From Nocardioides jiangsuensis (lineage in GTDB: Bacteria > Actinomycetota > Actinomycetes > Propionibacteriales > Nocardioidaceae): a stretch of 64,000 nt of DNA. The stretch's first letter is position 1, and every line of letters begins with the position of its first letter. The notes below the pieces were generated by a model, which was given only the letters and a program-made list of their open reading frames with translations, did no database searches and was not told where the DNA came from. The stretch spans positions 1,488,001-1,552,000 of the forward strand of contig NZ_JAIEZQ010000002.1 in the NCBI RefSeq assembly GCF_019679455.1, in the 5' to 3' direction. Below, piece after piece: positions 1 to 64,000 of the stretch. A program made the position numbers and the translations under genes.

Positions 1-1020
1 CCGCACGTCCGGATCGGGCAGACTGCCGACCTGGTCGTGGTCGCCCCGGCCACCGCGGACCTGCTCGCGAAGGCCGCGCACGGCCTCGCCGACGACCTGT
101 TGACCAACACGCTGCTCACCGCGCGCTGCCCGGTGGTGTTCGCCCCGGCGATGCACACCGAGATGTGGGAGCACCCGGCCACGCAGGAGAACGTCGCCAC
201 GCTGCGCCGACGCGGCGCGGTGGTCGTCGAGCCCGCCGAGGGCCGTCTGACCGGTGCCGACACCGGCAAGGGCCGGCTGCCCGAGCCCGCGGAGATCTTC
301 GAGGTCGCCACCGAGGTGCTCGACCGCCGCGACGCCGCCAACCCGACCGACCTCGCCGGCCTCCACGTCGTGGTGTCGGCCGGCGGCACCCGCGAGTACC
401 TCGACCCGGTCCGCTTCCTGGGCAACCGCTCCTCGGGGCTCCAGGGCTACGCCCTCGCCCGTACGGCGGTCGCGCGCGGCGCGGAAGTCACGCTCGTGGC
501 CGCCAACGTCGCGCTGCCCGACCCCGCGGGCGCCAAGGTGGTGCGGGTCGAGACCACCGCCGAGCTGCGCGAGGCCGTCGTCTCCGCGGCGGCCACCGCC
601 GACGCGGTCGTGATGGCCGCGGCGCCGGCCGACTTCCGCCCCGGTGCGGTGAGCGAGGCCAAGATCAAGAAGGCCGACGACGGCTCGGCGCCGGTGATCG
701 CGCTGGAGCAGAACCCCGACATCCTCGCCGAGCTCGCCCGCGAGCGGGTCCGGGCCGGGACCGTGGTCGTCGGGTTCGCAGCGGAGACCGGCGACGACCA
801 CGGCAGCGTCCTCGACCACGCCCGGGCCAAGCTGGCCCGCAAGGGCTGCGACCTCCTCGTCGTCAACGACGTCAGTGGCGGGAAGGTGTTCGGGAGCCCG
901 GAGAACGAGGCGGTCGTCCTCGACCGTGACGGAGGCGCCACCGCCGTGCCCCGCGGCTCCAAGTCGGCCCTGGCCCACGTGATCTGGGACCAGGTCGTGG
1001 CACGGGTCGAGACGGCCTGA
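1..1020 (+). CDS. coaBC: Bifunctional phosphopantothenoylcysteine decarboxylase / phosphopantothenate-cysteine ligase, 3' part
   Basis: The gene enters from upstream: the reading frame is open from base 1 and ends with TGA at 1018-1020, giving 339 visible codons. The first part is the end of the flavin-dependent CoaC domain, with the substrate motif APAMHTEMW and the clamp GRLTGADTGKGRLPEP. The clamp has no cysteine, which I believe is usual in actinobacteria. The CoaB ligase domain follows from about codon 118, with VSAGGTREYLDPVRF, NRSSGLQG, AAAPADF, KIKK and VGFAAETGD. CoaBC carries out two consecutive steps of coenzyme A synthesis, joining cysteine to phosphopantothenate and decarboxylating the product. 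Only the N-terminus is missing, because of the window edge. Confidence 0.95.
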   Translation, partial: PHVRIGQTADLVVVAPATADLLAKAAHGLADDLLTNTLLTARCPVVFAPAMHTEMWEHPATQENVATLRRRGAVVVEPAEGRLTGADTGKGRLPEPAEIFEVATEVLDRRDAANPTDLAGLHVVVSAGGTREYLDPVRFLGNRSSGLQGYALARTAVARGAEVTLVAANVALPDPAGAKVVRVETTAELREAVVSAAATADAVVMAAAPADFRPGAVSEAKIKKADDGSAPVIALEQNPDILAELARERVRAGTVVVGFAAETGDDHGSVLDHARAKLARKGCDLLVVNDVSGGKVFGSPENEAVVLDRDGGATAVPRGSKSALAHVIWDQVVARVETA

Positions 1021-1039
1021 GCAGGCTTCGCCCCACGGG

Positions 1040-1045
1040 TATTGT
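1040..1045 (+). promoter_or_regulatory. Possible -10 box of metK
   Basis: TATTGT lies 77 nt before the metK GTG, in the 102-nt gap after coaBC. It fits an actinobacterial housekeeping -10 (TANNNT). No convincing -35 is visible. I see no SAM riboswitch in the short leader. Confidence 0.3.
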
Positions 1046-1122
1046 GTCGGCCAAGCCCCCTCCGGGGTGAACGCGAACGCAAGGCGTCGGGAACCAACGG
1101 CGCGGACAGGGGTTACACCACA

Positions 1123-2319
1123 GTGGCTGGACGACTTTTCACCTCCGAGTCGGTGACCGAGGGTCACCCGGACAAGATCGCCGACCAGATCAGCGACACG
1201 ATCCTCGACGCCCTGCTCGCCGACGACATCCAGAGCCGGGTCGCGGTGGAGACCCTGCTGACCACCGGCCTGGTGGTCGTGGCGGGCGAGGTCACCACGA
1301 CGGCGTACGCCCCGATCGCGGAGCTGGTCCGCAAGAAGATCCTCGAGATCGGCTACGACTCGTCGCTCAAGGGCTTCGACGGTCACTCGTGCGGCGTGCA
1401 GGTCGCCATCGGCGGCCAGTCCGGCGACATCGGCCAGGGCGTCGACTCCGGCCACGAGTCGCGCACCGAGGGCTCGGTCGACCCGCTCGACCAGCAGGGC
1501 GCCGGGGACCAGGGCCTGATGTTCGGCTACGCCTGCGACGACACCCCCGAGCTGATGCCGCTGCCGATCATGATCGCGCACCGGCTCTCGCAGAAGCTGT
1601 CCTCGGCCCGCCGGGACGGGACGATGTCCTACCTGCGTCCCGACGGCAAGACCCAGGTCACCATCGAGTACGACGACGAGAACCGTCCCGTCCGGGTCGA
1701 CACCGTGGTCGTCTCCACCCAGCACGCGGCCGACATCGACATCGCCGAGATGCTCACCCCCGACATCCGCAAGCACGTCGTGGACCCGGTGCTCGACAGC
1801 TTCGACATCCCCTCCGAGGGCTACCGGCTGCTGGTGAACCCCACCGGCCGCTTCGAGGTGGGCGGCCCGATGGGCGACGCCGGCCTCACCGGCCGCAAGA
1901 TCATCATCGACACCTACGGCGGCATGGCCCGGCACGGCGGCGGCGCGTTCTCCGGCAAGGACCCGTCGAAGGTGGACCGGTCCGCGGCGTACGCCATGCG
2001 CTGGGTGGCCAAGAACGTGGTGGCCGCGGGGCTGGCCCGCCGCTGCGAGGTGCAGGTCGCCTACGCGATCGGCAAGGCGCAGCCGGTGGGCTTCTACGTC
2101 GACTGCTTCGGCACCGAGACCGTCCCGGTGGGCACGATCCAGAAGGCCGTGCTCGAGGTGTTCGACCTGCGGCCGGCCGCGATCATCCGCGACCTCGACC
2201 TGCTGCGCCCGATCTACGCCAAGACCGCGGCGTACGGCCACTTCGGCCGCGAGCTGCCCGAGTTCACCTGGGAGCGCACCGACCGCGTCGACGCGCTGAA
2301 GAAGGCCGCCGGCGTCTGA
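1123..2319 (+). CDS. metK: S-adenosylmethionine synthetase
   Basis: MetK makes S-adenosylmethionine from methionine and ATP in the cytoplasm. The 398-residue protein begins [20 protein letters not shown] near residue 7 (GHPDK holds the phosphate-binding histidine), has [10 protein letters not shown] near residue 125, and [16 protein letters not shown] near 273. Length matches the family. I chose GTG at 1123, which gives [11 protein letters not shown] as in other actinobacterial MetK proteins. An upstream in-frame start at 1042 would add a basic, unconserved extension. The gene sits between coaBC and priA, a common actinobacterial order. Confidence 0.97.
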
Positions 2320-2365
2320 CCCCACCCGTCGGTTCGTCGTCCCCGGGGGCTTCGTCCCCAGGCTG

Positions 2366-2388
2366 CGACCACCGGCTGCCGGTCGTCG
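2366..2388 (+). terminator. Possible hairpin after metK
   Basis: CGAC-C-ACCGG, loop CTG, CCGGT-C-GTCG forms a nine-pair stem with one C/C mismatch in the 93-nt metK-priA gap. There is no T tract. It could be a GC-rich actinobacterial terminator or only a local structure. Confidence 0.25.
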
Positions 2389-2412
2389 GCGGCGGCTGGA
2401 AGACTGTGCCGC

Positions 2413-4527
2413 GTGGACCGGAGCGAGTACGACGAGGCGGGGCAGCTGGCCCTGATGCCCGAGGTCGCGCGTGCCCGGGCGCGCAAGGCCCGGGAGAGCG
2501 CGGCGAAGAAGGCCGCCGGGCCCAAGCCGGTCGACCCCGCGGGGGAGAACCCCGTCGCCCGGGTCCTGGTCGACGTCCCGCTGGCCCACCTCGACCGCCC
2601 CTTCGACTACCTGGTGCCGCAGAAGATGGCCTCCGACGCCGTCCCCGGGGCCCGGGTGAAGGTCCGCTTCGCCGGGCAGGACGTCGACGGCTTCGTGCTC
2701 GAGCGGGTCGAGGAGAGCAGCCACGAGGGCCGGCTCGCGCCGCTGCGCCGCGCGGTGAGCCCCGAGCCCGTGCTTTCGCCCGCGATCGCCCACCTCTCCG
2801 CGTCGGTGGCCGCCCGGTACGCCGGCACCCGGTCCGACGTGCTGCGCCTGGCCGTCCCGACCCGGCACGCCACCGTGGAGAAGGAGCCCTCAACCCGTGC
2901 GCCGCGCACCAGCGTCGACGTCGGCGCCGCCGCGGCCGCCTGGGCGCGGTACACCGGCGGCGAGGCGTTCGTGCGGCACCTGGCCGACGGCGGCGAGCCC
3001 CGGTCGGTGTGGGCGGCGGCGCCCAGCGAGGACTGGCCGGCCGCGCTGGCCCGGGCCGCCGCCGCGACGTACGCCTCCGGCCGCGGCGCCCTGCTCTGCG
3101 TGCCCGACCACCGTGACGTGGCCCGGGTCGACGCGGCGCTGACCGCGGTCCTGGGGGAGGGGCACCACGTCGTGCTCACCGCCGACCTCGGCCCGGCCCA
3201 GCGCTACCGGTCGTTCCTGGCGCTCTCGCGCGGCGCGGTGCGGATCGTCGTCGGCACCCGCGCCGCGGCCTTCGCGCCGGTCCACGACCTCGGCCTGGTC
3301 GCGCTCTGGGACGACGGGGACGACCTGTACGCCGACCAGCACGCGCCCTACCCGCACACCCGTGAGGTGCTGCTGCTCCGCGCCCACGAGGAGTCCTGCG
3401 CGGCGCTGGTCGGCGGCTTCGCGCGCACCGTGGAGGCGGAGTACCTGCTCCGCACCGGCTGGGCCCAGGAGATCGCCGCGCCCCGCGACGTCGTCCGCCG
3501 GTCCGGCGCCCAGGTCGCGGTCACCGGCGCCACCGACCACGAGCTCTCCCGTGACCCGTTCGCCCGCACCGCCCGGCTGCCCAAGGTGGCCTTCGACGCG
3601 ATCCGGGCCGGCCTCGAGCGCGGCCCGGTGCTGCTGCAGACGCCCCGGCACGGGTACGCCACCAGCCTCGCCTGCGAGCGCTGCCGCACCCCGGCGCGCT
3701 GCACGGCGTGCACGGGGCCGCTGACCGTGACGGCGGCGCACCGGCCGCCCACCTGCCGCTGGTGCGGCCACGAGGAGCGCGCCTGGGCGTGCCGCGAGTG
3801 CGGTGGCCGAGGCCTGCGCGCGCCGGTGCTCGGCGACCGCCGTACCGCCGAGGAGATCGGTCGTGCCTTCCCGTCGGTGGGCGTGCGCACGTCGTCCGGC
3901 GACCGGGTCCTGGCCACCGTCCCGGGCAGGGCGGGCATCGTGGTGGCCACACCCGGGGCCGAGCCGGTCGCCGAGGGCGGCTACGCCTGCGTGGTGCTGC
4001 TCGACACCTGGCTGATGCTCGCGCGGCCCGACCTGCGCACCACCGAGGAGTCCCTGCGCCGCTGGCTGAATGCCGCCGCCCTGGCCCGGCCCGCCGACGA
4101 CGGCGGCCGGGTGGTCGTGGTGGGGGAGAGCGCCGAGCCGGTGCTGCAGGCCGTCGTCCGGTGGGACCCGGCCGGCTTCGCGCAGCGCGAGCTGGCCGAC
4201 CGGCAGTCGGCGCACCTGCCGCCCGCGTCCCGGCTGGCCACCCTGACCGGCACCTCGGCCGTGGTCTCCTCGGCGCTGGGCATGCTCACCCTGCCCGAGG
4301 CCGCGGAGGTGCTCGGGCCGGTGCCCGTCGAGCCCCGCGCCGGGGAGGCACGCGGCGGGGCCGGCGCGGCGGGGGCCGCGGACAAGCCGCAGGTCCGCGC
4401 GGTGGTGCGCGTGCCCCGGGCGCTGGGCGCCGAGCTGTCCCGGGCACTGGTGCAGATGCAGGGCGTGCGCGACGCGCGCAAGATGGACCCGGTCCGGGTG
4501 CAGGTGGACCCGATCGGGCTCGGCTGA
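2413..4527 (+). CDS. priA: PriA-like primosomal protein N' lacking helicase motifs
   Basis: PriA recognises stalled forks and reloads the replisome. The N-terminal DNA-binding domain is visible (VLVDVPLAHLDRPFDYLVP, residues ~48-66). The zinc-binding cysteine cluster is intact at residues ~420-470 (CERC, CTAC, CRWCG, CRECG). The Walker A motif expected after the N-terminal domain is absent, and the DEEH-box position reads LWDDGDD, so ATP-driven helicase activity is unlikely. This degenerate form is typical of actinobacteria. Length is 704 residues with a GTG start. The gap to metK is 93 nt, and def follows after 87 nt. Confidence 0.9.
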   Translation: MDRSEYDEAGQLALMPEVARARARKARESAAKKAAGPKPVDPAGENPVARVLVDVPLAHLDRPFDYLVPQKMASDAVPGARVKVRFAGQDVDGFVLERVEESSHEGRLAPLRRAVSPEPVLSPAIAHLSASVAARYAGTRSDVLRLAVPTRHATVEKEPSTRAPRTSVDVGAAAAAWARYTGGEAFVRHLADGGEPRSVWAAAPSEDWPAALARAAAATYASGRGALLCVPDHRDVARVDAALTAVLGEGHHVVLTADLGPAQRYRSFLALSRGAVRIVVGTRAAAFAPVHDLGLVALWDDGDDLYADQHAPYPHTREVLLLRAHEESCAALVGGFARTVEAEYLLRTGWAQEIAAPRDVVRRSGAQVAVTGATDHELSRDPFARTARLPKVAFDAIRAGLERGPVLLQTPRHGYATSLACERCRTPARCTACTGPLTVTAAHRPPTCRWCGHEERAWACRECGGRGLRAPVLGDRRTAEEIGRAFPSVGVRTSSGDRVLATVPGRAGIVVATPGAEPVAEGGYACVVLLDTWLMLARPDLRTTEESLRRWLNAAALARPADDGGRVVVVGESAEPVLQAVVRWDPAGFAQRELADRQSAHLPPASRLATLTGTSAVVSSALGMLTLPEAAEVLGPVPVEPRAGEARGGAGAAGAADKPQVRAVVRVPRALGAELSRALVQMQGVRDARKMDPVRVQVDPIGLG

Positions 4528-4548
4528 CCGGAGCGCGGCGGAGTCCGT

Positions 4549-4554
4549 AGACTT
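4549..4554 (+). promoter_or_regulatory. Possible -10 box of def-fmt-rsmB
   Basis: TAGACT lies 22 nt after the priA stop and 60 nt before the def start. It is a reasonable TANNNT -10 box, leaving a leader of about 50 nt that carries the GAGGAGC ribosome-binding site at 4604-4610. Confidence 0.35.
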
Positions 4555-4614
4555 GGCAGCCGCCCGTGCGCGCACCACGCCGGGCCGACCCCCATCCGCA
4601 CGCGAGGAGCAGTC

Positions 4615-5160
4615 TTGGCCGTCCAGCCCATCCGCCTCTTCGGCGACCCGGTGCTGCGGACCCCCGCGGCCGAGGTCGTCGACTACGACAAGGAGCTGCG
4701 CAGGCTCGTCGAGGACCTCACCGACACCATGCGCGACGCGCCCGGTGCCGGCCTCGCCGCGCCCCAGATCGGGGTCGGGCTGCGGGTGTTCACCTGGTAC
4801 GTCGACGGCGAGCTCGGCCACCTGGTCAACCCCGACCTGGCCCTCTCGGTCGAGGAGCAGGACGGGCCGGAGGGCTGCCTCTCGCTGCCGGACCTCACCT
4901 TCGACACCAAGCGGGCGCTCTCGGTGGTGGCCAAGGGCTGGAACATGTACGGCGACCCGGTGACCATCGAGGGGTCGGAGCTGCTCGCGCGGGCGATCCA
5001 GCACGAGACCGACCACCTCGACGGGATCCTGTTCATCGACCGGCTCGACCGGGAGACCCGCAAGCTCGCGATGAAGGCGATCCGCGAGGCCTCCTGGTTC
5101 GGCGAGCAGCCGCCCACCGTCAAGATCTCCCCCCACGCCACGAACGGATTCGGACTCTGA
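4615..5160 (+). CDS. def: Peptide deformylase
   Basis: Def removes the formyl group from the N-terminal methionine of new proteins. All three metalloenzyme motifs are present in the 181-residue protein: [10 protein letters not shown] (~44), EGCLSLP (~84, metal-binding Cys) and HETDHLDG (~128, two metal-binding His and catalytic Glu). The start is TTG at 4615, five nt after a strong GAGGAGC site; no ATG or GTG fits better. Its stop overlaps the fmt ATG by one base (TGATG), so the formyl-removing enzyme is cotranscribed with the formyltransferase. Confidence 0.96.
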
Positions 5161-6089
5161 TGCGCGTCGTCTTCGCAGGAACCCCCGAGGTGGCCGTCCC
5201 GGCGCTCGACGCGATCGCCGAGAGCGGGCACCAGCTGGTGGGCGTGGTCACCCGCCCCGACGCCCCCTCCGGCCGCGGCCGCAAGCTGGTCGCCTCGCCG
5301 GTCGCGCAGCGTGCGGAGGAGCTCGGCGTCCCGGTGCTCAAGCCGGCACACCCCAAGGACCCGGAGTTCCAGGCGGAGCTCAAGGCCCTCGAGCCAGACT
5401 GCTGCCCGGTGGTCGCCTACGGCGCGCTCCTGCCGCAGAGCGCCCTCGACATCCCCGTGCACGGCTGGGTGAACCTGCACTTCTCGATCCTGCCCGCCTG
5501 GCGGGGGGCCGCCCCGGTGCAGCACGCGCTGTGGGCCGGTGACGAGGTCACCGGGGCCACCACGTTCCGGATCGTCCGCGAGCTCGACGCCGGTCCGACG
5601 TTCGGCGTGGTCACCGAGACCGTGCGGGTGACCGACACCGCCGGGGACCTGCTCGGCCGGCTCGCCGAGAGCGGCGCCGGCCTGCTGGTGGCCACCCTCG
5701 ACGGGATCGAGGACGGCTCGCTGGAGGCCCGGGAGCAGCCCGCCGACGGCGTCAGCTTCGCCCCCAAGATCCTGGTCGAGGACGCCGAGGTCGACTGGAC
5801 CGAGCCGGCCGTCGCCGTCGACCGGCGGGTCCGCGCCTGCACCCCCGGACCGGGGGCGTGGTCGACGTACGCCGGCGAGCGGATCAAGATCGGCCCGGTC
5901 TCCGTGGCCGACGACCGCGAGCACCTCGAGCCGGGCGTGCTCGAGGTGACCAAGAACGCCGTGTACGTCGGCACCGCGACCGCCCCCGTGCGGCTCGGTG
6001 AGGTCAAGGCGTTCGGCAAGAAGCAGATGCAGGCCGCGGACTGGGCGCGCGGGGTGCGCGTCGCCTCGGGCGAGACGTTCGGTGGCTGA
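5160..6089 (+). CDS. fmt: Methionyl-tRNA formyltransferase
   Basis: Fmt formylates Met-tRNA(fMet) with 10-formyltetrahydrofolate. The 309-residue protein opens [16 protein letters not shown], and the catalytic segment [20 protein letters not shown] lies near residue 106. The C-terminal OB-like tRNA-binding domain follows from about residue 205. ATG 5160 overlaps the def stop by one base. Open frame continues upstream only as an antisense-like read-through of def, so the longer frame is rejected. The end overlaps rsmB by 8 nt. Confidence 0.96.
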
Positions 6090-7569
6090 CCCCCGCGCGA
6101 AGGGCCGGCACGGCGGCCGCCGCGCGGGCTCGGGCGGCGGTCGTGGGGCCGCGGGGGGCTCGGGCCGTGTGGGAGGCCGCCCGGCGGCCCGGCGTCCCGG
6201 GACCGCGGGCGACGTCGACCCGGCCCGCGCGGTCGCGTTCGAGGTGCTGACCGCGGTCCGCGAGCAGGACGCCTACACGAACCTGGTCCTCCCGGCGATG
6301 CTGCGCTCGCGCGGTGTCGCCGGACGCGACGCGGCCTTCGCCACCGAGCTGGTCTCGGGGACGATCCGCCGGCAGGGCACCTACGACGCGGTGATCGCGG
6401 CGAACGTCGACCGGCCGCTGGCCAAGGTCGACCCCGACGTGCTCGACGCGCTGCGCCTGGGCACGCACCAGCTGCTCGCCATGCGGGTGCCGTCGCACGC
6501 CGCGGTCGGCACGACCGTGGACCTGGTCAGGAGCCGCGTCGGCCGCGGTCCCACCGGGTTCGTCAACGCGGTGCTCCGCAAGGTGGCCGCCCACGACCTC
6601 GACGGCTGGGTGCGCCGGGTGGCACCCGACCCGGTCGCGGACCCGGTCGGCTTCGCCGCCGTCGCGCACTCCCACCCGCAGTGGGTCGTGGAGGAGCTGC
6701 AGCGCGCACTCGGCGACGACGGGGAGCTCGAGGCGCTGCTCGCCGCGGACAACGCCGCGCCCAAGGTGACCCTGGTCGCGCGACCCGGGCTGGCGTCCGT
6801 CGAGGAGCTCGTGGGCGCCGGCGGGACCGCCTCGTCCATGTCGCCGTACGCCGTGGAGCTGTCCGGGGGAGACCCCGGGACCGTCCCCGCTGTCGCGGAG
6901 GGGCGGGCCGGGGTGCAGGACGAGGGGTCCCAGCTGGTCGCGCTCGCGCTGTCGCGCGCGACGGTCGACGGCCGGGACGAGCGGTGGCTCGACCTGTGTG
7001 CCGGCCCCGGCGGCAAGTCCGCGCTGCTGGCAGCCCTCGCCGCTGAGCGCGGTGCCGGGCTCCTCGCGTCGGAGCGGCAGCACCACCGCGCGGTGCTGGT
7101 CCGCCGCGCGACGGCCGCCGCACGTACGGGGCTGCTCGGCGTGGTGACCGCCGACGGCACGGTGCCCGCGTGGAGGCCCGGGACGTTCGACCGGGTGCTC
7201 GTCGACGCGCCCTGCTCCGGGCTCGGTGCGCTCCGCCGCCGGCCCGAGTCACGCTGGCGCCGTACCCCGCAGGACCTGCGGGACCTCGTCCCGCTGCAGC
7301 GCGCGCTGCTCGGGTCGGCGCTCGACTCGGTGCGCAGCGGCGGGGTGGTCGCCTACGCCACGTGCTCGCCGGTGGTCGCCGAGACGTCGGAGGTCGTCCG
7401 CGACGTGGTCGCGGGGCGCGACGACGTGGTGCTCGAGGACGCGACGCCGCTGTTCGACGGGGTCCCCGACCTGCGGCCCGGGGCCGCCCGGCTGCCCGGG
7501 ACGGTCCAGCTGTGGCCGCACCGGCACGGCACCGACGCCATGTTCCTCGCGCTGCTGCGCAGGCGCTGA
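6082..7569 (+). CDS. rsmB: 16S rRNA (cytosine-C5-)-methyltransferase RsmB/Sun family
   Basis: This enzyme methylates a cytosine in 16S rRNA (C967 in E. coli numbering) using SAM. The protein has 495 residues. A low-complexity Gly/Arg tail (residues 1-45) is followed by a NusB-like RNA-binding domain (~48-190) and a Rossmann methyltransferase domain with [10 protein letters not shown] (~304), VDAPCSGLG (~374, catalytic Cys) and YATCSPV (~424, second Cys). GTG 6082 overlaps the end of fmt by 8 nt, so the two are translationally coupled. The basic tail is longer than in enterobacterial RsmB but common in actinobacteria. Confidence 0.93.
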
Positions 7570-7580
7570 GGACCGCCCAC

Positions 7581-7586
7581 TAGGAT
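7581..7586 (+). promoter_or_regulatory. -10 box of a probable leaderless rpe transcript
   Basis: TAGGAT is followed by 9 nt and then the rpe ATG, with no Shine-Dalgarno sequence between. That spacing puts the transcription start at or next to the start codon. Confidence 0.4.
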
Positions 7587-7595
7587 CGGCGCGCC

Positions 7596-8261
7596 ATGGG
7601 TATTCAGATCTCTCCGAGCCTGCTCGCGTCCGACTTCGCCAACCTGGCCGCCGAGGCCGAGCGGGTGAACCGGGCCGACTGGCTCCACGTCGACGTCATG
7701 GACAACCACTTCGTCCCCAACCTCACGCTCGGCCTGCCGGTCGTCGAGGCGCTGGCGAAGGCGGCGTCCACCCCGCTGGACTGCCACCTGATGATCGAGG
7801 ACCCGGACCGCTGGGCCCCCGGGTACGTCGAGGCCGGCGCCGGGTCGGTGACCTTCCACGTCGAGGCCGCGGCCGCGCCGGTGCGGCTGGCCCGCGAGCT
7901 GCGGGCGAAGGGCGCGCGGGCCGGGATGGCGCTGCGCCCGGCGACGCCGATCGAGCCGTACGAGGACCTGCTGCCCGAGCTCGACATGCTGCTCGTGATG
8001 ACCGTGGAGCCGGGCTTCGGCGGGCAGAAGTTCCTCGACCTGTGCCTGCCGAAGATCCGCCGTACCCGCGAGCTGATCGAGGGGCACGGCCTCGAGATGT
8101 GGCTCCAGGTCGACGGCGGCGTCTCGCTGGAGACGATCGAACGCTGCGCGGACGCCGGCGCCGACGTGTTCGTGGCCGGCTCGGCGGTGTACAAGGCCGA
8201 CGACCCGAACGTGATGATCGACGACCTCCGCGCCCGCGCCGAGGCCGCCGCCTGCCGCTGA
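7596..8261 (+). CDS. rpe: Ribulose-phosphate 3-epimerase
   Basis: Rpe interconverts ribulose 5-phosphate and xylulose 5-phosphate in the pentose phosphate pathway. The 221-residue TIM barrel shows SPSLLASDF (6-14), [14 protein letters not shown] (~29, metal ligands and catalytic Asp), [22 protein letters not shown] (~135) and VDGGV (~172). Ribulose 5-phosphate is also the substrate of RibB in the riboflavin operon that starts 320 nt downstream, a metabolic link as well as a positional one. Length is normal. Confidence 0.97.
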
Positions 8262-8354
8262 CCCGCCGCCTCCGGCCGGGGGCGGGTGTAGCGGGGCTCA
8301 CATGTAGCGGGCGCCGCAGATGTGGCAGGCTTGGGCGCGACGAGTACAACACTC

Positions 8355-8480
8355 GCGTGCTCTGGGGTCGGTGCAATTCCGAGCCGGCGGTGACAGTCCG
8401 CGACCCGTCCGCATCCAGCGGCCGGTTGACCAGGTGGAACTCCTGGACCGACGGTGAAAGTCCGGATGGGAAGCGCACGC
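8355..8480 (+). promoter_or_regulatory. FMN riboswitch (RFN element)
   Basis: The 322-nt gap between rpe and ribD holds an RFN aptamer. Closing stem P1 is gcgtgc (8355-8360) with gcacgc (8475-8480). Between them are the conserved blocks TCTGGGGTCGGTG, AATTCCGAGCCGGCGGT, AGTCCGCGACCC, GGTGGAACTCCTGGACCGAC and GGTGAAAGTCCGGATGGGAAG. By family knowledge FMN binding turns the operon off. There is no terminator with a T tract in the remaining 100 nt before ribD, so control is more likely at translation, by hiding the GAGAGGGG site near 8565-8572. That last point is inference. Confidence 0.95.
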
Positions 8481-8583
8481 AGTCGTTGCCGTACGTCGGC
8501 CTCCACGAGCCGTGGAATGCCGCGTCGGCGGTGACCGTTCCAGCCCCGGGGTCCGCGTACGGACGAGAGGGGCAGCACCCGCG

Positions 8584-9648
8584 ATGACCGCGACGTTCAC
8601 CGCTGCCGAGACGCAGGCGATGCACCGTGCGCTCGACCTCGCCGCCAGCCCCGGTGTCCCCACGGGTCCGAACCCGCGGGTCGGCTGCGTGCTGCTGGAC
8701 GCGGGCGGCGCCACCGTCGCGGAGGGCTTCCACCGCGGTGCCGGGACAGCCCACGCCGAGGCGGACGCGCTGGCCCGGGCGGGGGAGCGGGCCCGGGGTA
8801 CGACGGCGGTGGTGACCCTCGAGCCGTGCAACCACTCGGGCCGCACCGGACCGTGCGCCGACGCCCTCGTCGCCGCGGGGGTCGCCCGCGTGGTCTTCGC
8901 GCAGGCGGACCCGAACCCGGTCGCGGCCGGCGGCGCCGACACGTTGCGCGGAGCCGGGCTCGACGTCGCGCACGGCCTGCTGGCCGACGAGGCACGGGCG
9001 GTGAACCGGGTCTGGACCTTCGCCGTCGAGCACGGCCGCCCGTTCGTGACCTGGAAGTTCGCCGCCACGCTCGACGGGCGCAGCGCCGCCGCCGACGGCA
9101 CCAGCCGCTGGGTCAGCTCGCCGGCGTCGCGCGAGGACACGCACCGGCTCCGGGCGCTGTGCGACGTGATCCTGGCCGGAACCGGGACCGTGCTGGTCGA
9201 CGACCCCGAGCTCACCGTGCGCGACGCGGAAGGGACCCCGCTCCCGTGGCAGCCGCTCCGCGCGGTGATGGGCCTGCGCCCGGTGCCGGCCGACCGCCGT
9301 GTCCTCAACGGCGTCGCGGAGACCGTCGTGCTCCCGACCCGGGACCCGGCCGAGGCCCTCGCCGCCCTGTACGCCCGGGACCGCCAGCACGTCTTCCTCG
9401 AGGGCGGGCCCACCCTGGCGGCGGCGTTCCTCCGGGCCGGGCTCGTGGACGAGGTGGTCGGCTACGTCGCCCCGATGCTCCTCGGCGCCGGGCTGAGCGC
9501 GGTCGGCGACCTCGGGATCACCACCCTGGCCGACGCGATGCACCTCGCGGTCGCCGACATCACCGTCCTGGGGGAGGGGCCGGAGACCAACGTCCGGCTC
9601 ACCCTCAGCCCGAACCACGCGCACCACCCGACCCAGAAGGAGCACTGA
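8584..9648 (+). CDS. ribD: Bifunctional diaminohydroxyphosphoribosylaminopyrimidine deaminase / 5-amino-6-(5-phosphoribosylamino)uracil reductase
   Basis: RibD carries out the second and third steps of riboflavin synthesis, deamination and then NADPH reduction of the ribosyl chain. The 354-residue protein has a cytidine-deaminase-like domain with GPNPRVGCVL (~23), zinc motif HAE (~57) and PCNHSGRTGPC (~81). The reductase domain begins near residue 150 (FVTWKFAATLDGRSAA). ATG 8584 is preceded by GAGAGGGG. The in-frame upstream start at 8512 lies in the riboswitch expression platform and is rejected. The stop abuts the ribE GTG with no gap. Confidence 0.95.
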   Translation: MTATFTAAETQAMHRALDLAASPGVPTGPNPRVGCVLLDAGGATVAEGFHRGAGTAHAEADALARAGERARGTTAVVTLEPCNHSGRTGPCADALVAAGVARVVFAQADPNPVAAGGADTLRGAGLDVAHGLLADEARAVNRVWTFAVEHGRPFVTWKFAATLDGRSAAADGTSRWVSSPASREDTHRLRALCDVILAGTGTVLVDDPELTVRDAEGTPLPWQPLRAVMGLRPVPADRRVLNGVAETVVLPTRDPAEALAALYARDRQHVFLEGGPTLAAAFLRAGLVDEVVGYVAPMLLGAGLSAVGDLGITTLADAMHLAVADITVLGEGPETNVRLTLSPNHAHHPTQKEH

Positions 9649-10281
9649 GTGTTCACCGGAATCGTCGAGGAGCTCGGCGTCGTCGAGGCGGTCGTCGACC
9701 AGGGCGACGCCGTACGCCTCACGGTGCGCGGGCCGCACGTCGTGGTCGACGCCGGCCTCGGGGACTCGATCTCCGTCAACGGCTGCTGCCTCACCGTCGC
9801 GGAGCGCGACCAGGAGACCTTCACCGCCGACGTGATGCACGAGACGCTGGCCAAGACCTCGCTCGGCGGGCTCGAGGTCGGCTCGCGGGTCAACCTCGAG
9901 CGCGCGGTCACCGCCGCGACCCGCCTCGGCGGGCACATCGTCCAGGGCCACGTCGACGGCACCGGCACCGTGGTCGCCCGCACGCCGTCCGAGCACTGGG
10001 AGCTGGTCCGCGTCGGTCTGCCGGCCGGGCTGGCCCGCTACCTGGTGCCGAAGGGGTCGATCACCGTCGACGGGGTCTCGCTGACCGTGGTCGACGTGGA
10101 CGACGCCGGCACCGGTCCCGACGGCGCCACCTTCACCGTCTCGCTGATCCCCGAGACGCTCGCCCGCACCACCCTCGGCTCCCGGCAGCCCGGCGACCCG
10201 GTGAACCTCGAGGTCGACGTGATCGCCAAGTACGTCGAGCGGCTGCTCGGCGGCCACCGGTCCGAGGTGAGCGACCGATGA
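9649..10281 (+). CDS. ribE: Riboflavin synthase alpha subunit
   Basis: It dismutates two molecules of 6,7-dimethyl-8-ribityllumazine to riboflavin. The 210-residue protein is two tandem lumazine-binding repeats: [10 protein letters not shown] with NGCCLTV in the first, and [13 protein letters not shown] (~94) with VDGVSLTVV in the second. The start is GTG directly after the ribD stop, with an AGAAGGA site inside ribD. The end overlaps the next ATG by 4 nt. Some schemes call this gene ribC. Confidence 0.95.
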
Positions 10282-10967
10282 GCCCGCTGGACTGGCTGCT
10301 CGAGGGCACCCTCACGGTCGGCGGCTCGGCGATCCTCGTGCGCGAGGTCGTCGGCAACGGCTTCGGCCTGGCCAGCGCGGTCGGCGGCATGCGGCGCCGC
10401 GTGTGGGCGTGGCCGGTGGGCATCGTCGGCAACCTGGTGCTGTTCACCGTCTTCGTCGGCGGCATCCTCGACAAGCCGCAGGTGGAGGACCTCTGGGGCC
10501 AGGCCGGCCGCCAGGTGTTCTTCCTCGCCGTGTCGCTCTACGGCTGGTGGCGCTGGCTGCGCAGCCGCCGCGCGGGCGAGTCCCCCGACAGCGGCGCGAT
10601 CGTGCCGACCTGGGCCGGGCCGCGCGGCTGGGCCGAGCTCGCGGTCCTCGCCGTCCTCGGGACCACGGTCTTCTTCTTCGTGCTCCGGGCGCTCGGCTCC
10701 TGGGGCCCGCTGCCCGACGCCTGGATCCTGACCGGCTCGATCCTGGCCACGTACGGCATGGCCCGCGGCTGGATCGAGTTCTGGCTGGTCTGGATCGCCG
10801 TCGACGTGGTCGGCGTCCCGCTGCTGTTCCAGGCCGGGTACTACCCTTCCGCGGTCCTCTACCTGGTGTACGGCGGCTTCTGCGTCGCCGGGTTCGTCAC
10901 CTGGGTCCGCGTGCACCGCCGGACGTCCGGCACCCACCCCACGACACGAGAGAAGGTGGCCGCATGA
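10278..10967 (+). CDS. ribM: PnuC-family riboflavin transporter (RibM/PnuX type)
   Basis: This 229-residue, very hydrophobic protein has about seven predicted membrane segments and the PnuC-family pattern [23 protein letters not shown] and SLYGWWRW. PnuC proteins carry nicotinamide riboside, but the members inside FMN-riboswitch operons of actinobacteria (PnuX of Corynebacterium, RibM of Streptomyces) import riboflavin. Here it lies inside the rib operon, with ATGA overlaps to both ribE and ribBA, so riboflavin uptake is the likely role. The membrane folding was judged by eye. Confidence 0.85.
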
Positions 10968-12232
10968 GCGGCGCTCCCCACGTCCGTCTGGACCCGGTCG
11001 AGGACGCCGTCGCCGCGATCGCGGCCGGCCGCGCCGTCGTCGTGGTCGACGACGAGGACCGGGAGAACGAGGGCGACCTGGTCTTCGCGGCCGGCAAGTC
11101 CACCCCGGAGCTGATGGCGTTCACGATCCGCTACTCCTCGGGCGTGATCTGCGCGCCGATGACCGCGTCCACCCTGGACCGGCTCGGCATCCCGCTGATG
11201 ACCCCGCACAACCGGGACCGGCACCGTACGGCGTACACGGTCTCCGTGGACGCCCGCGACGGCGTCACCACGGGCATCTCGGCCGCCGACCGCTCGCACA
11301 CCGTGCGGGTGCTCAACGACTCGGCGACCGAGCCGTTCGAGGTGACCCAGCCCGGCCACGTCTTCCCGCTCCGTTACGCCGAGGGCGGTGTGCTGGTCCG
11401 GCCCGGGCACACCGAGGCCGCGGTCGACCTCGCGCGGATGGCCGGGCTGAGCCCCGCCGGCGTGATCTCCGAGATCGTCAACGACGACGGGAGCATGAAG
11501 CGCGGCCAGCAGCTGCGCGACTTCGCCGACGAGCACGGCCTGGTGATGATCTCGATCGAGGACCTGATCCACTACCGTCGCCGGCACGAGAACCACGTCG
11601 AGCGGGTCGCCGAGACCCGGCTGCCCACCGCGCACGGCGACTTCACCGCCTACGGCTACCGGATCACCATCGACGGCTCGGAGCACATCGCGCTGGTGTA
11701 CGGCGACATCGGCGACGGCCTCGACGTGCTCACCCGCGTGCACTCGGAGTGCCTGACCGGCGACGTGTTCGGGTCGCGCCGCTGCGACTGCGGTCCGCAG
11801 CTCGAGGAGGCGCTCCAGACCGTGGTCGCCGAGGGGCGCGGGGTCGTGGTGTACCTGCGCGGCCACGAGGGCCGCGGGATCGGCCTGGTCGCGAAGCTGC
11901 AGGCCTACCAGCTCCAGGACGGCGGCCGCGACACCGTCGACGCCAACCTCGACCTGGGCCTGCCGGCGGACGCCCGTCACTACGGCGCCGCCACGCAGAT
12001 CCTGCGCGACCTCGGGGTGACCTCGGTCCGGCTGCTGACGAACAACCCGGCGAAGGCCATCAACCTCGAGGACTACGGGATCGCGGTCACCGAGCGGGTC
12101 CGGCTCACCCCGCACCCCAACGACCACAACCTCGCCTACCTGCTGACCAAGCGGGACCGGATGGGCCACGACATGCCGCACCTGCACGACGCCGGTGCGC
12201 CGACCGCTGTGAACGAAGGAGAACGAGCGTGA
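10964..12232 (+). CDS. ribBA: Bifunctional 3,4-dihydroxy-2-butanone-4-phosphate synthase / GTP cyclohydrolase II
   Basis: The fused enzyme makes both riboflavin precursors, one from ribulose 5-phosphate and one from GTP. The 422-residue protein starts with the RibB domain: [15 protein letters not shown] (~28, metal-binding acidic cluster), [12 protein letters not shown] (~98) and [13 protein letters not shown] (~148). From about residue 215 comes the RibA domain: [20 protein letters not shown] (~257, three zinc-binding Cys), [12 protein letters not shown] (~298) and the end [10 protein letters not shown]. Both catalytic halves look intact, unlike some actinobacteria that carry a dead RibA half. 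ATG 10964 overlaps the ribM stop (ATGA). Confidence 0.95.
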
Positions 12233-12717
12233 GTGGTGAGGGTTCCCCGGACGCCGGGCCGATCGACTGCCACGACCTGCGGGTCGCGGTGGTGGCCGCC
12301 AGCTGGCACGAGCCGGTGATGGACGGGCTGATCGCCGGCGCTCAGCGGGCGCTGGCCGACTACCAGGTCGAGGCGCCGACCACCGTCCGGGTCCCCGGCT
12401 CGTTCGAGCTGCCCGTGGTCGCGGCGGCACTGGCCGAGAAGGGCTACGAGGCGGTGGTGGCCCTGGGCGTGGTGATCCGCGGCGGGACCCCGCACTTCGA
12501 GTACGTGTGCTCGGCGGCCACCGACGGCCTGAACCGGGTCTCCCTCGACACCGGCGCCGCGGTCGGGTTCGGGCTGCTCACGTGCGACACCGAGGAGCAG
12601 GCGCTCGACCGCGCCGGGCTCGACGGGTCCTCGGAGGACAAGGGCTACGAGGCCACCTCGGCGGCGCTGCACACCGCGTCGCTGCTGCGCCGGATCCGCC
12701 GCGGCTACGCCACCTGA
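12229..12717 (+). CDS. ribH: 6,7-dimethyl-8-ribityllumazine synthase
   Basis: RibH condenses the two riboflavin precursors to lumazine and forms icosahedral or pentameric shells. The 162-residue protein shows [15 protein letters not shown] (~21), [10 protein letters not shown] (~53), [17 protein letters not shown] (~77, with the catalytic His) and [14 protein letters not shown] (~110). GTG 12229 overlaps the ribBA stop by 4 nt, and GAAGGAGAACGA provides the ribosome-binding site. It is the last gene of the rib operon; a 175-nt gap follows. Confidence 0.95.
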
Positions 12718-12843
12718 CGCCTCCTGACGGCTCACGTCCGCGCCGCCGTCGCCCGTCCCCGGTGACCAGGGGCCGTTGGTCCCGGGGGAGAGGTGACGGA
12801 CGGCAGGTCCGCGGAGCCCGGCGGAGCGGGCAGGCTGGGGCCC

Positions 12844-12861
12844 GGCGCCCGACCGGGCGCC
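12844..12861 (+). terminator. Possible terminator hairpin of the rib operon
   Basis: GGCGCCC, loop GACC, GGGCGCC is a perfect 7-bp stem in the 175-nt gap after ribH. No T tract follows. Hairpins without T tracts are often used as terminators in GC-rich actinobacteria, but this is not proof. Nothing else was recognised in the gap. Confidence 0.35.
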
Positions 12862-12892
12862 TTCGTGACGTCGCACCCCACCGAGGCACCCC

Positions 12893-13870
12893 GTGATCGC
12901 ACCCCACACCGGCCCCTTCCTGCACGAGCGTTGGTTCGTCGAGCAGACACCGGGCAACGACTGGTCGTTCTTCCTCTCGCCGCTCCCGCTGGCCCTGACC
13001 GCGACGATGGTCGCCGTCACCCTGACCTGGCGGTGGGCGGCTCTGCGCCTGCCGTCCCCCGAGCTGGCGGCCCTCCGACCGCTGGGCGGGCTGACGCCGT
13101 GGGTGCCCCGGATCCTGGGCGTGCACCTCGGCGTCACCTTGCTCGCCCTCGCGGCCACGGGTGCGTTCGTCACCCCCTCGGTCTCGCTCGACGGCACCGT
13201 CGGCTCGGTGCTCCTGCTCGCGGAGGCGGGGGTGGGGGTGTGGCTGGTCAGCGGCTTCCGGGTCCGCCCGGCCGCCGCGCTCACGCTGGCCCTGGGGCCG
13301 GCGCTCGCCGTGTTCGCCGGGCCGGTGGCCCTCCTGGAGTGCGCGAACCTGGCCGCGGTGGCCGCCTTCCTCGTGGTGCTCCCGCCGGGGCCGGACGCCC
13401 ACGGCCGGGTCGGGTCCGACCCGGTACGGCTGCGCACCGCCCTGCTGGTGCTCCGCCTCGGCGTCGGCGTGGCGCTGGTGTCGCTGGCCTTCTCGGAGAA
13501 GTTCACCAACCCGGCCATGGCCACCCACACGCTCGCGGAGTACCCCGCGCTCGACGTCTTCGCCTGGGTCGGCCTGGACGTGGCGCCGGCGACGTTCGTG
13601 GCGGTCGCGGGGGCGGTCGAGCTGCTCTTCGGGCTGCTCGTCATCTCCGGGGCGCTGCCGCAGGTGGCGGTGCTCGTCGCGATGGTGCCGTTCAACGCCA
13701 CCCTGGCGCTGTTCGGGCAGACCGAGCTGGTCGGCCACCTGCCGGTGTACGGCGTGTTCCTCGCGCTCCTGGTCTACGGCTCCGACCCGGAGACCGCCCC
13801 GCACGTGCGCTGGCTGCCGTCGCGGCGGGGTGTGCGTGAGGCCGTCACGGTGACGCGGGCAGCGGCCTGA
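12893..13870 (+). CDS. DoxX-like polytopic membrane protein, function unknown
   Basis: The 325-residue protein is nearly all hydrophobic, with roughly eight membrane spans judged by eye. The second half resembles DoxX-family membrane proteins (an initial span, then SEKFTNP, then GAVELLFGLLVISG). The short N-terminal head (ERWFVEQTPGNDWSFF) may be exposed. It stands alone between the rib operon and hisE. GTG 12893 is the first reasonable start; there is no strong ribosome-binding site. A role in redox or respiratory functions, as suggested for DoxX relatives, is only a guess. Confidence 0.6.
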   Translation: MIAPHTGPFLHERWFVEQTPGNDWSFFLSPLPLALTATMVAVTLTWRWAALRLPSPELAALRPLGGLTPWVPRILGVHLGVTLLALAATGAFVTPSVSLDGTVGSVLLLAEAGVGVWLVSGFRVRPAAALTLALGPALAVFAGPVALLECANLAAVAAFLVVLPPGPDAHGRVGSDPVRLRTALLVLRLGVGVALVSLAFSEKFTNPAMATHTLAEYPALDVFAWVGLDVAPATFVAVAGAVELLFGLLVISGALPQVAVLVAMVPFNATLALFGQTELVGHLPVYGVFLALLVYGSDPETAPHVRWLPSRRGVREAVTVTRAAA

Positions 13871-13950
13871 GCCGGCACCGGGGGACCGACCTCGCGGTGA
13901 CCGACGTCTCGTGCGGCAGGAGCCGCGGACGGGCCCGGCGCCGTACGCCG

Positions 13951-13956
13951 TAGGCT
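13951..13956 (+). promoter_or_regulatory. Possible -10 box of hisE-hisG
   Basis: TAGGCT lies 57 nt upstream of the hisE ATG and matches the TANNNT pattern. The 143-nt gap before hisE otherwise shows nothing notable. Confidence 0.35.
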
Positions 13957-14013
13957 TGTCCCGCCCTCCGCGAGCTGCGGGAAGGGGCACGACCCTGACG
14001 GAAAGCACCGGAG

Positions 14014-14277
14014 ATGAAGACGTTCGAGGAGCTCTGGACCGAGCTCAACGAGAAGGCACAGACCCGCCCGGAGGGGTCGGGGACGGTGCAGGCGCTCGAC
14101 GCCGGCGTGCACACGATCGGCAAGAAGCTGGTCGAGGAGGCCGCCGAGTCGTGGATGGCCGCCGAGCACGAGGGCCCTGAGCGCGCCGCCGAGGAGATCA
14201 GCCAGCTGCTGTACCACGCGCAGGTGCTGATGATCGCCAGCGGCATCGGCCTCGACGACGTCTACGCCCACCTGTGA
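14014..14277 (+). CDS. hisE: Phosphoribosyl-ATP pyrophosphohydrolase
   Basis: HisE performs the second step of histidine synthesis, removing pyrophosphate from phosphoribosyl-ATP. The 87-residue all-alpha MazG-like protein has [18 protein letters not shown] and [14 protein letters not shown], which hold the acidic metal ligands. It lies directly before hisG, as in mycobacteria and other actinobacteria. The hisG coding region starts 20 nt after its stop. Confidence 0.93.
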
Positions 14278-14297
14278 ACCCCGCAGAGAGGTCACCC

Positions 14298-15155
14298 GTG
14301 TCCAACCAGACCCTCCGGATCGCGATCCCGAACAAGGGCTCGCTGTCCCAGTCCGCCTCCGAGATCCTGCGCGAGGCCGGCTACAGCCAGCGCAGCGACT
14401 CCAAGCAGCTCACCCTGACCGACCCCGAGAACGGGGTCGAGTTCTTCTACCTGCGCCCCCGCGACATCGCGCTCTACGTCGGCGAGGGCACGCTCGACAT
14501 CGGCATCACCGGCCGCGACCTGCTGCTCGACTCCGGCGCGAAGGCCGAGGAGGTGCTCCAGCTCGGCTTCGGCCGCTCGCGCTTCCGGTTCGCCACCCGC
14601 CCCGGCACGGTGAGCACCCTCGCGGACCTCAACGGCCGCCGGATCGCCACGTCGTACGACGGGGTGGTGCGCCGCTTCCTCGAGGAGCGCGGCGTCGACG
14701 CGACCGTGACCCGGCTCGACGGCGCGGTCGAGACGAGCATCCAGCTCGGCGTGGCCGACGTGATCGCCGACGTGGTGGAGACCGGCTCGACGCTGCGCCA
14801 GGCCGGGCTCGAGGTGGTCCTCGACCCGATCCTGGACTCCGAGGCGGTGCTGGTCACCCGCGCCGGCGCGGCCCTCCCGGCCGGCTTCGAGGTGTTCCGC
14901 CGTCGGCTCGAGGGCGTCCTGGTGGCCCGCACCTACGTGATGATGGACTACGACATCCGCGACGAGCGGGTCGAGGACGCCGTCGCGCTGACGCCGGGCA
15001 TCGAGAGCCCGACCGTGTCCCCGTTGCATCGGGAGGGGTGGGTCGCGGTGCGCTCGATGGTCCCCCGCGACGGCGCCCAGAAGCTGATGGACGAGCTGTG
15101 GGAGATCGGCGCCCGGGGCATCCTGGTCACGGACATCCATGCCTGCCGCCTCTGA
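14298..15155 (+). CDS. hisG: ATP phosphoribosyltransferase (long form)
   Basis: HisG catalyses the first, feedback-inhibited step of histidine synthesis. The 285-residue length and the C-terminal ACT-like regulatory part (TPGIESPTVSPLHREGWVAVRSMV) mark the long, HisZ-independent form. The catalytic part shows IAIPNKGSLSQSA, DIGITGRDLL, and the PRPP loop DVIADVVETGSTLRQAGLEV. I chose GTG 14298, six nt after GAGAGG, instead of the in-frame GTG at 14274 that would overlap the hisE stop. Confidence 0.94.
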   Translation: MSNQTLRIAIPNKGSLSQSASEILREAGYSQRSDSKQLTLTDPENGVEFFYLRPRDIALYVGEGTLDIGITGRDLLLDSGAKAEEVLQLGFGRSRFRFATRPGTVSTLADLNGRRIATSYDGVVRRFLEERGVDATVTRLDGAVETSIQLGVADVIADVVETGSTLRQAGLEVVLDPILDSEAVLVTRAGAALPAGFEVFRRRLEGVLVARTYVMMDYDIRDERVEDAVALTPGIESPTVSPLHREGWVAVRSMVPRDGAQKLMDELWEIGARGILVTDIHACRL

Positions 15156-15606
15156 GCCGCCGGCGCTGCCGCACACCTTCCGCCCGTTCGGCGTCCGCGT
15201 CGCTGTGGCGGTGTTCGGCGTGCTGCTGTTCGGCTCGACGCTGGTGATCTGGTTCGCGTTCCCCGCGAACGTGCGGGACCAGTTCACCTACTTCCAGCGC
15301 GCCACGGTGATCGCCTTCGGGCTCGCCGCGGCCGCCGCCGGCTACGCCCTGGCCCGGTCCCGGGTGGACGCGCGGACCGACGGGCTGACCGTGGTCAACG
15401 GCTACAGGTCGCGCCGGCTGGACTGGAACGAGATCGTCGCGGTGACCCTGCGCGCCGGCAGCCCGTGGGCGCTGATGGACCTCGCCGACGGTACGACGGT
15501 GTCGGTGATGGGGATCCAGGGCTCCGACGGCTCGCGGGCGGTCAGGCAGGTCAAGCAGCTGCGCGGGATCGTGGAGGAGCGCACCCGCACCGAGCGGAAC
15601 GACTGA
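15139..15606 (+). CDS. PH-domain membrane protein
   Basis: This 155-residue protein has two N-terminal membrane spans (~20-42 and ~55-72). A small cytoplasmic domain follows that resembles the bacterial PH domain of actinobacterial membrane proteins (DARTDGLTVVNGYRSRRLDWNEIVAVTLR). ATG 15139 lies inside hisG and overlaps it by 17 nt, so the gene is translated with hisG. A PH-domain protein after hisG is a recurrent actinobacterial arrangement; its function is unknown. Its 3' end faces the leftward allG homologue across 26 nt. Confidence 0.75.
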   Translation: MPAASEPPALPHTFRPFGVRVAVAVFGVLLFGSTLVIWFAFPANVRDQFTYFQRATVIAFGLAAAAAGYALARSRVDARTDGLTVVNGYRSRRLDWNEIVAVTLRAGSPWALMDLADGTTVSVMGIQGSDGSRAVRQVKQLRGIVEERTRTERND

Positions 15607-15632
15607 CCGCCACGCCGTACGCCGCCCGCCCG

Positions 15633-17042
15633 TCAGAGCGCGGGAGCCCGGTCGGCCAGCGCCCGGACCGCCTGGGTGAAGCAGGCCATCGGCGGGGTCA
15701 CCAGGCCGGCTCCGACCTGGCCGGTCCCGGCCACCCGGCCGGCCATCCCGGTGTTGATCTGGGGGAGCACGCCGCTGCGCACCACCGAGGTCACGTCGAT
15801 CCCGGTCGGGGCGCCGCGGAACTCCAGGATCGGGATCGCGAAGGCCGGGTTCTCGCCCACGGTGATGTCGTACATCCGCTGCGTCGTGGCCAGCGCGTCC
15901 GGCACGCTGCCGCCCACGAAGCGCACGATCGCCGGGGCGGTGGCCATGGCGAGCCCGCCGATGCCCGCGGTCTCGGTGATCGCGGAGTCGCCGATGTCCG
16001 GGTTGGCGTCGTCGGGGCCGTAGCTGCCGAGGTAGAGCCCCTCGGGGGTGTTCGCCGGCGCGGTGAACCAGGTGTCGCCGGTGCCCGCGGTCTGGATGCC
16101 GAAGTCGGTGCCGTTGCGCGCCATCACGGTGACCACCGTCGAGCCGGGGATGTCGCGGGCCGCGGTGGTCTGCAGCTTGCAGGCGGGCATGCCGAGGTTG
16201 AGGAAGAAGTGGTCGTTGCCGGAGACGAAGCGGACCGCCTCGGCGACGTCCTTCGTGGGCCGGCCCGAGTCGATCATCGCCGGGAGCACCTCGCGCAGGA
16301 ACATCAGCGTCCCTGCCCGGTTCCGGTTGTGGCCCTCGTCGCCCATCTGCACCATCTGCGCGACGATCGCCTTGACGTCGACGGGCCCGCCGGCACGGAC
16401 CGCGTGCTGGAGCAGCGGGCCGAGCACCGCGTTCATCCAGCGCAGCCGCTCGATCACCTCCGCGCCGTAGGCGCCGTACCGCAGCACCTTGCCGAGTCCC
16501 TCGTTGAGCGAGCACCACGACGTGGTGCCGTGCACCTCGTCGCGGAGCTCGAACATCCACATCGACGGGGAGACGACGCCGGCCATCGGGCCGACCGCGC
16601 CGCGGTGGTGGCAGGGCTCCCAGGTGACCCCGTCACCGGACGCGAGCAGCCGCTCGGCGGCCTCCGGCGTGTCCGCCAGCCCCTCGAGCAGCACCGCGCC
16701 GACCAGGGCGCCGCGCATCGGACCCGACGCGCGCTCCCAGGTCACCGGCGGGCCCGCGTGCAGGAACTGGCCGCGCTCCAGACCGAGCGCCTCCGCGGCG
16801 GGGCGTACGTCGACCAGGGCCGCCTCGGCCGCGAGCATCCGCTCCAGGGCCAGCGCGTTCCCGGCCCGCCGGCGGAGGTCGCCCATGACGGCGGCGACCG
16901 CCGCGCCGGTGTCGTCGACCGGGGGCGCCCAGTCGACCCGGAGCGTGGTGACGCCCTGGACGTCGAGCGCGTCGGCGAGCAGGGACGCCCCGGCGGTGAC
17001 CACCGCGGTCGGGGTGGTCAGGGGGCGCAGCGGGGTGGTCAT
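15633..17042 (-). CDS. allG: DUF1116 protein, oxamate carbamoyltransferase AllG (YlbE) homologue
   Basis: The 469-residue protein belongs to the DUF1116/YlbE family. In E. coli, YlbE was renamed AllG, one of three subunits of oxamate carbamoyltransferase, which splits oxalurate with phosphate into oxamate and carbamoyl phosphate. Family-like segments include EPCHHRGAVGPMAGV, MWMFELRDEVHGTTSWCSLNEGLGKVLR, NRNRAGTLMFLRE, FFLNLGMPACK and MARNGTDFGIQTAG. ATG 17042 overlaps the fdrA stop by 4 nt. It is the last gene of the leftward allH-allF-allG operon. A substrate other than oxalurate is likely here (see findings). Confidence 0.85.
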   Translation of the reverse strand: MTTPLRPLTTPTAVVTAGASLLADALDVQGVTTLRVDWAPPVDDTGAAVAAVMGDLRRRAGNALALERMLAAEAALVDVRPAAEALGLERGQFLHAGPPVTWERASGPMRGALVGAVLLEGLADTPEAAERLLASGDGVTWEPCHHRGAVGPMAGVVSPSMWMFELRDEVHGTTSWCSLNEGLGKVLRYGAYGAEVIERLRWMNAVLGPLLQHAVRAGGPVDVKAIVAQMVQMGDEGHNRNRAGTLMFLREVLPAMIDSGRPTKDVAEAVRFVSGNDHFFLNLGMPACKLQTTAARDIPGSTVVTVMARNGTDFGIQTAGTGDTWFTAPANTPEGLYLGSYGPDDANPDIGDSAITETAGIGGLAMATAPAIVRFVGGSVPDALATTQRMYDITVGENPAFAIPILEFRGAPTGIDVTSVVRSGVLPQINTGMAGRVAGTGQVGAGLVTPPMACFTQAVRALADRAPAL

Positions 17043-18520
17043 GCGGTGGCCTCCGGGGTGGCGAGCAGGTCGAGGGCGGCCGTGGTCGCGGCCGCGTTGG
17101 AGAGGTGGACCCAGGCGCCGGCGCGCTCCAGCGTCGCGCGCTGCGCGTCGAGGCCCTGCGGGTCGTCGCGGGTGCCGATCAGCGAGACCACGACGGGCAC
17201 CCCCGCCGCGGTGGCACGGACCACGGCCTCGGCCAGCTCCCCGGCGGGGTCGTCGGCGGCGCCGAGGCCGAGCACCACGTCGAGCAGGAGCACCCCGGTG
17301 TCCGGGTCGTCGGTCTCGGCCAGCAGCCGTTCCACCCGGGCCGCGCCGTCGATCATCGGGTGCGGCCGGCCCTGGGTCAGCCGGTCGTCGCCGAAGTCGA
17401 TCATCGTGTGGCCCTCGGAGGCCAGGTCGTCGCCGATCCGCCGGCCGCCGTCGAGCGGGATGTTGGAGGTCACCGGGCCGAGCCGGCCCGTCGCCAGCAC
17501 CATCGCCTCGTCGCACAGCGTGCCCCCGGCGAAGAGCCCGCGCAGGTAGCCGCCAGGCCGTCCGGCCGCCCCGGCCGGTCCCGGTCCGGGCTCCGGATCC
17601 GTCCACGAGGACCCGACCGCCCAAACCGCCTCCGCGGCGACGTCGGTGACCGTGGGCTGGCCCGGCCCGAGCAGCGCGAAGAGGACCGGCTTGCCCAGTG
17701 TCGCGGCGTGCGCACGCACCTTCTCGGCGACGGACGCGGCGGGGGGCTTGGAGAGGACGACGACCACCTCGGTGGCCTCGTCGTCGGCGAGCAGGTCGAG
17801 CGCCCGCAGCGTGGACAGCCCGCCGACCTCGGCGGAGAGGTCCCGACCGCCGACGCCCAGGCAGTGGCTCACCCCGACCTCGGCCTGGTCGAGCAGCGTC
17901 ATCAGGTGCTGCGCGCCGGTGCCGGAGGCTGCGACGATGCCGACCGGGCCGGGGCGGACGACGTTGGCGAAGCCGAGACCCACGCCGCCGACCACCGCGG
18001 TCCCGCAGTCGGGCCCCATCACGAGCACCCCGGTCTCCTGCGCCCGCCGCTTCAGCGCGACCTCCTGCTCGACGGGGACGTTGTCGCTGAAGACCATCGT
18101 GTGCAGGCCCGCGTCCACCGCGTCCACGGCGTCGGCGAACGCGAACGGTCCCGGCGTCGAGATCAGCGCGATGGTGGCCTCGCCACGACGGGCGGCGGCG
18201 CCGACCGTGACCGGGGCCGGCGCGGACCCGAAGCCGGTGGCGGACGGCGCGGCGGCCTGGCTCAGCGCCGCCTCCAGCTCGGTCAGCGCGGCGGCGAGGG
18301 CGTCCTCGCTCTCCGCGTCGATGCCGACCAGCATCTCGCTCGGCGCGGTCCCGGTGGGGACCTCGAACCCCATCGACGCCGCGAGGTCGAGGTTGAGCTC
18401 CGTGGCCATCGCCACCAGGGCGCCGCGGACGTCCGGCAGCGACGCGACGCGCCGGCTGACCTGCATCAGGGTGACGGAGTCGACGTAGGACCCCCGGCGG
18501 ACCTGCAGTTGCTTCGTCAC
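17039..18520 (-). CDS. allF: FdrA-family acyl-CoA synthetase-like protein, carbamoyltransferase AllF homologue
   Basis: FdrA (AllF) proteins resemble both subunits of ADP-forming succinyl-CoA synthetase. The 493-residue protein has VMGPDCGTAVVGGVGLGFAN (~170), ASGTGAQHLMTLLDQAEVG (~200), LGVGGRDLSAEVGG (~225), GGTLCDEAM, and the FdrA hallmark GDDRLTQGRPHPMIDGAARV (~375). Its start codon is GTG, overlapping the allH stop (GTGA), and its end overlaps allG. In the oxamate carbamoyltransferase model this subunit belongs to the complex forming carbamoyl phosphate. A carbamate kinase gene lies in the same island at 33.5 kb. Confidence 0.87.
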   Translation of the reverse strand: MTKQLQVRRGSYVDSVTLMQVSRRVASLPDVRGALVAMATELNLDLAASMGFEVPTGTAPSEMLVGIDAESEDALAAALTELEAALSQAAAPSATGFGSAPAPVTVGAAARRGEATIALISTPGPFAFADAVDAVDAGLHTMVFSDNVPVEQEVALKRRAQETGVLVMGPDCGTAVVGGVGLGFANVVRPGPVGIVAASGTGAQHLMTLLDQAEVGVSHCLGVGGRDLSAEVGGLSTLRALDLLADDEATEVVVVLSKPPAASVAEKVRAHAATLGKPVLFALLGPGQPTVTDVAAEAVWAVGSSWTDPEPGPGPAGAAGRPGGYLRGLFAGGTLCDEAMVLATGRLGPVTSNIPLDGGRRIGDDLASEGHTMIDFGDDRLTQGRPHPMIDGAARVERLLAETDDPDTGVLLLDVVLGLGAADDPAGELAEAVVRATAAGVPVVVSLIGTRDDPQGLDAQRATLERAGAWVHLSNAAATTAALDLLATPEATA

Positions 18521-19275
18521 GCTGCTCCCTCGAGCTGGTAGGTGGTCAGGGTGTGCACGACGCCGGCCAGCAATGCGACGCCCGAGCTGTGGCCCACGGC
18601 GAGCAGCCGCTGCGTGGCCGTGTCGACGTCGCGGCCGGTGCAGACCGCGGTGACGAAGCCGGCGAGCTGCGGGGTGGCGTAACCGTCGGCGGCGTGGTGC
18701 AGCATGCCGCGGGAGACCGGGGTGGTGCGGGTCGCGGTCAGCGCGGCCCGGGTGGCGCCGGCCCAGCCCGCGTGCCGGGGGTCGCCGGTGGCGTGTGCGG
18801 CGACCAGGGCGCCAGCGACGACGTCGTCCCCGGAGGGGGTGAGCCCGGGGCCGGCGCCGAGGAGCGTGGCGGGGTCGAGCCCGTCGTACCGGGGGGCCGG
18901 CAGAGTCACCCCCGGGTCGCCACAGCGGTCGGCCGCGTCCCGGAGCAGGGGGCGCAGGTCGTGCACCGGCGGACGCATCCCCCGGGGGCGGTCCGGGCGC
19001 CACCAGCGGACCGGCCGCCACGCCGCCGTACCCACGCGCAGCACGCCGGCGCCGACGGTGGCGGAGCCGGCGGGGGGCAGGGCCGGGGTGACCAGGCTGT
19101 GGGGCAGCCGCACCGCGTCCGGGGTGCACACGCACAGCACCGGGACCTGTCCGCTGCCGGTGGCGTAGTGCACGCTGAGCCGGGTCCGGGCGACCTCGGT
19201 GAGCGGGGCGGGCGGGCCGTCGAGCAACGCGTCGAGCAGGCACGAGGCCGCGGACGGGAAGTCGGGAGATGGCAC
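18517..19275 (-). CDS. allH: DUF2877 protein, carbamoyltransferase AllH (YlbF) homologue
   Basis: The 252-residue protein carries the DUF2877 hallmark LLGAGPGLTPSGDDVVAGALVA (~130-151) and a C-terminal GHSSGVALLAGVV. In E. coli the matching gene (ylbF, now allH) is the third oxamate carbamoyltransferase subunit. Here it is the first gene of the leftward operon. The GTG start at 19275 lies 6 nt after a TAGGGT box, so the message may be leaderless. It diverges from pucR across 35 nt, which suggests joint control by PucR. Confidence 0.8.
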   Translation of the reverse strand: MPSPDFPSAASCLLDALLDGPPAPLTEVARTRLSVHYATGSGQVPVLCVCTPDAVRLPHSLVTPALPPAGSATVGAGVLRVGTAAWRPVRWWRPDRPRGMRPPVHDLRPLLRDAADRCGDPGVTLPAPRYDGLDPATLLGAGPGLTPSGDDVVAGALVAAHATGDPRHAGWAGATRAALTATRTTPVSRGMLHHAADGYATPQLAGFVTAVCTGRDVDTATQRLLAVGHSSGVALLAGVVHTLTTYQLEGAA

Positions 19276-19281
19276 ACCACG

Positions 19282-19303
19282 ACCCTAGGGACTGGGGTAG
19301 CGT
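19282..19303. promoter_or_regulatory. Divergent, overlapping leaderless promoters of allH and pucR
   Basis: On the minus strand TAGGGT (19287 to 19282) is 6 nt before the allH GTG. On the plus strand TAGCGT (19298-19303) is 7 nt before the pucR ATG. The perfect palindrome CCCTAGGG (19283-19290) lies between. Each promoter's -35 region must fall within the other gene's first codons, so the two polymerases should compete for the same 50 bp. A regulator bound at the palindrome could act on both. Boxes were read by eye. Confidence 0.45.
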
Positions 19304-19310
19304 CCGGAGG

Positions 19311-21023
19311 ATGGTCAATGTTGCCAACGATCCGGCGATGGATGGTCTCGACTTGCCAGCGGGCACCCGTGCGCCGCAGGGCGGGGCAGCTCCCCGCTCG
19401 ATGACCGTGGCCACCATGCTGGCCCTGCCGGCGTTCGCCGGCGCGGAGGTGATCGCGGGCCGGTCCGGGCTGGACCGGGTGGTCCGGAGGGCCAACGTGA
19501 TGGAGGTTCCCGACATCGTCCCCTGGGTCCGGGACGAGGGGCTGCTGCTGACCACCGGCTACCCGCTGCGCGAGGCGACCGGCGGGCTCGCTGCCCTGGT
19601 CGCGGCCCTCGACGAGCGCGGCGTCTCCGCGCTCGCGGTCAAGCTGCACCGCTACCTCGAGCGCCTCCCGGAGCCGATGCTGGCCGAGGCCGACCGGCGC
19701 GGCCTCCCGGTCGTGCTGGTCCCCGACGAGGTCGGCTTCGACGAGGTGCTCACCGAGCTCTACACCAGCGTGGTCAGCGAGCGCGCCTCCCTGCTCGAGC
19801 GCAGCGAGGAGGTGCAGCAGCAGCTCGTCGACATCGTGCTCACCGGCGGCGGCGTGGACGACGTCACCGCCAGCGTGAGCGCGCTCTTCGGTGGGCTGGC
19901 GATGGTCACCACCGCGGACGGCCGGGTGATCAGCGACGTCGGCGCTCCCGAGCAGCGGGCCGCGCTGCGGGAGTCCTCGGTCTTCCACCCCAGCGGCCGC
20001 TTCCGCACGGAGGTGGCGACGGCCGGGGTGCACGTGGTCGACGACGTGCCCGGGTCGCACGCGGTGGTCCACATCAAGGCCGGCCGCATCGACCACGGCC
20101 GGCTCGTCCTGTTCGACCCGGGCCGGGTGATGACCCCCGCGGACCTGACCATCCTCGAACGGGCCGCCACGGTCGCCGCGGTCTCGCTGACCAAGGAGAT
20201 CGCGATCACCGCGGTGGAGAGCAAGTACCGCGGCGACTTCCTGCGGGACGTGCTCGCGGGGCGGGCCGGGGCGCCGGCCGACGTGGTCGCCCACGCCCGG
20301 TCGCTCGGCTGGGACCTCGACCGCCCGGTCGTGGTCCTGGTCGCCGCGCTCGACACCGAGCGCGCGCCCGCGATGTCGCTGGGCTACCGCGGCCCGGTGG
20401 AGGTGGAGCGGTTCACCGCCGCCTGGCGGGGCGTGGTGGGCCGCCAGGACGCCACCGTCCCGGTCGAGGGCTTCGCCGCCGAGGTGGTGGCCCTGCTGCC
20501 GGTGCCCGCCGGCTCCGCCCCGGCGTCGGTGGTGGACCCCACGGTCGCGCACGTCGCCGGCGACGGCGGGGGCGGGCGACGGCCGTTCGCGACCGGGGTG
20601 AGCCGGGTGGTCACCTCGCCGGACCAGCTGCCCGCGGCGTACGAGCAGGCCCGCAAGGCGCTGCACGTCGGCCGCCAGCTGCACGGCCCCCACGCGCTCG
20701 CCCACTTCGACGAGCTCGGCGTGTTCCGGCTGCTCAGCCTGATCGACGACTCCCGGGAGCTCAGCAGCTTCGTCACCGAGACGCTGGGCGACCTGGCGGA
20801 CGGTACGTCGACCGAGGCGGCCGACCTGCGGGAGACGCTCCAGATGCTGCTCGACACCAACCTCAACGTCGCCGAGACCGCGCGCCGGCTGCACTTCCAC
20901 TACAACACGCTGCGTTACCGGATCAGCAAGCTGGAGCGGCTGGTGGGACCGTTCACGACCGACCCGAACCTGCGCCTGGACCTCGCGCTGGCGCTGAGGG
21001 TGGTGGCGATGCGGAACCTCTGA
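19311..21023 (+). CDS. pucR: PucR-family transcriptional regulator
   Basis: PucR regulators control purine and related nitrogen catabolism. The 570-residue protein has an N-terminal PucR domain (MTVATMLALPAFAGAEVIAGRSG, VPWVRDEGLLLTTGYPL), a GGDEF-like CdaR middle region, and a C-terminal helix-turn-helix of the PucR type (LQMLLDTNLNVAETARRLHFHYNTLRYRISKLE, ~520-552). I chose ATG 19311, preceded at 7 nt by TAGCGT, as a leaderless start. ATG 19269 would lie inside the allH promoter, and 19338 is further downstream. As the only regulator in the island, it is the probable sensor of the degraded heterocycle or a product. Confidence 0.85.
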   Translation: MVNVANDPAMDGLDLPAGTRAPQGGAAPRSMTVATMLALPAFAGAEVIAGRSGLDRVVRRANVMEVPDIVPWVRDEGLLLTTGYPLREATGGLAALVAALDERGVSALAVKLHRYLERLPEPMLAEADRRGLPVVLVPDEVGFDEVLTELYTSVVSERASLLERSEEVQQQLVDIVLTGGGVDDVTASVSALFGGLAMVTTADGRVISDVGAPEQRAALRESSVFHPSGRFRTEVATAGVHVVDDVPGSHAVVHIKAGRIDHGRLVLFDPGRVMTPADLTILERAATVAAVSLTKEIAITAVESKYRGDFLRDVLAGRAGAPADVVAHARSLGWDLDRPVVVLVAALDTERAPAMSLGYRGPVEVERFTAAWRGVVGRQDATVPVEGFAAEVVALLPVPAGSAPASVVDPTVAHVAGDGGGGRRPFATGVSRVVTSPDQLPAAYEQARKALHVGRQLHGPHALAHFDELGVFRLLSLIDDSRELSSFVTETLGDLADGTSTEAADLRETLQMLLDTNLNVAETARRLHFHYNTLRYRISKLERLVGPFTTDPNLRLDLALALRVVAMRNL

Positions 21024-21197
21024 GGCGCTTGGCAGATTGTCACAGTGGCCCCCCCGCTGATTCGGCACGTGTTTTCGGGCGCACATGATGCAGGTCACAG
21101 CGGGGCTGGTGCACAGTGTGCTGAGGCTCGCGCGTGCAAGCCGACCAAGGGTGCACCGACCTCGCAACGGGCCGGTGCGTGTGGGCAGGAGACCTGC

Positions 21198-22661
21198 ATG
21201 TCATTTGGATGGAAAGTCGTCTACGGCGGCAAGACGCCGCCGCCCGGGGCCGCCGTAGCCCCCGATGAGCGCCTGTCCTGGGGGAGGACCACCGGCCTGG
21301 GAGCCCAGCACGTCGTGGCCATGTTCGGCGCGACCTTCGTGTTCCCGATCATCATGGGCCTCAACGCCAACCTGGCGATCATGATGAGCGGCATCGCCAC
21401 GATCTGCTTCCTGCTGATCGTCAAGAACCAGGTGCCCAGCTACCTGGGCACGTCCGCGTCGTTCGTCGGCGGTGCCGCCGCCATCTACGCCCAGGGCGGC
21501 GGTCCCGAGGACGTCACCGGCGCGATCCTGGTCGCCGGCGCGGTGCTCGCGCTCGTCGGCGTGGTGATCCACTTCCTCGGCTCGCACGTGGTCAACGCCG
21601 TCCTGCCTCCGGTGGTCACCGGCGCGGTGGTCATGCTGATCGGCTTCAACCTGGCCCCGGTCGCCACCCAGACCTACATGCCCACCGACCCGTGGGTCGC
21701 GCTGCTGACCATGGCCGCGGTGATCCTGATGGCGGTGGGCCTGCGCGGCTTCCTCGGCCGGATCGCGATCTTCCTCGGCCTGATCTTCGGCTACGTGGTC
21801 TCGTTCCTCGCCGACCTGCTGTTCGGCAAGATCACCTCGCCGCTGCCCGGGGCCACCGAGGCCACCGAGCACTGGCGCGTCGACTGGACCAACGTCACCG
21901 GCGCCGAGTGGCTCGGCTTCCCGGGCAAGACCGCCGAGGGGCTCGTCGGCAACCAGCTCGAGGCCGGCAACCTGGCCGCGGTCGGCTGGCACCTGCCGAG
22001 CTTCTCCATCACCTTCAGCCTCCTGGTGCTGCCGGCTGTCATCGCGCTGATCGCCGAGAACGTCGGCCACGTGAAGGCGGTCGCGGAGATGACCCGCGCC
22101 GACCTCGATCCGATGATGGGCCGCGCGATCGCCGCCGACGGAGTCGGCACGATGATCGCCAGCTCCGTGGGCGGCTCGCCCACCACGACGTACGCCGAGA
22201 ACATCGGCGTCATGGCCGCCACCCGGGTCTACTCCACGGCCGCCTACTACGTGGCCGCGGTCGTCGCGATCCTGCTCGGGTTCGTGCCCAAGTTCGGCCA
22301 GATCGTCAACGCCACCCCCGGCGGCGTGCTCGGTGGGATCACGCTCGTGCTCTACGGCATGATCGGCCTGCTCGGCGCCAAGATCTGGATGGAGAACGGC
22401 GTCGACTTCGCCAAGCCGGTGAACCTGGTCCCGATCGCCGCGGGCATCATCCTCGCGATCGGCAACGCGGAGCTGACGATCACCGACTCGTTCTCGCTGA
22501 GCGGCATCGCCCTCGGCACGCTGGTCGCGGTCATCGGCTACCACCTCGCCAACGCCTTCGCGCCGAAGGACCTCGACGAGGGGGCACTGACCGTGGTGGG
22601 CCGTCCCGGGGTGAACGAGGAGGAAGAGATCCCGCCGCACGAGGACCACCGCAAGCACTGA
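21198..22661 (+). CDS. uraA: NCS2-family uracil permease (UraA-like)
   Basis: The 487-residue protein is a proton-driven nucleobase symporter with about 14 membrane segments. It follows UraA rather than the purine permeases: IAENVGHVKAVAEMT (~285) matches the UraA substrate loop with its Glu and His, and the second segment TTTYAENIGVMAATRVYS (~331) is almost identical to UraA. That points to uracil or a close pyrimidine. ATG 21198 follows GCAGGAGA at a good distance; the longer upstream frame from 21045 has no hydrophobic sequence and is rejected. The acidic and His-rich tail (EEEEIPPHEDHRKH) is cytoplasmic. The 174-nt gap after pucR may hold its promoter. Confidence 0.9.
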   Translation: MSFGWKVVYGGKTPPPGAAVAPDERLSWGRTTGLGAQHVVAMFGATFVFPIIMGLNANLAIMMSGIATICFLLIVKNQVPSYLGTSASFVGGAAAIYAQGGGPEDVTGAILVAGAVLALVGVVIHFLGSHVVNAVLPPVVTGAVVMLIGFNLAPVATQTYMPTDPWVALLTMAAVILMAVGLRGFLGRIAIFLGLIFGYVVSFLADLLFGKITSPLPGATEATEHWRVDWTNVTGAEWLGFPGKTAEGLVGNQLEAGNLAAVGWHLPSFSITFSLLVLPAVIALIAENVGHVKAVAEMTRADLDPMMGRAIAADGVGTMIASSVGGSPTTTYAENIGVMAATRVYSTAAYYVAAVVAILLGFVPKFGQIVNATPGGVLGGITLVLYGMIGLLGAKIWMENGVDFAKPVNLVPIAAGIILAIGNAELTITDSFSLSGIALGTLVAVIGYHLANAFAPKDLDEGALTVVGRPGVNEEEEIPPHEDHRKH

Positions 22662-22683
22662 CCGACCCGGCAGAAAGAAGCCC

Positions 22684-23568
22684 GTGAAGCCTTCCCCGTT
22701 CTCCTACCACCGGCCTCGCACCGTCGAGGAGGCCGTCGAGCTGCTCGGCGCGCTCGGGGAGGAGGGGAAGGTCCTCGCGGGAGGGCAGAGCCTGGTCCCG
22801 CTGATGTCGATGAGGCTGGCCGCACCCGCCCACCTCGTCGACGTCAACCACATCCCCGAGCTGGACACCGTCGCGGTCACCGCGGCCGGGGTCCGGGTCG
22901 GCGCGACGGCCCGCCACGCGCGGGTCGAGAAGGACGCGGCGGCGTACGACGCGGCGCCGTTGCTGCGCCAGGGACTGGTCAACGTCGCGCACCCCACCAT
23001 CCGCAACCGGGGTACTACGGTCGGCAGCCTGGTCCACGCCGACCCGTCCGCGGAGATGCCGGCCGTGCTCGCGCTGCTCGGCGGGTCCGTCGAGCTGCGC
23101 AGCACCGCGGGCAGCCGCGAGGTCGCGGCCGCGGACTTCTTCGTCGGGCCGATGGAGTCGGCGCTCCGCCCCGGCGAGCTGGCCGTCGCGGCCACCTTCC
23201 ACCGCCCGCCGCCGCGCAGCGGGTCCGCGTTCGTGGAGCTGGCACGCCGGCACGGCGACTACGCGCTGTGCGGCGTGGCCGCCCTCGTCACCACCGACCA
23301 CGACGGCGCGGTCACCACCGCCCGGGTCGCGCTGATCAGCGTCGGGCCGGTCCCGGTCGTCGTCGACGTCGGCGCCGCCGTGCACGGCACCGGGACGGCG
23401 TTCGACACCGAGCGGCTCGCGGGGCTGCTCGACGCCGCCATCGACCCCGAGGCCGACATCCACGCCACCGCCGAGTACCGCCGCCACCTGGCCCACGTGC
23501 TGGCCGCACGGGCCCTGACCGAGGCGCACGAGCACGCCGGCCCCACCCGAGACGAGAGAGCATCCTGA
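22684..23568 (+). CDS. Molybdenum hydroxylase FAD-binding subunit (CoxM/XdhB type)
   Basis: This is the medium subunit that passes electrons from the iron-sulfur subunit to FAD. The 294-residue protein has the FAD pyrophosphate motifs AGGQSLVPLMSMR (~33) and TIRNRGTTVGSLVHADPSAEMPA (~105), and a C-terminal CO-dehydrogenase-flavoprotein domain. GTG 22684 has AGAAAGAAG just upstream. It follows the permease by 22 nt, and its TGA overlaps the next ATG by one base. The three hydroxylase subunits are contiguous in the order FAD, Fe-S, Mo. Confidence 0.92.
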   Translation: MKPSPFSYHRPRTVEEAVELLGALGEEGKVLAGGQSLVPLMSMRLAAPAHLVDVNHIPELDTVAVTAAGVRVGATARHARVEKDAAAYDAAPLLRQGLVNVAHPTIRNRGTTVGSLVHADPSAEMPAVLALLGGSVELRSTAGSREVAAADFFVGPMESALRPGELAVAATFHRPPPRSGSAFVELARRHGDYALCGVAALVTTDHDGAVTTARVALISVGPVPVVVDVGAAVHGTGTAFDTERLAGLLDAAIDPEADIHATAEYRRHLAHVLAARALTEAHEHAGPTRDERAS

Positions 23569-24062
23569 TGACCACCGAGGCCTTGGTCCGCGTCGCGTTC
23601 ACGGTGAACGGGGCGCCGTACGACCTCGAGGTCCCCGCCCGGCGGCTGCTCTCCGACGCGCTGCGCCACGACCTGCGGCTGACCGGCACCCACGTCGGCT
23701 GCGAGCACGGTGTGTGCGGCGCCTGCACCGTCCTCGTCGACGGCGCGCCCATCCGCTCCTGCCTGGTCTTCGCGGTCAGCCTGGAGGGCGCCGCGATCAC
23801 CACCGTCGAGGGCTGCCGGAACGCCGAGGGCGGGATGGGTCCGGTGCAGCAGGCGTTCCAGGAGTGCCACGCCCTGCAGTGCGGGTTCTGCACCCCGGGG
23901 TTCATCACCACGGTCACCGCCTACCTCGAGGACCATCCCGCCCCCACCGCCGCGGAGGCTCGCGAGGCGATCTCGGGGAACCTGTGCCGGTGCACCGGCT
24001 ACCAGAACATCGTGGCCGCCGTGCAGCGCGCCGCCGAGATCAAGTGGGGGGAGGGAGCGTGA
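23568..24062 (+). CDS. Molybdenum hydroxylase 2Fe-2S subunit (CoxS/XdhC-type small subunit)
   Basis: The 164-residue protein has both iron-sulfur clusters. The plant-ferredoxin-like N-terminal one is GCEHGVCGACTVLVDG (~44-59). The C-terminal four-helix one is QCGFCTPGF (~104) plus CRCTGYQNI (~141). It links the Mo subunit to the FAD subunit. ATG 23568 overlaps the previous stop (TGATG), and its own TGA overlaps the GTG of the large subunit. An in-frame upstream start at 23268 lies inside the FAD subunit gene and is rejected. Confidence 0.95.
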   Translation: MTTEALVRVAFTVNGAPYDLEVPARRLLSDALRHDLRLTGTHVGCEHGVCGACTVLVDGAPIRSCLVFAVSLEGAAITTVEGCRNAEGGMGPVQQAFQECHALQCGFCTPGFITTVTAYLEDHPAPTAAEAREAISGNLCRCTGYQNIVAAVQRAAEIKWGEGA

Positions 24063-26434
24063 CCACCAAGCTGTTCGGCGCCCGGATCAGGCGGAGCGAG
24101 GACCCGCGGCTGGTCACCGGGAACGGCCGCTACCTCGACGACCTCGGCCACGACGCGTACGAGGTGGCGTTCGTCCGCAGCCCGCACGCCCACGCCCGGA
24201 TCCTCGACATCGACGTCTCCGAGGGGGTCGAGGTGGACGGCCTGGTCGCGATCTACACCTACCAGGACCTCGACGGCCGGATGGGCGAGCCGCTGCCGCT
24301 GCTGATCCCGCACCCCACGCTGACCCACGGCCGGACCCAGCACGCCCTGGCGCGCGACGAGGTCAACTACGTCGGCGAGGCCGTCGTGATGGTGGTGGCC
24401 GTCGACCGGTACGTCGCCGAGGACGTCGTCGGCCGGGTCCGGGTCGACTACGAGCCGCTGCCCGCCGTGGTCGGGATCGACGCCGCGCGCGCCGCCGCCG
24501 ACCTCGTGCACCCCGACGTCCCCGGCAACGCGGCGGCGGTGATGGTGCAGGAGTCCGGCGACGCCGAGGCGGCGATCGACGCCGCCCCCCACGTCCTCGA
24601 GCTCGACCTGTCCATCGAGCGCAGCGCCTCCATGCCGATGGAGGGCAAGGGTGTCCTGGCCCGCTGGGACTCCGACGACGAGTCCCTGCTCGTGCACACC
24701 TCCACGCAGACCTCCACCAGCGTGCGGCAGGCGGTGGCGGCCAAGCTCGGCCTCCCGGTGGACCGGGTCGAGGTGGTCACCCCCGACGTGGGCGGCGGGT
24801 TCGGCGTGAAGATCGTGCACCCCTGGCCGGAGGAAGTGCTCGTGCCGTGGGCCGCCGTACGCCTCGGGCACCCGGTGAAGTGGACCGAGGACCGGCGCGA
24901 GCACTTCGTCTCCAGCGCCCACGAGCGCGCGCAGCAGCACCACGTCCGGGTCGGGTACGACGACGAGGGGCGGCTGCACGGGCTGTCCGTGAGGTTCTGG
25001 CACGACAACGGGGCGTACACCCCGTACGGCCTGATCGTCCCGATCATCACCTCCACCCAGCTCCTCGGCCCCTACAAGCCGGGCGCCTACCGGGTGGAGT
25101 TCACCAGCCTCTACACGAACACCGTGATCGTGACGCCGTACCGCGGGGCCGGCCGCCCGCAGGGCTGTTTCGTCATGGAGCGCACGATGGACGCGATCGC
25201 CGACGCGCTCGGGCTCGACCGGGCCGAGGTGCGGCTGCGGAACTTCATCCGTCCCGACGAGATGCCCTACGACCACGGGCTGATCTTCCAGGACGGCCGC
25301 CCGCTGGTCTACGACTCCGGCGACTTCCCCGCCTCGCTGGACAAGCTGACGAAGCTGGTCGGCTGGGACGACTTCGAGGCCTACCGGGCGCAGGCCCGCA
25401 GCGAGGGGCGCCGGGTCGGGATCGGCCTGGCCTGCTACGTCGAGGGCACCGGGGTCGGCCCCTACGAGGGCGGCCACGTCCGGGTCGAGACCGACGGCAC
25501 CGTCGTGGTCTCCACCGGCCTGACCACCCAGGGGCAGGGCCACCAGACCATGCTCGCGCAGATCGTCGCCGACGAGCTCGGCGTGCCCTTCGACCGGATC
25601 CGGGTCACCACGGGGGACACCCGGCGGTTCAAGTACGCGGTGGGCACCTTCGCCTCGCGCACCGCGGTGATGAGCGGCAGTGCGGTGGCGCTCACCGCTC
25701 GCAAGGTGCGCGAGAAGGCGCTGCGGATCGCCGCCCAGGCGCTCGAGGCGTCGGTGGACGACCTCGACATCGTCGACGGCCACGTCGAGGTCAAGGGCTC
25801 ACCCGGCGCGACGATCGACCTCGGTGCGGTCGCGGTGCTGTCCAACCCGCTGCGCTACGCCTTCGACGAGGCCGCCGCCCGGGCCACCCAGTTCGCCACG
25901 CCTGCCGACCCGGACACGCCGCCTGTGGCGCCGGGGGAGGCCCCGGGGCTGGAGGGGACCGACTTCTACTCGCCGCCGCGGTCGACCTTCGCCAACGGCA
26001 TGCACGCGGTGGTCGTGGAGACCGACCCGGACACCGCGGACATCAAGATCCTGCGCTACTGCGTGGTCCACGACTGCGGCACGATCATCAACCCGATGAT
26101 CGTCGAGGGCCAGGTGCACGGCGGCGTCGCCCAGGGCGTCGGCGGCGCGCTCTACGAGCGGATGGAGTACGGCCCCGACGGACAGCTGCTGAACGCGTCG
26201 TTCATGGACTTCCTGATGCCTTACGCCTCCGAGGTCCCCGAGATCGAGATCGACCACCTCGAGACCCCGTCGCCGCTGAACCCGCTCGGGGTCAAGGGCG
26301 CGGGGGAGGCGGGCGTGATCCCCGGCTCGGCCGCGATCGCCTCGGCCATCGAGGACGCCGAGGGGATCCCGATCCGGAGCATGCCGATCTCCCCGAGCGA
26401 GCTGTTCGACCTGCGCTCCCGGCGGTCCGTCTGA
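24059..26434 (+). CDS. Molybdenum hydroxylase catalytic subunit, candidate uracil-type dehydrogenase
   Basis: The 791-residue protein has the aldehyde-oxidase/xanthine-dehydrogenase hammerhead (RRSEDPRLVTGNGRYLDDL) and molybdopterin domains: GGGFGVKI (~245), the active-site loop TPYRGAGRPQGCF (~358), GQGHQTMLAQI (~490), and GVKGAGEAGVIPG (~746) with the catalytic Glu. Genuine CO dehydrogenase has AYRCSFR in the loop; this one has PYRGAGR, so it is a hydroxylase of another substrate. With UraA and a barbiturase in the same run of genes, uracil or thymine C-hydroxylation is the best guess. GTG 24059 overlaps the Fe-S subunit by 4 nt. No XdhC or CoxDEF maturation gene is nearby. Confidence 0.88.
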   Translation: MTTKLFGARIRRSEDPRLVTGNGRYLDDLGHDAYEVAFVRSPHAHARILDIDVSEGVEVDGLVAIYTYQDLDGRMGEPLPLLIPHPTLTHGRTQHALARDEVNYVGEAVVMVVAVDRYVAEDVVGRVRVDYEPLPAVVGIDAARAAADLVHPDVPGNAAAVMVQESGDAEAAIDAAPHVLELDLSIERSASMPMEGKGVLARWDSDDESLLVHTSTQTSTSVRQAVAAKLGLPVDRVEVVTPDVGGGFGVKIVHPWPEEVLVPWAAVRLGHPVKWTEDRREHFVSSAHERAQQHHVRVGYDDEGRLHGLSVRFWHDNGAYTPYGLIVPIITSTQLLGPYKPGAYRVEFTSLYTNTVIVTPYRGAGRPQGCFVMERTMDAIADALGLDRAEVRLRNFIRPDEMPYDHGLIFQDGRPLVYDSGDFPASLDKLTKLVGWDDFEAYRAQARSEGRRVGIGLACYVEGTGVGPYEGGHVRVETDGTVVVSTGLTTQGQGHQTMLAQIVADELGVPFDRIRVTTGDTRRFKYAVGTFASRTAVMSGSAVALTARKVREKALRIAAQALEASVDDLDIVDGHVEVKGSPGATIDLGAVAVLSNPLRYAFDEAAARATQFATPADPDTPPVAPGEAPGLEGTDFYSPPRSTFANGMHAVVVETDPDTADIKILRYCVVHDCGTIINPMIVEGQVHGGVAQGVGGALYERMEYGPDGQLLNASFMDFLMPYASEVPEIEIDHLETPSPLNPLGVKGAGEAGVIPGSAAIASAIEDAEGIPIRSMPISPSELFDLRSRRSV

Positions 26435-26496
26435 CGCGGCCCGCCGTCCTGGCGTGGGTTGCCAACGAACCGGCCGCCGTTGGGCCATTCTCGCCA

Positions 26497-26526
26497 TTGA
26501 GGCGCACCGCGCTGAGTCCCTAGTGT
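26497..26526 (+). promoter_or_regulatory. Probable promoter of the coxG-amidase-hyuAB part
   Basis: TTGAGG (26497-26502), an 18-nt spacer and TAGTGT (26521-26526) sit in the 133-nt gap after the Mo subunit. The predicted leader is about 35 nt with a GTGGAGG site before ATG 26568. This would let the second half of the island be transcribed separately. Confidence 0.45.
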
Positions 26527-26567
26527 CAGGCCATCACGAGCGTGGCCGGCGGAGTTGTGGAGGCACC

Positions 26568-27401
26568 ATGAAGGTTTCGGGTTCGACCACCCTGCAGGCA
26601 CCCCGCCACGAGGTGTGGCGCGCGCTCAACGACCCCGGCGTGCTGGTGCAGACCATCCCCGGCTGCCAGCGGCTCGAGGCGCTCGGCCAGTACTCCTACA
26701 AGATGACCGTCTCCGCCGGCGTCGGGTCGATCAAGGGCGTGTACGACGGCGAGGTGCACCTGACCGAGCACCAGGAGCCCGGGTCCTTCCTGATGCGCGC
26801 CCAGGGCGCCGGCGCCCCCGGCACCATCGGCGCCGCCGTGCAGGTGACCCTCGTGGAGAGCGCCGAGGGCGGCACCGAGCTGACCTACGACGCCGACGCC
26901 ACCGTCGGCGGGATGATCGGCGGGGTGGGGCAGCGGATGCTGACCGGGGTGTCGAAGAAGCTGGCCGCGGAGTTCTTCGACAACGTCGACGCCCTGCTGG
27001 CTGCGGGGGTGGCTGCTGGGCTGGCCGTGCCCGGCCCGGGGGCGCCGACCATCCAGCTGCCCTCCTTCGTCGGGCAGCCGCCAGGCCCATCCACGGTCGG
27101 CGCCCCCGCGCCTGGCCCGGCCCACGCGGCAGCCCCGCCTCTGCCGGGTCAGCCCCTCGGCGGTGGCGCCACGCCCGGCCCGGCGTTCGCCGCGGCCGCT
27201 CCTCCGTCTGGGCAGTCGCTCGGTGGCGGCGTTTCCGCCCCGGTGGGGACCGTGTTCACGCCGCCGGCCGGTGTGGCTCCGGCCGGGGGTCCTGCGGGGG
27301 CGCCGGGGTTCGTGTTGGGGGTCGTGGTGGGGGCGGTGGCGGCGCTCGCGGGCGCGGTCGTCGGCGGGTGGCTGACGGGGCGGAGGCATGACGCGCGATG
27401 A
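26568..27401 (+). CDS. CoxG-like SRPBCC protein with C-terminal membrane anchor
   Basis: Residues 1-145 are a CoxG-type SRPBCC lipid-binding domain (MKVSGSTTLQAPRHEVWRAL, VLVQTIPGCQRLE, GVGSIKGVYDGEV). A 100-residue Pro/Ala/Gly linker follows, then one C-terminal membrane span (~247-269) ending in GRRHDAR. Membrane-anchored CoxG proteins are linked to coupling of molybdenum hydroxylases with membrane quinone. The position after the Mo subunit fits that role, so the hydroxylase may feed the respiratory chain instead of NAD. Its end overlaps the amidase ATG (ATGA). Confidence 0.82.
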   Translation: MKVSGSTTLQAPRHEVWRALNDPGVLVQTIPGCQRLEALGQYSYKMTVSAGVGSIKGVYDGEVHLTEHQEPGSFLMRAQGAGAPGTIGAAVQVTLVESAEGGTELTYDADATVGGMIGGVGQRMLTGVSKKLAAEFFDNVDALLAAGVAAGLAVPGPGAPTIQLPSFVGQPPGPSTVGAPAPGPAHAAAPPLPGQPLGGGATPGPAFAAAAPPSGQSLGGGVSAPVGTVFTPPAGVAPAGGPAGAPGFVLGVVVGAVAALAGAVVGGWLTGRRHDAR

Positions 27402-28822
27402 CGCTGGACCACTACAGCACCGCGCGGGAGATGGTGGCGGCGGTCGCCGCCAAGGAGGTCTCGGCGCGGGAGCTCCTCGAGCTGCACCTGCAGCGGCTCG
27501 AGGAGACCAACCCGGCCGTAAACGCGGTGGTCAGCCTCGACGTGCGGCGCGCGCGTGAGCAGGCGCTGGCCGCCGACGAGCGGCTGGCCCGCGGCGAGCC
27601 GGTCGGGGCGCTGCACGGGCTGCCGTTCGCGTTCAAGGACACCCACGAGGTCGCCGGCTGGCCGACCACGTTCGGGTCGCCGCTGCGCGAGGACCACGTG
27701 TCCCGGCGCGACGACCTGGTGGTCGAGCGGATCCGGGCCGCGGGCGTCGTGGTGGTGGGCAAGACCAACGTGCCGGAGTGGGCGGCGGGCTCGCACACTT
27801 TCAACCGGATCTTCGGCACGACGCGCAACCCCTACGCGCTCAGCCGCTCCGCCGGCGGGTCCAGCGGCGGCGCCGCGGCCGCCCTGGCGAGCGGCATGGT
27901 CCCGCTCGCCGAGGGCAGCGACATGGGCGGGTCGCTGCGTAACCCGGCGTCCTTCTGCAACGTCGTCGGGCTGCGGCCCAGCGTCGGACGCGTGCCCACC
28001 TGGCCGACCACCAACGCGTGGGAGCTGACCTCGGTGGGCGGCCCCATGGCCCGCAACGTCGAGGACCTCGCCCTGCTCCTCTCGGTGATCGCCGGCCCCA
28101 GCACCCGGGCGCCGATGTCGCTGGAGACCCCGGGGAGCGCCTTCGCCCCACCGCTCACGGGAGGCCTCGAGGGCCTGCGGGTGGCGATGTCGGTCGACCT
28201 CGGCGGGGTCATCGCCGTCGACCACGGCGTCGCGCGCATCGTGCAGGCGCAGGAGGCCGTGTTCTCCGGCGCCGGCGCGCACGTGGAGCAGACCCACCCG
28301 GACCTGGCCGGCGCCGAGGAGGTGTTCCGCACCCTCCGCGCCTGGCTGTTCCAGCACCGGTTCGGCACGCTGCTCGCGAAGCGGCCCGACGCGTTCAAGC
28401 AGTCCCTGGCCGACAACATCCGCGCGGGCGCGGACCTCACCGGGGCCGACGTGGCGCGTGCCTACGAACGGCGTACCCGGCTCGCCGAGCGGGTGCGCAC
28501 CTTCTTCGAGTCCTACGACGTGCTGGTGATGCCGGTGAGCCAGGTGCCGCCGTTCAGCGCCGACGACGAGTACCCCACCGCGATCAACGGCCGGCCGCAG
28601 GCGACGTACCTGGACTGGATGCGCTCCGCGTACCTGATCACGGTCACCGGCTGCCCCGCCATCTCCGTCCCGGCCGGCTTCACCCCGGAGGGGTGGCCGG
28701 TCGGCATCCAGATCGTCGCGGCCCCGAACCAGGAGCGCCGGCTGCTGGAGGTCGCGCACGCCTACGAGCAGCTCACCCGGTACGGCGACCGCCGTCCCCG
28801 CATCAGGCAGGAGCAGTCATGA
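27398..28822 (+). CDS. Amidase signature family hydrolase
   Basis: The 474-residue enzyme has the Ser-cisSer-Lys triad: Lys80 in FAFKDTHEV, Ser155 in SAGGSSGG and the nucleophile Ser179 in GSDMGGSLRNPA. The N-terminal helix pair and C-terminal substrate part are complete. Family members hydrolyse amides from Glu-tRNA to biuret or allophanate, so the sequence does not fix the substrate. In this island it is a candidate for hydrolysing malonamate to malonate and ammonia, or ureidomalonate directly. Both ends have 4-nt overlaps, to the coxG-like gene and to hyuA. Confidence 0.85.
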   Translation: MTLDHYSTAREMVAAVAAKEVSARELLELHLQRLEETNPAVNAVVSLDVRRAREQALAADERLARGEPVGALHGLPFAFKDTHEVAGWPTTFGSPLREDHVSRRDDLVVERIRAAGVVVVGKTNVPEWAAGSHTFNRIFGTTRNPYALSRSAGGSSGGAAAALASGMVPLAEGSDMGGSLRNPASFCNVVGLRPSVGRVPTWPTTNAWELTSVGGPMARNVEDLALLLSVIAGPSTRAPMSLETPGSAFAPPLTGGLEGLRVAMSVDLGGVIAVDHGVARIVQAQEAVFSGAGAHVEQTHPDLAGAEEVFRTLRAWLFQHRFGTLLAKRPDAFKQSLADNIRAGADLTGADVARAYERRTRLAERVRTFFESYDVLVMPVSQVPPFSADDEYPTAINGRPQATYLDWMRSAYLITVTGCPAISVPAGFTPEGWPVGIQIVAAPNQERRLLEVAHAYEQLTRYGDRRPRIRQEQS

Positions 28823-30927
28823 CCACCAGCCCGGCCCCCCGGCGCATCCGGATCGGGATCGACACCGGGGGAACGTTCACCGACGTCGTCGCGGTGGACG
28901 AGCACACGGGGGAGATGGCCACCACCAAGACGCCGTCCACCCCGCACGACCCGGCGGTCGGCTTCATGACCGGGGTGCACAAGGTGCTCGACGCGCTGGG
29001 CCTCGACGGGTCGGCGGTGAGCGCGGTCAGCCACGGCACCACCGTCGCCACGAACAAGCTGCTCGAGGGCAAGGTCCAGAACCTCGGCTTCATCACCACC
29101 GAGGGCTACGAGTTCGTGCTGGAGATCGCCCGGCAGTCCGTGCCCGACGGCTACGGCAACTCCTACTTCTGGGTGAAGCCCGACCGGATCGTCCCCGCCC
29201 ACCGGGTCAAGACCGTCGGCGGCCGCCTGGCCGTCGACGGGACGGAGATCCGGCCCTTCGACGAGGAGTCCGCCGTCCGCGCCGCCCGCTGGTTCCGCGA
29301 CCAGGGCATCGCCACGATCGGCGTCTGCTTCCTGCACTCCTACGCCAACGACGCCCACGAGCGCGCCATGCGCGACATCCTCGCTCGCGAGCACCCCGAG
29401 GCCACCGTCTCCGTCTCCAGCGAGGTGCTCCGCGAGTACCGCGAGTACGAGCGCAGCGTGACCACCCTCGTCGACGCCGCCGTGAAGCCCAACATCCGCC
29501 GCTACGTCGAGAACATCACCCGCCACCTGAACGCGTTCACCACCTCGGCCTCGGCGCAACGGGCGATCCCCTTCTACGTGATGAAGTCCAACGGCGGCGT
29601 CCTCTCCGCCGAGGAGGTCGTCCACCAGCCGATCACGACCGTCCTCTCCGGCCCCGCCGCCGGCGCCCTCGGTGCCGCCGTGGTCGCCGAGAAGGCCGGC
29701 TTCCCTCAGGTGGTCACCTGCGACGGCGGCGGTACGTCCACCGACGTGACCGTCGTGGTGGACGGCAGGCCGACGCTCACCACGGAGGGCCACGTCGGGG
29801 CGTACCCGAGCAAGATCCCGATGATCGACGTGGTCACGGTCGGCGCCGGCGGTGGCTCCATCGCCTGGATCTCGCCGGAGGGGACGCTCAAGGTCGGCCC
29901 GCACTCGGCCGGCGCGGACCCGGGTCCGATGTGCTACCGGACCGGGGGTGTCGAGCCCACGATCACCGACGCGCACCTGCTGCTCGGCCGGATCCCGCCG
30001 CACCTGCTCGGCGGCGAGGTCCCCCTCGACCGGGACACCGCCCGCTCGGGCCTGGAGAAGCTGGCCCTCGACCTGGGCCTGTCGCTGGAGGCGTGCGCCA
30101 CCGGCGTGCTGGAGATCTCCGCGTGGAACCAGGCCAACGCGCTGCGCCAGATCACCGTCAACCGCGGCCTCGACGTCCGGGACTTCACCCTGGTCACGTT
30201 CGGTGGCTCGGGCTCCCTGCTGGCCTGCCGGCTCGTGGACGTGCTCGGCCTGCGCGGTGTGCTGGTCCCGCTCAACCCCGGCAACCTGTCGGCCTACGGG
30301 CTGCTCACCGTGGACGTGCGCAACGACTACGTGCAGACCGCGGTCGCGCGGGCGTCCGCGCTGGCGCCCGCCGAGGTCCAGGCCGGCTTCGACGACCTCG
30401 CCGCCAAGGCCGACGCGGCGCTGGCGCGCGAGGGCTTCCCCGCGGCGGAGCGGGTGTTCCACCGCACGGTCGACGTCCGCTACTACGGCCAGGCCTACGA
30501 GGTGCGCGTCGACGTGCCCGAGGGGCCGGTGGACGAGCAGACGTTCGCCGCGGTCGCGCGGGCCTTCCACGACGAGCACGCGGTGCTGTACGGCTACGAC
30601 TTCCGCACCGACCCCCGCCAGGAGGTGGAGTGGGTCAACCTCCGGGTCACCGGGGTCGGCCCGATCCGCAAGCCCGAGGTCCGCGCGGTCGCCGCCGGCA
30701 CCGGTGCCGAGCGGGCCCGCCGTGGCTCGCGGCAGGTCTACTTCGACGCCTGGGTGGACGCCCCGGTCTACGACCGCGCCCGGCTCGGGGCCGGCGACGT
30801 GGTCGAGGGGCCCGCCGTGCTCGAGGAGTTCAGCTCCACCGTCCCGCTGCACCCGGGCTTCACCGCCCGCGTCGACGGCTACGGAAACCTGGTCATCACC
30901 CGTACGACGGACGGAGCCGCGTCATGA
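28819..30927 (+). CDS. hyuA: Hydantoinase/oxoprolinase subunit A
   Basis: HyuA is the ATP-binding subunit of the ATP-dependent N-methylhydantoinase/5-oxoprolinase/acetone carboxylase superfamily. The 702-residue protein opens RIRIGIDTGGTFTDVVAVDE. It continues with SHGTTVATNKLLEGK, the middle domain with SGPAAGALGAA and CDGGGTSTDVTVV (~300), and GADPGPMCY (~370). ATG 28819 has CAGGAG upstream and overlaps the amidase stop. It probably works with HyuB in ATP-driven opening of a cyclic amide or ureide. Where that fits in the proposed pathway is not clear. Confidence 0.9.
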   Translation: MTTSPAPRRIRIGIDTGGTFTDVVAVDEHTGEMATTKTPSTPHDPAVGFMTGVHKVLDALGLDGSAVSAVSHGTTVATNKLLEGKVQNLGFITTEGYEFVLEIARQSVPDGYGNSYFWVKPDRIVPAHRVKTVGGRLAVDGTEIRPFDEESAVRAARWFRDQGIATIGVCFLHSYANDAHERAMRDILAREHPEATVSVSSEVLREYREYERSVTTLVDAAVKPNIRRYVENITRHLNAFTTSASAQRAIPFYVMKSNGGVLSAEEVVHQPITTVLSGPAAGALGAAVVAEKAGFPQVVTCDGGGTSTDVTVVVDGRPTLTTEGHVGAYPSKIPMIDVVTVGAGGGSIAWISPEGTLKVGPHSAGADPGPMCYRTGGVEPTITDAHLLLGRIPPHLLGGEVPLDRDTARSGLEKLALDLGLSLEACATGVLEISAWNQANALRQITVNRGLDVRDFTLVTFGGSGSLLACRLVDVLGLRGVLVPLNPGNLSAYGLLTVDVRNDYVQTAVARASALAPAEVQAGFDDLAAKADAALAREGFPAAERVFHRTVDVRYYGQAYEVRVDVPEGPVDEQTFAAVARAFHDEHAVLYGYDFRTDPRQEVEWVNLRVTGVGPIRKPEVRAVAAGTGAERARRGSRQVYFDAWVDAPVYDRARLGAGDVVEGPAVLEEFSSTVPLHPGFTARVDGYGNLVITRTTDGAAS

Positions 30928-32822
30928 GCCAGCCCTACCGCCTCACCGACGCGGGCACCGCCCCGGACCCGATCCTCGTCGAGATCATCGAGGGCTACCT
31001 CGCCTCGGTGGAGATGGAGGTCGAGACCGCCATCGGGCGCACCAGCCGCTCGCCGATGATCCGGGACGCGCACGACTACCGGGCCGGCATCCACGACCGG
31101 AACCTGCGCAAGCTCACCGGCCGGTCCTACTCCGCGCTGGTGCACCCGGTGGTGCGCGACTACCCGATCGAGACCATGAAGCCCGGCGACGTGTTCTTCC
31201 ACAACGACGTGTACCTGTCCGAGGGCGGGATCGGCCACCTCCCGGACCTGTGCGTGACCGCCCCGGTCTTCCACGACAGCGGCAACGGCCCCGAGGTTGT
31301 CGGCTTCGTCCAGGCGTTCGGCCACCACGACGACATCGGCGGCGCCGTACCCGGGTCGATGCCCAGCCACGCCACCAGCGTCTTCGAGGAGGGGCTGATG
31401 GTCCCGCCGATCAAGCTGTGGGACCAGGGCGTGCCGTGCGAGCAGGCGCTGAAGATCATGACCCGCAACTCGCGGATGCCCGACTCGCTGGCCGCCGACC
31501 TCGACGCCGAGTGCTCCGCATGCCTGATGGGCGCGCGGCGGATGGCCGAGCTGTTCGAGCGGTACGGCCGCGACACGGTCGAGGCCTGCTTCGACGCGGT
31601 GCTGGACAAGACCACCGAGACCTTCCGCCGCGAGATCCTCTCCAAGATCCCCGAGGGGACCTACACCTGGGAGGACTACGCCGAGCACGACGGGGTCGAG
31701 GACCCGAAGCTGCACACCCAGCGGATCACGCTGACCAAGACCTCCGCCGACGATCCCGACGGCGAGCGGATCGTGCTCGACTTCCACGGCACCGCGCCGC
31801 AGGCGAAGGGGCCGATCAACCACTGCGGCGACTACGCCGACGGCAACTTCCTCAAGAAGTGGCTCGCGCCGATCCTGCGCAACCTCGCCGACACCCCCGA
31901 GCGGATGGCCGAGCTCGACGTCAACGAGGGCGTGGTCCCGCTGATCGAGATGCGCTTCCCGCCCAAGGGCACGCTGCTCACCCCGGAGTTCCCCGCGCCC
32001 ACCAACGCCCGCACGTTCGTGATCCTGCGGCTGCTCGGGGTGCTCGCCGGCGTGGTCGCGAAGGCGGTGGACGGCCGGATGCCGGCCGACCAGGAGACGA
32101 TCCGCTACACCGGCGTGTACGGCGACGACTTCGACGGCGAGCCGTACCTGATGCGAGAGGTGCTCGGCGGTGGCTCCGGGGGCCGCTACTACGCCGACGG
32201 CGAGGACACCATCCACGTGGTGCCCGACTCCCGGAACCTGCCCTCCGAGTTCTCCGAGTCCCGGTTCCCCTTCGTCGTCGAGCGCCTCGGCCTGGCCGTC
32301 GACAGCGGCGGCCCGGGCCGGCACCGCGGCGGTCTCGGCTACGAGAAGCAGATCCGGATGCTCAAGGACGCGCACTTCATGTCGATCGCGGACCGGTCCA
32401 TCCTGGCCTGCTGGGGCGTGAAGGGCGGCAAGGCCGGTCAGCCGTTCTCGGTGACCGTGGACCCCGGCGGCCCGCGCGAGCGGGAGGTGGACGCGCTCGC
32501 CGACGCCGAGCCGGTCCGCGCCGGCGAGGTGATCCGGATCCGGACCACCGGCGGCGGCGGCTGGGGCGACCCGCTCGCGCGGCCGTACGACGAGGTGCGG
32601 CGCGACGTGCTCTGGGGCAAGGTCTCGGTGGACGGCGCCCGCCGCGACTACGGCGTGGTGGTGGCCGGGGGAGCGGACGAGCCGCGGGTCGACGTAGCCG
32701 CGAGCGACGCGCTGCGCGAGGAGCTGCGCCGGTCCCGCCCAGCGGAGCCGTTCTTCGACCGGGGCCCCGGCTACGCCACCCTGGCCGCCGGCGCCACCGC
32801 GGCCGAGGTGGACTGGCTGTGA
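30924..32822 (+). CDS. hyuB: Hydantoinase/oxoprolinase subunit B
   Basis: HyuB is the partner catalytic subunit of HyuA. The 632-residue protein has the family segments PILVEIIEGYLASVEMEVE, GDVFFHNDVY, GGIGHLPDLCVTAPVF, FGHHDDIGGAVPGSMP (~137, metal-binding-type His/Asp run) and the C-terminal RHRGGLGYEKQIRML. ATG 30924 overlaps the hyuA stop by 4 nt, and its own stop overlaps the SDR start. The separate A and B genes differ from eukaryote-like fused oxoprolinases. Confidence 0.9.
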   Translation: MSQPYRLTDAGTAPDPILVEIIEGYLASVEMEVETAIGRTSRSPMIRDAHDYRAGIHDRNLRKLTGRSYSALVHPVVRDYPIETMKPGDVFFHNDVYLSEGGIGHLPDLCVTAPVFHDSGNGPEVVGFVQAFGHHDDIGGAVPGSMPSHATSVFEEGLMVPPIKLWDQGVPCEQALKIMTRNSRMPDSLAADLDAECSACLMGARRMAELFERYGRDTVEACFDAVLDKTTETFRREILSKIPEGTYTWEDYAEHDGVEDPKLHTQRITLTKTSADDPDGERIVLDFHGTAPQAKGPINHCGDYADGNFLKKWLAPILRNLADTPERMAELDVNEGVVPLIEMRFPPKGTLLTPEFPAPTNARTFVILRLLGVLAGVVAKAVDGRMPADQETIRYTGVYGDDFDGEPYLMREVLGGGSGGRYYADGEDTIHVVPDSRNLPSEFSESRFPFVVERLGLAVDSGGPGRHRGGLGYEKQIRMLKDAHFMSIADRSILACWGVKGGKAGQPFSVTVDPGGPREREVDALADAEPVRAGEVIRIRTTGGGGWGDPLARPYDEVRRDVLWGKVSVDGARRDYGVVVAGGADEPRVDVAASDALREELRRSRPAEPFFDRGPGYATLAAGATAAEVDWL

Positions 32823-33541
32823 GGCGGCTGTCGCTGGTCACGGGCGGAACCCGCGGCATCGGTGCCGCGGTCGCGCTCCGGCTGGCCGCCGACGGGCACG
32901 ACCTGGTGCTCGGCTACCACCGCGACACGGAGGCCGCCGAGACGACGGCCGCGAAGGTCCGGGCCCAGGGCGTCGCCTGCCGTACCGTGCGCGCCGACGT
33001 CACCGACCCCGACGGAGTGGACGCGCTCTTCGCCGCTGCCGAGGGCCGGTTGACCGGGGTGGTCTCGAACGCGGGCGCCACGCTCCACCTCGGGGACCTC
33101 GCGGACACCCCCGTCGACGTGGTCCGGCGGGTCGTCGAGCTCAACCTGACGGCGGCGATCCTGGTCGCCCGCCGGGCCGTCCAGCTGCTCGACCGTGGGG
33201 GCGTGCTGGTCAACGTCTCCTCCGCGGCCGCCACGCGGGGCGCGCCACACGAGTACGTCCACTACGCCGCCGCGAAGGCGGGCGTGGACGCGCTGACGCA
33301 CGGCCTCGCCCAGGAGGTCGCGCCCCGCGGCATCCGGGTCGTGGGCGTCGCACCCGGGATCGTCCGCACCGGCATCCACGCCGACGCCGGCGACCCCGGC
33401 CGGCTGGAGCGGCTGGGCCCCCAGGTGCCGCTCGGCCGGGTCGGCGAGCCCGAGGAGGTCGCCGAGGCGGTGGCCTGGCTGGTGTCCGACGCCTGCCCCT
33501 ACGCGATCGGTGCGACCCTGCGCGTGGCAGGTGCGCGATGA
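32819..33541 (+). CDS. Short-chain dehydrogenase/reductase
   Basis: This is a classical SDR of 240 residues: nucleotide loop TGGTRGIG (~8-15), the NAG motif SNAGA, catalytic Ser in [15 protein letters not shown] (Tyr and Lys, ~148-152) and the C-terminal [12 protein letters not shown]. The Arg/His-containing beta2 segment (GYHRD) suggests NADP(H). GTG 32819 overlaps the hyuB stop; its stop overlaps the carbamate kinase ATG. The substrate is unknown. The context offers a 3-oxo or hydroxy acid intermediate such as a malonate semialdehyde, but this is only a guess. Confidence 0.8.
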
Positions 33542-34473
33542 GGGTGCTGCTCGCCCTGGGCGGGAACGCGATGACCTCCCCGGACGGGCGGGCGCGTCCC
33601 GAGGACCAGATCGCCGCGGCCGAGGTCGCGATGCGCGGCGTCGCGGACCTGGTCGCCCGGGGGATGGACGTCGTGGTCACCCACGGCAACGGCCCCCAGG
33701 TGGGGAACCTGCTGGTCAAGAACGAGATCGCCGCGGCCGTGGTGCCGCCGGTGCCGCTCGACTGGTGCGGCGCCCAGACCCAGGCCACGTTGGGCTTCGT
33801 GCTGATGAACGCCCTCGACGCCGCGCTCCGGGCGCGCGGCGTGGACCGGCGCTCGGCCACCCTGGTCACCCGCACCCGGGTGGACCCCCAGGACCCCGGG
33901 TTCGTGCGCCCCACCAAGCCGATCGGGCGGTACCTGCCGAAGGAGGAGGCCGTCGTCCTGGTCGAGCACGGGGAGACCTGGGAGGACCGCGGGGAGCGCG
34001 GCTGGCGCCGGGTCGTCGCCTCGCCCGAGCCGCTCGAGATCGTCGACGCGACCGCGATCGACGCGCTGGTCGGCGCCGGGTTCGTGGTGGTCGCCAACGG
34101 CGGCGGCGGGATCCCCGTGGTGCGCGGCGCCGACGGCGGCCTGGCCGGTGTCGAGGCGGTGATCGACAAGGACCTCGGCGCGGCGCTGCTGGCCCGGTCG
34201 GTGCACGCCGACGTGCTCGTGGTCGCCACCGACGTACCCCATGCCGTGCTCCGCTTCGGGACCCCCGAGGCGGAGCCGCTCGGCGGGGTCACCGTCGCGC
34301 GGCTGCGGGCGCTCGCCGCCGAGGGGCACTTCGCCAGCGGCTCGATGGCCCCCAAGGTCGACGCGGTCTGCCGGTTCGTCGAGGCCGGCGGCACCCGGGC
34401 CGTGATCAGCAACCTCGACCACATCGTCGACGCGGTCGCCGGCCGCGCCGGGACCGTCGTCACTCCCGGCTGA
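33538..34473 (+). CDS. arcC: Carbamate kinase
   Basis: Carbamate kinase makes ATP from carbamoyl phosphate and ADP, leaving carbamate that decays to CO2 and ammonia. The 311-residue protein shows LLALGGNAM (4-12), [12 protein letters not shown] (~47), [12 protein letters not shown] (~75), [20 protein letters not shown] (~184) and [13 protein letters not shown] (~208). No arginine deiminase or arcB is nearby; the likely carbamoyl phosphate source is the AllFGH-like complex in the divergent operon. ATG 33538 overlaps the SDR stop by 4 nt. Confidence 0.93.
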
Positions 34474-34498
34474 GCCGGAGCACCGCACCCCCGTCCGA

Positions 34499-34539
34499 AG
34501 CACCACCCGAGCAGCACCACCCGAGCAGCACCACCCGAG
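34499..34539 (+). repeat. Tandem 14-bp repeats before the barbiturase gene
   Basis: Three near-perfect copies of AGCACCACCCGAGC start at 34499, 34513 and 34527 (the last lacks its final C). They fill half of the 80-nt gap between carbamate kinase and the barbiturase gene, just upstream of its AGAAGGAG site. The 14-nt period is not a multiple of three, and the array is not coding in the neighbouring genes' frames. Confidence 0.85.
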
Positions 34540-34553
34540 AAGGAGCGCAAGCG

Positions 34554-35696
34554 ATGCCAGAGCCAGTCGAGGTCCGCAAGGTCCCGATCCTGAACGTGTC
34601 CGACGCCAGCGGCCTCGCCGACCTCGTGGACCGGGGCGTCCTCGACGCCGACCGGGTGGTCGCGGTGATCGGCAAGACCGAGGGCAACGGGGGCGTCAAC
34701 GACTACACCCGGATCATCGCCGACCGGGCGTTCCGCGAGGTGCTGGTCGCCAAGGGCACCCGCAGCGCGGAGGAGGTGAACCAGGTCCCGATCGTGTGGT
34801 CGGGCGGCACCGACGGCGTGCTCAGCCCGCACGCGACGATCTTCGCGACCGTCCCGGCAGGGGCCGCGCCGGCCACCGACGAGCCCCGGCTCACGGTCGG
34901 CTTCGCGATGAGCGAGAAGCTGCTGCCCGAGGACATCGGCCGCGTGGCGATGGTGGAGAAGGTCGCCGACGCGGTGCGCGTGGCCATGGAGAAGGCGGGC
35001 ATCACCGACACCGCCGACGTCCACTACGTGCAGACCAAGACGCCGCTGCTGACGATCCACACGATCCGTGACGCCAAGAGTCGCGGCAAGACGGTGTGGA
35101 CCGAGCACACCCACGAGTCGATGGACCTCTCCAACGGGTGCACGGCGCTGGGCATCGCCGTCGCGCTCGGCGAGATCGACATGCCCACCGACGAGCAGGT
35201 GATGCACGACCGGTCGCTGTACTCCAGCGTCGCCTCCTGCTCCAGCGGCGTCGAGCTCGACCAGGCCCAGGTGGTCGTGGTCGGCAACGCCCGGGGCGTC
35301 GGCGGCCGGTACCGGATCGGTCACTCGGTGATGCAGGACGCCCTCGACCAGGACGGCATCTGGGCGGCGGTCAAGGACGCCGGGCTCGACCTGCCCGAGC
35401 GTCCGCACCACACCGACCTGCAGGGCCGCCTGGTCAACGTGTTCCTCAAGTGCGAGGTCAGCCAGGACGGCGAGGTGCACGGCCGGCGCAACGCGATGCT
35501 CGACGACTCGGACGTGCACTGGCACCGGCAGATCAAGGCGGCCGTGGGCGGGGTGACCGCCGCGGTCACCGGCGACCCCGCGGTCTTCGTCTCGGTCTCG
35601 GCGGCGCACCAGGGCCCCGACGGCGGCGGCCCGGTGGCCGCGATCGTCGACCTCGGGGAGGACCCGACCGGCTACGTGCCCCCCGCGCGCGGCTGA
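34554..35696 (+). CDS. Barbiturase / cyanuric acid amidohydrolase family enzyme
   Basis: The 380-residue protein belongs to the small AtzD/TrzD/barbiturase family, built of three similar domains with three Ser-Lys pairs. Visible family motifs: [15 protein letters not shown] (Lys41), [12 protein letters not shown] (Ser83), Lys162 in [17 protein letters not shown] (Ser231), [11 protein letters not shown], and [18 protein letters not shown] (Ser349). Cyanuric acid hydrolase and barbiturase cannot be told apart with certainty by eye. The UraA permease and Mo hydroxylase favour barbiturate, opened to ureidomalonate. ATG 34554 follows AGAAGGAGCG. It is the last gene of the island; the convergent epimerase gene lies 36 nt beyond. 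Confidence 0.88.
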
Positions 35697-35732
35697 GGCC
35701 CGGCCGCAGCCGCGCGGCCCCGCCGGTCCGGT

Positions 35733-36677
35733 CTAGAGGACGCGGATGCCCCACGACGACGTGTGGGTGTCCGCGTCCTCGCCCGCCGGGGCGAGGACGA
35801 TCAGGTCCTCGCCGTTGGCGAACGCGTTGGGCCCGGCGGTCATCGGCTCGACCGCGAGCGACGTGCGGGCGCCGGCCGGCAGGTCGTCGCCGGAGTAGAG
35901 CTGCACCCAGCCGTGCGCCTCGTCCATCCACAGCGCCACCGCGTGGCCGGCGCGGGGGTCGCGCAGCTCGACCTGGGCTCGTCCCTCCCCGTCGCGGGTC
36001 AGGTCGGTGAAGGCGTGGTCGAGCCGGATCTTCCGCAGCGGGCGGGCGACCCGGAAGTCGTAGTCGGTCCCGCCGACGTCCTCGCTGCCCGCCGGCAGCA
36101 TCCTCTCGTCGGTGAGCTCCCGGGTCGACGCCGGCACGGTCAGCTCCCACCCGTCGATGACCCCGCCGTCCCCCGGGACCGCGGCGGGGTCCGCCACGGT
36201 GAGGTAGGGGTGCGCGCCCTGGGCGTACGGCGCGGGGGAGGTGCTCAGGTTCGAGGCGGTGACGGTCACCGTCAGCCCGTCGGCGGACAGGTCGTAGACC
36301 ACGTGGAGATCCACGGTCCAGGGGTAGCCGGGCTGGGCCATCAGCCGGTAGAGCAGCGACACCGAGTTCGGGCTGAGCTCCTCCGGCGTCCACGACGCCC
36401 ACCGGGTCAGCCCGTGGCTGGCGTTGTTGCGGCGCACCTCCGACAGGGGCAGCTGGAGCTCGCGGCCGCCGAACGTGTAGCGACCGTCCTCGATCCGGTT
36501 GGGCCACGGCAGCAGCAGCTGCCCGCGGCCGGCCGAGGCGTGCTCGTCCTCCGGGTAGCCCGCGACCACGGGGCGCCCGTCGTACTCGAGGAGGCGCAGG
36601 CCCGCGCCGCACTCGGTGACCACCGCGCGGTAGCCACCTCCGGTGATCTCGAACTGCTCGCCGCTCGGCGCGACCAT
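35733..36677 (-). CDS. Aldose 1-epimerase family protein
   Basis: The protein resembles galactose mutarotase-like epimerases, which interconvert alpha and beta anomers. In 314 residues the expected catalytic His appears twice (NNASHGL, His88; GAHPYL, His156), and the catalytic Glu is in LAVEPMT near 273; LPWPNRI is also typical. I chose ATG 36677 (MVAPSGEQF), preceded by GAGAGGGAG. A GTG at 36704 would add nine residues over that site. It diverges from the GNAT gene and stands outside the catabolic island. Confidence 0.85.
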   Translation of the reverse strand: MVAPSGEQFEITGGGYRAVVTECGAGLRLLEYDGRPVVAGYPEDEHASAGRGQLLLPWPNRIEDGRYTFGGRELQLPLSEVRRNNASHGLTRWASWTPEELSPNSVSLLYRLMAQPGYPWTVDLHVVYDLSADGLTVTVTASNLSTSPAPYAQGAHPYLTVADPAAVPGDGGVIDGWELTVPASTRELTDERMLPAGSEDVGGTDYDFRVARPLRKIRLDHAFTDLTRDGEGRAQVELRDPRAGHAVALWMDEAHGWVQLYSGDDLPAGARTSLAVEPMTAGPNAFANGEDLIVLAPAGEDADTHTSSWGIRVL

Positions 36678-36747
36678 GGTCCACTCCCTCTCTCGCGTGC
36701 GCACACCCTGCCACGAAAATCGGCTGCGCCGTGCCGGGCCGCGCCCC

Positions 36748-36753
36748 TAGTCT
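36748..36753 (+). promoter_or_regulatory. -10 box of a probable leaderless GNAT transcript
   Basis: TAGTCT is followed by 6 nt and then GTG 36760. No Shine-Dalgarno sequence is present, so the transcript probably begins at the start codon. Confidence 0.45.
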
Positions 36754-36759
36754 CGGCCC

Positions 36760-37743
36760 GTGAACGTGACGCTGCGCGGCCTCGACCGCTCCGACATCCC
36801 CGCCTGGAACCGGCTGCTCGCCGCGGTCGAGAGCGTCGACCACACGGGGGAGCACTACAACGAGGACGACCTCGAGGAGGAGATGTCCAACCCGGACATC
36901 GAGCTCGGCAAGGACCTCGTGGGCGCCTTCGACGGCGACGACCTGGTCGCCTACTTCTGCGTCTACCCGCGCTCCGCGGGCGAGGAGTACCACAAGATCT
37001 CGTTGGACGCGGCCACCCGGCCCGACCGCCGGGGGCAAGGGATCGGCACGCTGATGGCCACCGCCATGAGGGACCGGGCCCTCGCCGCGCACGCCGAGCG
37101 GCACCCCGACCTGCCGGCCATGCTCATCCTGAGCGGGCTGTCGAGCGACACCGCGCAGGAGTCGCTCCTCGCCGGCATCGGCCTGCTGCCGGAGCGGTGG
37201 AGCTTCGTGATGCGCGCCGACCTGGGCGCCGTCCCCGAGGTGGCGCCGCTCGCCGACGGGCTGCGCATCGAGCGGTACGACGACTCGCGGGCCGAGGCCA
37301 TGAAGGAGGCGCACAACACCGCCTTCCTGGACCACCCCAACTTCACGCCGTGGACGGACACGATGTGGAAGCAGTGGGTCACCGACAGCCGGAGCTTCCG
37401 GCCCGGGCTCAGCTACCTGGTGGTCGACCCGGAGCAGGACGACCGGATCGTGGCGTACGTCCAGACCAACGAGTACGACGCGTACTTCACCGCGACCGGG
37501 CGACGCGAGGCGTACGTCGGCAAGGTCGGCACGCTGCGCGAGTACCGGGGGCGGGGGATCGCGAGCACGCTGCTGGGCCACGGCCTCCACGCCTACCGCG
37601 ACGCGGGGTACGACGAGGCCTCCCTCGACGTGGACTCGGAGAACCCCACGGGTGCCCTGGGCGTGTACCGGAGGGCGGGGTTCGAGGTGGAGACGCGCAG
37701 GACCGACTACGCGCTGACCGTCGAGCCGGGTGGACTACGCTGA
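36760..37743 (+). CDS. Tandem-GNAT acetyltransferase
   Basis: The 327-residue protein has two GNAT folds. The first has the acetyl-CoA loop RPDRRGQGIGTLM (~86-98), and the second has REYRGRGIASTLL (~262-274) followed by VDSENPTGALGVYRRAGFE. This layout resembles mycothiol-synthase-like and related double-domain acetyltransferases, but the acceptor is unknown. GTG 36760 starts directly after a -10 box. The neighbouring sugar genes raise the possibility of an amino-sugar acceptor; this is only suggestive. Confidence 0.8.
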   Translation: MNVTLRGLDRSDIPAWNRLLAAVESVDHTGEHYNEDDLEEEMSNPDIELGKDLVGAFDGDDLVAYFCVYPRSAGEEYHKISLDAATRPDRRGQGIGTLMATAMRDRALAAHAERHPDLPAMLILSGLSSDTAQESLLAGIGLLPERWSFVMRADLGAVPEVAPLADGLRIERYDDSRAEAMKEAHNTAFLDHPNFTPWTDTMWKQWVTDSRSFRPGLSYLVVDPEQDDRIVAYVQTNEYDAYFTATGRREAYVGKVGTLREYRGRGIASTLLGHGLHAYRDAGYDEASLDVDSENPTGALGVYRRAGFEVETRRTDYALTVEPGGLR

Positions 37744-37848
37744 GCGTCGAACTGCCGCCGGACGGGCGGCGGCGCAGGGAAGGAGAGGGACGCGGACACC
37801 TCGGACCAGTTCGTCCGACCCGATGCCGAGCGCGGTGTCGACGGTCGC

Positions 37849-38784
37849 ATGGACCCTCATACGTTCACGTACTCCATCGTGGTCCCGGTCTACAACAGCG
37901 TGGGGGTCGTCGGCACCACGGTTGACCGGATCGTGGAGACCTTCGAGGCGGCGAACCTCTCCTACGAGCTGGTGCTCGTCAACGACGGCTCCAAGGACGG
38001 CAGCTGGGAGGTGATCGCCCAGAAGGCCCGGAACAACCCCCGGGTGGTGGCGCTGAACCTGCTCCAGAACTACGGCCAGCACAACGCGAACCTGGCCGGC
38101 CTGCGCGAGTCCACCGGCGACTACGTGATCACCATGGACGACGACGGGCAGAACCCGGCCGACCAGGCGCTGGTGCTCATCGACGAGGCGATGACCGGCA
38201 AGGACGTCGTCTTCGGGCGCTTCGAACGCAAGCAGCACGCCGGCTACCGGCAGCTCGGCAGCAAGATGATCGGCATGATCAACCGCCGGGTCTTCGCGCA
38301 GCCGCCGGACCTGGTGGTCTCCAACTTCCGGATCCTGCGCCGCGACGTGGTGGACCGGATCTGCGCCTCGCGCACCGCCTACCCGTACATGACCGGCCAG
38401 GCGCTGATGTACTCGTCCAACCGGTCCAACGTGCTGGTCCGGCACGAGGCCCGGCAGGTCGGCAAGAGCTCCTACAACATCGCCAAGATCCTCAAGCTGG
38501 TGCTGACCATCCTGTTCAGCTACTCGCTGTTCCCGCTCCGGCTGGCCGCGCTGGCCGGGTTCGCGATCGCGGGGGTGAGCTTCCTGCTCGGCGTGGCCTA
38601 CTTCATCCGCGCGCTGTTCGTGGACAGCCCGGTCGAGGGGTGGACCACGATCGTGGTCCTGCTCTCGATCTTCAACGGCGTGACCATCGCGCTGCTGTCG
38701 ATGCTCGGGGAGTACGTCGTCCGCACGCTCAACGCGGTCAGCGCCCACGACACCTACCACGTGCTCGACCGGGTGAAGGTGTGA
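37849..38784 (+). CDS. GT2 family glycosyltransferase with membrane anchor (GtrB/ArnC-like)
   Basis: The 311-residue protein begins with a GT-A nucleotide-sugar domain: SIVVPVYNSVGVV, VNDGSKDGSW and the metal motif TMDDDGQNP (~96). Two C-terminal membrane segments (~220-245 and ~258-282) follow, as in polyprenyl-phosphate glycosyltransferases such as GtrB and ArnC. It would load a sugar on the lipid carrier for transfer outside the membrane. The stop overlaps the sulfotransferase GTG. The 105-nt upstream gap contains a CGGAC/GTCCG inverted repeat and no clear promoter. Confidence 0.85.
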   Translation: MDPHTFTYSIVVPVYNSVGVVGTTVDRIVETFEAANLSYELVLVNDGSKDGSWEVIAQKARNNPRVVALNLLQNYGQHNANLAGLRESTGDYVITMDDDGQNPADQALVLIDEAMTGKDVVFGRFERKQHAGYRQLGSKMIGMINRRVFAQPPDLVVSNFRILRRDVVDRICASRTAYPYMTGQALMYSSNRSNVLVRHEARQVGKSSYNIAKILKLVLTILFSYSLFPLRLAALAGFAIAGVSFLLGVAYFIRALFVDSPVEGWTTIVVLLSIFNGVTIALLSMLGEYVVRTLNAVSAHDTYHVLDRVKV

Positions 38785-39539
38785 CCCAGCCCCGACAGCA
38801 CTTCCTGGTGATCGGTGGCCAGCGGTGCGGTACGACGTACCTGCACACGATGCTCGACGCCCACCCCGACATCACCATGGCGCGGCCGGCGCGCCCCGAG
38901 CCCAAGGTGTTCCTCGACGCCGGGAAGTCCGCCCGCGGTCTCGGCTGGTACCGCGAGACCTACTTCGCCCACGCGGCGGGGGAGGCCCGTTGGGGCGAGA
39001 AGAGCACCAGCTACATCGAGAGCGCCGCGGCCGCCTCCCGGGCCGCCGAGGTGCTCGGGGACGCCGACATCCTCGTGCTCCTGCGCGACCCGGTGGTCCG
39101 GGCGGTGTCCAACTGGCGGTTCAGCACCGACAACGGGTTCGAGACGCGCCCGCTGGCCGAGGCGTTCGAGGCGAACCTGGCCGACTCCCCGGCCTGGGAC
39201 GCGGGCCGGACCTCGGTCTCGCCGTTCGCCTACCTCGAGCGCGGCCGGTTCGCGCTGTACCTCCAGCCGTGGCGCGAGGCATTCCCCGACCGGGTCCAGG
39301 TGCACTTCCTCCAGGAGCTGCTGGAGGACGACGCCGCGCTCACCCGGGTGTACGCCGGCCTCGACGTGGACCCGGCCTTCCGGCCCGAGGGGGTCGGGAA
39401 GCCGGTCAACCAGAGCGCCGAGCCCGCACCGGACCTCGACCCCGGCCTGGTGGCCCGCCTGCGCGACTACTACGCAGGGAGCGACCGCGCCCTGGCCGCG
39501 CTGGTGGGTCGTGACCTGCCCTGGCCCACCACCGCGTAA
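38781..39539 (+). CDS. Sulfotransferase (PAPS-dependent)
   Basis: The 252-residue protein has the 5'-phosphosulfate loop IGGQRCGTTYLHTML (~11-25) and the 3'-phosphate motif LRDPVVRAVSNWRFS (~100-114) of cytosolic PAPS sulfotransferases. It probably moves sulfate to a sugar or lipid hydroxyl. GTG 38781 overlaps the stop of the glycosyltransferase (GTGA), so the two act together, perhaps to make a sulfated surface glycan. No PAPS synthesis genes are in the window. Confidence 0.85.
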   Translation: MTQPRQHFLVIGGQRCGTTYLHTMLDAHPDITMARPARPEPKVFLDAGKSARGLGWYRETYFAHAAGEARWGEKSTSYIESAAAASRAAEVLGDADILVLLRDPVVRAVSNWRFSTDNGFETRPLAEAFEANLADSPAWDAGRTSVSPFAYLERGRFALYLQPWREAFPDRVQVHFLQELLEDDAALTRVYAGLDVDPAFRPEGVGKPVNQSAEPAPDLDPGLVARLRDYYAGSDRALAALVGRDLPWPTTA

Positions 39540-39542
39540 AGT
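39537..39542 (+). promoter_or_regulatory. Possible -10 box of the transaminase gene
   Basis: TAAAGT overlaps the sulfotransferase stop codon and lies 39 nt before ATG 39582, leaving a short leader with CAGGAG. It may give the transaminase its own promoter. Confidence 0.3.
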
Positions 39543-39581
39543 CGACCCGCCACCCGCCTGCACGTCCCAGGAGTTCCCACG

Positions 39582-40739
39582 ATGAGTGACCAGCCGGTCA
39601 TCCCGTTCAACCACGCCGCGATCGAGGGCAATGAGCTCGAGTACATGGCCGAGTCGCTGAGGAGCGGCCACACGTCCTCGGGCGGCAGCTTCTCCAAGCG
39701 AGCCGGGGCGGTCCTGCAGGAGGCCACCGGCGCCGAGGAGGTCATGCTCACCACCTCGTGCACCGCCGCGCTGGAGCTCACCGCGCTGATGCTCGACCTG
39801 AAGCCCGGCGACAGCGTCGTGGTGCCGTCGTTCACCTTCACCACCACCGCCCTCGCGTTCGCCCGGCAGGGGGCCCGGCTGCTGTTCTGCGACATCGAGC
39901 CGCGGACGCTCGGTCTCGACCCCGAGCACCTCGCGGACCTCCTCGACGACAGCGTGCGGGCCGTCGTACCCGTCCACTACGCCGGGGTGGCCTGTGACAT
40001 GGAGGGCATCCAGCGGGTGCTCGCCGACCGTCCCGACGTGGCCGTCATCGAGGACAACGCCCACGGCCTGTTCGGCTCCTACCAGGGCAAGCCGCTGGGC
40101 AGCCTCGGCCGGTTCGCGACGCAGAGCTTCCACGAGACCAAGAACCTCGTCTGCGGCGAGGGTGGCGCGCTCCTGCTCAACGACCCCCGCGACGTCGACC
40201 GGGCCCGGGTCCTGTACGACAAGGGCACCAACCGTCGCGCGTTCGTGATGGGCCAGGTGGACAAGTACTCGTGGAAGGACACCGGCTCGTCCTTCGGCCT
40301 CTCGGACACGCTGGCCGCCTACCTGCTCGCCCAGCTCGAGCAGCGCGACTCCATCCAGGGGCGCCGCCGCGCGCTCTGGGAGAAGTACGCGCAGGCGCTG
40401 GCGCCGCACGCGGAGCGGCTCGGCTACACGCTCGCCGTCGTGCCCGCGGACCGCGAGCAGACCTACCACATGTTCTACCTGCTGATGTCGGACAACCGGG
40501 TCCGCAACGGGGTGCTGACCGGGATGCGGGAGGAGAACGTCCAGCCGACGTTCCACTACGTGCCTCTGCACAGCTCGGAGGCGGGGCGCATGTTCTCGGC
40601 GCGGCCGACCGAGTGCCCGGTGACCGACGACATCAGCGGGCGGCTGATCCGGCTGCCGTTCTACAACACGATCACGCCGGACGACTCCGACCGCGTCGTG
40701 GAGACCTTCCTGCGCACCACCGGGGCGCTCGTCGGCTGA
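39582..40739 (+). CDS. wecE: dTDP-4-amino-4,6-dideoxygalactose transaminase (WecE/RffA-like)
   Basis: This is a DegT/DnrJ/EryC1 PLP enzyme of 385 residues. Resemblance to WecE is close: HTSSGGSFSKRA, SCTAALELTALMLDLKPGD, VPSFTFTTTALAFARQGA, IEDNAHGLFGSY, SFHETKNLVCGEGGAL (PLP Lys ~187) and KGTNRRAFVMGQVDKYSWKD. WecE aminates dTDP-4-keto-6-deoxyglucose to dTDP-Fuc4N. No dTDP-glucose synthesis or WecD partner is adjacent, so the sugar precursor must come from elsewhere. ATG 39582 follows CAGGAG. Confidence 0.87.
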   Translation: MSDQPVIPFNHAAIEGNELEYMAESLRSGHTSSGGSFSKRAGAVLQEATGAEEVMLTTSCTAALELTALMLDLKPGDSVVVPSFTFTTTALAFARQGARLLFCDIEPRTLGLDPEHLADLLDDSVRAVVPVHYAGVACDMEGIQRVLADRPDVAVIEDNAHGLFGSYQGKPLGSLGRFATQSFHETKNLVCGEGGALLLNDPRDVDRARVLYDKGTNRRAFVMGQVDKYSWKDTGSSFGLSDTLAAYLLAQLEQRDSIQGRRRALWEKYAQALAPHAERLGYTLAVVPADREQTYHMFYLLMSDNRVRNGVLTGMREENVQPTFHYVPLHSSEAGRMFSARPTECPVTDDISGRLIRLPFYNTITPDDSDRVVETFLRTTGALVG

Positions 40740-40818
40740 CGCCGGGCCCGGCGACGCCTGCGTCCCGGGCGGTCACCGGCGGGTCACCGGGACGAGGGAC
40801 GGCGTCCGGGGTGGAGCG

Positions 40819-40824
40819 TAGGCT
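40819..40824 (+). promoter_or_regulatory. -10 box of a probable leaderless methyltransferase transcript
   Basis: TAGGCT is followed by 6 nt and ATG 40831, without a ribosome-binding site. The upstream 80 nt also contain the repeated word GGTCACCGG. Confidence 0.4.
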
Positions 40825-40830
40825 GCCGTC

Positions 40831-41565
40831 ATGCCGACCACAGCCACGGGGTCCGCGTCACTGGACCAGCCCGACTACTGGTGGTACCGCGCGCGCTCGG
40901 AGCTGCTCCGGACCGTGCTGGAGGAGCACATGGGCGCCCCGACGCGGGCCCTCGACGTGGGCAGCGCCGACGGGCCCTCGGTGGGGTGGATGCACGGCGG
41001 CCACCCCCGGTTCACCCTCGACATCGACCCCCGGGGCCTCGAGCGCGGCCGGGGTGTCTGCGGCTCCGCGTCGGCGCTGCCGTTCAAGGACGGCGCCTTC
41101 GACCTGGTGGGTGCCTTCGACGTGGTCGAGCACTGCCCGTCGGAGGTCGAGGTGATGGGTGAGCTGGCGCGGGTCCTGGCGCCGGGCGGGCACCTGCTGC
41201 TCTCGGTCCCCGCCTACCAGTGGGCGTGGTCGGACCACGACGTGCGCGCCGGGCACTTCCGTCGCTACACGCTGCGCCGCCTGGAGCGTGCGGTGGACGC
41301 CGCCGGCCTGCGGGTGGACCGGTCGACGTACGCCTTCATGGGCGTCTTCCCGCTGTTCGCGGCGGACCGGATCCGGCGGAGGCTGCGCCCGCCGGGGGAG
41401 CCGCGCGCGCAGAAGCTCGACGAGGTCGGAACCGCCACCGAGCGGATGCTCCTCGGGTTGTCACGGGTCGACGCCAGGCTGCTCCGACGGCACGACCTGC
41501 CGTTCGGCTCCTCGGTGTTCCTGGCCGCGCACAAGCCCGGGACCCGACACGGCGGACCGGCCTAG
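40831..41565 (+). CDS. Class I SAM-dependent methyltransferase
   Basis: The 244-residue protein shows motif I ALDVGSADGPS (~40), an acidic residue after beta2 (LDIDPRG), and motif II region GAFDLVGAFDVVEHC followed by LARVLAPGGHLLLSVPAY. FRRYTLRRLERAVDAAGL is typical of methyltransferases found with polysaccharide and sugar genes. The acceptor is unknown. Its TAG overlaps the stop codon of the opposite-strand kinase-like gene through the shared palindrome CTAG. Confidence 0.82.
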   Translation: MPTTATGSASLDQPDYWWYRARSELLRTVLEEHMGAPTRALDVGSADGPSVGWMHGGHPRFTLDIDPRGLERGRGVCGSASALPFKDGAFDLVGAFDVVEHCPSEVEVMGELARVLAPGGHLLLSVPAYQWAWSDHDVRAGHFRRYTLRRLERAVDAAGLRVDRSTYAFMGVFPLFAADRIRRRLRPPGEPRAQKLDEVGTATERMLLGLSRVDARLLRRHDLPFGSSVFLAAHKPGTRHGGPA

Positions 41566-42182
41566 ACGAACACCACGGCCCGGTCGGACTCGCCGGTGCC
41601 GTCCACGACCGCGTCGGCCCGGGCCCGGGTGCGCTCGCGGGCGAACAGTGCGTCCTCGTCCTCCATCCAGCGCAGCCACTGCGGCAGCACGGCCTCGCCG
41701 TCCCGGCCGACGCCGCGGGCGACCCGGAGCTCCCGGGGCGCCTCCACCCACACGAGCGAGGTGATCGCGTCGTCGTACGACGAGTCCGCCGATCCGACGC
41801 CCTCGACGACCAGCAGGTCCACCGGCTCCACCGGGCACCACTCGGCGAACGCACCGCGGTACCAGTCGTAACGGTGGTAGCCGCCGGCGCGGCCCTCGCG
41901 CAGCGGCGTGACCAGGTCGCGGCGGACCCGGGCGCCGACCTCGGCGAGACCACCCCAGCCCTCGTACATGTCGTCCATGTGCAGCAGGCGCACGGTGCCC
42001 ACCTCCTGCCCGGCCCGCCGTAGGGCGTGTCCCAGGGTGGTCTTGCCCGACCCGGCCCGGCCGTCCACGCAGATCATCCGCCCGGCGCCCAGGGTCGGCG
42101 CCTGGCCCAGTGCGCTCCAGACCAGCAGCTCGGCGATGTCGTCGACCCGGCGCTCCCACGCGTCCGGCGCCGTGCGGCTCAC
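41562..42182 (-). CDS. P-loop ATPase/uridine-kinase-like protein
   Basis: The ~206-residue protein has Walker A VDGRAGSGKTTLGHAL near residue 38, HMDDMYEGWGG (~70), and a hydrophobic strand VDLLVVEGVGS. It resembles small nucleoside-kinase-like proteins of actinobacteria. The phosphate acceptor is unknown. I prefer GTG 42182, which overlaps the upstream stop by 4 nt; GTG 42185 would add one residue. It is the last gene of the leftward 43866-41562 operon. Confidence 0.75.
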   Translation of the reverse strand: MSRTAPDAWERRVDDIAELLVWSALGQAPTLGAGRMICVDGRAGSGKTTLGHALRRAGQEVGTVRLLHMDDMYEGWGGLAEVGARVRRDLVTPLREGRAGGYHRYDWYRGAFAEWCPVEPVDLLVVEGVGSADSSYDDAITSLVWVEAPRELRVARGVGRDGEAVLPQWLRWMEDEDALFARERTRARADAVVDGTGESDRAVVFV

Positions 42183-43402
42183 CACGCCTGCCCCAGGCCG
42201 CGGTACGTCGGCGCCCGGTCGACGACCTCGTCGCCGGCGAGCAGCAGGACGGCGTCGGTGTGCTCGGCGAGCTCCCCGGACTTCGCGTGCCGGAACCAGA
42301 CCCGGTCGCCGATGCCGAGCGACGCCGCGGCGGGGCCGACGAGCGGGGTCTGGACCTCGCCGGCGCCCTCGAGCCCGGTCAGGTGCAGGCCGGGCGGGGC
42401 CCAGGGGAGCGGCAGCCGGTCCTTGCCCGCGGCGCCGGAGGCGACCAGCCCGCCGCCGGCGACGGTGACGGTGTCCGGGGCCGGGCGGCGCACCACGGGA
42501 AGGCCGAAGAAGGCGGCCGGACTCGGCGTGGAGCCGCGGTAGTGGTCGAACAGGTGCGGGCCGAGCAGGCCCGAGCCGGCGGTCACCTCGGTCACGACCG
42601 GGTCGGCCGACGAGGTCTCCAGGCTCCCGGTGCCGCCGGCGTTCCAGAACCGGAGGTCCGCGACCTCGCGCAGCGCAGCGGCGAGGTCACGCCGCCGCAC
42701 GGCGAGCTGGTGCACGGACGCGGACTTGACCCGTCGTACCGCCAGGGACCGGGCCCGGTGGCCGGGGGCGTGGTCGGGGACACCCGCGACCTGCCCCTCG
42801 TAGGTCATCGCGCCGACCAGGACGAAACCGGGACGTGTCGCGACCTGGCGGGCGAGGTCGGCGACCTGGGCAACGTCGTGCAGCGGGGACCGCTTGGGCC
42901 CGACGTGCGCGCGGCCGATCCACAGGCCGGCGTCGATGTCGACGGCGACCCGGACGTCGGGGCCGCCGCGGCGGCGTACGGCGTCCACGAGGTCGAGCTG
43001 GACGGGGTCGTCGACCATCAGCGTGACCGCACCGGCGGCCCGTTCGTCGGCGGTGAGCCGCGCCAGCGCCGCCCGGTCCACGGTCGGGTAGCCCAGCACC
43101 AGGTCGTCGCTGACCCCCTGCTCGCACAGCCAGAGCGCCTCGCGCAGCGTGTAGGCCAGCACCCCGTGGAAGCCGGGCCGGGACAGGGCACGGCGGAGCA
43201 GGGCGGGCACGCGGAGGGACTTCGACGCGACCCGGACCGGCTTGCCGCCCGCACGGCGGACCAGGTCGGCGGCGTTGGCGTCGAAGGCGTCGAGGTCGAC
43301 CACGACGGTCGGGGACGCGGGCTCCTCGGGCAGTCCCGCCACCGCACGGTCCAGGCGGGCGGCGAGGCGGTAGCGGGCGACCTCGCCGTCGGCGGCGCTC
43401 AC
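42179..43402 (-). CDS. PLP-dependent amino acid deaminase/aldolase (alanine racemase-like fold)
   Basis: The 407-residue protein has the N-terminal alanine-racemase barrel (TVVVDLDAFDANAADLVRRA) with the PLP Lys in VASKSLRVP (~60). Other segments are MTYEGQVAG, NAGGTGSLE (~257, phosphate-binding glycines) and a C-terminal beta domain with WFRHAKSGEL, as in D-threonine aldolase and D-serine dehydratase. It probably acts on a D-amino or beta-hydroxy amino acid. GTG 43402 overlaps the upstream stop (GTGA). Confidence 0.8.
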   Translation of the reverse strand: MSAADGEVARYRLAARLDRAVAGLPEEPASPTVVVDLDAFDANAADLVRRAGGKPVRVASKSLRVPALLRRALSRPGFHGVLAYTLREALWLCEQGVSDDLVLGYPTVDRAALARLTADERAAGAVTLMVDDPVQLDLVDAVRRRGGPDVRVAVDIDAGLWIGRAHVGPKRSPLHDVAQVADLARQVATRPGFVLVGAMTYEGQVAGVPDHAPGHRARSLAVRRVKSASVHQLAVRRRDLAAALREVADLRFWNAGGTGSLETSSADPVVTEVTAGSGLLGPHLFDHYRGSTPSPAAFFGLPVVRRPAPDTVTVAGGGLVASGAAGKDRLPLPWAPPGLHLTGLEGAGEVQTPLVGPAAASLGIGDRVWFRHAKSGELAEHTDAVLLLAGDEVVDRAPTYRGLGQAW

Positions 43403-43866
43403 GTGATGCCGTGCTTCCGCAGGATCGCCTCGATGTCGTCCAGGTCGTCGTCGGCGGGGTCACCGGCCGGGCGCGGGGCCTGGGCCGGTGGGGCGCCGGT
43501 GCCCGTGGCGAGCCCCTTCCTGTCAACGCGGGCGGTGCCGGCCGGTGCGGCGCCGACCCCGCGGCGACGCATCAGCGACGACGCGACGAAGAGCGCCGCG
43601 GAGCCGCCGGCCAGGACCACGCCGAGCCACACGACCGGGCTGAACACGAACTGCACCGCCCACGTGGAGACCGCGGAGCCGACGTCGACGAGCAGGTCCA
43701 GGGTTCCGGTCAGGTAGGCGGCGCCGGGAACGAGGGACCAGGCCAGTCCGCGCACGCCGGACGCCGCACCCCGGGAGTGCCACAGCAGTCCGCTGACCAC
43801 CAGACCGAGCACGGTCAGCACCGCCACGTTCAGCAGCAGCCAGGTGTTGTCGTCGATGGAGCCCAC
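43399..43866 (-). CDS. Small membrane protein, unknown function
   Basis: The 155-residue protein has about four hydrophobic segments (~8-28, 40-58, 72-98 with a break), then a cytoplasmic tail that is Ala/Pro-rich and ends in an acidic stretch (DPADDDLDDIEAILRKHGIT). I do not recognise a family with certainty. It is the first gene of a leftward operon and is translationally coupled to the PLP enzyme by a 4-nt overlap. It diverges from the SseB-like gene across 99 nt. Confidence 0.7.
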   Translation of the reverse strand: MGSIDDNTWLLLNVAVLTVLGLVVSGLLWHSRGAASGVRGLAWSLVPGAAYLTGTLDLLVDVGSAVSTWAVQFVFSPVVWLGVVLAGGSAALFVASSLMRRRGVGAAPAGTARVDRKGLATGTGAPPAQAPRPAGDPADDDLDDIEAILRKHGIT

Positions 43867-43965
43867 GGGGCCAGCCTACGGGGCACGGCGGCGCTCCGGC
43901 AGGCCGAGCGGCGGGCTGCCCGACGTGCCCGCGTCGGGGCAGCGGACGGCTGCGATGATGGGCCG

Positions 43966-44463
43966 ATGCGCACGATCCCCGACCCCGGCTTCGCCGGCGA
44001 TGACGGTGCCCCCGACCCGGAGGTGCAGGCCGCCCTGGCCGCCTACGGCCGGGACCCCGACGCCGGCCACCCCCGCGCCCTCGCCGCGCTCCAGCACGCC
44101 CGGCTGCTCGTGCCGGTGATGGCGGTGCTGGGGGAGGTCGAGCACGACGAGCAGGGCCTGGCGCACGACAAGACCTCCGACATGGCGACCGTGCTCCTGC
44201 GCGGGCGGGACGGCCGGATGGCGCTGCTGGCGTTCACGAGCAGTGCTGCGCTGCAGGCCTGGAACCCCGAGGCCCGGCCGGTGCCGGTCACCGCGGCCCA
44301 GGCGGCGCAGGCGGCGGTCCACGACGAGGCGGCCGCGATGGTCGTCGACGTCGCCGGACCGGTGCTGTTCGTGGTGGAGGGCGCCGACCTGCGCTCGCTG
44401 GCCGAGGGCTACACGCTGGTCGACCTCAACGGCGAGTACGCCTGGGCCAAGGCGGGCGAGTGA
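43966..44463 (+). CDS. SseB-family protein
   Basis: The 165-residue protein matches the SseB N-terminal domain: LLVPVMAVLGEVE, LAHDKTSDMATVLLRGRDGRMALLAFTSSAALQAWNPEARPVPV, and AAMVVDVAGPVLFVVEG. The molecular role of SseB-like proteins is not settled. ATG 43966 is the only start in this frame that leaves the conserved part intact. Its stop is 3 nt from the stop of the convergent DUF1844 gene. An SseB gene next to DUF1844 and infC is common in actinobacteria. Confidence 0.8.
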   Translation: MRTIPDPGFAGDDGAPDPEVQAALAAYGRDPDAGHPRALAALQHARLLVPVMAVLGEVEHDEQGLAHDKTSDMATVLLRGRDGRMALLAFTSSAALQAWNPEARPVPVTAAQAAQAAVHDEAAAMVVDVAGPVLFVVEGADLRSLAEGYTLVDLNGEYAWAKAGE

Positions 44464-44466
44464 GCC

Positions 44467-44832
44467 TCAGGAGCGGGACGGGCGCGCGTAGACCGGTCCG
44501 GTGAGCTTCTCGCCCGGCCCCTCGCCCGGGGCGTCCTCGACCTCGGAGGCCTCCCGGAACGCGAGCTGGAGGGTGCGCAGCCCGTCGCGCAGCGGCGCCG
44601 CGTGGTGGTGGCCCATCCGCGGCGCGGCGGCGGTGACCAGGCCGGCCAGCGCCTCGATCAGGGTGCGCGCCTCGTCGAGGTCCACGTGGTCGGGGAGGTC
44701 CTCCGCGAGGCCCAGGTTCACCGCGGCAGAGCTCATCAGGTGCAGCGCGGCGGTCGAGACCATCTCGATGGCCGGCACCTCCGCGATGTCACGCGACGTG
44801 GGCTCGGGTGCGGGGGACGCGGCGTCAGTCAT
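44467..44832 (-). CDS. DUF1844 protein
   Basis: The 121-residue protein has the DUF1844 core AIEMVSTAALHLMSSAAVNLGL followed by DLDEARTLIEALAGL, with disordered acidic ends. Its role is unknown, but the family is conserved beside infC in actinobacteria, which suggests a link to translation. The ATG at 44832 diverges from the infC leader, so the two genes share an upstream region. Confidence 0.8.
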   Translation of the reverse strand: MTDAASPAPEPTSRDIAEVPAIEMVSTAALHLMSSAAVNLGLAEDLPDHVDLDEARTLIEALAGLVTAAAPRMGHHHAAPLRDGLRTLQLAFREASEVEDAPGEGPGEKLTGPVYARPSRS

Positions 44833-45228
44833 GGGTCAAGCCTCGCACGCGCGTGACGATGTGCGACGAGGGGTGGTCTCTTGCTACCATCGGTTCGACC
44901 GATCTCGTCGATCGGCCGTCTGTGTGTCCCGGCGGAATACTCCGGTGCTCGCAGATGGTTGAACCGGTGAGATCAGACAAGCGGAGTCCAATCTCCCACC
45001 CGCACCGACCACGAGGTCGTCGGGTCCGGTCGCGAGGGCCTCAGGCTGCTCCCGTCGTACGACGGGTCCGCCAGGAGTCCACGCCAGGCGCCGAGCGCCG
45101 CAGCGGGTGATGCCCGAGGTGGTCGACGTGCCGAGACTGGCTTCCGCTGTCGTGACGCGGAGGCCTTTTTTGTTTGTCCGGCCGAGGTGGCACAGGTCGA
45201 CCACTGAAGACCCACCCCAGGAGGACCC
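44833..45228 (+). promoter_or_regulatory. infC leader region
   Basis: This 396-nt gap probably holds the infC promoter (candidate -10 TACCAT at 44885-44890, with a weak -35 region near 44861). A leader of about 330 nt follows. It includes an inverted repeat CCCGTCGTACGACGGG near 45051-45066 and the attenuator at 45139-45171. GGCCTC at 45037-45042 can pair with GAGGCC at 45160-45165 in the terminator's 3' arm, giving a possible antiterminator. Such long structured leaders fit autoregulation of infC-rpmI-rplT, but the regulator cannot be named from sequence. Confidence 0.55.
45139..45171 (+). terminator. Rho-independent attenuator in the infC leader
   Basis: GGCTTCCGC, a 9-nt loop, GCGGAGGCC (nine pairs including one G-U) and then six T residues. 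It lies 58 nt upstream of infC and inside its leader, so it must be an attenuator and not the end of a neighbouring gene (DUF1844 is on the other strand). Confidence 0.85.
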
Positions 45229-45903
45229 ATCAGCACAGAGCTGCGTATCAACGACCGGATTCGGGTGCCCGAAGTCCGTCTCGTTGGACCCAACGGCGAG
45301 ACAGTCGGCATCGTCCGCATCGACGACGCCCTGAGGCTCGCGCAGGAGGCGGACCTCGACCTGGTCGAGGTGGCGCCCACCGCACGCCCGCCTGTCTGCA
45401 AGCTCATGGACTACGGCAAGTTCAAGTACGAGAACGCCCAGAAGGCTCGTGAGGCGCGCCGGAACCAGACGAACGTCGTCATCAAGGAGATGAAGCTTCG
45501 TCCCAAGATCGACGCGCACGACTACGAGACCAAGAAGGGTCACGTCGTGCGGTTCCTCCGCCAGGGCGACAAGGTCAAGATCACGATCATGTTCCGTGGT
45601 CGTGAGCAGCACCGCCCCGAGCTCGGCTTCCGGCTCCTGCAGCGTCTCGCAGAGGACGTCACGGACCTCGGTTTCGTCGAGTCGGCGCCGAAGCAGGATG
45701 GTCGCAACATGATCATGGTGCTCGGCCCGCACAAGAAGAAGGCCGAGGCCAAGGCCGAGGTGAAGGCGGAGAAGGCAGAGAAGGCCGCCGAGCGGGCAGC
45801 GGAGCGGGAGGCGGAGCACGCGGAGCGGTCCGCGGGCGCGACCGCCGAGCAGCCCGAGAAGAAGGAACGCCGTCGGTCGGAGAGTCTCGACCCCGACATG
45901 TGA
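45229..45903 (+). CDS. infC: Translation initiation factor IF-3 (AUC start)
   Basis: IF-3 checks the start codon and keeps ribosomal subunits apart. The conserved N-terminus ([23 protein letters not shown]) extends 12 codons upstream of the first GTG (45265), back to ATC 45229. That ATC lies 4 nt after AGGAGG, and no ATG, GTG or TTG fits. infC genes are known for rare AUU/AUC starts, through which IF-3 limits its own synthesis. The 224-residue protein has [23 protein letters not shown] and [11 protein letters not shown], then a Lys/Glu/Ala-rich tail of about 50 residues. It heads infC-rpmI-rplT. Confidence 0.93.
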
Positions 45904-45957
45904 CAACAGGGCCCGGTCGCCACGGCCGGGCCTGCCGATGAAGAAGAAGGACAACGA

Positions 45958-46152
45958 ATGCCGAAGATGAAGTCGCACTCCGGTGCGAGCAAGCGCTTCA
46001 AGGTCACCGGCTCCGGCAAGCTGCGCCGCCAGAAGGCTGGTCGTCGCCACCTGCTCGAGCACAAGTCTTCGACCCTCACGCGGCGTCTCGCCGGCACCGA
46101 GGCCGTCTCGAAGGCCGACACCAAGAAGGTCAAGAAGCTGCTCGGCAAGTGA
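45958..46152 (+). CDS. rpmI: 50S ribosomal protein L35
   Basis: This is the small basic protein (64 residues) of the large subunit: [22 protein letters not shown] and [21 protein letters not shown]. It lies 54 nt after infC in the conserved infC-rpmI-rplT order. The gap holds a 7-bp hairpin (GGCCCGG 45910-45916 with CCGGGCC 45926-45932) and a GAAGAAGG site before the ATG. Confidence 0.97.
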
Positions 46153-46204
46153 CCTCAGGTCGCCTCGCAGTTCCCCCGATTTTGTAAGCATCAAGGAGTA
46201 AGAA

Positions 46205-46603
46205 GTGGCACGCGTCAAGCGGGCAGTCAACGCCCAGAAGAAGCGCCGGGTAACTCTCGAGCGCGCCTCCGGATACCGCGGTCAGCGGTCGCGCCTCTAC
46301 CGCAAGGCGAAGGAGCAGGTCACCCACTCGCTGGTCTACAGCTACCGTGACCGCCGCGCCAAGAAGGGCGAGTTCCGCAAGCTCTGGATCCAGCGGATCA
46401 ACGCCGCTGCCCGTGCGAACGGCATGACCTACAACCGGTTCATCCAGGGTCTCAAGGCCGCCGGTGTCGAGGTGGACCGCAAGATCCTCGCCGACATGGC
46501 CGTCAACGACGCCGCCACGTTCACCTCGCTGGTGGAGCTGGCGAAGGCCAACATGCCGGCCGACGTCAACGCGGAGAAGGACGCCGAGAAGGCGTCCGCC
46601 TGA
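46205..46603 (+). CDS. rplT: 50S ribosomal protein L20
   Basis: L20 binds 23S rRNA early in assembly, and in Firmicutes it represses this operon. The 132-residue protein shows [51 protein letters not shown] and [29 protein letters not shown]. The start is GTG 46205 with AAGGAG upstream. The C-terminus has a 12-residue acidic/Ala extension. It is followed after 29 nt by an RNA methyltransferase gene. Confidence 0.97.
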
Positions 46604-46632
46604 CCGTCGCCCGGTCACCTCGAAGTACGTCG

Positions 46633-47454
46633 ATGGCGAGCCTCCCTGCTGACGCCCCTGTGCTCTCTGCGAAGAGCGGGCGCGTGAAGACAGCACGGAG
46701 GCTCGCCCGACGTGTCTCCAGGGTCGAGCAGCGGCTGTTCCTGGCCGAAGGGCCGCAGGCGGTCCGCGAGGCGCTCGACCTGCCCGGCTGCGTGGCCGAG
46801 GTGTTCGCGGTCCGGGAGGCGGGGGAGCACCACCCCGAGCTGTTCTCCGCCGCCGTGGCGGCGGAGATCCCGTGGCACCTGGTCGACGACGCGGGGCTGG
46901 CCTCGCTGGCCGAGACCGTCCACCCCCAGGGCGTCGTGGCCGTCTGCCGCTTCCTCGACCGGCCGCTCGACGACGTGGCCCGCGAGGACGCACGCCTGGT
47001 CGCGGTCTGCGCCGACGTACGCGACCCCGGCAACGCGGGCACCGTGATCCGCTGCTCCGACGCCGCCGGGGCCGGCGCCGTCGTGCTCACGGGCAGCTCG
47101 GTGGACCCGTACAACGGCAAGGCCGTGCGGGCCAGCGTCGGCAGCCTGTTCCACGTCGCGCTGGCGATCGAGCCGGACACCCCGGCCGCGCTGGCCGCCC
47201 TGCGTGCCCGCGGGCTGCAGGTGCTGGCCGCAGACGGCGCCGGCGAGCTGGACCTCGACGAGGCCCTCGACACCGGGCTGCTGGCGGCGCCGACCGCGTG
47301 GTTGTTCGGCAACGAGGCGTGGGGCCTGCCCGACGAGATCGCCGCCCTGGCCGACCACCGGGTCCGGATCCCGATCCACGGCCGCGCCGAGAGCCTGAAC
47401 CTGGCCACCGCCGCGGCGGTCTGCCTCTACTCCTCGGCCCGCGCCCAGCGCTGA
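46633..47454 (+). CDS. TrmH/SpoU family RNA 2'-O-methyltransferase
   Basis: The enzyme methylates ribose 2'-OH groups in rRNA or tRNA with SAM. The 273-residue protein has an N-terminal substrate-binding part (RRLARRVSRVEQRLFLAEGPQAVREAL) and the knotted SPOUT domain with motifs RDPGNAGTVIRCSDAAGAG (~137), LFGNEAWGLPDE (~221) and AESLNLATAAAVCLY (~250). The position after rplT is usual in actinobacteria. The target nucleotide is not known from sequence. Confidence 0.9.
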   Translation: MASLPADAPVLSAKSGRVKTARRLARRVSRVEQRLFLAEGPQAVREALDLPGCVAEVFAVREAGEHHPELFSAAVAAEIPWHLVDDAGLASLAETVHPQGVVAVCRFLDRPLDDVAREDARLVAVCADVRDPGNAGTVIRCSDAAGAGAVVLTGSSVDPYNGKAVRASVGSLFHVALAIEPDTPAALAALRARGLQVLAADGAGELDLDEALDTGLLAAPTAWLFGNEAWGLPDEIAALADHRVRIPIHGRAESLNLATAAAVCLYSSARAQR

Positions 47455-47564
47455 CCGCCGCAGCCCGCCGTTCGGCGTCCCCCTCCCGGGGCGCGCGGAC
47501 CACCGGGGCGGGGCCACATCGAAGAGAGCGGCGCCCCGCGTCGCGCAGGCACCGCAAAAACGAC

Positions 47565-47570
47565 TAACCT
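47565..47570 (+). promoter_or_regulatory. -10 box of a probable leaderless histidine kinase transcript
   Basis: TAACCT is followed by 6 nt and GTG 47577, with no ribosome-binding site. The 122-nt gap after the methyltransferase shows no other clear signal. Confidence 0.4.
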
Positions 47571-47576
47571 GAGCGG

Positions 47577-48635
47577 GTGCCGCAACCCACCGACCTTCCG
47601 GAGCCGTTGCTCCTCGACGCGCTGCCGGACGGTGTCGTGATCGCGGACGAGTCCGGGGCCGTCACCCACATCAACGCGGCGGCACGGTCGATGCTGCGGA
47701 CGGCGGACGGGGTCGGCAAGCACCTCTCCGACGTCGTGGCCCTGCAGGACCAGGGCGGCAACGACTGGTTCTCCTGCACCAACGTGTACGACGGGCCGCG
47801 GCTGCGCACCCGACTCACGGAGCAGTCCTGGTTCCTCGCCGACGGCACGGAGCTCCTGGTCACCGCGCGGATCCTGCGCGACGTCCCGCACGGGCCCGCC
47901 GTGGGCGCGGTCATCTGCCTGCGCACCTCACGGGCCCGGGAGCGTCTGGACCGTGAGCGCTCCGACCTGGTCGCCACCGTGGCGCACGAGCTCCGCTCGC
48001 CGCTGACCGGCGTCAAGGGCTTCGTGGCGACGCTGCTGTCGAAGTGGAACAAGCTCAACGACGACCAGAAGAAGCTCATGCTGACCACGGTCAACTCCGA
48101 CGCGGACCGGCTGACCCGGCTCATCGCGGAGCTGCTCGACGTTGCCCGGATCGACACCGGCCGGCTCTCGCTCTACCCGCGCCCGATGGACTTCGCGTCC
48201 GCCGTGGAGAGGGTCCTGGCCTCCGTCCGCGCGGGCACCGGCCGGGAGCTGGTGCTCGACGCCGACGCCGACCTGCCCCAGGTCACCGCCGACCCGGACA
48301 AGTTCGTCCAGGTAGTGACGAACCTGGTGGAGAACGCCGTACGCCACGGCGAGGGGCTGGTGCACCTGACCGCCACCCGCCTGAACGGCGACTCGGCCTT
48401 CACCGGGGTTCGCCTCGACGTGGACGACGAGGGCGAGGGGATCAGCCCGGAGATCCGCAACCGGGTGTTCACGAAGTTCTGGAAGCACGGCACCCGCGGC
48501 GGCTCCGGTCTGGGCATGTACATCGTGCACGGCCTCGTCACCGCGCACGGCGGTACGGTCGAGATCGGCGACGCGCCGAGCGGGGGAGCCCGGATCACCG
48601 TGCGCTGGCCGGAGCGGGACCCTCGGCTCGACTGA
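47577..48635 (+). CDS. PAS-domain sensor histidine kinase (orphan)
   Basis: The 352-residue protein has a PAS domain (~12-110: LLDALPDGVVIADESGAVTHINAAA), a HisKA dimerisation domain with VAHELRSPLTGVKGF (phospho-His ~136), and an ATPase domain with QVVTNLVENAVRHGEG (N box), DDEGEGISPEI and GSGLGMYIVHGLV (G boxes). No membrane segments are visible, so it should sense a cytoplasmic signal. There is no response regulator next to it. Neighbours are the SpoU methyltransferase and pheST. Confidence 0.88.
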   Translation: MPQPTDLPEPLLLDALPDGVVIADESGAVTHINAAARSMLRTADGVGKHLSDVVALQDQGGNDWFSCTNVYDGPRLRTRLTEQSWFLADGTELLVTARILRDVPHGPAVGAVICLRTSRARERLDRERSDLVATVAHELRSPLTGVKGFVATLLSKWNKLNDDQKKLMLTTVNSDADRLTRLIAELLDVARIDTGRLSLYPRPMDFASAVERVLASVRAGTGRELVLDADADLPQVTADPDKFVQVVTNLVENAVRHGEGLVHLTATRLNGDSAFTGVRLDVDDEGEGISPEIRNRVFTKFWKHGTRGGSGLGMYIVHGLVTAHGGTVEIGDAPSGGARITVRWPERDPRLD

Positions 48636-48722
48636 GAACGGCACGGCGCCCGTCCCGGTCGCCCGGACCCACCCGCCGCGACGCGGAGTGAAACCGGTTC
48701 GCCGCGCGCTCGCAGCACTTCC

Positions 48723-48728
48723 TAGACT
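48723..48728 (+). promoter_or_regulatory. Possible -10 box of pheST
   Basis: TAGACT is 32 nt before ATG 48761, giving a short leader with AAAGGC. There is no space for a T-box or a leader-peptide attenuator. Confidence 0.4.
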
Positions 48729-48751
48729 TCACCTGTAGCCACTCCCGTTGA

Positions 48752-49863
<1,112 letters not shown>

Positions 49864-49864
<1 letters not shown>

Positions 49865-52362
49865 TGCGGGCCCCGCTCTCGTGGCTGCGTGAGTACGTCG
49901 ACCTGCCGGACGACGTCACGCCCACCGACCTCGCCCATCGGCTGACCGCCCTCGGGCTCAAGCTCGAGGCGCTCGAGGCCCCCGGCGCCGACATCGCCGG
50001 CCCGCTCGTGGTGGGCCGGGTGCTCTCCTACGACGACGAGCCGCAGAAGAACGGCAAGGTCATCCGCTGGTGCCGGGTCGACGTCGGCCCCGAGCACAAC
50101 GACGAGGACGGCGGCCGCGGGATCGTCTGCGGCGCGCACAACTTCGCGGTCGGCGACCTGGTCGTGGTGGTGCTCCCCGGCGCCGTGCTGCCCGGCCCGT
50201 TCCCGATCGCGGCCCGCAAGACCTACGGCCACGTGTCCGACGGGATGATCTGCTCCACCAAGGAGCTCGGGCTCGGTGAGGGCCACGACGGGATCCTGGT
50301 CCTCGACCCGCGTCTCGACGGCGACGCCAAGCCCGGCGACGACGCGATCGAGCTGCTCGACCTGCGCGACGACGTGATCGAGTTCGAGATCAACCCCGAC
50401 CGCGCCTACGCGCTGTCCCTGCGCGGGATCGCCCGCGAGGCGGCCCTGGCCTACGACGTGCCCTTCCGCGACCCGGCCCGGCGCGACGTGCCGACGCCGA
50501 ACGACCTCGGCTACCCGGTGCGCGTCGAGGCCGAGGACGGCTGCCCGGTCTTCGTCACCCGCACGGTGACCGGCTTCGACCCGTCCGCGCCGACGCCGCG
50601 GTGGCTGGCCCGCCGGGTGCAGCTGGCCGGCATGCGCCCGATCTCGCTGGCCGTCGACGTCACCAACTACGTGATGCTCGAGCTCGGCCAGCCGATCCAC
50701 GGCTACGACGGGGACCGGCTCACCGGCCCGATCGTCGTACGCCGCGCCGTGGAGGGCGAGAAGCTCACCACCCTCGACGACGTCACCCGGACGCTGAGCG
50801 CCGAGGACCTGCTCATCACCGACGACACCGGGCCGATCGGGCTCGCCGGCGTGATGGGCGGCCGGACCACCGAGCTCTCGGACAGCACCAGCCACGTCGT
50901 GATCGAGGCCGCGCACTTCACCCCGGTGTCGATCTTCCGCACCGCCCGCCGGCACAAGCTGCCCTCCGAGGCCTCCAAGCGCTTCGAGCGGGGCGTGGAC
51001 CCGCTGTTGCCGTCTTACGCCGCGGACCGGGTCGCCGAGCTGCTCGTCCGGTACGGCGGCGGCACGGTCGAGGACGGCGTCACCTACGTCGGACAGCCCC
51101 CGGCGGGGCGCACGGTCAGCGCGGGCGTGGACCTGCCGGCCCGCGTGACCGGCATGGACATCGACGCGGAGTCGGTGGTGGCCCACCTGCGCGCGGTCGG
51201 CTGCGCGGTGACCGTGGACGGCGACACGCTGACCGCGGTGCCGCCGACCTGGCGCCCCGACCTCAACGACCCGTACGACCTCGTCGAGGAGGTCGCCCGC
51301 GTCGTCGGGTACGACGGCGTGCCGTCCGTCCTGCCCACCGCGCCGGCGGGCCGCGGGCTGACCACGGCACAGCGGCTGCGCCGCCGGGTCGGGCTGAGCC
51401 TGGCGGGCGCCGGGTACGTCGAGGTGCTCACCTACCCGTTCGTGGGGGAGTCCGACTGGGACGCCCTCGGTCTCGGCGCGGACGACGACCGGCGGCGCAC
51501 CGTCCGGGTGGCCAACCCGCTGTCGGAGGAGCAGCCGGTGCTGCGCACCACGCTGGTGCCCGGCCTGCTGCGCACCCTCGCCCGCAACGCGGGCCGCGGG
51601 CAGTCCGACGTCGCGCTGTTCGAGACCGCGCCGGTCTACCTGCCCGGCGCGGAGCAGAGGTCCGCCGCGATCCTGGGCGTCGACCGCCGTCCCTCCGAGG
51701 ACGAGTGGGCCGAGCTCCAGGCCGCCATCCCCGACCAGCCGCTGCACCTCGCCGTCGCCCTCGCCGGCGTCCGCGAGAACGCGGGCTGGTGGGGCAAGGG
51801 CCGCCCGGCGACGTGGAGCGACGCCGTCGAGGCGGTCCGCCGGGTCGCCCGAGCGGTCGGCGTGGAGGTCGAGGTGCGCGCCGCGACATACGCACCCTGG
51901 CACCCGGGCCGCTGCGCGGAGGTGCTCGTCGACGGCGAGGTCGTCGGCCACGCCGGCGAGCTGCACCCGACGGTGTGCAAGGCGTACGGCGTCCCGCCCC
52001 GGACCGCCTTCGCCGAGGTCGACCTCGACGCGGTCCTCGCCCGCGCCGTGCCGATCGTCCCGGCCCCGGAGTTCTCCACCTACCCGGTCGCCAAGGAGGA
52101 CGTCGCCCTCGTGGTCGACGCCGACGTTTCGGCGGCCGCGGTCGCGGGCACTCTCCGCGAAGGCGCAGGGGAGCTCCTGGAGTCGATCCGGCTCTTCGAC
52201 CTCTACACCGGCGAGCAGATCGGCGCGGGGAAGAAGTCCCTCGCGTTCGCCCTCCGCTTCCGGGCCGGTGACCGGACGCTCACCGAGGCCGAGACCGGCG
52301 CCGCGCGCGACGCGGCCGTCGCCCTGGCCGCCGAGCGGCACGGAGCAGTCCAGCGCACCTGA
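49864..52362 (+). CDS. pheT: Phenylalanyl-tRNA synthetase beta subunit
   Basis: PheT binds tRNA and edits mischarged Tyr-tRNA. The 832-residue protein begins [15 protein letters not shown]. It has a tRNA-binding OB domain (~40-155, VVGRVLSY and [11 protein letters not shown]), the B3/B4 editing domain (~215-370, [15 protein letters not shown]), the B5 domain (~410-480), a catalytic-like core, and the C-terminal FDX-ACB anticodon-binding domain (~738-832, [12 protein letters not shown]). ATG 49864 overlaps the pheS TGA. It ends 43 nt before argC. Confidence 0.97.
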
Positions 52363-52372
52363 CCCCAGATAG

Positions 52373-53864
<1,492 letters not shown>

Positions 53865-53868
<4 letters not shown>

Positions 53869-55016
53869 GCATCACCGCCCCCAAGGGCTTCCGCGCCTCC
53901 GGCGTGGCGGCCGGCCTGAAGTCCACCGGCGCCAAGGACATGGCGCTCGTGGTCAACGACGGCCCCGAGCACGCCTCGGCCACCGTGTTCACCGCCAACC
54001 GCTGCAAGGCCAACCCGATCCTGTGGAGCCAGGAGGTCGTCAAGGACGGGATCGTCCGCGCGGTCGTCCTGAACTCCGGCGGCGCGAACTGCTACACCGG
54101 CGCCGAGGGCTTCCAGACCACGCACGCGGTCGCCGAGCGCACCGCGGCCGGCCTCGGCATCGGCGCGATCGACGTGGTGGTGTGCTCCACCGGGCTGATC
54201 GGGCTCAAGAACGACCGTGACGACCTGCTCGCCGGGGTCGACGGCTGCGCCGCTGCGCTGGCGGAGGACGGGGGACAGGCCGCCGCCGAGGCGATCATGA
54301 CCACCGACTCGGTCAGCAAGCAGGTCGTGGTCGAAGGCAGCGGCTGGAGCATCGGTGGGATGGCCAAGGGCGCCGGCATGCTCGCCCCGCAGCTGGCCAC
54401 CATGCTCGTGGTGCTCACCACCGACGCCAAGGTCACCCCGGCCGAGGCCGACCGGGCGCTGCGCGCGGCGACCCGGGTCAGCTTCGACCGGCTCGACTCC
54501 GACGGCTGCATGTCCACCAACGACACGGTCACGCTGCTGGCCAGCGGCGCCTCCGGGATCACCCCTTCGGAGGCGGACTTCACCGAGGCGCTGACCCGGG
54601 CCTGCACCGACCTCGCCATGCAGCTCCTCGCCGACGCCGAGGGCGCCGACCACGAGATCGCGATCACCGTGCTCAACGCCGCGTCCGAGGACGAGGCCGT
54701 CGAGGTCGGGCGCTCGGTGGCCCGGAGCAACCTGTTCAAGGCCGCGGTCTTCGGCAAGGACCCGAACTGGGGCCGCGTCCTCGCCTCGATCGGCACCACA
54801 TCGGCGGCGTTCGACCCGGCCGACCTGGACGTGGCGATGAACGGGGTGTGGGTCTGCCGCGCCTCCGAGCCCGCCGAGTCCCCGGAGCTGGTCGACCTGT
54901 CCCCGCGCGAGGTGTCGGTGACCATCGACCTCAAGGCCGGCCAGGAACGCGCCACGGTGTGGACCAACGACCTGACCCACGCGTACGTCCACGAGAACTC
55001 CGCCTACTCGAGCTGA
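53865..55016 (+). CDS. argJ: Bifunctional ornithine acetyltransferase / N-acetylglutamate synthase
   Basis: ArgJ recycles the acetyl group from acetylornithine to glutamate. The 383-residue precursor cuts itself between Ala and Thr in [15 protein letters not shown] (~176-190), with the Thr becoming the nucleophile. [39 protein letters not shown] and [14 protein letters not shown] are family segments. ATG 53865 has AGGAGAAGGAA upstream and overlaps the ACT gene stop. argB follows after 8 nt. Confidence 0.96.
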
Positions 55017-55024
55017 GGCACCCG

Positions 55025-55990
55025 ATGACCATCAACGAGTCCACCGCCGCCGCGCTCGCCGCGGGCAAGAGCCCCGATGAGTGGAAGGAGGCGACCCAGA
55101 AGGCCGCCACCCTGGCCGAGGCGCTGCCGTGGCTGAAGGAGTACCACGGCAAGACGATCGTGGTGAAATACGGCGGCAACGCGATGACCGACGACAACCT
55201 CAAGCGCGCCTTCGCCGAGGACATCGTCTTCCTGCGCTACGCCGGGTTCCGCCCGGTCGTCGTGCACGGCGGCGGCCCGCAGATCTCCAAGATGCTGGAC
55301 CGGCTCAACATCGAGTCGGAGTTCCGCGGGGGGCTGCGGGTGACCACGCCGGAGGCGATGGACGTCGTACGGATGGTGCTCGTCGGCCAGGTGAGCCGCG
55401 AGCTCGTCGGCCTCCTCAACCAGCACGGCCCGCTCGCGGTCGGCCTCTCGGGTGAGGACGCCGGGCTGTTCACCGCGCGCCCGACCAACACCGTCGTCGA
55501 CGGCGAGGAGATCGACCTCGGCCTCGTCGGCGAGGTGGACAAGGTGCGCCCCGAGGCGGTGCGCGACCTCGTCGACGCCGGCCGGATCCCGGTGATCTCC
55601 TCGGTCGCCCCGGACGAGAACGGGGTGGTGCACAACGTCAACGCCGACACCGCTGCGGCGGCCCTCGCGGTCGCCCTCGGCGCCGAGAAGCTGCTGGTGC
55701 TCACCGACGTCGAGGGGCTCTACCGCGACTGGCCCGACAGCGACGACGTGATCGGCCAGATCAGCCCGGAGTCGCTCGCCGAGCTGATGCCGACGCTGGC
55801 CAGCGGGATGGTGCCGAAGATGCAGGCCTGCCTGACCGCGGTCGACGGCGGGGTGCCGCGGGCCACCGTGGTGGACGGGCGGGAGCCGCACGCGGTGCTG
55901 CTGGAGATCTTCACCGACGAGGGCGTCGGCACCCAGGTGCTGCCCGGCGTCGAGACCAAGGTGCGCTCCGCGCTCCGGAAGGGGGAGTGA
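55025..55990 (+). CDS. argB: Acetylglutamate kinase
   Basis: ArgB phosphorylates N-acetylglutamate. In 321 residues it shows VVKYGGNAM (~43), [13 protein letters not shown] (~79), [21 protein letters not shown] (~206) and [17 protein letters not shown]. The N-terminal helix ([22 protein letters not shown]) is the extension typical of arginine-inhibited hexameric kinases, so this is probably the feedback-controlled step. ATG 55025 fits this extension. Confidence 0.96.
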
Positions 55991-55991
55991 C

Positions 55992-57202
<1,211 letters not shown>

Positions 57203-57206
<4 letters not shown>

Positions 57207-58138
57207 CCCGGCATTTCCTGCGTGACGACGACCTCAGCCCCGCCGAGCAGGCCGAGATCCTCGCCCTGGCCAAACGGCTGAAGCACAACCGGTTCGCCGA
57301 GCGTCCCCTCGAGGGCCCGAGGACCGTGACGATCCTGTTCGACAAGCCGACCCTGCGCACGCAGGCGTCGTTCACCTCGGGCATCGCCGAGCTCGGCGGC
57401 TTCCCGATGGTCGTCGACGCCAAGCTCGCCCAGGTCGGCCGGCGCGAGTCGGTCGCGGACACCGCCCGCGTGCTCGGCCGGCAGAGCGCCGCGATCGTCT
57501 GGCGCACCTACGACCAGTCACGGATCGAGGAGATGGCGGCGTACGCCGGTGTGCCCGTGGTCAACGCGCTCACCGACCAGTTCCACCCCTGCCAGCTGCT
57601 CGCCGACCTGCAGACCGTCGAGGAGCGCCGCGGCGCGCTCGCGGGGCAGACCCTGACCTTCCTCGGCGACGCGGCCTCCAACATGGGCCACTCCTACCTG
57701 CTCGCCTGCACCACCGCAGGCATGCACGTCCGGGTCTGCGGGCCCGCGGGCTACGAGCCCGACGCGGACGTCCTCGCGGCCGCGAGCAAGATCGCCGCGA
57801 CCACGGGCGGCTCGGCGTCGTACGTCGCCGACCCGGTCGAGGCGGTCCGCGGGGCCGGCGTGGTCGCCACCGACACCTGGGTGTCCATGGGCAAGGAGGG
57901 CGAGGCCGAGCAGCGGACCGAGCCGTTCCGCCCCTACGCGCTCACCGCCGAGCTGCTCGCGCAGGCCGAGGACGACGCCGTCGTGCTGCACTGCCTCCCG
58001 GCCTACCGCGGCAAGGAGATCGCGGCCGAGGTCATCGACGGGCCGCAGAGCGTGGTGTGGGACGAGGCCGAGAACCGGCTGCACGCGCAGAAGGCGCTGC
58101 TGGTCTGGCTGCTGGGCCACCAGGAGGTCCCGCGATGA
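57203..58138 (+). CDS. argF: Ornithine carbamoyltransferase
   Basis: ArgF joins carbamoyl phosphate and ornithine to citrulline. The 311-residue protein has [12 protein letters not shown] (~130, carbamoyl-phosphate site), [11 protein letters not shown] (~227, ornithine site) and [11 protein letters not shown] (~262, catalytic Cys). The first phosphate loop, SxRT in most transcarbamylases, reads PTLRTQAS (~49-56), with Thr for the first Ser and Gln after Thr. Otherwise it is a normal enzyme. Overlaps of 4 nt join it to argD and argR. Confidence 0.93.
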
Positions 58139-58697
58139 CCCAGGGCAACCAGATCCCGATGACCAAGGGCGCGCGCCAGCAGCGGATCGTCGACCTGCTC
58201 GGCCGGTACCCGGTCCGCTCGCAGACCGAGCTGGCCGAGCTGCTCGCGCAGTCGGGGGTCTCCGTCACCCAGGCGACCCTCTCCCGCGACCTCGTCGAGC
58301 TCGACGCGGTGAAGGTGCGCATCCCGTCCGGGGCGCTGGTGTACGCCGTGCCCGCCGAGGGCGGGGACCGCACCCCACGACCCGGGGGCGAGAGCGTCGC
58401 CGCGGAGGCCCGCCTGGCCCGCCTGCTCGGCGAGCTGATGGTCTCCGCGGACGCCTCGGCCAACATGGCGCTGCTGCGCACCCCGCCGGGGGCCGCGCAG
58501 TTCCTCGCCTCCGCGTTCGACCGGGCCGAGATCGGCAGCATCCTCGGCACCATCGCCGGCGACGACACCGTGCTGGTGATCAGCCGCGAACCGGACGGGG
58601 GAGCGGCCCTCGCGGAGCGGCTCGTCGCCCTCGCCAACCACCAGAAGACCACTGTCCCTGACCACGCAGAACCTGAGAAGAAGCACGAGGAACCATC

Positions 58698-58701
<4 letters not shown>
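58135..58701 (+). CDS. argR: Arginine repressor
   Basis: ArgR represses arginine genes when arginine is bound. The 188-residue protein has an N-terminal winged helix ([43 protein letters not shown]) and a C-terminal hexamerisation and arginine-binding domain ([37 protein letters not shown], with the Asp pair). A 20-residue charged tail is extra. It lies between argF and argG with ATGA overlaps, so it represses its own operon, probably at the palindrome before argC. Confidence 0.94.
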
Positions 58702-59903
<1,202 letters not shown>

Positions 59904-59907
59904 CCCG

Positions 59908-59999
59908 GGGGCGGCGGCTGCGCCGGCACCCGGGTGGCCGGGGCGGCGGCTGCGCCGGCACCCGGGGTCGGCTGGGGCGGCGGCTGCGCCGGCACCCGG
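59908..59999 (+). repeat. Three 26-bp GC-rich repeats between argG and argH
   Basis: Three exact copies of a 26-bp word (GGGGCGGCGGCTGCG followed by CCGGCACCCGG) start at 59908, 59940 and 59974. The spacings are 32 and 34 bp, so the linkers differ. Each unit can fold a small CGGC-TGC-GCCG hairpin; the first is also flanked by CCCGGG on both sides. The array begins 4 nt after the argG stop. It may act as a terminator or mRNA-stabilising structure. The remaining 160 nt of the gap show no clear signal. Confidence 0.85.
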
Positions 60000-60052
60000 C
60001 GGGAGCTGGGCAGATTCTCGCGCTCGCAGGCTCGCGCTGCGATTGCCCTTGA

Positions 60053-62204
<2,152 letters not shown>

Positions 62205-62323
62205 GCCGGCCGCACGAAGGAGCCGCCCGCCCGGCGGCAGGTCGGCGGTCCACGTCGAGCAGGCGGTCCCACACGGGCCGTTCGCCTCTGGCCCTGCTCG
62301 ACGCGCGGGGGTGAGGTGGGCGC

Positions 62324-63430
62324 GTGGCCGGCGAGACCCGGCTGGTGCTGGCCGGGGACGTGATGACGGGCAGGGGAGTGGACCAGGTCCTGCCCCACCC
62401 GGGTGACCCCACGCTCCACGAGCGCTGGGTCGCCGACGCCCGCACGTACGTCCACCTCGCCGAGAAGCGCAACGGCGCGGTGCCCCGCCCGGTCGACCCG
62501 CGGTGGCCGTGGGGCGAGACGCTGGCCGTGATGGACGCCTTCGGTCCGGCGGTGCGGGTGATGAACCTGGAGACGAGCGTGACCACGTGCGACGAGGTCG
62601 CCGAGGGCAAGGCGGTGCACTACCGGATGAGCCCGGACAACGTGGCGTGCCTGACCGTGGCCGGCGCGGACGTGTGGACGCTGGCGAACAACCACCTCCT
62701 GGACCACGGCGTCGCCGGCCTGCGGGAGACCCTGGAGGCCCTGCGGTCGGCGGGGCTGCGGTACGCCGGTGCCGGGCTCGACGGGCCCGGGGCGTGGGAA
62801 CCGGCGGCGGTGGGCCCTCCCGGGCACCGGGTGATGGTCTGCTCCGTCGGGCACGCCTCGAGCGGTGTCCCGTCGCGTTGGGCGGCCGGCCCGGGCCGCC
62901 CCGGCGTCGCGGTCCTGCCCGACCTCTCGACGGCCACCGCCGACGCCCTCGCCGCGCGCCTCCGGCAGGCGGGCGGGCCCGGCGACCTCCGCGTGGTCTC
63001 GGTGCACTGGGGCGGGAACTGGGGGTACGACGTCCCGCGCGACCAGCGGCGCTTCGCCCACCGGCTGCTTGACGGCGGCGTCCACCTGGTCCACGGCCAC
63101 TCGTCCCACCACCCGCGGCCGGTGGAGGTCCACGACGGGAAGGCGGTGCTCTACGGCTGCGGAGACCTGGTCAACGACTACGAGGGCATCGACGGCTTCG
63201 AGGAGTACCGCGGCGAGCTCCGCCTGGTCTACCTCGTACGCCTCGACCTCGGCTCTGGGGAGCTCGTGGACCTGACCATGGTGCCGTTCCAGGCGCACCG
63301 GCTCAGCCTCAGGCGCGCGGCACGGGAGGACGCCGCCTGGCTCGCGGGTGTGCTGACACGCGCCGGCAGACCTCTCGGCACCGGCGTCGCCGTCACCGAG
63401 GACGGTGCGCTCGTGCTCCGGGCCGGCTGA
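62324..63430 (+). CDS. CapA-family (PGA_cap) metallophosphatase-like protein
   Basis: The 368-residue protein has the CapA/PgsA motif set: LAGDVMTGRGVD (~8), VMNLETSVTT (~83), LANNHLLDHG (~117), VSVHWGGNWGYDVP (~226) and VHGHSSHHPRPVEVHDGK (~252). These resemble metallophosphatase ligands. CapA proteins take part in poly-gamma-glutamate export, but many soluble relatives have unknown roles. This one has no signal peptide or membrane segment and no capB/capC neighbours, so capsule synthesis is doubtful. The start is GTG 62324, with weak spacing to GGGGGTGAGG. Confidence 0.8.
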   Translation: MAGETRLVLAGDVMTGRGVDQVLPHPGDPTLHERWVADARTYVHLAEKRNGAVPRPVDPRWPWGETLAVMDAFGPAVRVMNLETSVTTCDEVAEGKAVHYRMSPDNVACLTVAGADVWTLANNHLLDHGVAGLRETLEALRSAGLRYAGAGLDGPGAWEPAAVGPPGHRVMVCSVGHASSGVPSRWAAGPGRPGVAVLPDLSTATADALAARLRQAGGPGDLRVVSVHWGGNWGYDVPRDQRRFAHRLLDGGVHLVHGHSSHHPRPVEVHDGKAVLYGCGDLVNDYEGIDGFEEYRGELRLVYLVRLDLGSGELVDLTMVPFQAHRLSLRRAAREDAAWLAGVLTRAGRPLGTGVAVTEDGALVLRAG

Positions 63431-63487
63431 GCCGCTCGGGCCCCGGACCCGGGACCATCGGCCCGTGCCTCGCCGTACGCCCACGCC

Positions 63488-63493
63488 TAGCGT
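63488..63493 (+). promoter_or_regulatory. Possible -10 box of the DUF2267 gene
   Basis: TAGCGT lies 34 nt before GTG 63528 in the 97-nt gap, with an AGGAGG site at 63514-63519 in the leader. Confidence 0.35.
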
Positions 63494-63527
63494 GAAGGTG
63501 CGGGGGCGTCTCCAGGAGGTGACCGTC

Positions 63528-64000
63528 GTGTCGACAACCGAAGTCACGCTGATCGAGCAGAGCAGCCAGAAGACACGGCTCTGGCTCGACGAGCTCGCCC
63601 AGGAGCTCGGGCGGCCCGGCGACCAGAAGTACGCGCTGCGGGTCCTGCGCGGGTTCCTGCACACCCTGCGCGACCGGCTTCCCGTCCCGGAGACCGCGCA
63701 CCTGTCCGCGCAGCTGCCGGAGTTCCTGCGCGGCGTGTTCTACGAGGGCTGGCGGCCGACCAGCGCGCCGCAGCGGTACCACGACCTCGACGCGTTCCTC
63801 GAGCGGCTGGCGAGGACCGCCCTGCTCGCCGGGGACACCGAGGCGGCCTACGCCGCCGAGGCGGTCGCCCGGGTGCTGCGCCGGCACCTCGACCTCGGCG
63901 AGCTGCACAAGGTCCGCGCCGTCCTGCCGCGCGGCATCGCCGCACTGCTCTCCGACACCGAGACCGAGAACGCCACCGAACCCGAGGAGCGCCATGTCCC
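63528..64000 (+). CDS. DUF2267 domain protein, 3' end outside the window
   Basis: The frame from GTG 63528 (8 nt after AGGAGG) codes for 157 residues without a stop before the edge. It shows two DUF2267-like repeats: a helical first half ending ALRVLRGFLHTLRDRLPVPETAHLSAQLPEFLRGVFYEGW, then a second half ending AEAVARVLRRHLDLGELHKVRAVLPRGIAALL. Members of the family have unknown function and are often stress-related. An ATG at 63994 with GAGGAGC before it may be the next gene, so this one probably ends just outside. Confidence 0.8.
   Translation, partial: MSTTEVTLIEQSSQKTRLWLDELAQELGRPGDQKYALRVLRGFLHTLRDRLPVPETAHLSAQLPEFLRGVFYEGWRPTSAPQRYHDLDAFLERLARTALLAGDTEAAYAAEAVARVLRRHLDLGELHKVRAVLPRGIAALLSDTETENATEPEERHV

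Follow-up and report, generated by a model that had tools for sequence, protein, structure and literature searches.

The window analysed here, a stretch of 64,000 nucleotides from the soil-type actinobacterium Nocardioides jiangsuensis, holds a single island of 15 genes (15633-35696; Table 1). Every gene family listed in the preliminary description has a profile match at the place given for it, and the tight gene joining that it reported is seen in both blocks concerned. With gene starts predicted from overlap and inspection of ribosome sites, there are two 4-nt overlaps within 22684-26434 (23565/23568 and 24059/24062) and five between coxG and the carbamate kinase gene within 26568-34473 (27398/27401, 28819/28822, 30924/30927, 32819/32822 and 33538/33541). 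A gap of 80 bp separates the carbamate kinase stop from the barbiturase start. The allHFG operon is encoded on the minus strand, in divergent orientation to pucR, a strand detail absent from the preliminary description. Its allG-like gene starts at ATG 17042, with GGAG upstream and a 4-nt overlap with the allF stop. The pucR start was set at ATG 19401 since the domain begins there, and earlier starts are possible. Some products were also scored against NCBIfam-type models. The permease is under the RutG cut-off (334.9 bits; cut-off 758.65) and HyuA under that for caprolactamase alpha (532.3; 1000), and carbamate kinase is below the arcC threshold (333.2; 358.25) and above that of the carbamate kinase model NF009007 (307.1; 266).

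Table 1. Genes of the island, with positions in the window
Feature	Position	Strand	Match
allG-like subunit, 469 aa, last in allHFG operon	15633..17042	-	PF06545 320.9 bits, E 4.7e-96
allF/fdrA-like subunit, 493 aa	17039..18520	-	PF00549 113.8 bits, E 7.6e-33
allH-like subunit, 252 aa	18517..19275	-	PF11392 82.6 bits, E 3.9e-23
PucR-type transcription regulator, divergent from allH	19401..21023	+	PF07905, PF13556, PF17853; PucR E 1.1e-31
NCS2 nucleobase permease	21198..22661	+	PF00860 (Xan_ur_permease) 227.1 bits, E 3.8e-67
Mo hydroxylase FAD subunit	22684..23568	+	PF00941, PF03450
Mo hydroxylase 2Fe-2S subunit	23565..24062	+	PF01799, PF00111
Mo hydroxylase large subunit, candidate uracil/thymine dehydrogenase	24059..26434	+	PF02738/PF20256, NF040766
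CoxG-like protein of Mo hydroxylase clusters	26568..27401	+	PF06240 87.9 bits
Amidase-signature amide hydrolase, candidate malonamate hydrolase	27398..28822	+	PF01425 361.9 bits, E 7.4e-108
HyuA/5-oxoprolinase-like subunit	28819..30927	+	PF01968, PF05378, PF19278
HyuB subunit	30924..32822	+	PF02538 459.5 bits
SDR-family oxidoreductase	32819..33541	+	PF13561 166.3 bits
Carbamate kinase	33538..34473	+	PF00696
Barbiturase, 380 aa	34554..35696	+	AtzD/TrzD family (PF09663) E 5.2e-145; PDB 5hwe; residue signature

Judged from its residues, the product of the last gene is a barbiturase and not a cyanuric acid hydrolase. Its closest PDB match is the barbiturase 5hwe (E 1.5e-204, 682 bits), and the next is a cyanuric acid hydrolase at 330 bits. 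Barbiturases (EC 3.5.2.1, AtzD/Bar group VI) carry the signature Asn194, His324, Lys328, Val348 and Ser/Ala349 in Bar numbering (Peat 2013). This signature is complete, as N194/H324/K328/V348/S349, in the island protein and is found in 80 of 80 named relatives, position 349 being Ser in 76 and Ala in 5 of the 81 proteins. The AtzD/TrzD cyanuric acid hydrolases have the PF09663 family in common with the island protein, but the AtzD residues R195, T321, R325, G345 and G346 are absent from it, with N, H, K, V and S there instead. Activity on cyanuric acid only, which the preliminary description had named as an outcome contrary to its reading, thus appears improbable from the signature in 81 of 81 proteins.

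The three subunits homologous to AllFGH oxamate carbamoyltransferase are all present. AllG is 45% identical to its E. coli counterpart over 407 aa, AllF 39% and AllH 42% over 103 aa. AllF also matches FdrA in PDB 3dmy (E 2.6e-72) and scores 388.9 bits against the NCBIfam FdrA model, below the 433-bit cut-off. The E. coli AllFGH oxamate carbamoyltransferase, which acts with AllK, converts an acylurea and phosphate to an acylamide and carbamoyl phosphate (Kim and Kim 2024, PMC11326118). E. coli likewise combines three homologous subunits with a carbamate kinase; the island differs in the order H-F-G and in its divergent arrangement. Two other systems are comparable. As reported for comammox and ammonia-oxidising archaea, allFGHK lies beside the biuret hydrolase gene biuH (PMC12625717), a ureide context that, as here, lacks allantoin genes upstream; there, however, the context is biuret/triuret, and the authors report no atzD in their nitrifier genomes. 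In Rubrobacter xylanophilus, a ureidoglycine carbamoyltransferase, encoded next to a carbamate kinase gene, is reported to replace a hydrolase, the purified enzyme having been assayed (PMC4016543). The logic of a carbamoyltransferase plus carbamate kinase in nucleobase breakdown is the same, whereas that enzyme belongs to the ATCase superfamily and to a purine pathway, unlike the island AllHFG.

The island's core genes are common to nearly all barbiturase-bearing relatives examined. Among 391 genomes of the order, which as relatives are not independent samples, 99 have a barbiturase-type PF09663 gene, and all 99 have AllG. For 90 of 100 barbiturase matches AllG lies on the same contig, 8-40 kb apart. 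The Mo hydroxylase family NF040766 is above its cut-off in exactly the same 99 genomes, a count based on scoring only the top two candidates of a first look in each genome, on which the absences depend; in all 96 genomes with both genes on one contig they are at most 33 kb apart. Among named barbiturase genomes, AllG is found in 45 of 49, the four without it being the four Rhodococcus/Rhodococcoides, and carbamate kinase lies immediately upstream of barbiturase at 74 of 80 named loci. The grouping of barbiturase, the Mo-hydroxylase family and AllG goes beyond chance, and the genomic co-occurrence of AllFGH and barbiturase, which the preliminary description had set as a check, is near complete. 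Arachnia (L049/G170) has AllFGH and barbiturase, yet no carbamate kinase match within 30 kb. In Pseudonocardia acaciae, barbiturase, carbamate kinase and AllFGH are present, with no HyuAB match within 24 kb and no NF040766 match above cut-off.

We suggest that the island probably encodes oxidative degradation of pyrimidine (uracil) with a phosphorolytic, energy-conserving lower half. The NCS2 permease would import uracil, and the Mo hydroxylase, our candidate uracil/thymine dehydrogenase, would use its FAD, 2Fe-2S and Mo subunits to oxidise it to barbiturate. Barbiturase would open the ring to give ureidomalonate, a step strongly supported by its sequence. Like oxalurate, ureidomalonate is an acylurea, but with one additional CH2. 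The substrate of AllHFG was left unnamed in the preliminary description; the evidence points to ureidomalonate, whose phosphorolysis would yield malonamate and carbamoyl phosphate. From carbamoyl phosphate and ADP, carbamate kinase would then yield ATP, CO2 and ammonia, and the amidase, or a nitrilase-family enzyme in other lineages, may hydrolyse malonamate to malonate and ammonia. PucR is the probable regulator. HyuAB, of the ATP-dependent cyclic amide hydrolase type, might perhaps act on a second ring compound, for instance opening 5-methylbarbiturate derived from thymine. Malonate would proceed to malonyl-CoA. Many relatives have a CoA-transferase near the cluster (class III, 51 of 80 loci) and some an acyl-CoA carboxyltransferase (19 of 80), and both occur at 4 of 4 Rhodococcus loci; these fit a common malonate end, and neither has a match within the 64-kb window. 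The uracil-barbiturate route ending in carbamoyl phosphate, as first proposed, is largely supported by the barbiturase signature and by the co-occurrence of barbiturase with AllG.

Rhodococcus provides the counterpart. Both barbiturase and the urea-forming ureidomalonase were described from strain JCM 3132 of R. erythropolis (Soong 2001, 2002, as cited in PMC3758960 and PMC3961730). The barbiturase of R. erythropolis NBRC 15567 (L026) is 84% identical to that of the island, and the permease, Mo hydroxylase, CoxG and HyuA are common to both. In Rhodococcus, however, an amidase of its own type lies right behind barbiturase, an arrangement found at 4 of 4 Rhodococcus loci and 0 of 76 others (three ending within 700 bp); the genomes lack AllG, and barbiturase has no carbamate kinase beside it. 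In the island, AllHFG and carbamate kinase take the place of this amidase, and carbamoyl phosphate would be formed in place of urea. The slot after coxG differs as well. It holds an amide hydrolase in 22 of 23 non-Rhodococcus clusters with coxG seen (13 amidase, 9 CN_hydrolase of the nitrilase family, two unrelated families), L067 having none there. It is empty in all three Rhodococcus clusters that could be tested. This pattern would follow if malonamate arises by the phosphorolytic route alone.

Other explanations have to be weighed. The classical urea route may operate here, with the amidase as ureidomalonase, converting ureidomalonate to urea and malonate, and with AllHFG and carbamate kinase serving another substrate of the same regulon. 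The island amidase, which lies about 6 kb upstream of barbiturase, could have this role because it shares 39% identity with the Rhodococcus amidase and both exceed the 465-bit cut-off of NF005686 (476.8, narrowly, and 712.9, respectively). In addition, L007 has a window-type amidase (60%) directly behind barbiturase, though carbamate kinase is also present. We nevertheless regard this as unlikely, since carbamate kinase so regularly adjoins barbiturase, AllG is absent only where the Rhodococcus-type amidase adjoins it, and an unrelated nitrilase-family enzyme fills the post-coxG slot in nine clusters. The host genome itself has no urease alpha, and no urea carboxylase above cut-off among the 10 of 26 candidates scored; thus the cell would have no further use for urea, and as it could excrete it this is not decisive. 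Among the named AllG carriers, urease alpha is lacking in 37 of 45 and matched in 8 (one partial); in the order, urease is not clearly depleted among island carriers, with a strong match in 20 of 99. Rather less probable is a different natural substrate, some other barbiturate-like imide (for example a 5-substituted one, or one derived from a purine or from cytosine) that feeds the same lower pathway. Uracil breakdown does not call for HyuAB or for the SDR or NmrA-type genes, and P. acaciae has no match to the Mo hydroxylase family above cut-off; the invariant barbiturase signature and the fit of the NCS2 permease and PucR to nucleobases argue for uracil.

The Mo hydroxylase could also be a true aerobic CO dehydrogenase, the ring substrate reaching barbiturase otherwise. 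Its large subunit scores 1522.3 bits against NF040766 (CODH_aero_grp5; cut-off 950), CoxG adjoins, and P. acaciae combines the lower pathway with no match to this family above cut-off. The active-site motif of form I aerobic CO dehydrogenase (CoxL) is AYXCSFR. However, AY.CSFR was not found in the large subunit, in which the corresponding stretch reads VTPYRGAGRPQG, with YRGAGR at residue 361; the best PDB match is the N-heterocycle hydroxylase quinoline 2-oxidoreductase (1t3q), ahead of CoxL; and the family follows barbiturase from genome to genome. A CO dehydrogenase is therefore very unlikely. We give even less credence to AllHFG as a normal oxamate carbamoyltransferase that handles oxalurate from allantoin and just happens to lie beside the pyrimidine island. 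Homology to E. coli AllFGH and the presence of carbamate kinase would suit it, but 36 of 36 AllG rows and 13 of 13 AllF rows from barbiturase genomes form clades of their own (support 100/99 and 100/100), apart from the E. coli proteins, and at 21 AllG positions the 13 barbiturase-type rows compared are fixed for one residue and the 8 oxamate-type rows for another. The E. coli-type AllG sits instead in seven genomes of the order that have no barbiturase-type gene, in three beside an AllC-like gene (L163, L166 and L172). Within the 64-kb window E. coli AllC, AllD and AllE have no match, and Ldh_2 (the AllD family) is not above cut-off in the host genome and is lacking in 33 of 46 AllG carriers searched. 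The constant company of AllG and barbiturase also speaks against oxalurate.

Returning to the phosphorolytic route, we consider the chances slightly better than even for a broader proposal. The barbiturase-linked AllHFG would be a new ureidomalonate phosphorylase (malonamate carbamoyltransferase), making uracil breakdown ATP-yielding in most barbiturase-bearing actinobacteria, in contrast to the urea route of Rhodococcus; the "CODH group 5" family would be the missing uracil/thymine dehydrogenase gene; and AllFGH, the uncharacterised E. coli YahEFG and AllHFG would form one acylurea-phosphorolysis module acting on different acyl groups. To our knowledge, neither uracil/thymine dehydrogenase nor ureidomalonase activity has an assigned gene. 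If the proposal is true, there are testable candidates for both, namely the NCBIfam "CODH group 5" family and the amidase behind the Rhodococcus barbiturase. Annotation would also be corrected, since NCBIfam models probably misname two key genes: the barbiturase scores 479 bits against NF052395, labelled cyanuric acid hydrolase (cut-off 360), and under the two labels such genomes would be tallied among CO oxidisers and degraders of cyanuric acid. A second natural substrate would be added for the recently discovered family of three-subunit carbamoyltransferases. In the literature the oxidative pyrimidine pathway is considered rare, with urea and malonic acid as its end products (PMC3758960). 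If our reading is true, its common form in the sampled barbiturase-bearing actinobacteria would be phosphorolytic and energy-conserving, with ammonia and ATP recovered instead of half the nitrogen being lost as urea.

We suggest that the fifteen-gene island found by profile searches of the window encodes oxidative pyrimidine breakdown with a phosphorolytic, energy-conserving lower half, and judging from the genes we regard this as fairly likely. Uracil would be the ring substrate, oxidized to barbiturate and opened to ureidomalonate, which AllHFG (three subunits homologous to E. coli oxamate carbamoyltransferase AllFGH) would phosphorolyse to malonamate and carbamoyl phosphate, with malonamate hydrolysis next; we infer these steps as well as the regulation of the island. 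The preliminary description had read the island as a uracil-barbiturate route ending in carbamoyl phosphate. This reading is supported and sharpened by gene content, the barbiturase signature, co-occurrence and the separate AllF/AllG clades which, with the linkage and the Rhodococcus contrast, are observations made on the sequences themselves. The window has 73.5% G+C and the genome a size of 3.97 Mb. Its family includes the sampled genome G109, with match coordinates identical to those of the named Nocardioides iriomotensis (G391). With the gene starts that we chose, 4-nt overlaps occur at seven plus-strand and two minus-strand junctions. Gene maps of the compared loci were made with tblastn.

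Features of the island and of compared loci (L numbers denote loci of relatives)
Locus	Feature	Coordinates	Strand	Remark
Window	allH-allF-allG	19275 to 15633	minus	profile searches
Window	pucR, NCS2 permease, Mo-hydroxylase FAD, 2Fe-2S and Mo subunits, coxG, amidase, hyuA, hyuB, SDR, carbamate kinase, barbiturase	19401 to 35696	plus	profile searches
Window	Mo-hydroxylase large subunit	24059-26434	plus	NCBIfam name: aerobic CO dehydrogenase
Window	barbiturase	34554-35696	plus	NCBIfam name: cyanuric acid amidohydrolase
Window, left flank	HisG, PH-domain protein			look unrelated to the island
Window, right flank	aldose epimerase, GNAT, glycosyltransferase			look unrelated to the island
L007 (Jatrophihabitans MAG)	window-type amidase behind barbiturase	4631-5763 and on		carbamate kinase in front
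L026 (Rhodococcus erythropolis NBRC 15567)	amidase	11233-12723		directly downstream of barbiturase
L143 (Janibacter)	AICAR transformylase/IMP cyclohydrolase (purH-type) gene	2537-4174		just past the cluster's barbiturase end; probably unrelated
L147 (Pseudonocardia acaciae)	LamB/YcsF and CT_A_B genes	431-2858		upstream of carbamate kinase and barbiturase
L173 (genome G241)	low-scoring PF09663 protein and neighbours	2411-14758		34% to barbiturase
L180 (genome G249)	non-barbiturase PF09663 protein	9556-11901		two YahJ-like amidohydrolase matches adjoining

The preliminary description had proposed computing the co-occurrence of AllFGH and barbiturase, and the count among 391 sampled genomes of the order bears the pairing out. 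AllG is present in all 99 genomes with a barbiturase-type gene and in 16 further genomes without one (Fisher value 2.7e-76, which ignores the kinship of the genomes). Barbiturase-type genes are matches of 465 bits or more to PF09663, the AtzD/TrzD ring-opening amidohydrolase family (100 matches); three weak ones of 288, 213 and 211 bits (a second copy in G161, G241 and G249) are set apart. Of the two genomes with a weak match alone, G241 carries AllG, and a profile search of G249 gave no AllG match. NF040766, the NCBIfam aerobic CO dehydrogenase group 5 model matched by the island Mo-hydroxylase large subunit, is over its cut-off in 99 of the 391 genomes, a set identical to the 99 barbiturase genomes, with absences resting on a first look in which at most two candidates per genome were scored. 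Up to five candidates were scored for PF09663 and up to seven for AllG. A second copy in G319 (1012 bits), the 100th NF040766 match over the cut-off, is left out of the set comparison. Of the 100 barbiturase matches, 90 share a contig with AllG at a distance of 8-40 kb, 87 of these pairs being on opposite strands. Barbiturase and the Mo hydroxylase share a contig in 96 of 99 genomes, 8-32 kb apart, and 93 of these pairs have the two genes on one strand. Gene order varies by lineage (e.g., G181, G305 and Pseudonocardia acaciae) with linkage still kept; the genomes are related and these counts ignore their kinship.

By its residues, the window hydrolase is a barbiturase and not a cyanuric acid hydrolase. 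Five positions separate the two activities, according to extracts from Peat et al. 2013 (PMC3758960). The window protein carries the barbiturase set N194, H324, K328, V348 and S349 (Bar numbering), as do 80 of 80 named relatives, with Ala at 349 in five of the 81 proteins. Its closest solved structure is barbiturase 5hwe (682 bits, E 1.5e-204), followed by a cyanuric acid hydrolase (330 bits). The NCBIfam name (NF052395, 479 bits vs a cut-off of 360) speaks for cyanuric acid hydrolase and looks wrong for the island; we reject that enzyme because its signature residues are lacking. The NCBIfam name of the Mo-hydroxylase large subunit (NF040766, 1522 bits vs a cut-off of 950) also looks wrong for the island. 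Its active-site stretch is VTPYRGAGRPQG, and AY.CSFR, which we take to be the form I CO dehydrogenase active-site motif, is absent. Among solved structures, quinoline 2-oxidoreductase matches best, ahead of CO dehydrogenases. Motif, structure match and the genome set shared with barbiturase lead us to reject an ordinary CO dehydrogenase and make the Mo hydroxylase a candidate uracil/thymine dehydrogenase. Form II enzymes may not oxidize CO physiologically, as stated in extracts from PMC6794299. Exactly one NF040766 match is over the cut-off in 47 of 50 named genomes, our organism included. The other three are Pseudonocardia acaciae (G396); G426, whose gene is split between two contigs; and Rhodococcus G420, whose best match has E 1.5e-66 and whose barbiturase locus breaks off inside the gene for the FAD subunit.

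The barbiturase-linked AllG and AllF are separate from E. coli AllFG in our trees; given long branches and weak deeper nodes, we claim separateness alone. A tree built by maximum likelihood from 54 AllG rows unites the 36 from barbiturase genomes in one branch (100/99); E. coli AllG groups with seven rows from order genomes without a barbiturase-type gene and E. coli YahG with four others. The AllF tree splits likewise (13 barbiturase-genome rows, 100/100). Between 13 barbiturase and 8 oxamate-type (E. coli-type) AllG rows, 21 positions are fixed differently, including N239/Q188 and R242/I191 inside the MGDE-H-RN stretch, and H278/Q227. We reject an AllFGH serving allantoin or oxalurate because of these clades and because searches gave neither Ldh_2 over cut-off in our genome nor a match to E. 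coli AllC, AllD or AllE in the window. By assay, E. coli AllFGH interconverts oxamate plus carbamoyl phosphate and oxalurate (extracts from PMC11326118). Since ureidomalonate is an acylurea like oxalurate with one more CH2, its phosphorolysis would need no new chemistry. A precedent is Rubrobacter, where a carbamoyltransferase beside carbamate kinase replaces a hydrolase in nucleobase breakdown (extracts from PMC4016543).

A second AllFGH-like clade, YahF/YahG, occurs in four order loci (L164, L170, L171 and L175), three of them with YahI-like carbamate kinase matches, and in E. coli (L182, yahE-yahJ), where its genes adjoin the amidohydrolase YahJ. By analogy, this complex may be a further acylurea carbamoyltransferase. 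In L173, the PF09663 gene, without the barbiturase signature, adjoins E. coli-type AllFGH, two AllK-like matches and YahJ-like amidohydrolase matches; this is possibly another ring-opening and acylurea phosphorolysis cluster.

The classical Rhodococcus form ends in urea and malonate. AllG is found in 45 of 49 named barbiturase genomes, and the four without it are the four Rhodococcus/Rhodococcoides. This search drew on 50 of the 80 named loci (L077 is not among the 49 genomes), leaving out 27 loci from MAG or uncultured records and isolates L058, L079 and L080. In 74 of 80 named loci, carbamate kinase immediately precedes barbiturase. The other six are the four Rhodococcus, one Tessaracoccus, with the kinase 9 kb away on the other side of barbiturase, and one Arachnia, with no match in the locus or in 30 kb read as G170. 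All four Rhodococcus loci have an amidase of their own type directly downstream of barbiturase, a candidate ureidomalonase gene; the remaining 76 loci, three of which stop within 700 bp, do not show this type there. Barbiturase and ureidomalonase, yielding malonic acid and urea, are described in R. erythropolis (extracts from PMC3758960), the strain being JCM 3132 (extracts from PMC3961730). Among the named genomes, urease alpha is in four of four Rhodococcus vs 8 of 45 AllG carriers (Fisher p 0.0023). We give this contrast little weight because strong urease matches (126 bits or more, leaving out weak near-cut-off matches in G161, G298, G319 and G380) occur in 20 of the 99 order genomes that carry the island. 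At least 22 family members without the island have them too, and across the order there is no clear shortage of urease among genomes with the island. In our genome, searches gave no match for urease alpha and none over the cut-off for urea carboxylase. All 50 genomes match the urea carboxylase model below its cut-off, the listed matches mostly via positions 1-480, presumably the biotin carboxylase part; in the four Rhodococcus, positions 428-1122 are matched as well, at 964-972 bits, which likewise falls short of the cut-off.

An amide hydrolase stands behind coxG in 22 of 23 non-Rhodococcus clusters where coxG was seen: 13 amidases and 9 nitrilase-family CN_hydrolases, with neither in L067. 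The count comprises 18 named loci (11, 6 and 1 none) and five added clusters (window and L149 amidase; L143, L145 and L155 CN_hydrolase); the Janibacter and Phytoactinopolyspora examples were checked by Pfam. In Rhodococcus the slot holds nothing in three of three testable loci. Two unrelated amide hydrolases in one slot, empty where AllG is missing, would be expected if AllFGH leaves malonamate to hydrolyse. Thus, we infer a malonamate hydrolase, although the slot enzyme may instead be ureidomalonase: in L007 the window-type amidase (60% identical) is directly behind barbiturase. Janibacter and Phytoactinopolyspora carry a class III CoA-transferase, closest to dicarboxylate CoA-transferase models but below their cut-offs, and an acyl-CoA carboxyltransferase between hyuB and carbamate kinase. 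CoA-transferase, a common family, matches in 51 of 80 loci (in some on the other strand or downstream) and carboxyltransferase in 19, not always within the operon. Both match in four of four Rhodococcus loci and neither in the window. Malonate as an end product common to both variants fits these genes.

The AllFGH and Rhodococcus variants both carry HyuAB, which is therefore not part of the split in the lower pathway. In Pseudonocardia acaciae, nothing in the 24 kb read matches HyuAB, and there the LamB/YcsF and CT_A_B genes, which we take to be the other 5-oxoprolinase type (PxpABC), hint that a cyclic amide must be opened with ATP, perhaps, as a guess, 5-methylbarbiturate from thymine. Different clusters may use one or the other of two unrelated ATP-dependent cyclic amide hydrolases for this role. 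The SDR is inconstant: of 80 loci, 11 have a match to it and 22 to an NmrA-like protein, some of them to both.

Extracts from the open-licence literature yielded neither a joining of barbiturase with AllFGH or carbamate kinase nor an assignment of the island Mo-hydroxylase family to uracil. The L007 amidase and the scoring of at most two NF040766 candidates per genome slightly lower our confidence in the overall reading and in the following joint proposal. On the genomic evidence, we lean slightly towards AllHFG being a ureidomalonate phosphorylase, NF040766 marking the uracil/thymine dehydrogenase, and most barbiturase actinobacteria thus gaining ATP from the pathway, all three together. We regard the island as a so far undescribed form of the oxidative pyrimidine pathway, drawing on an AllFGH branch that is likewise new.
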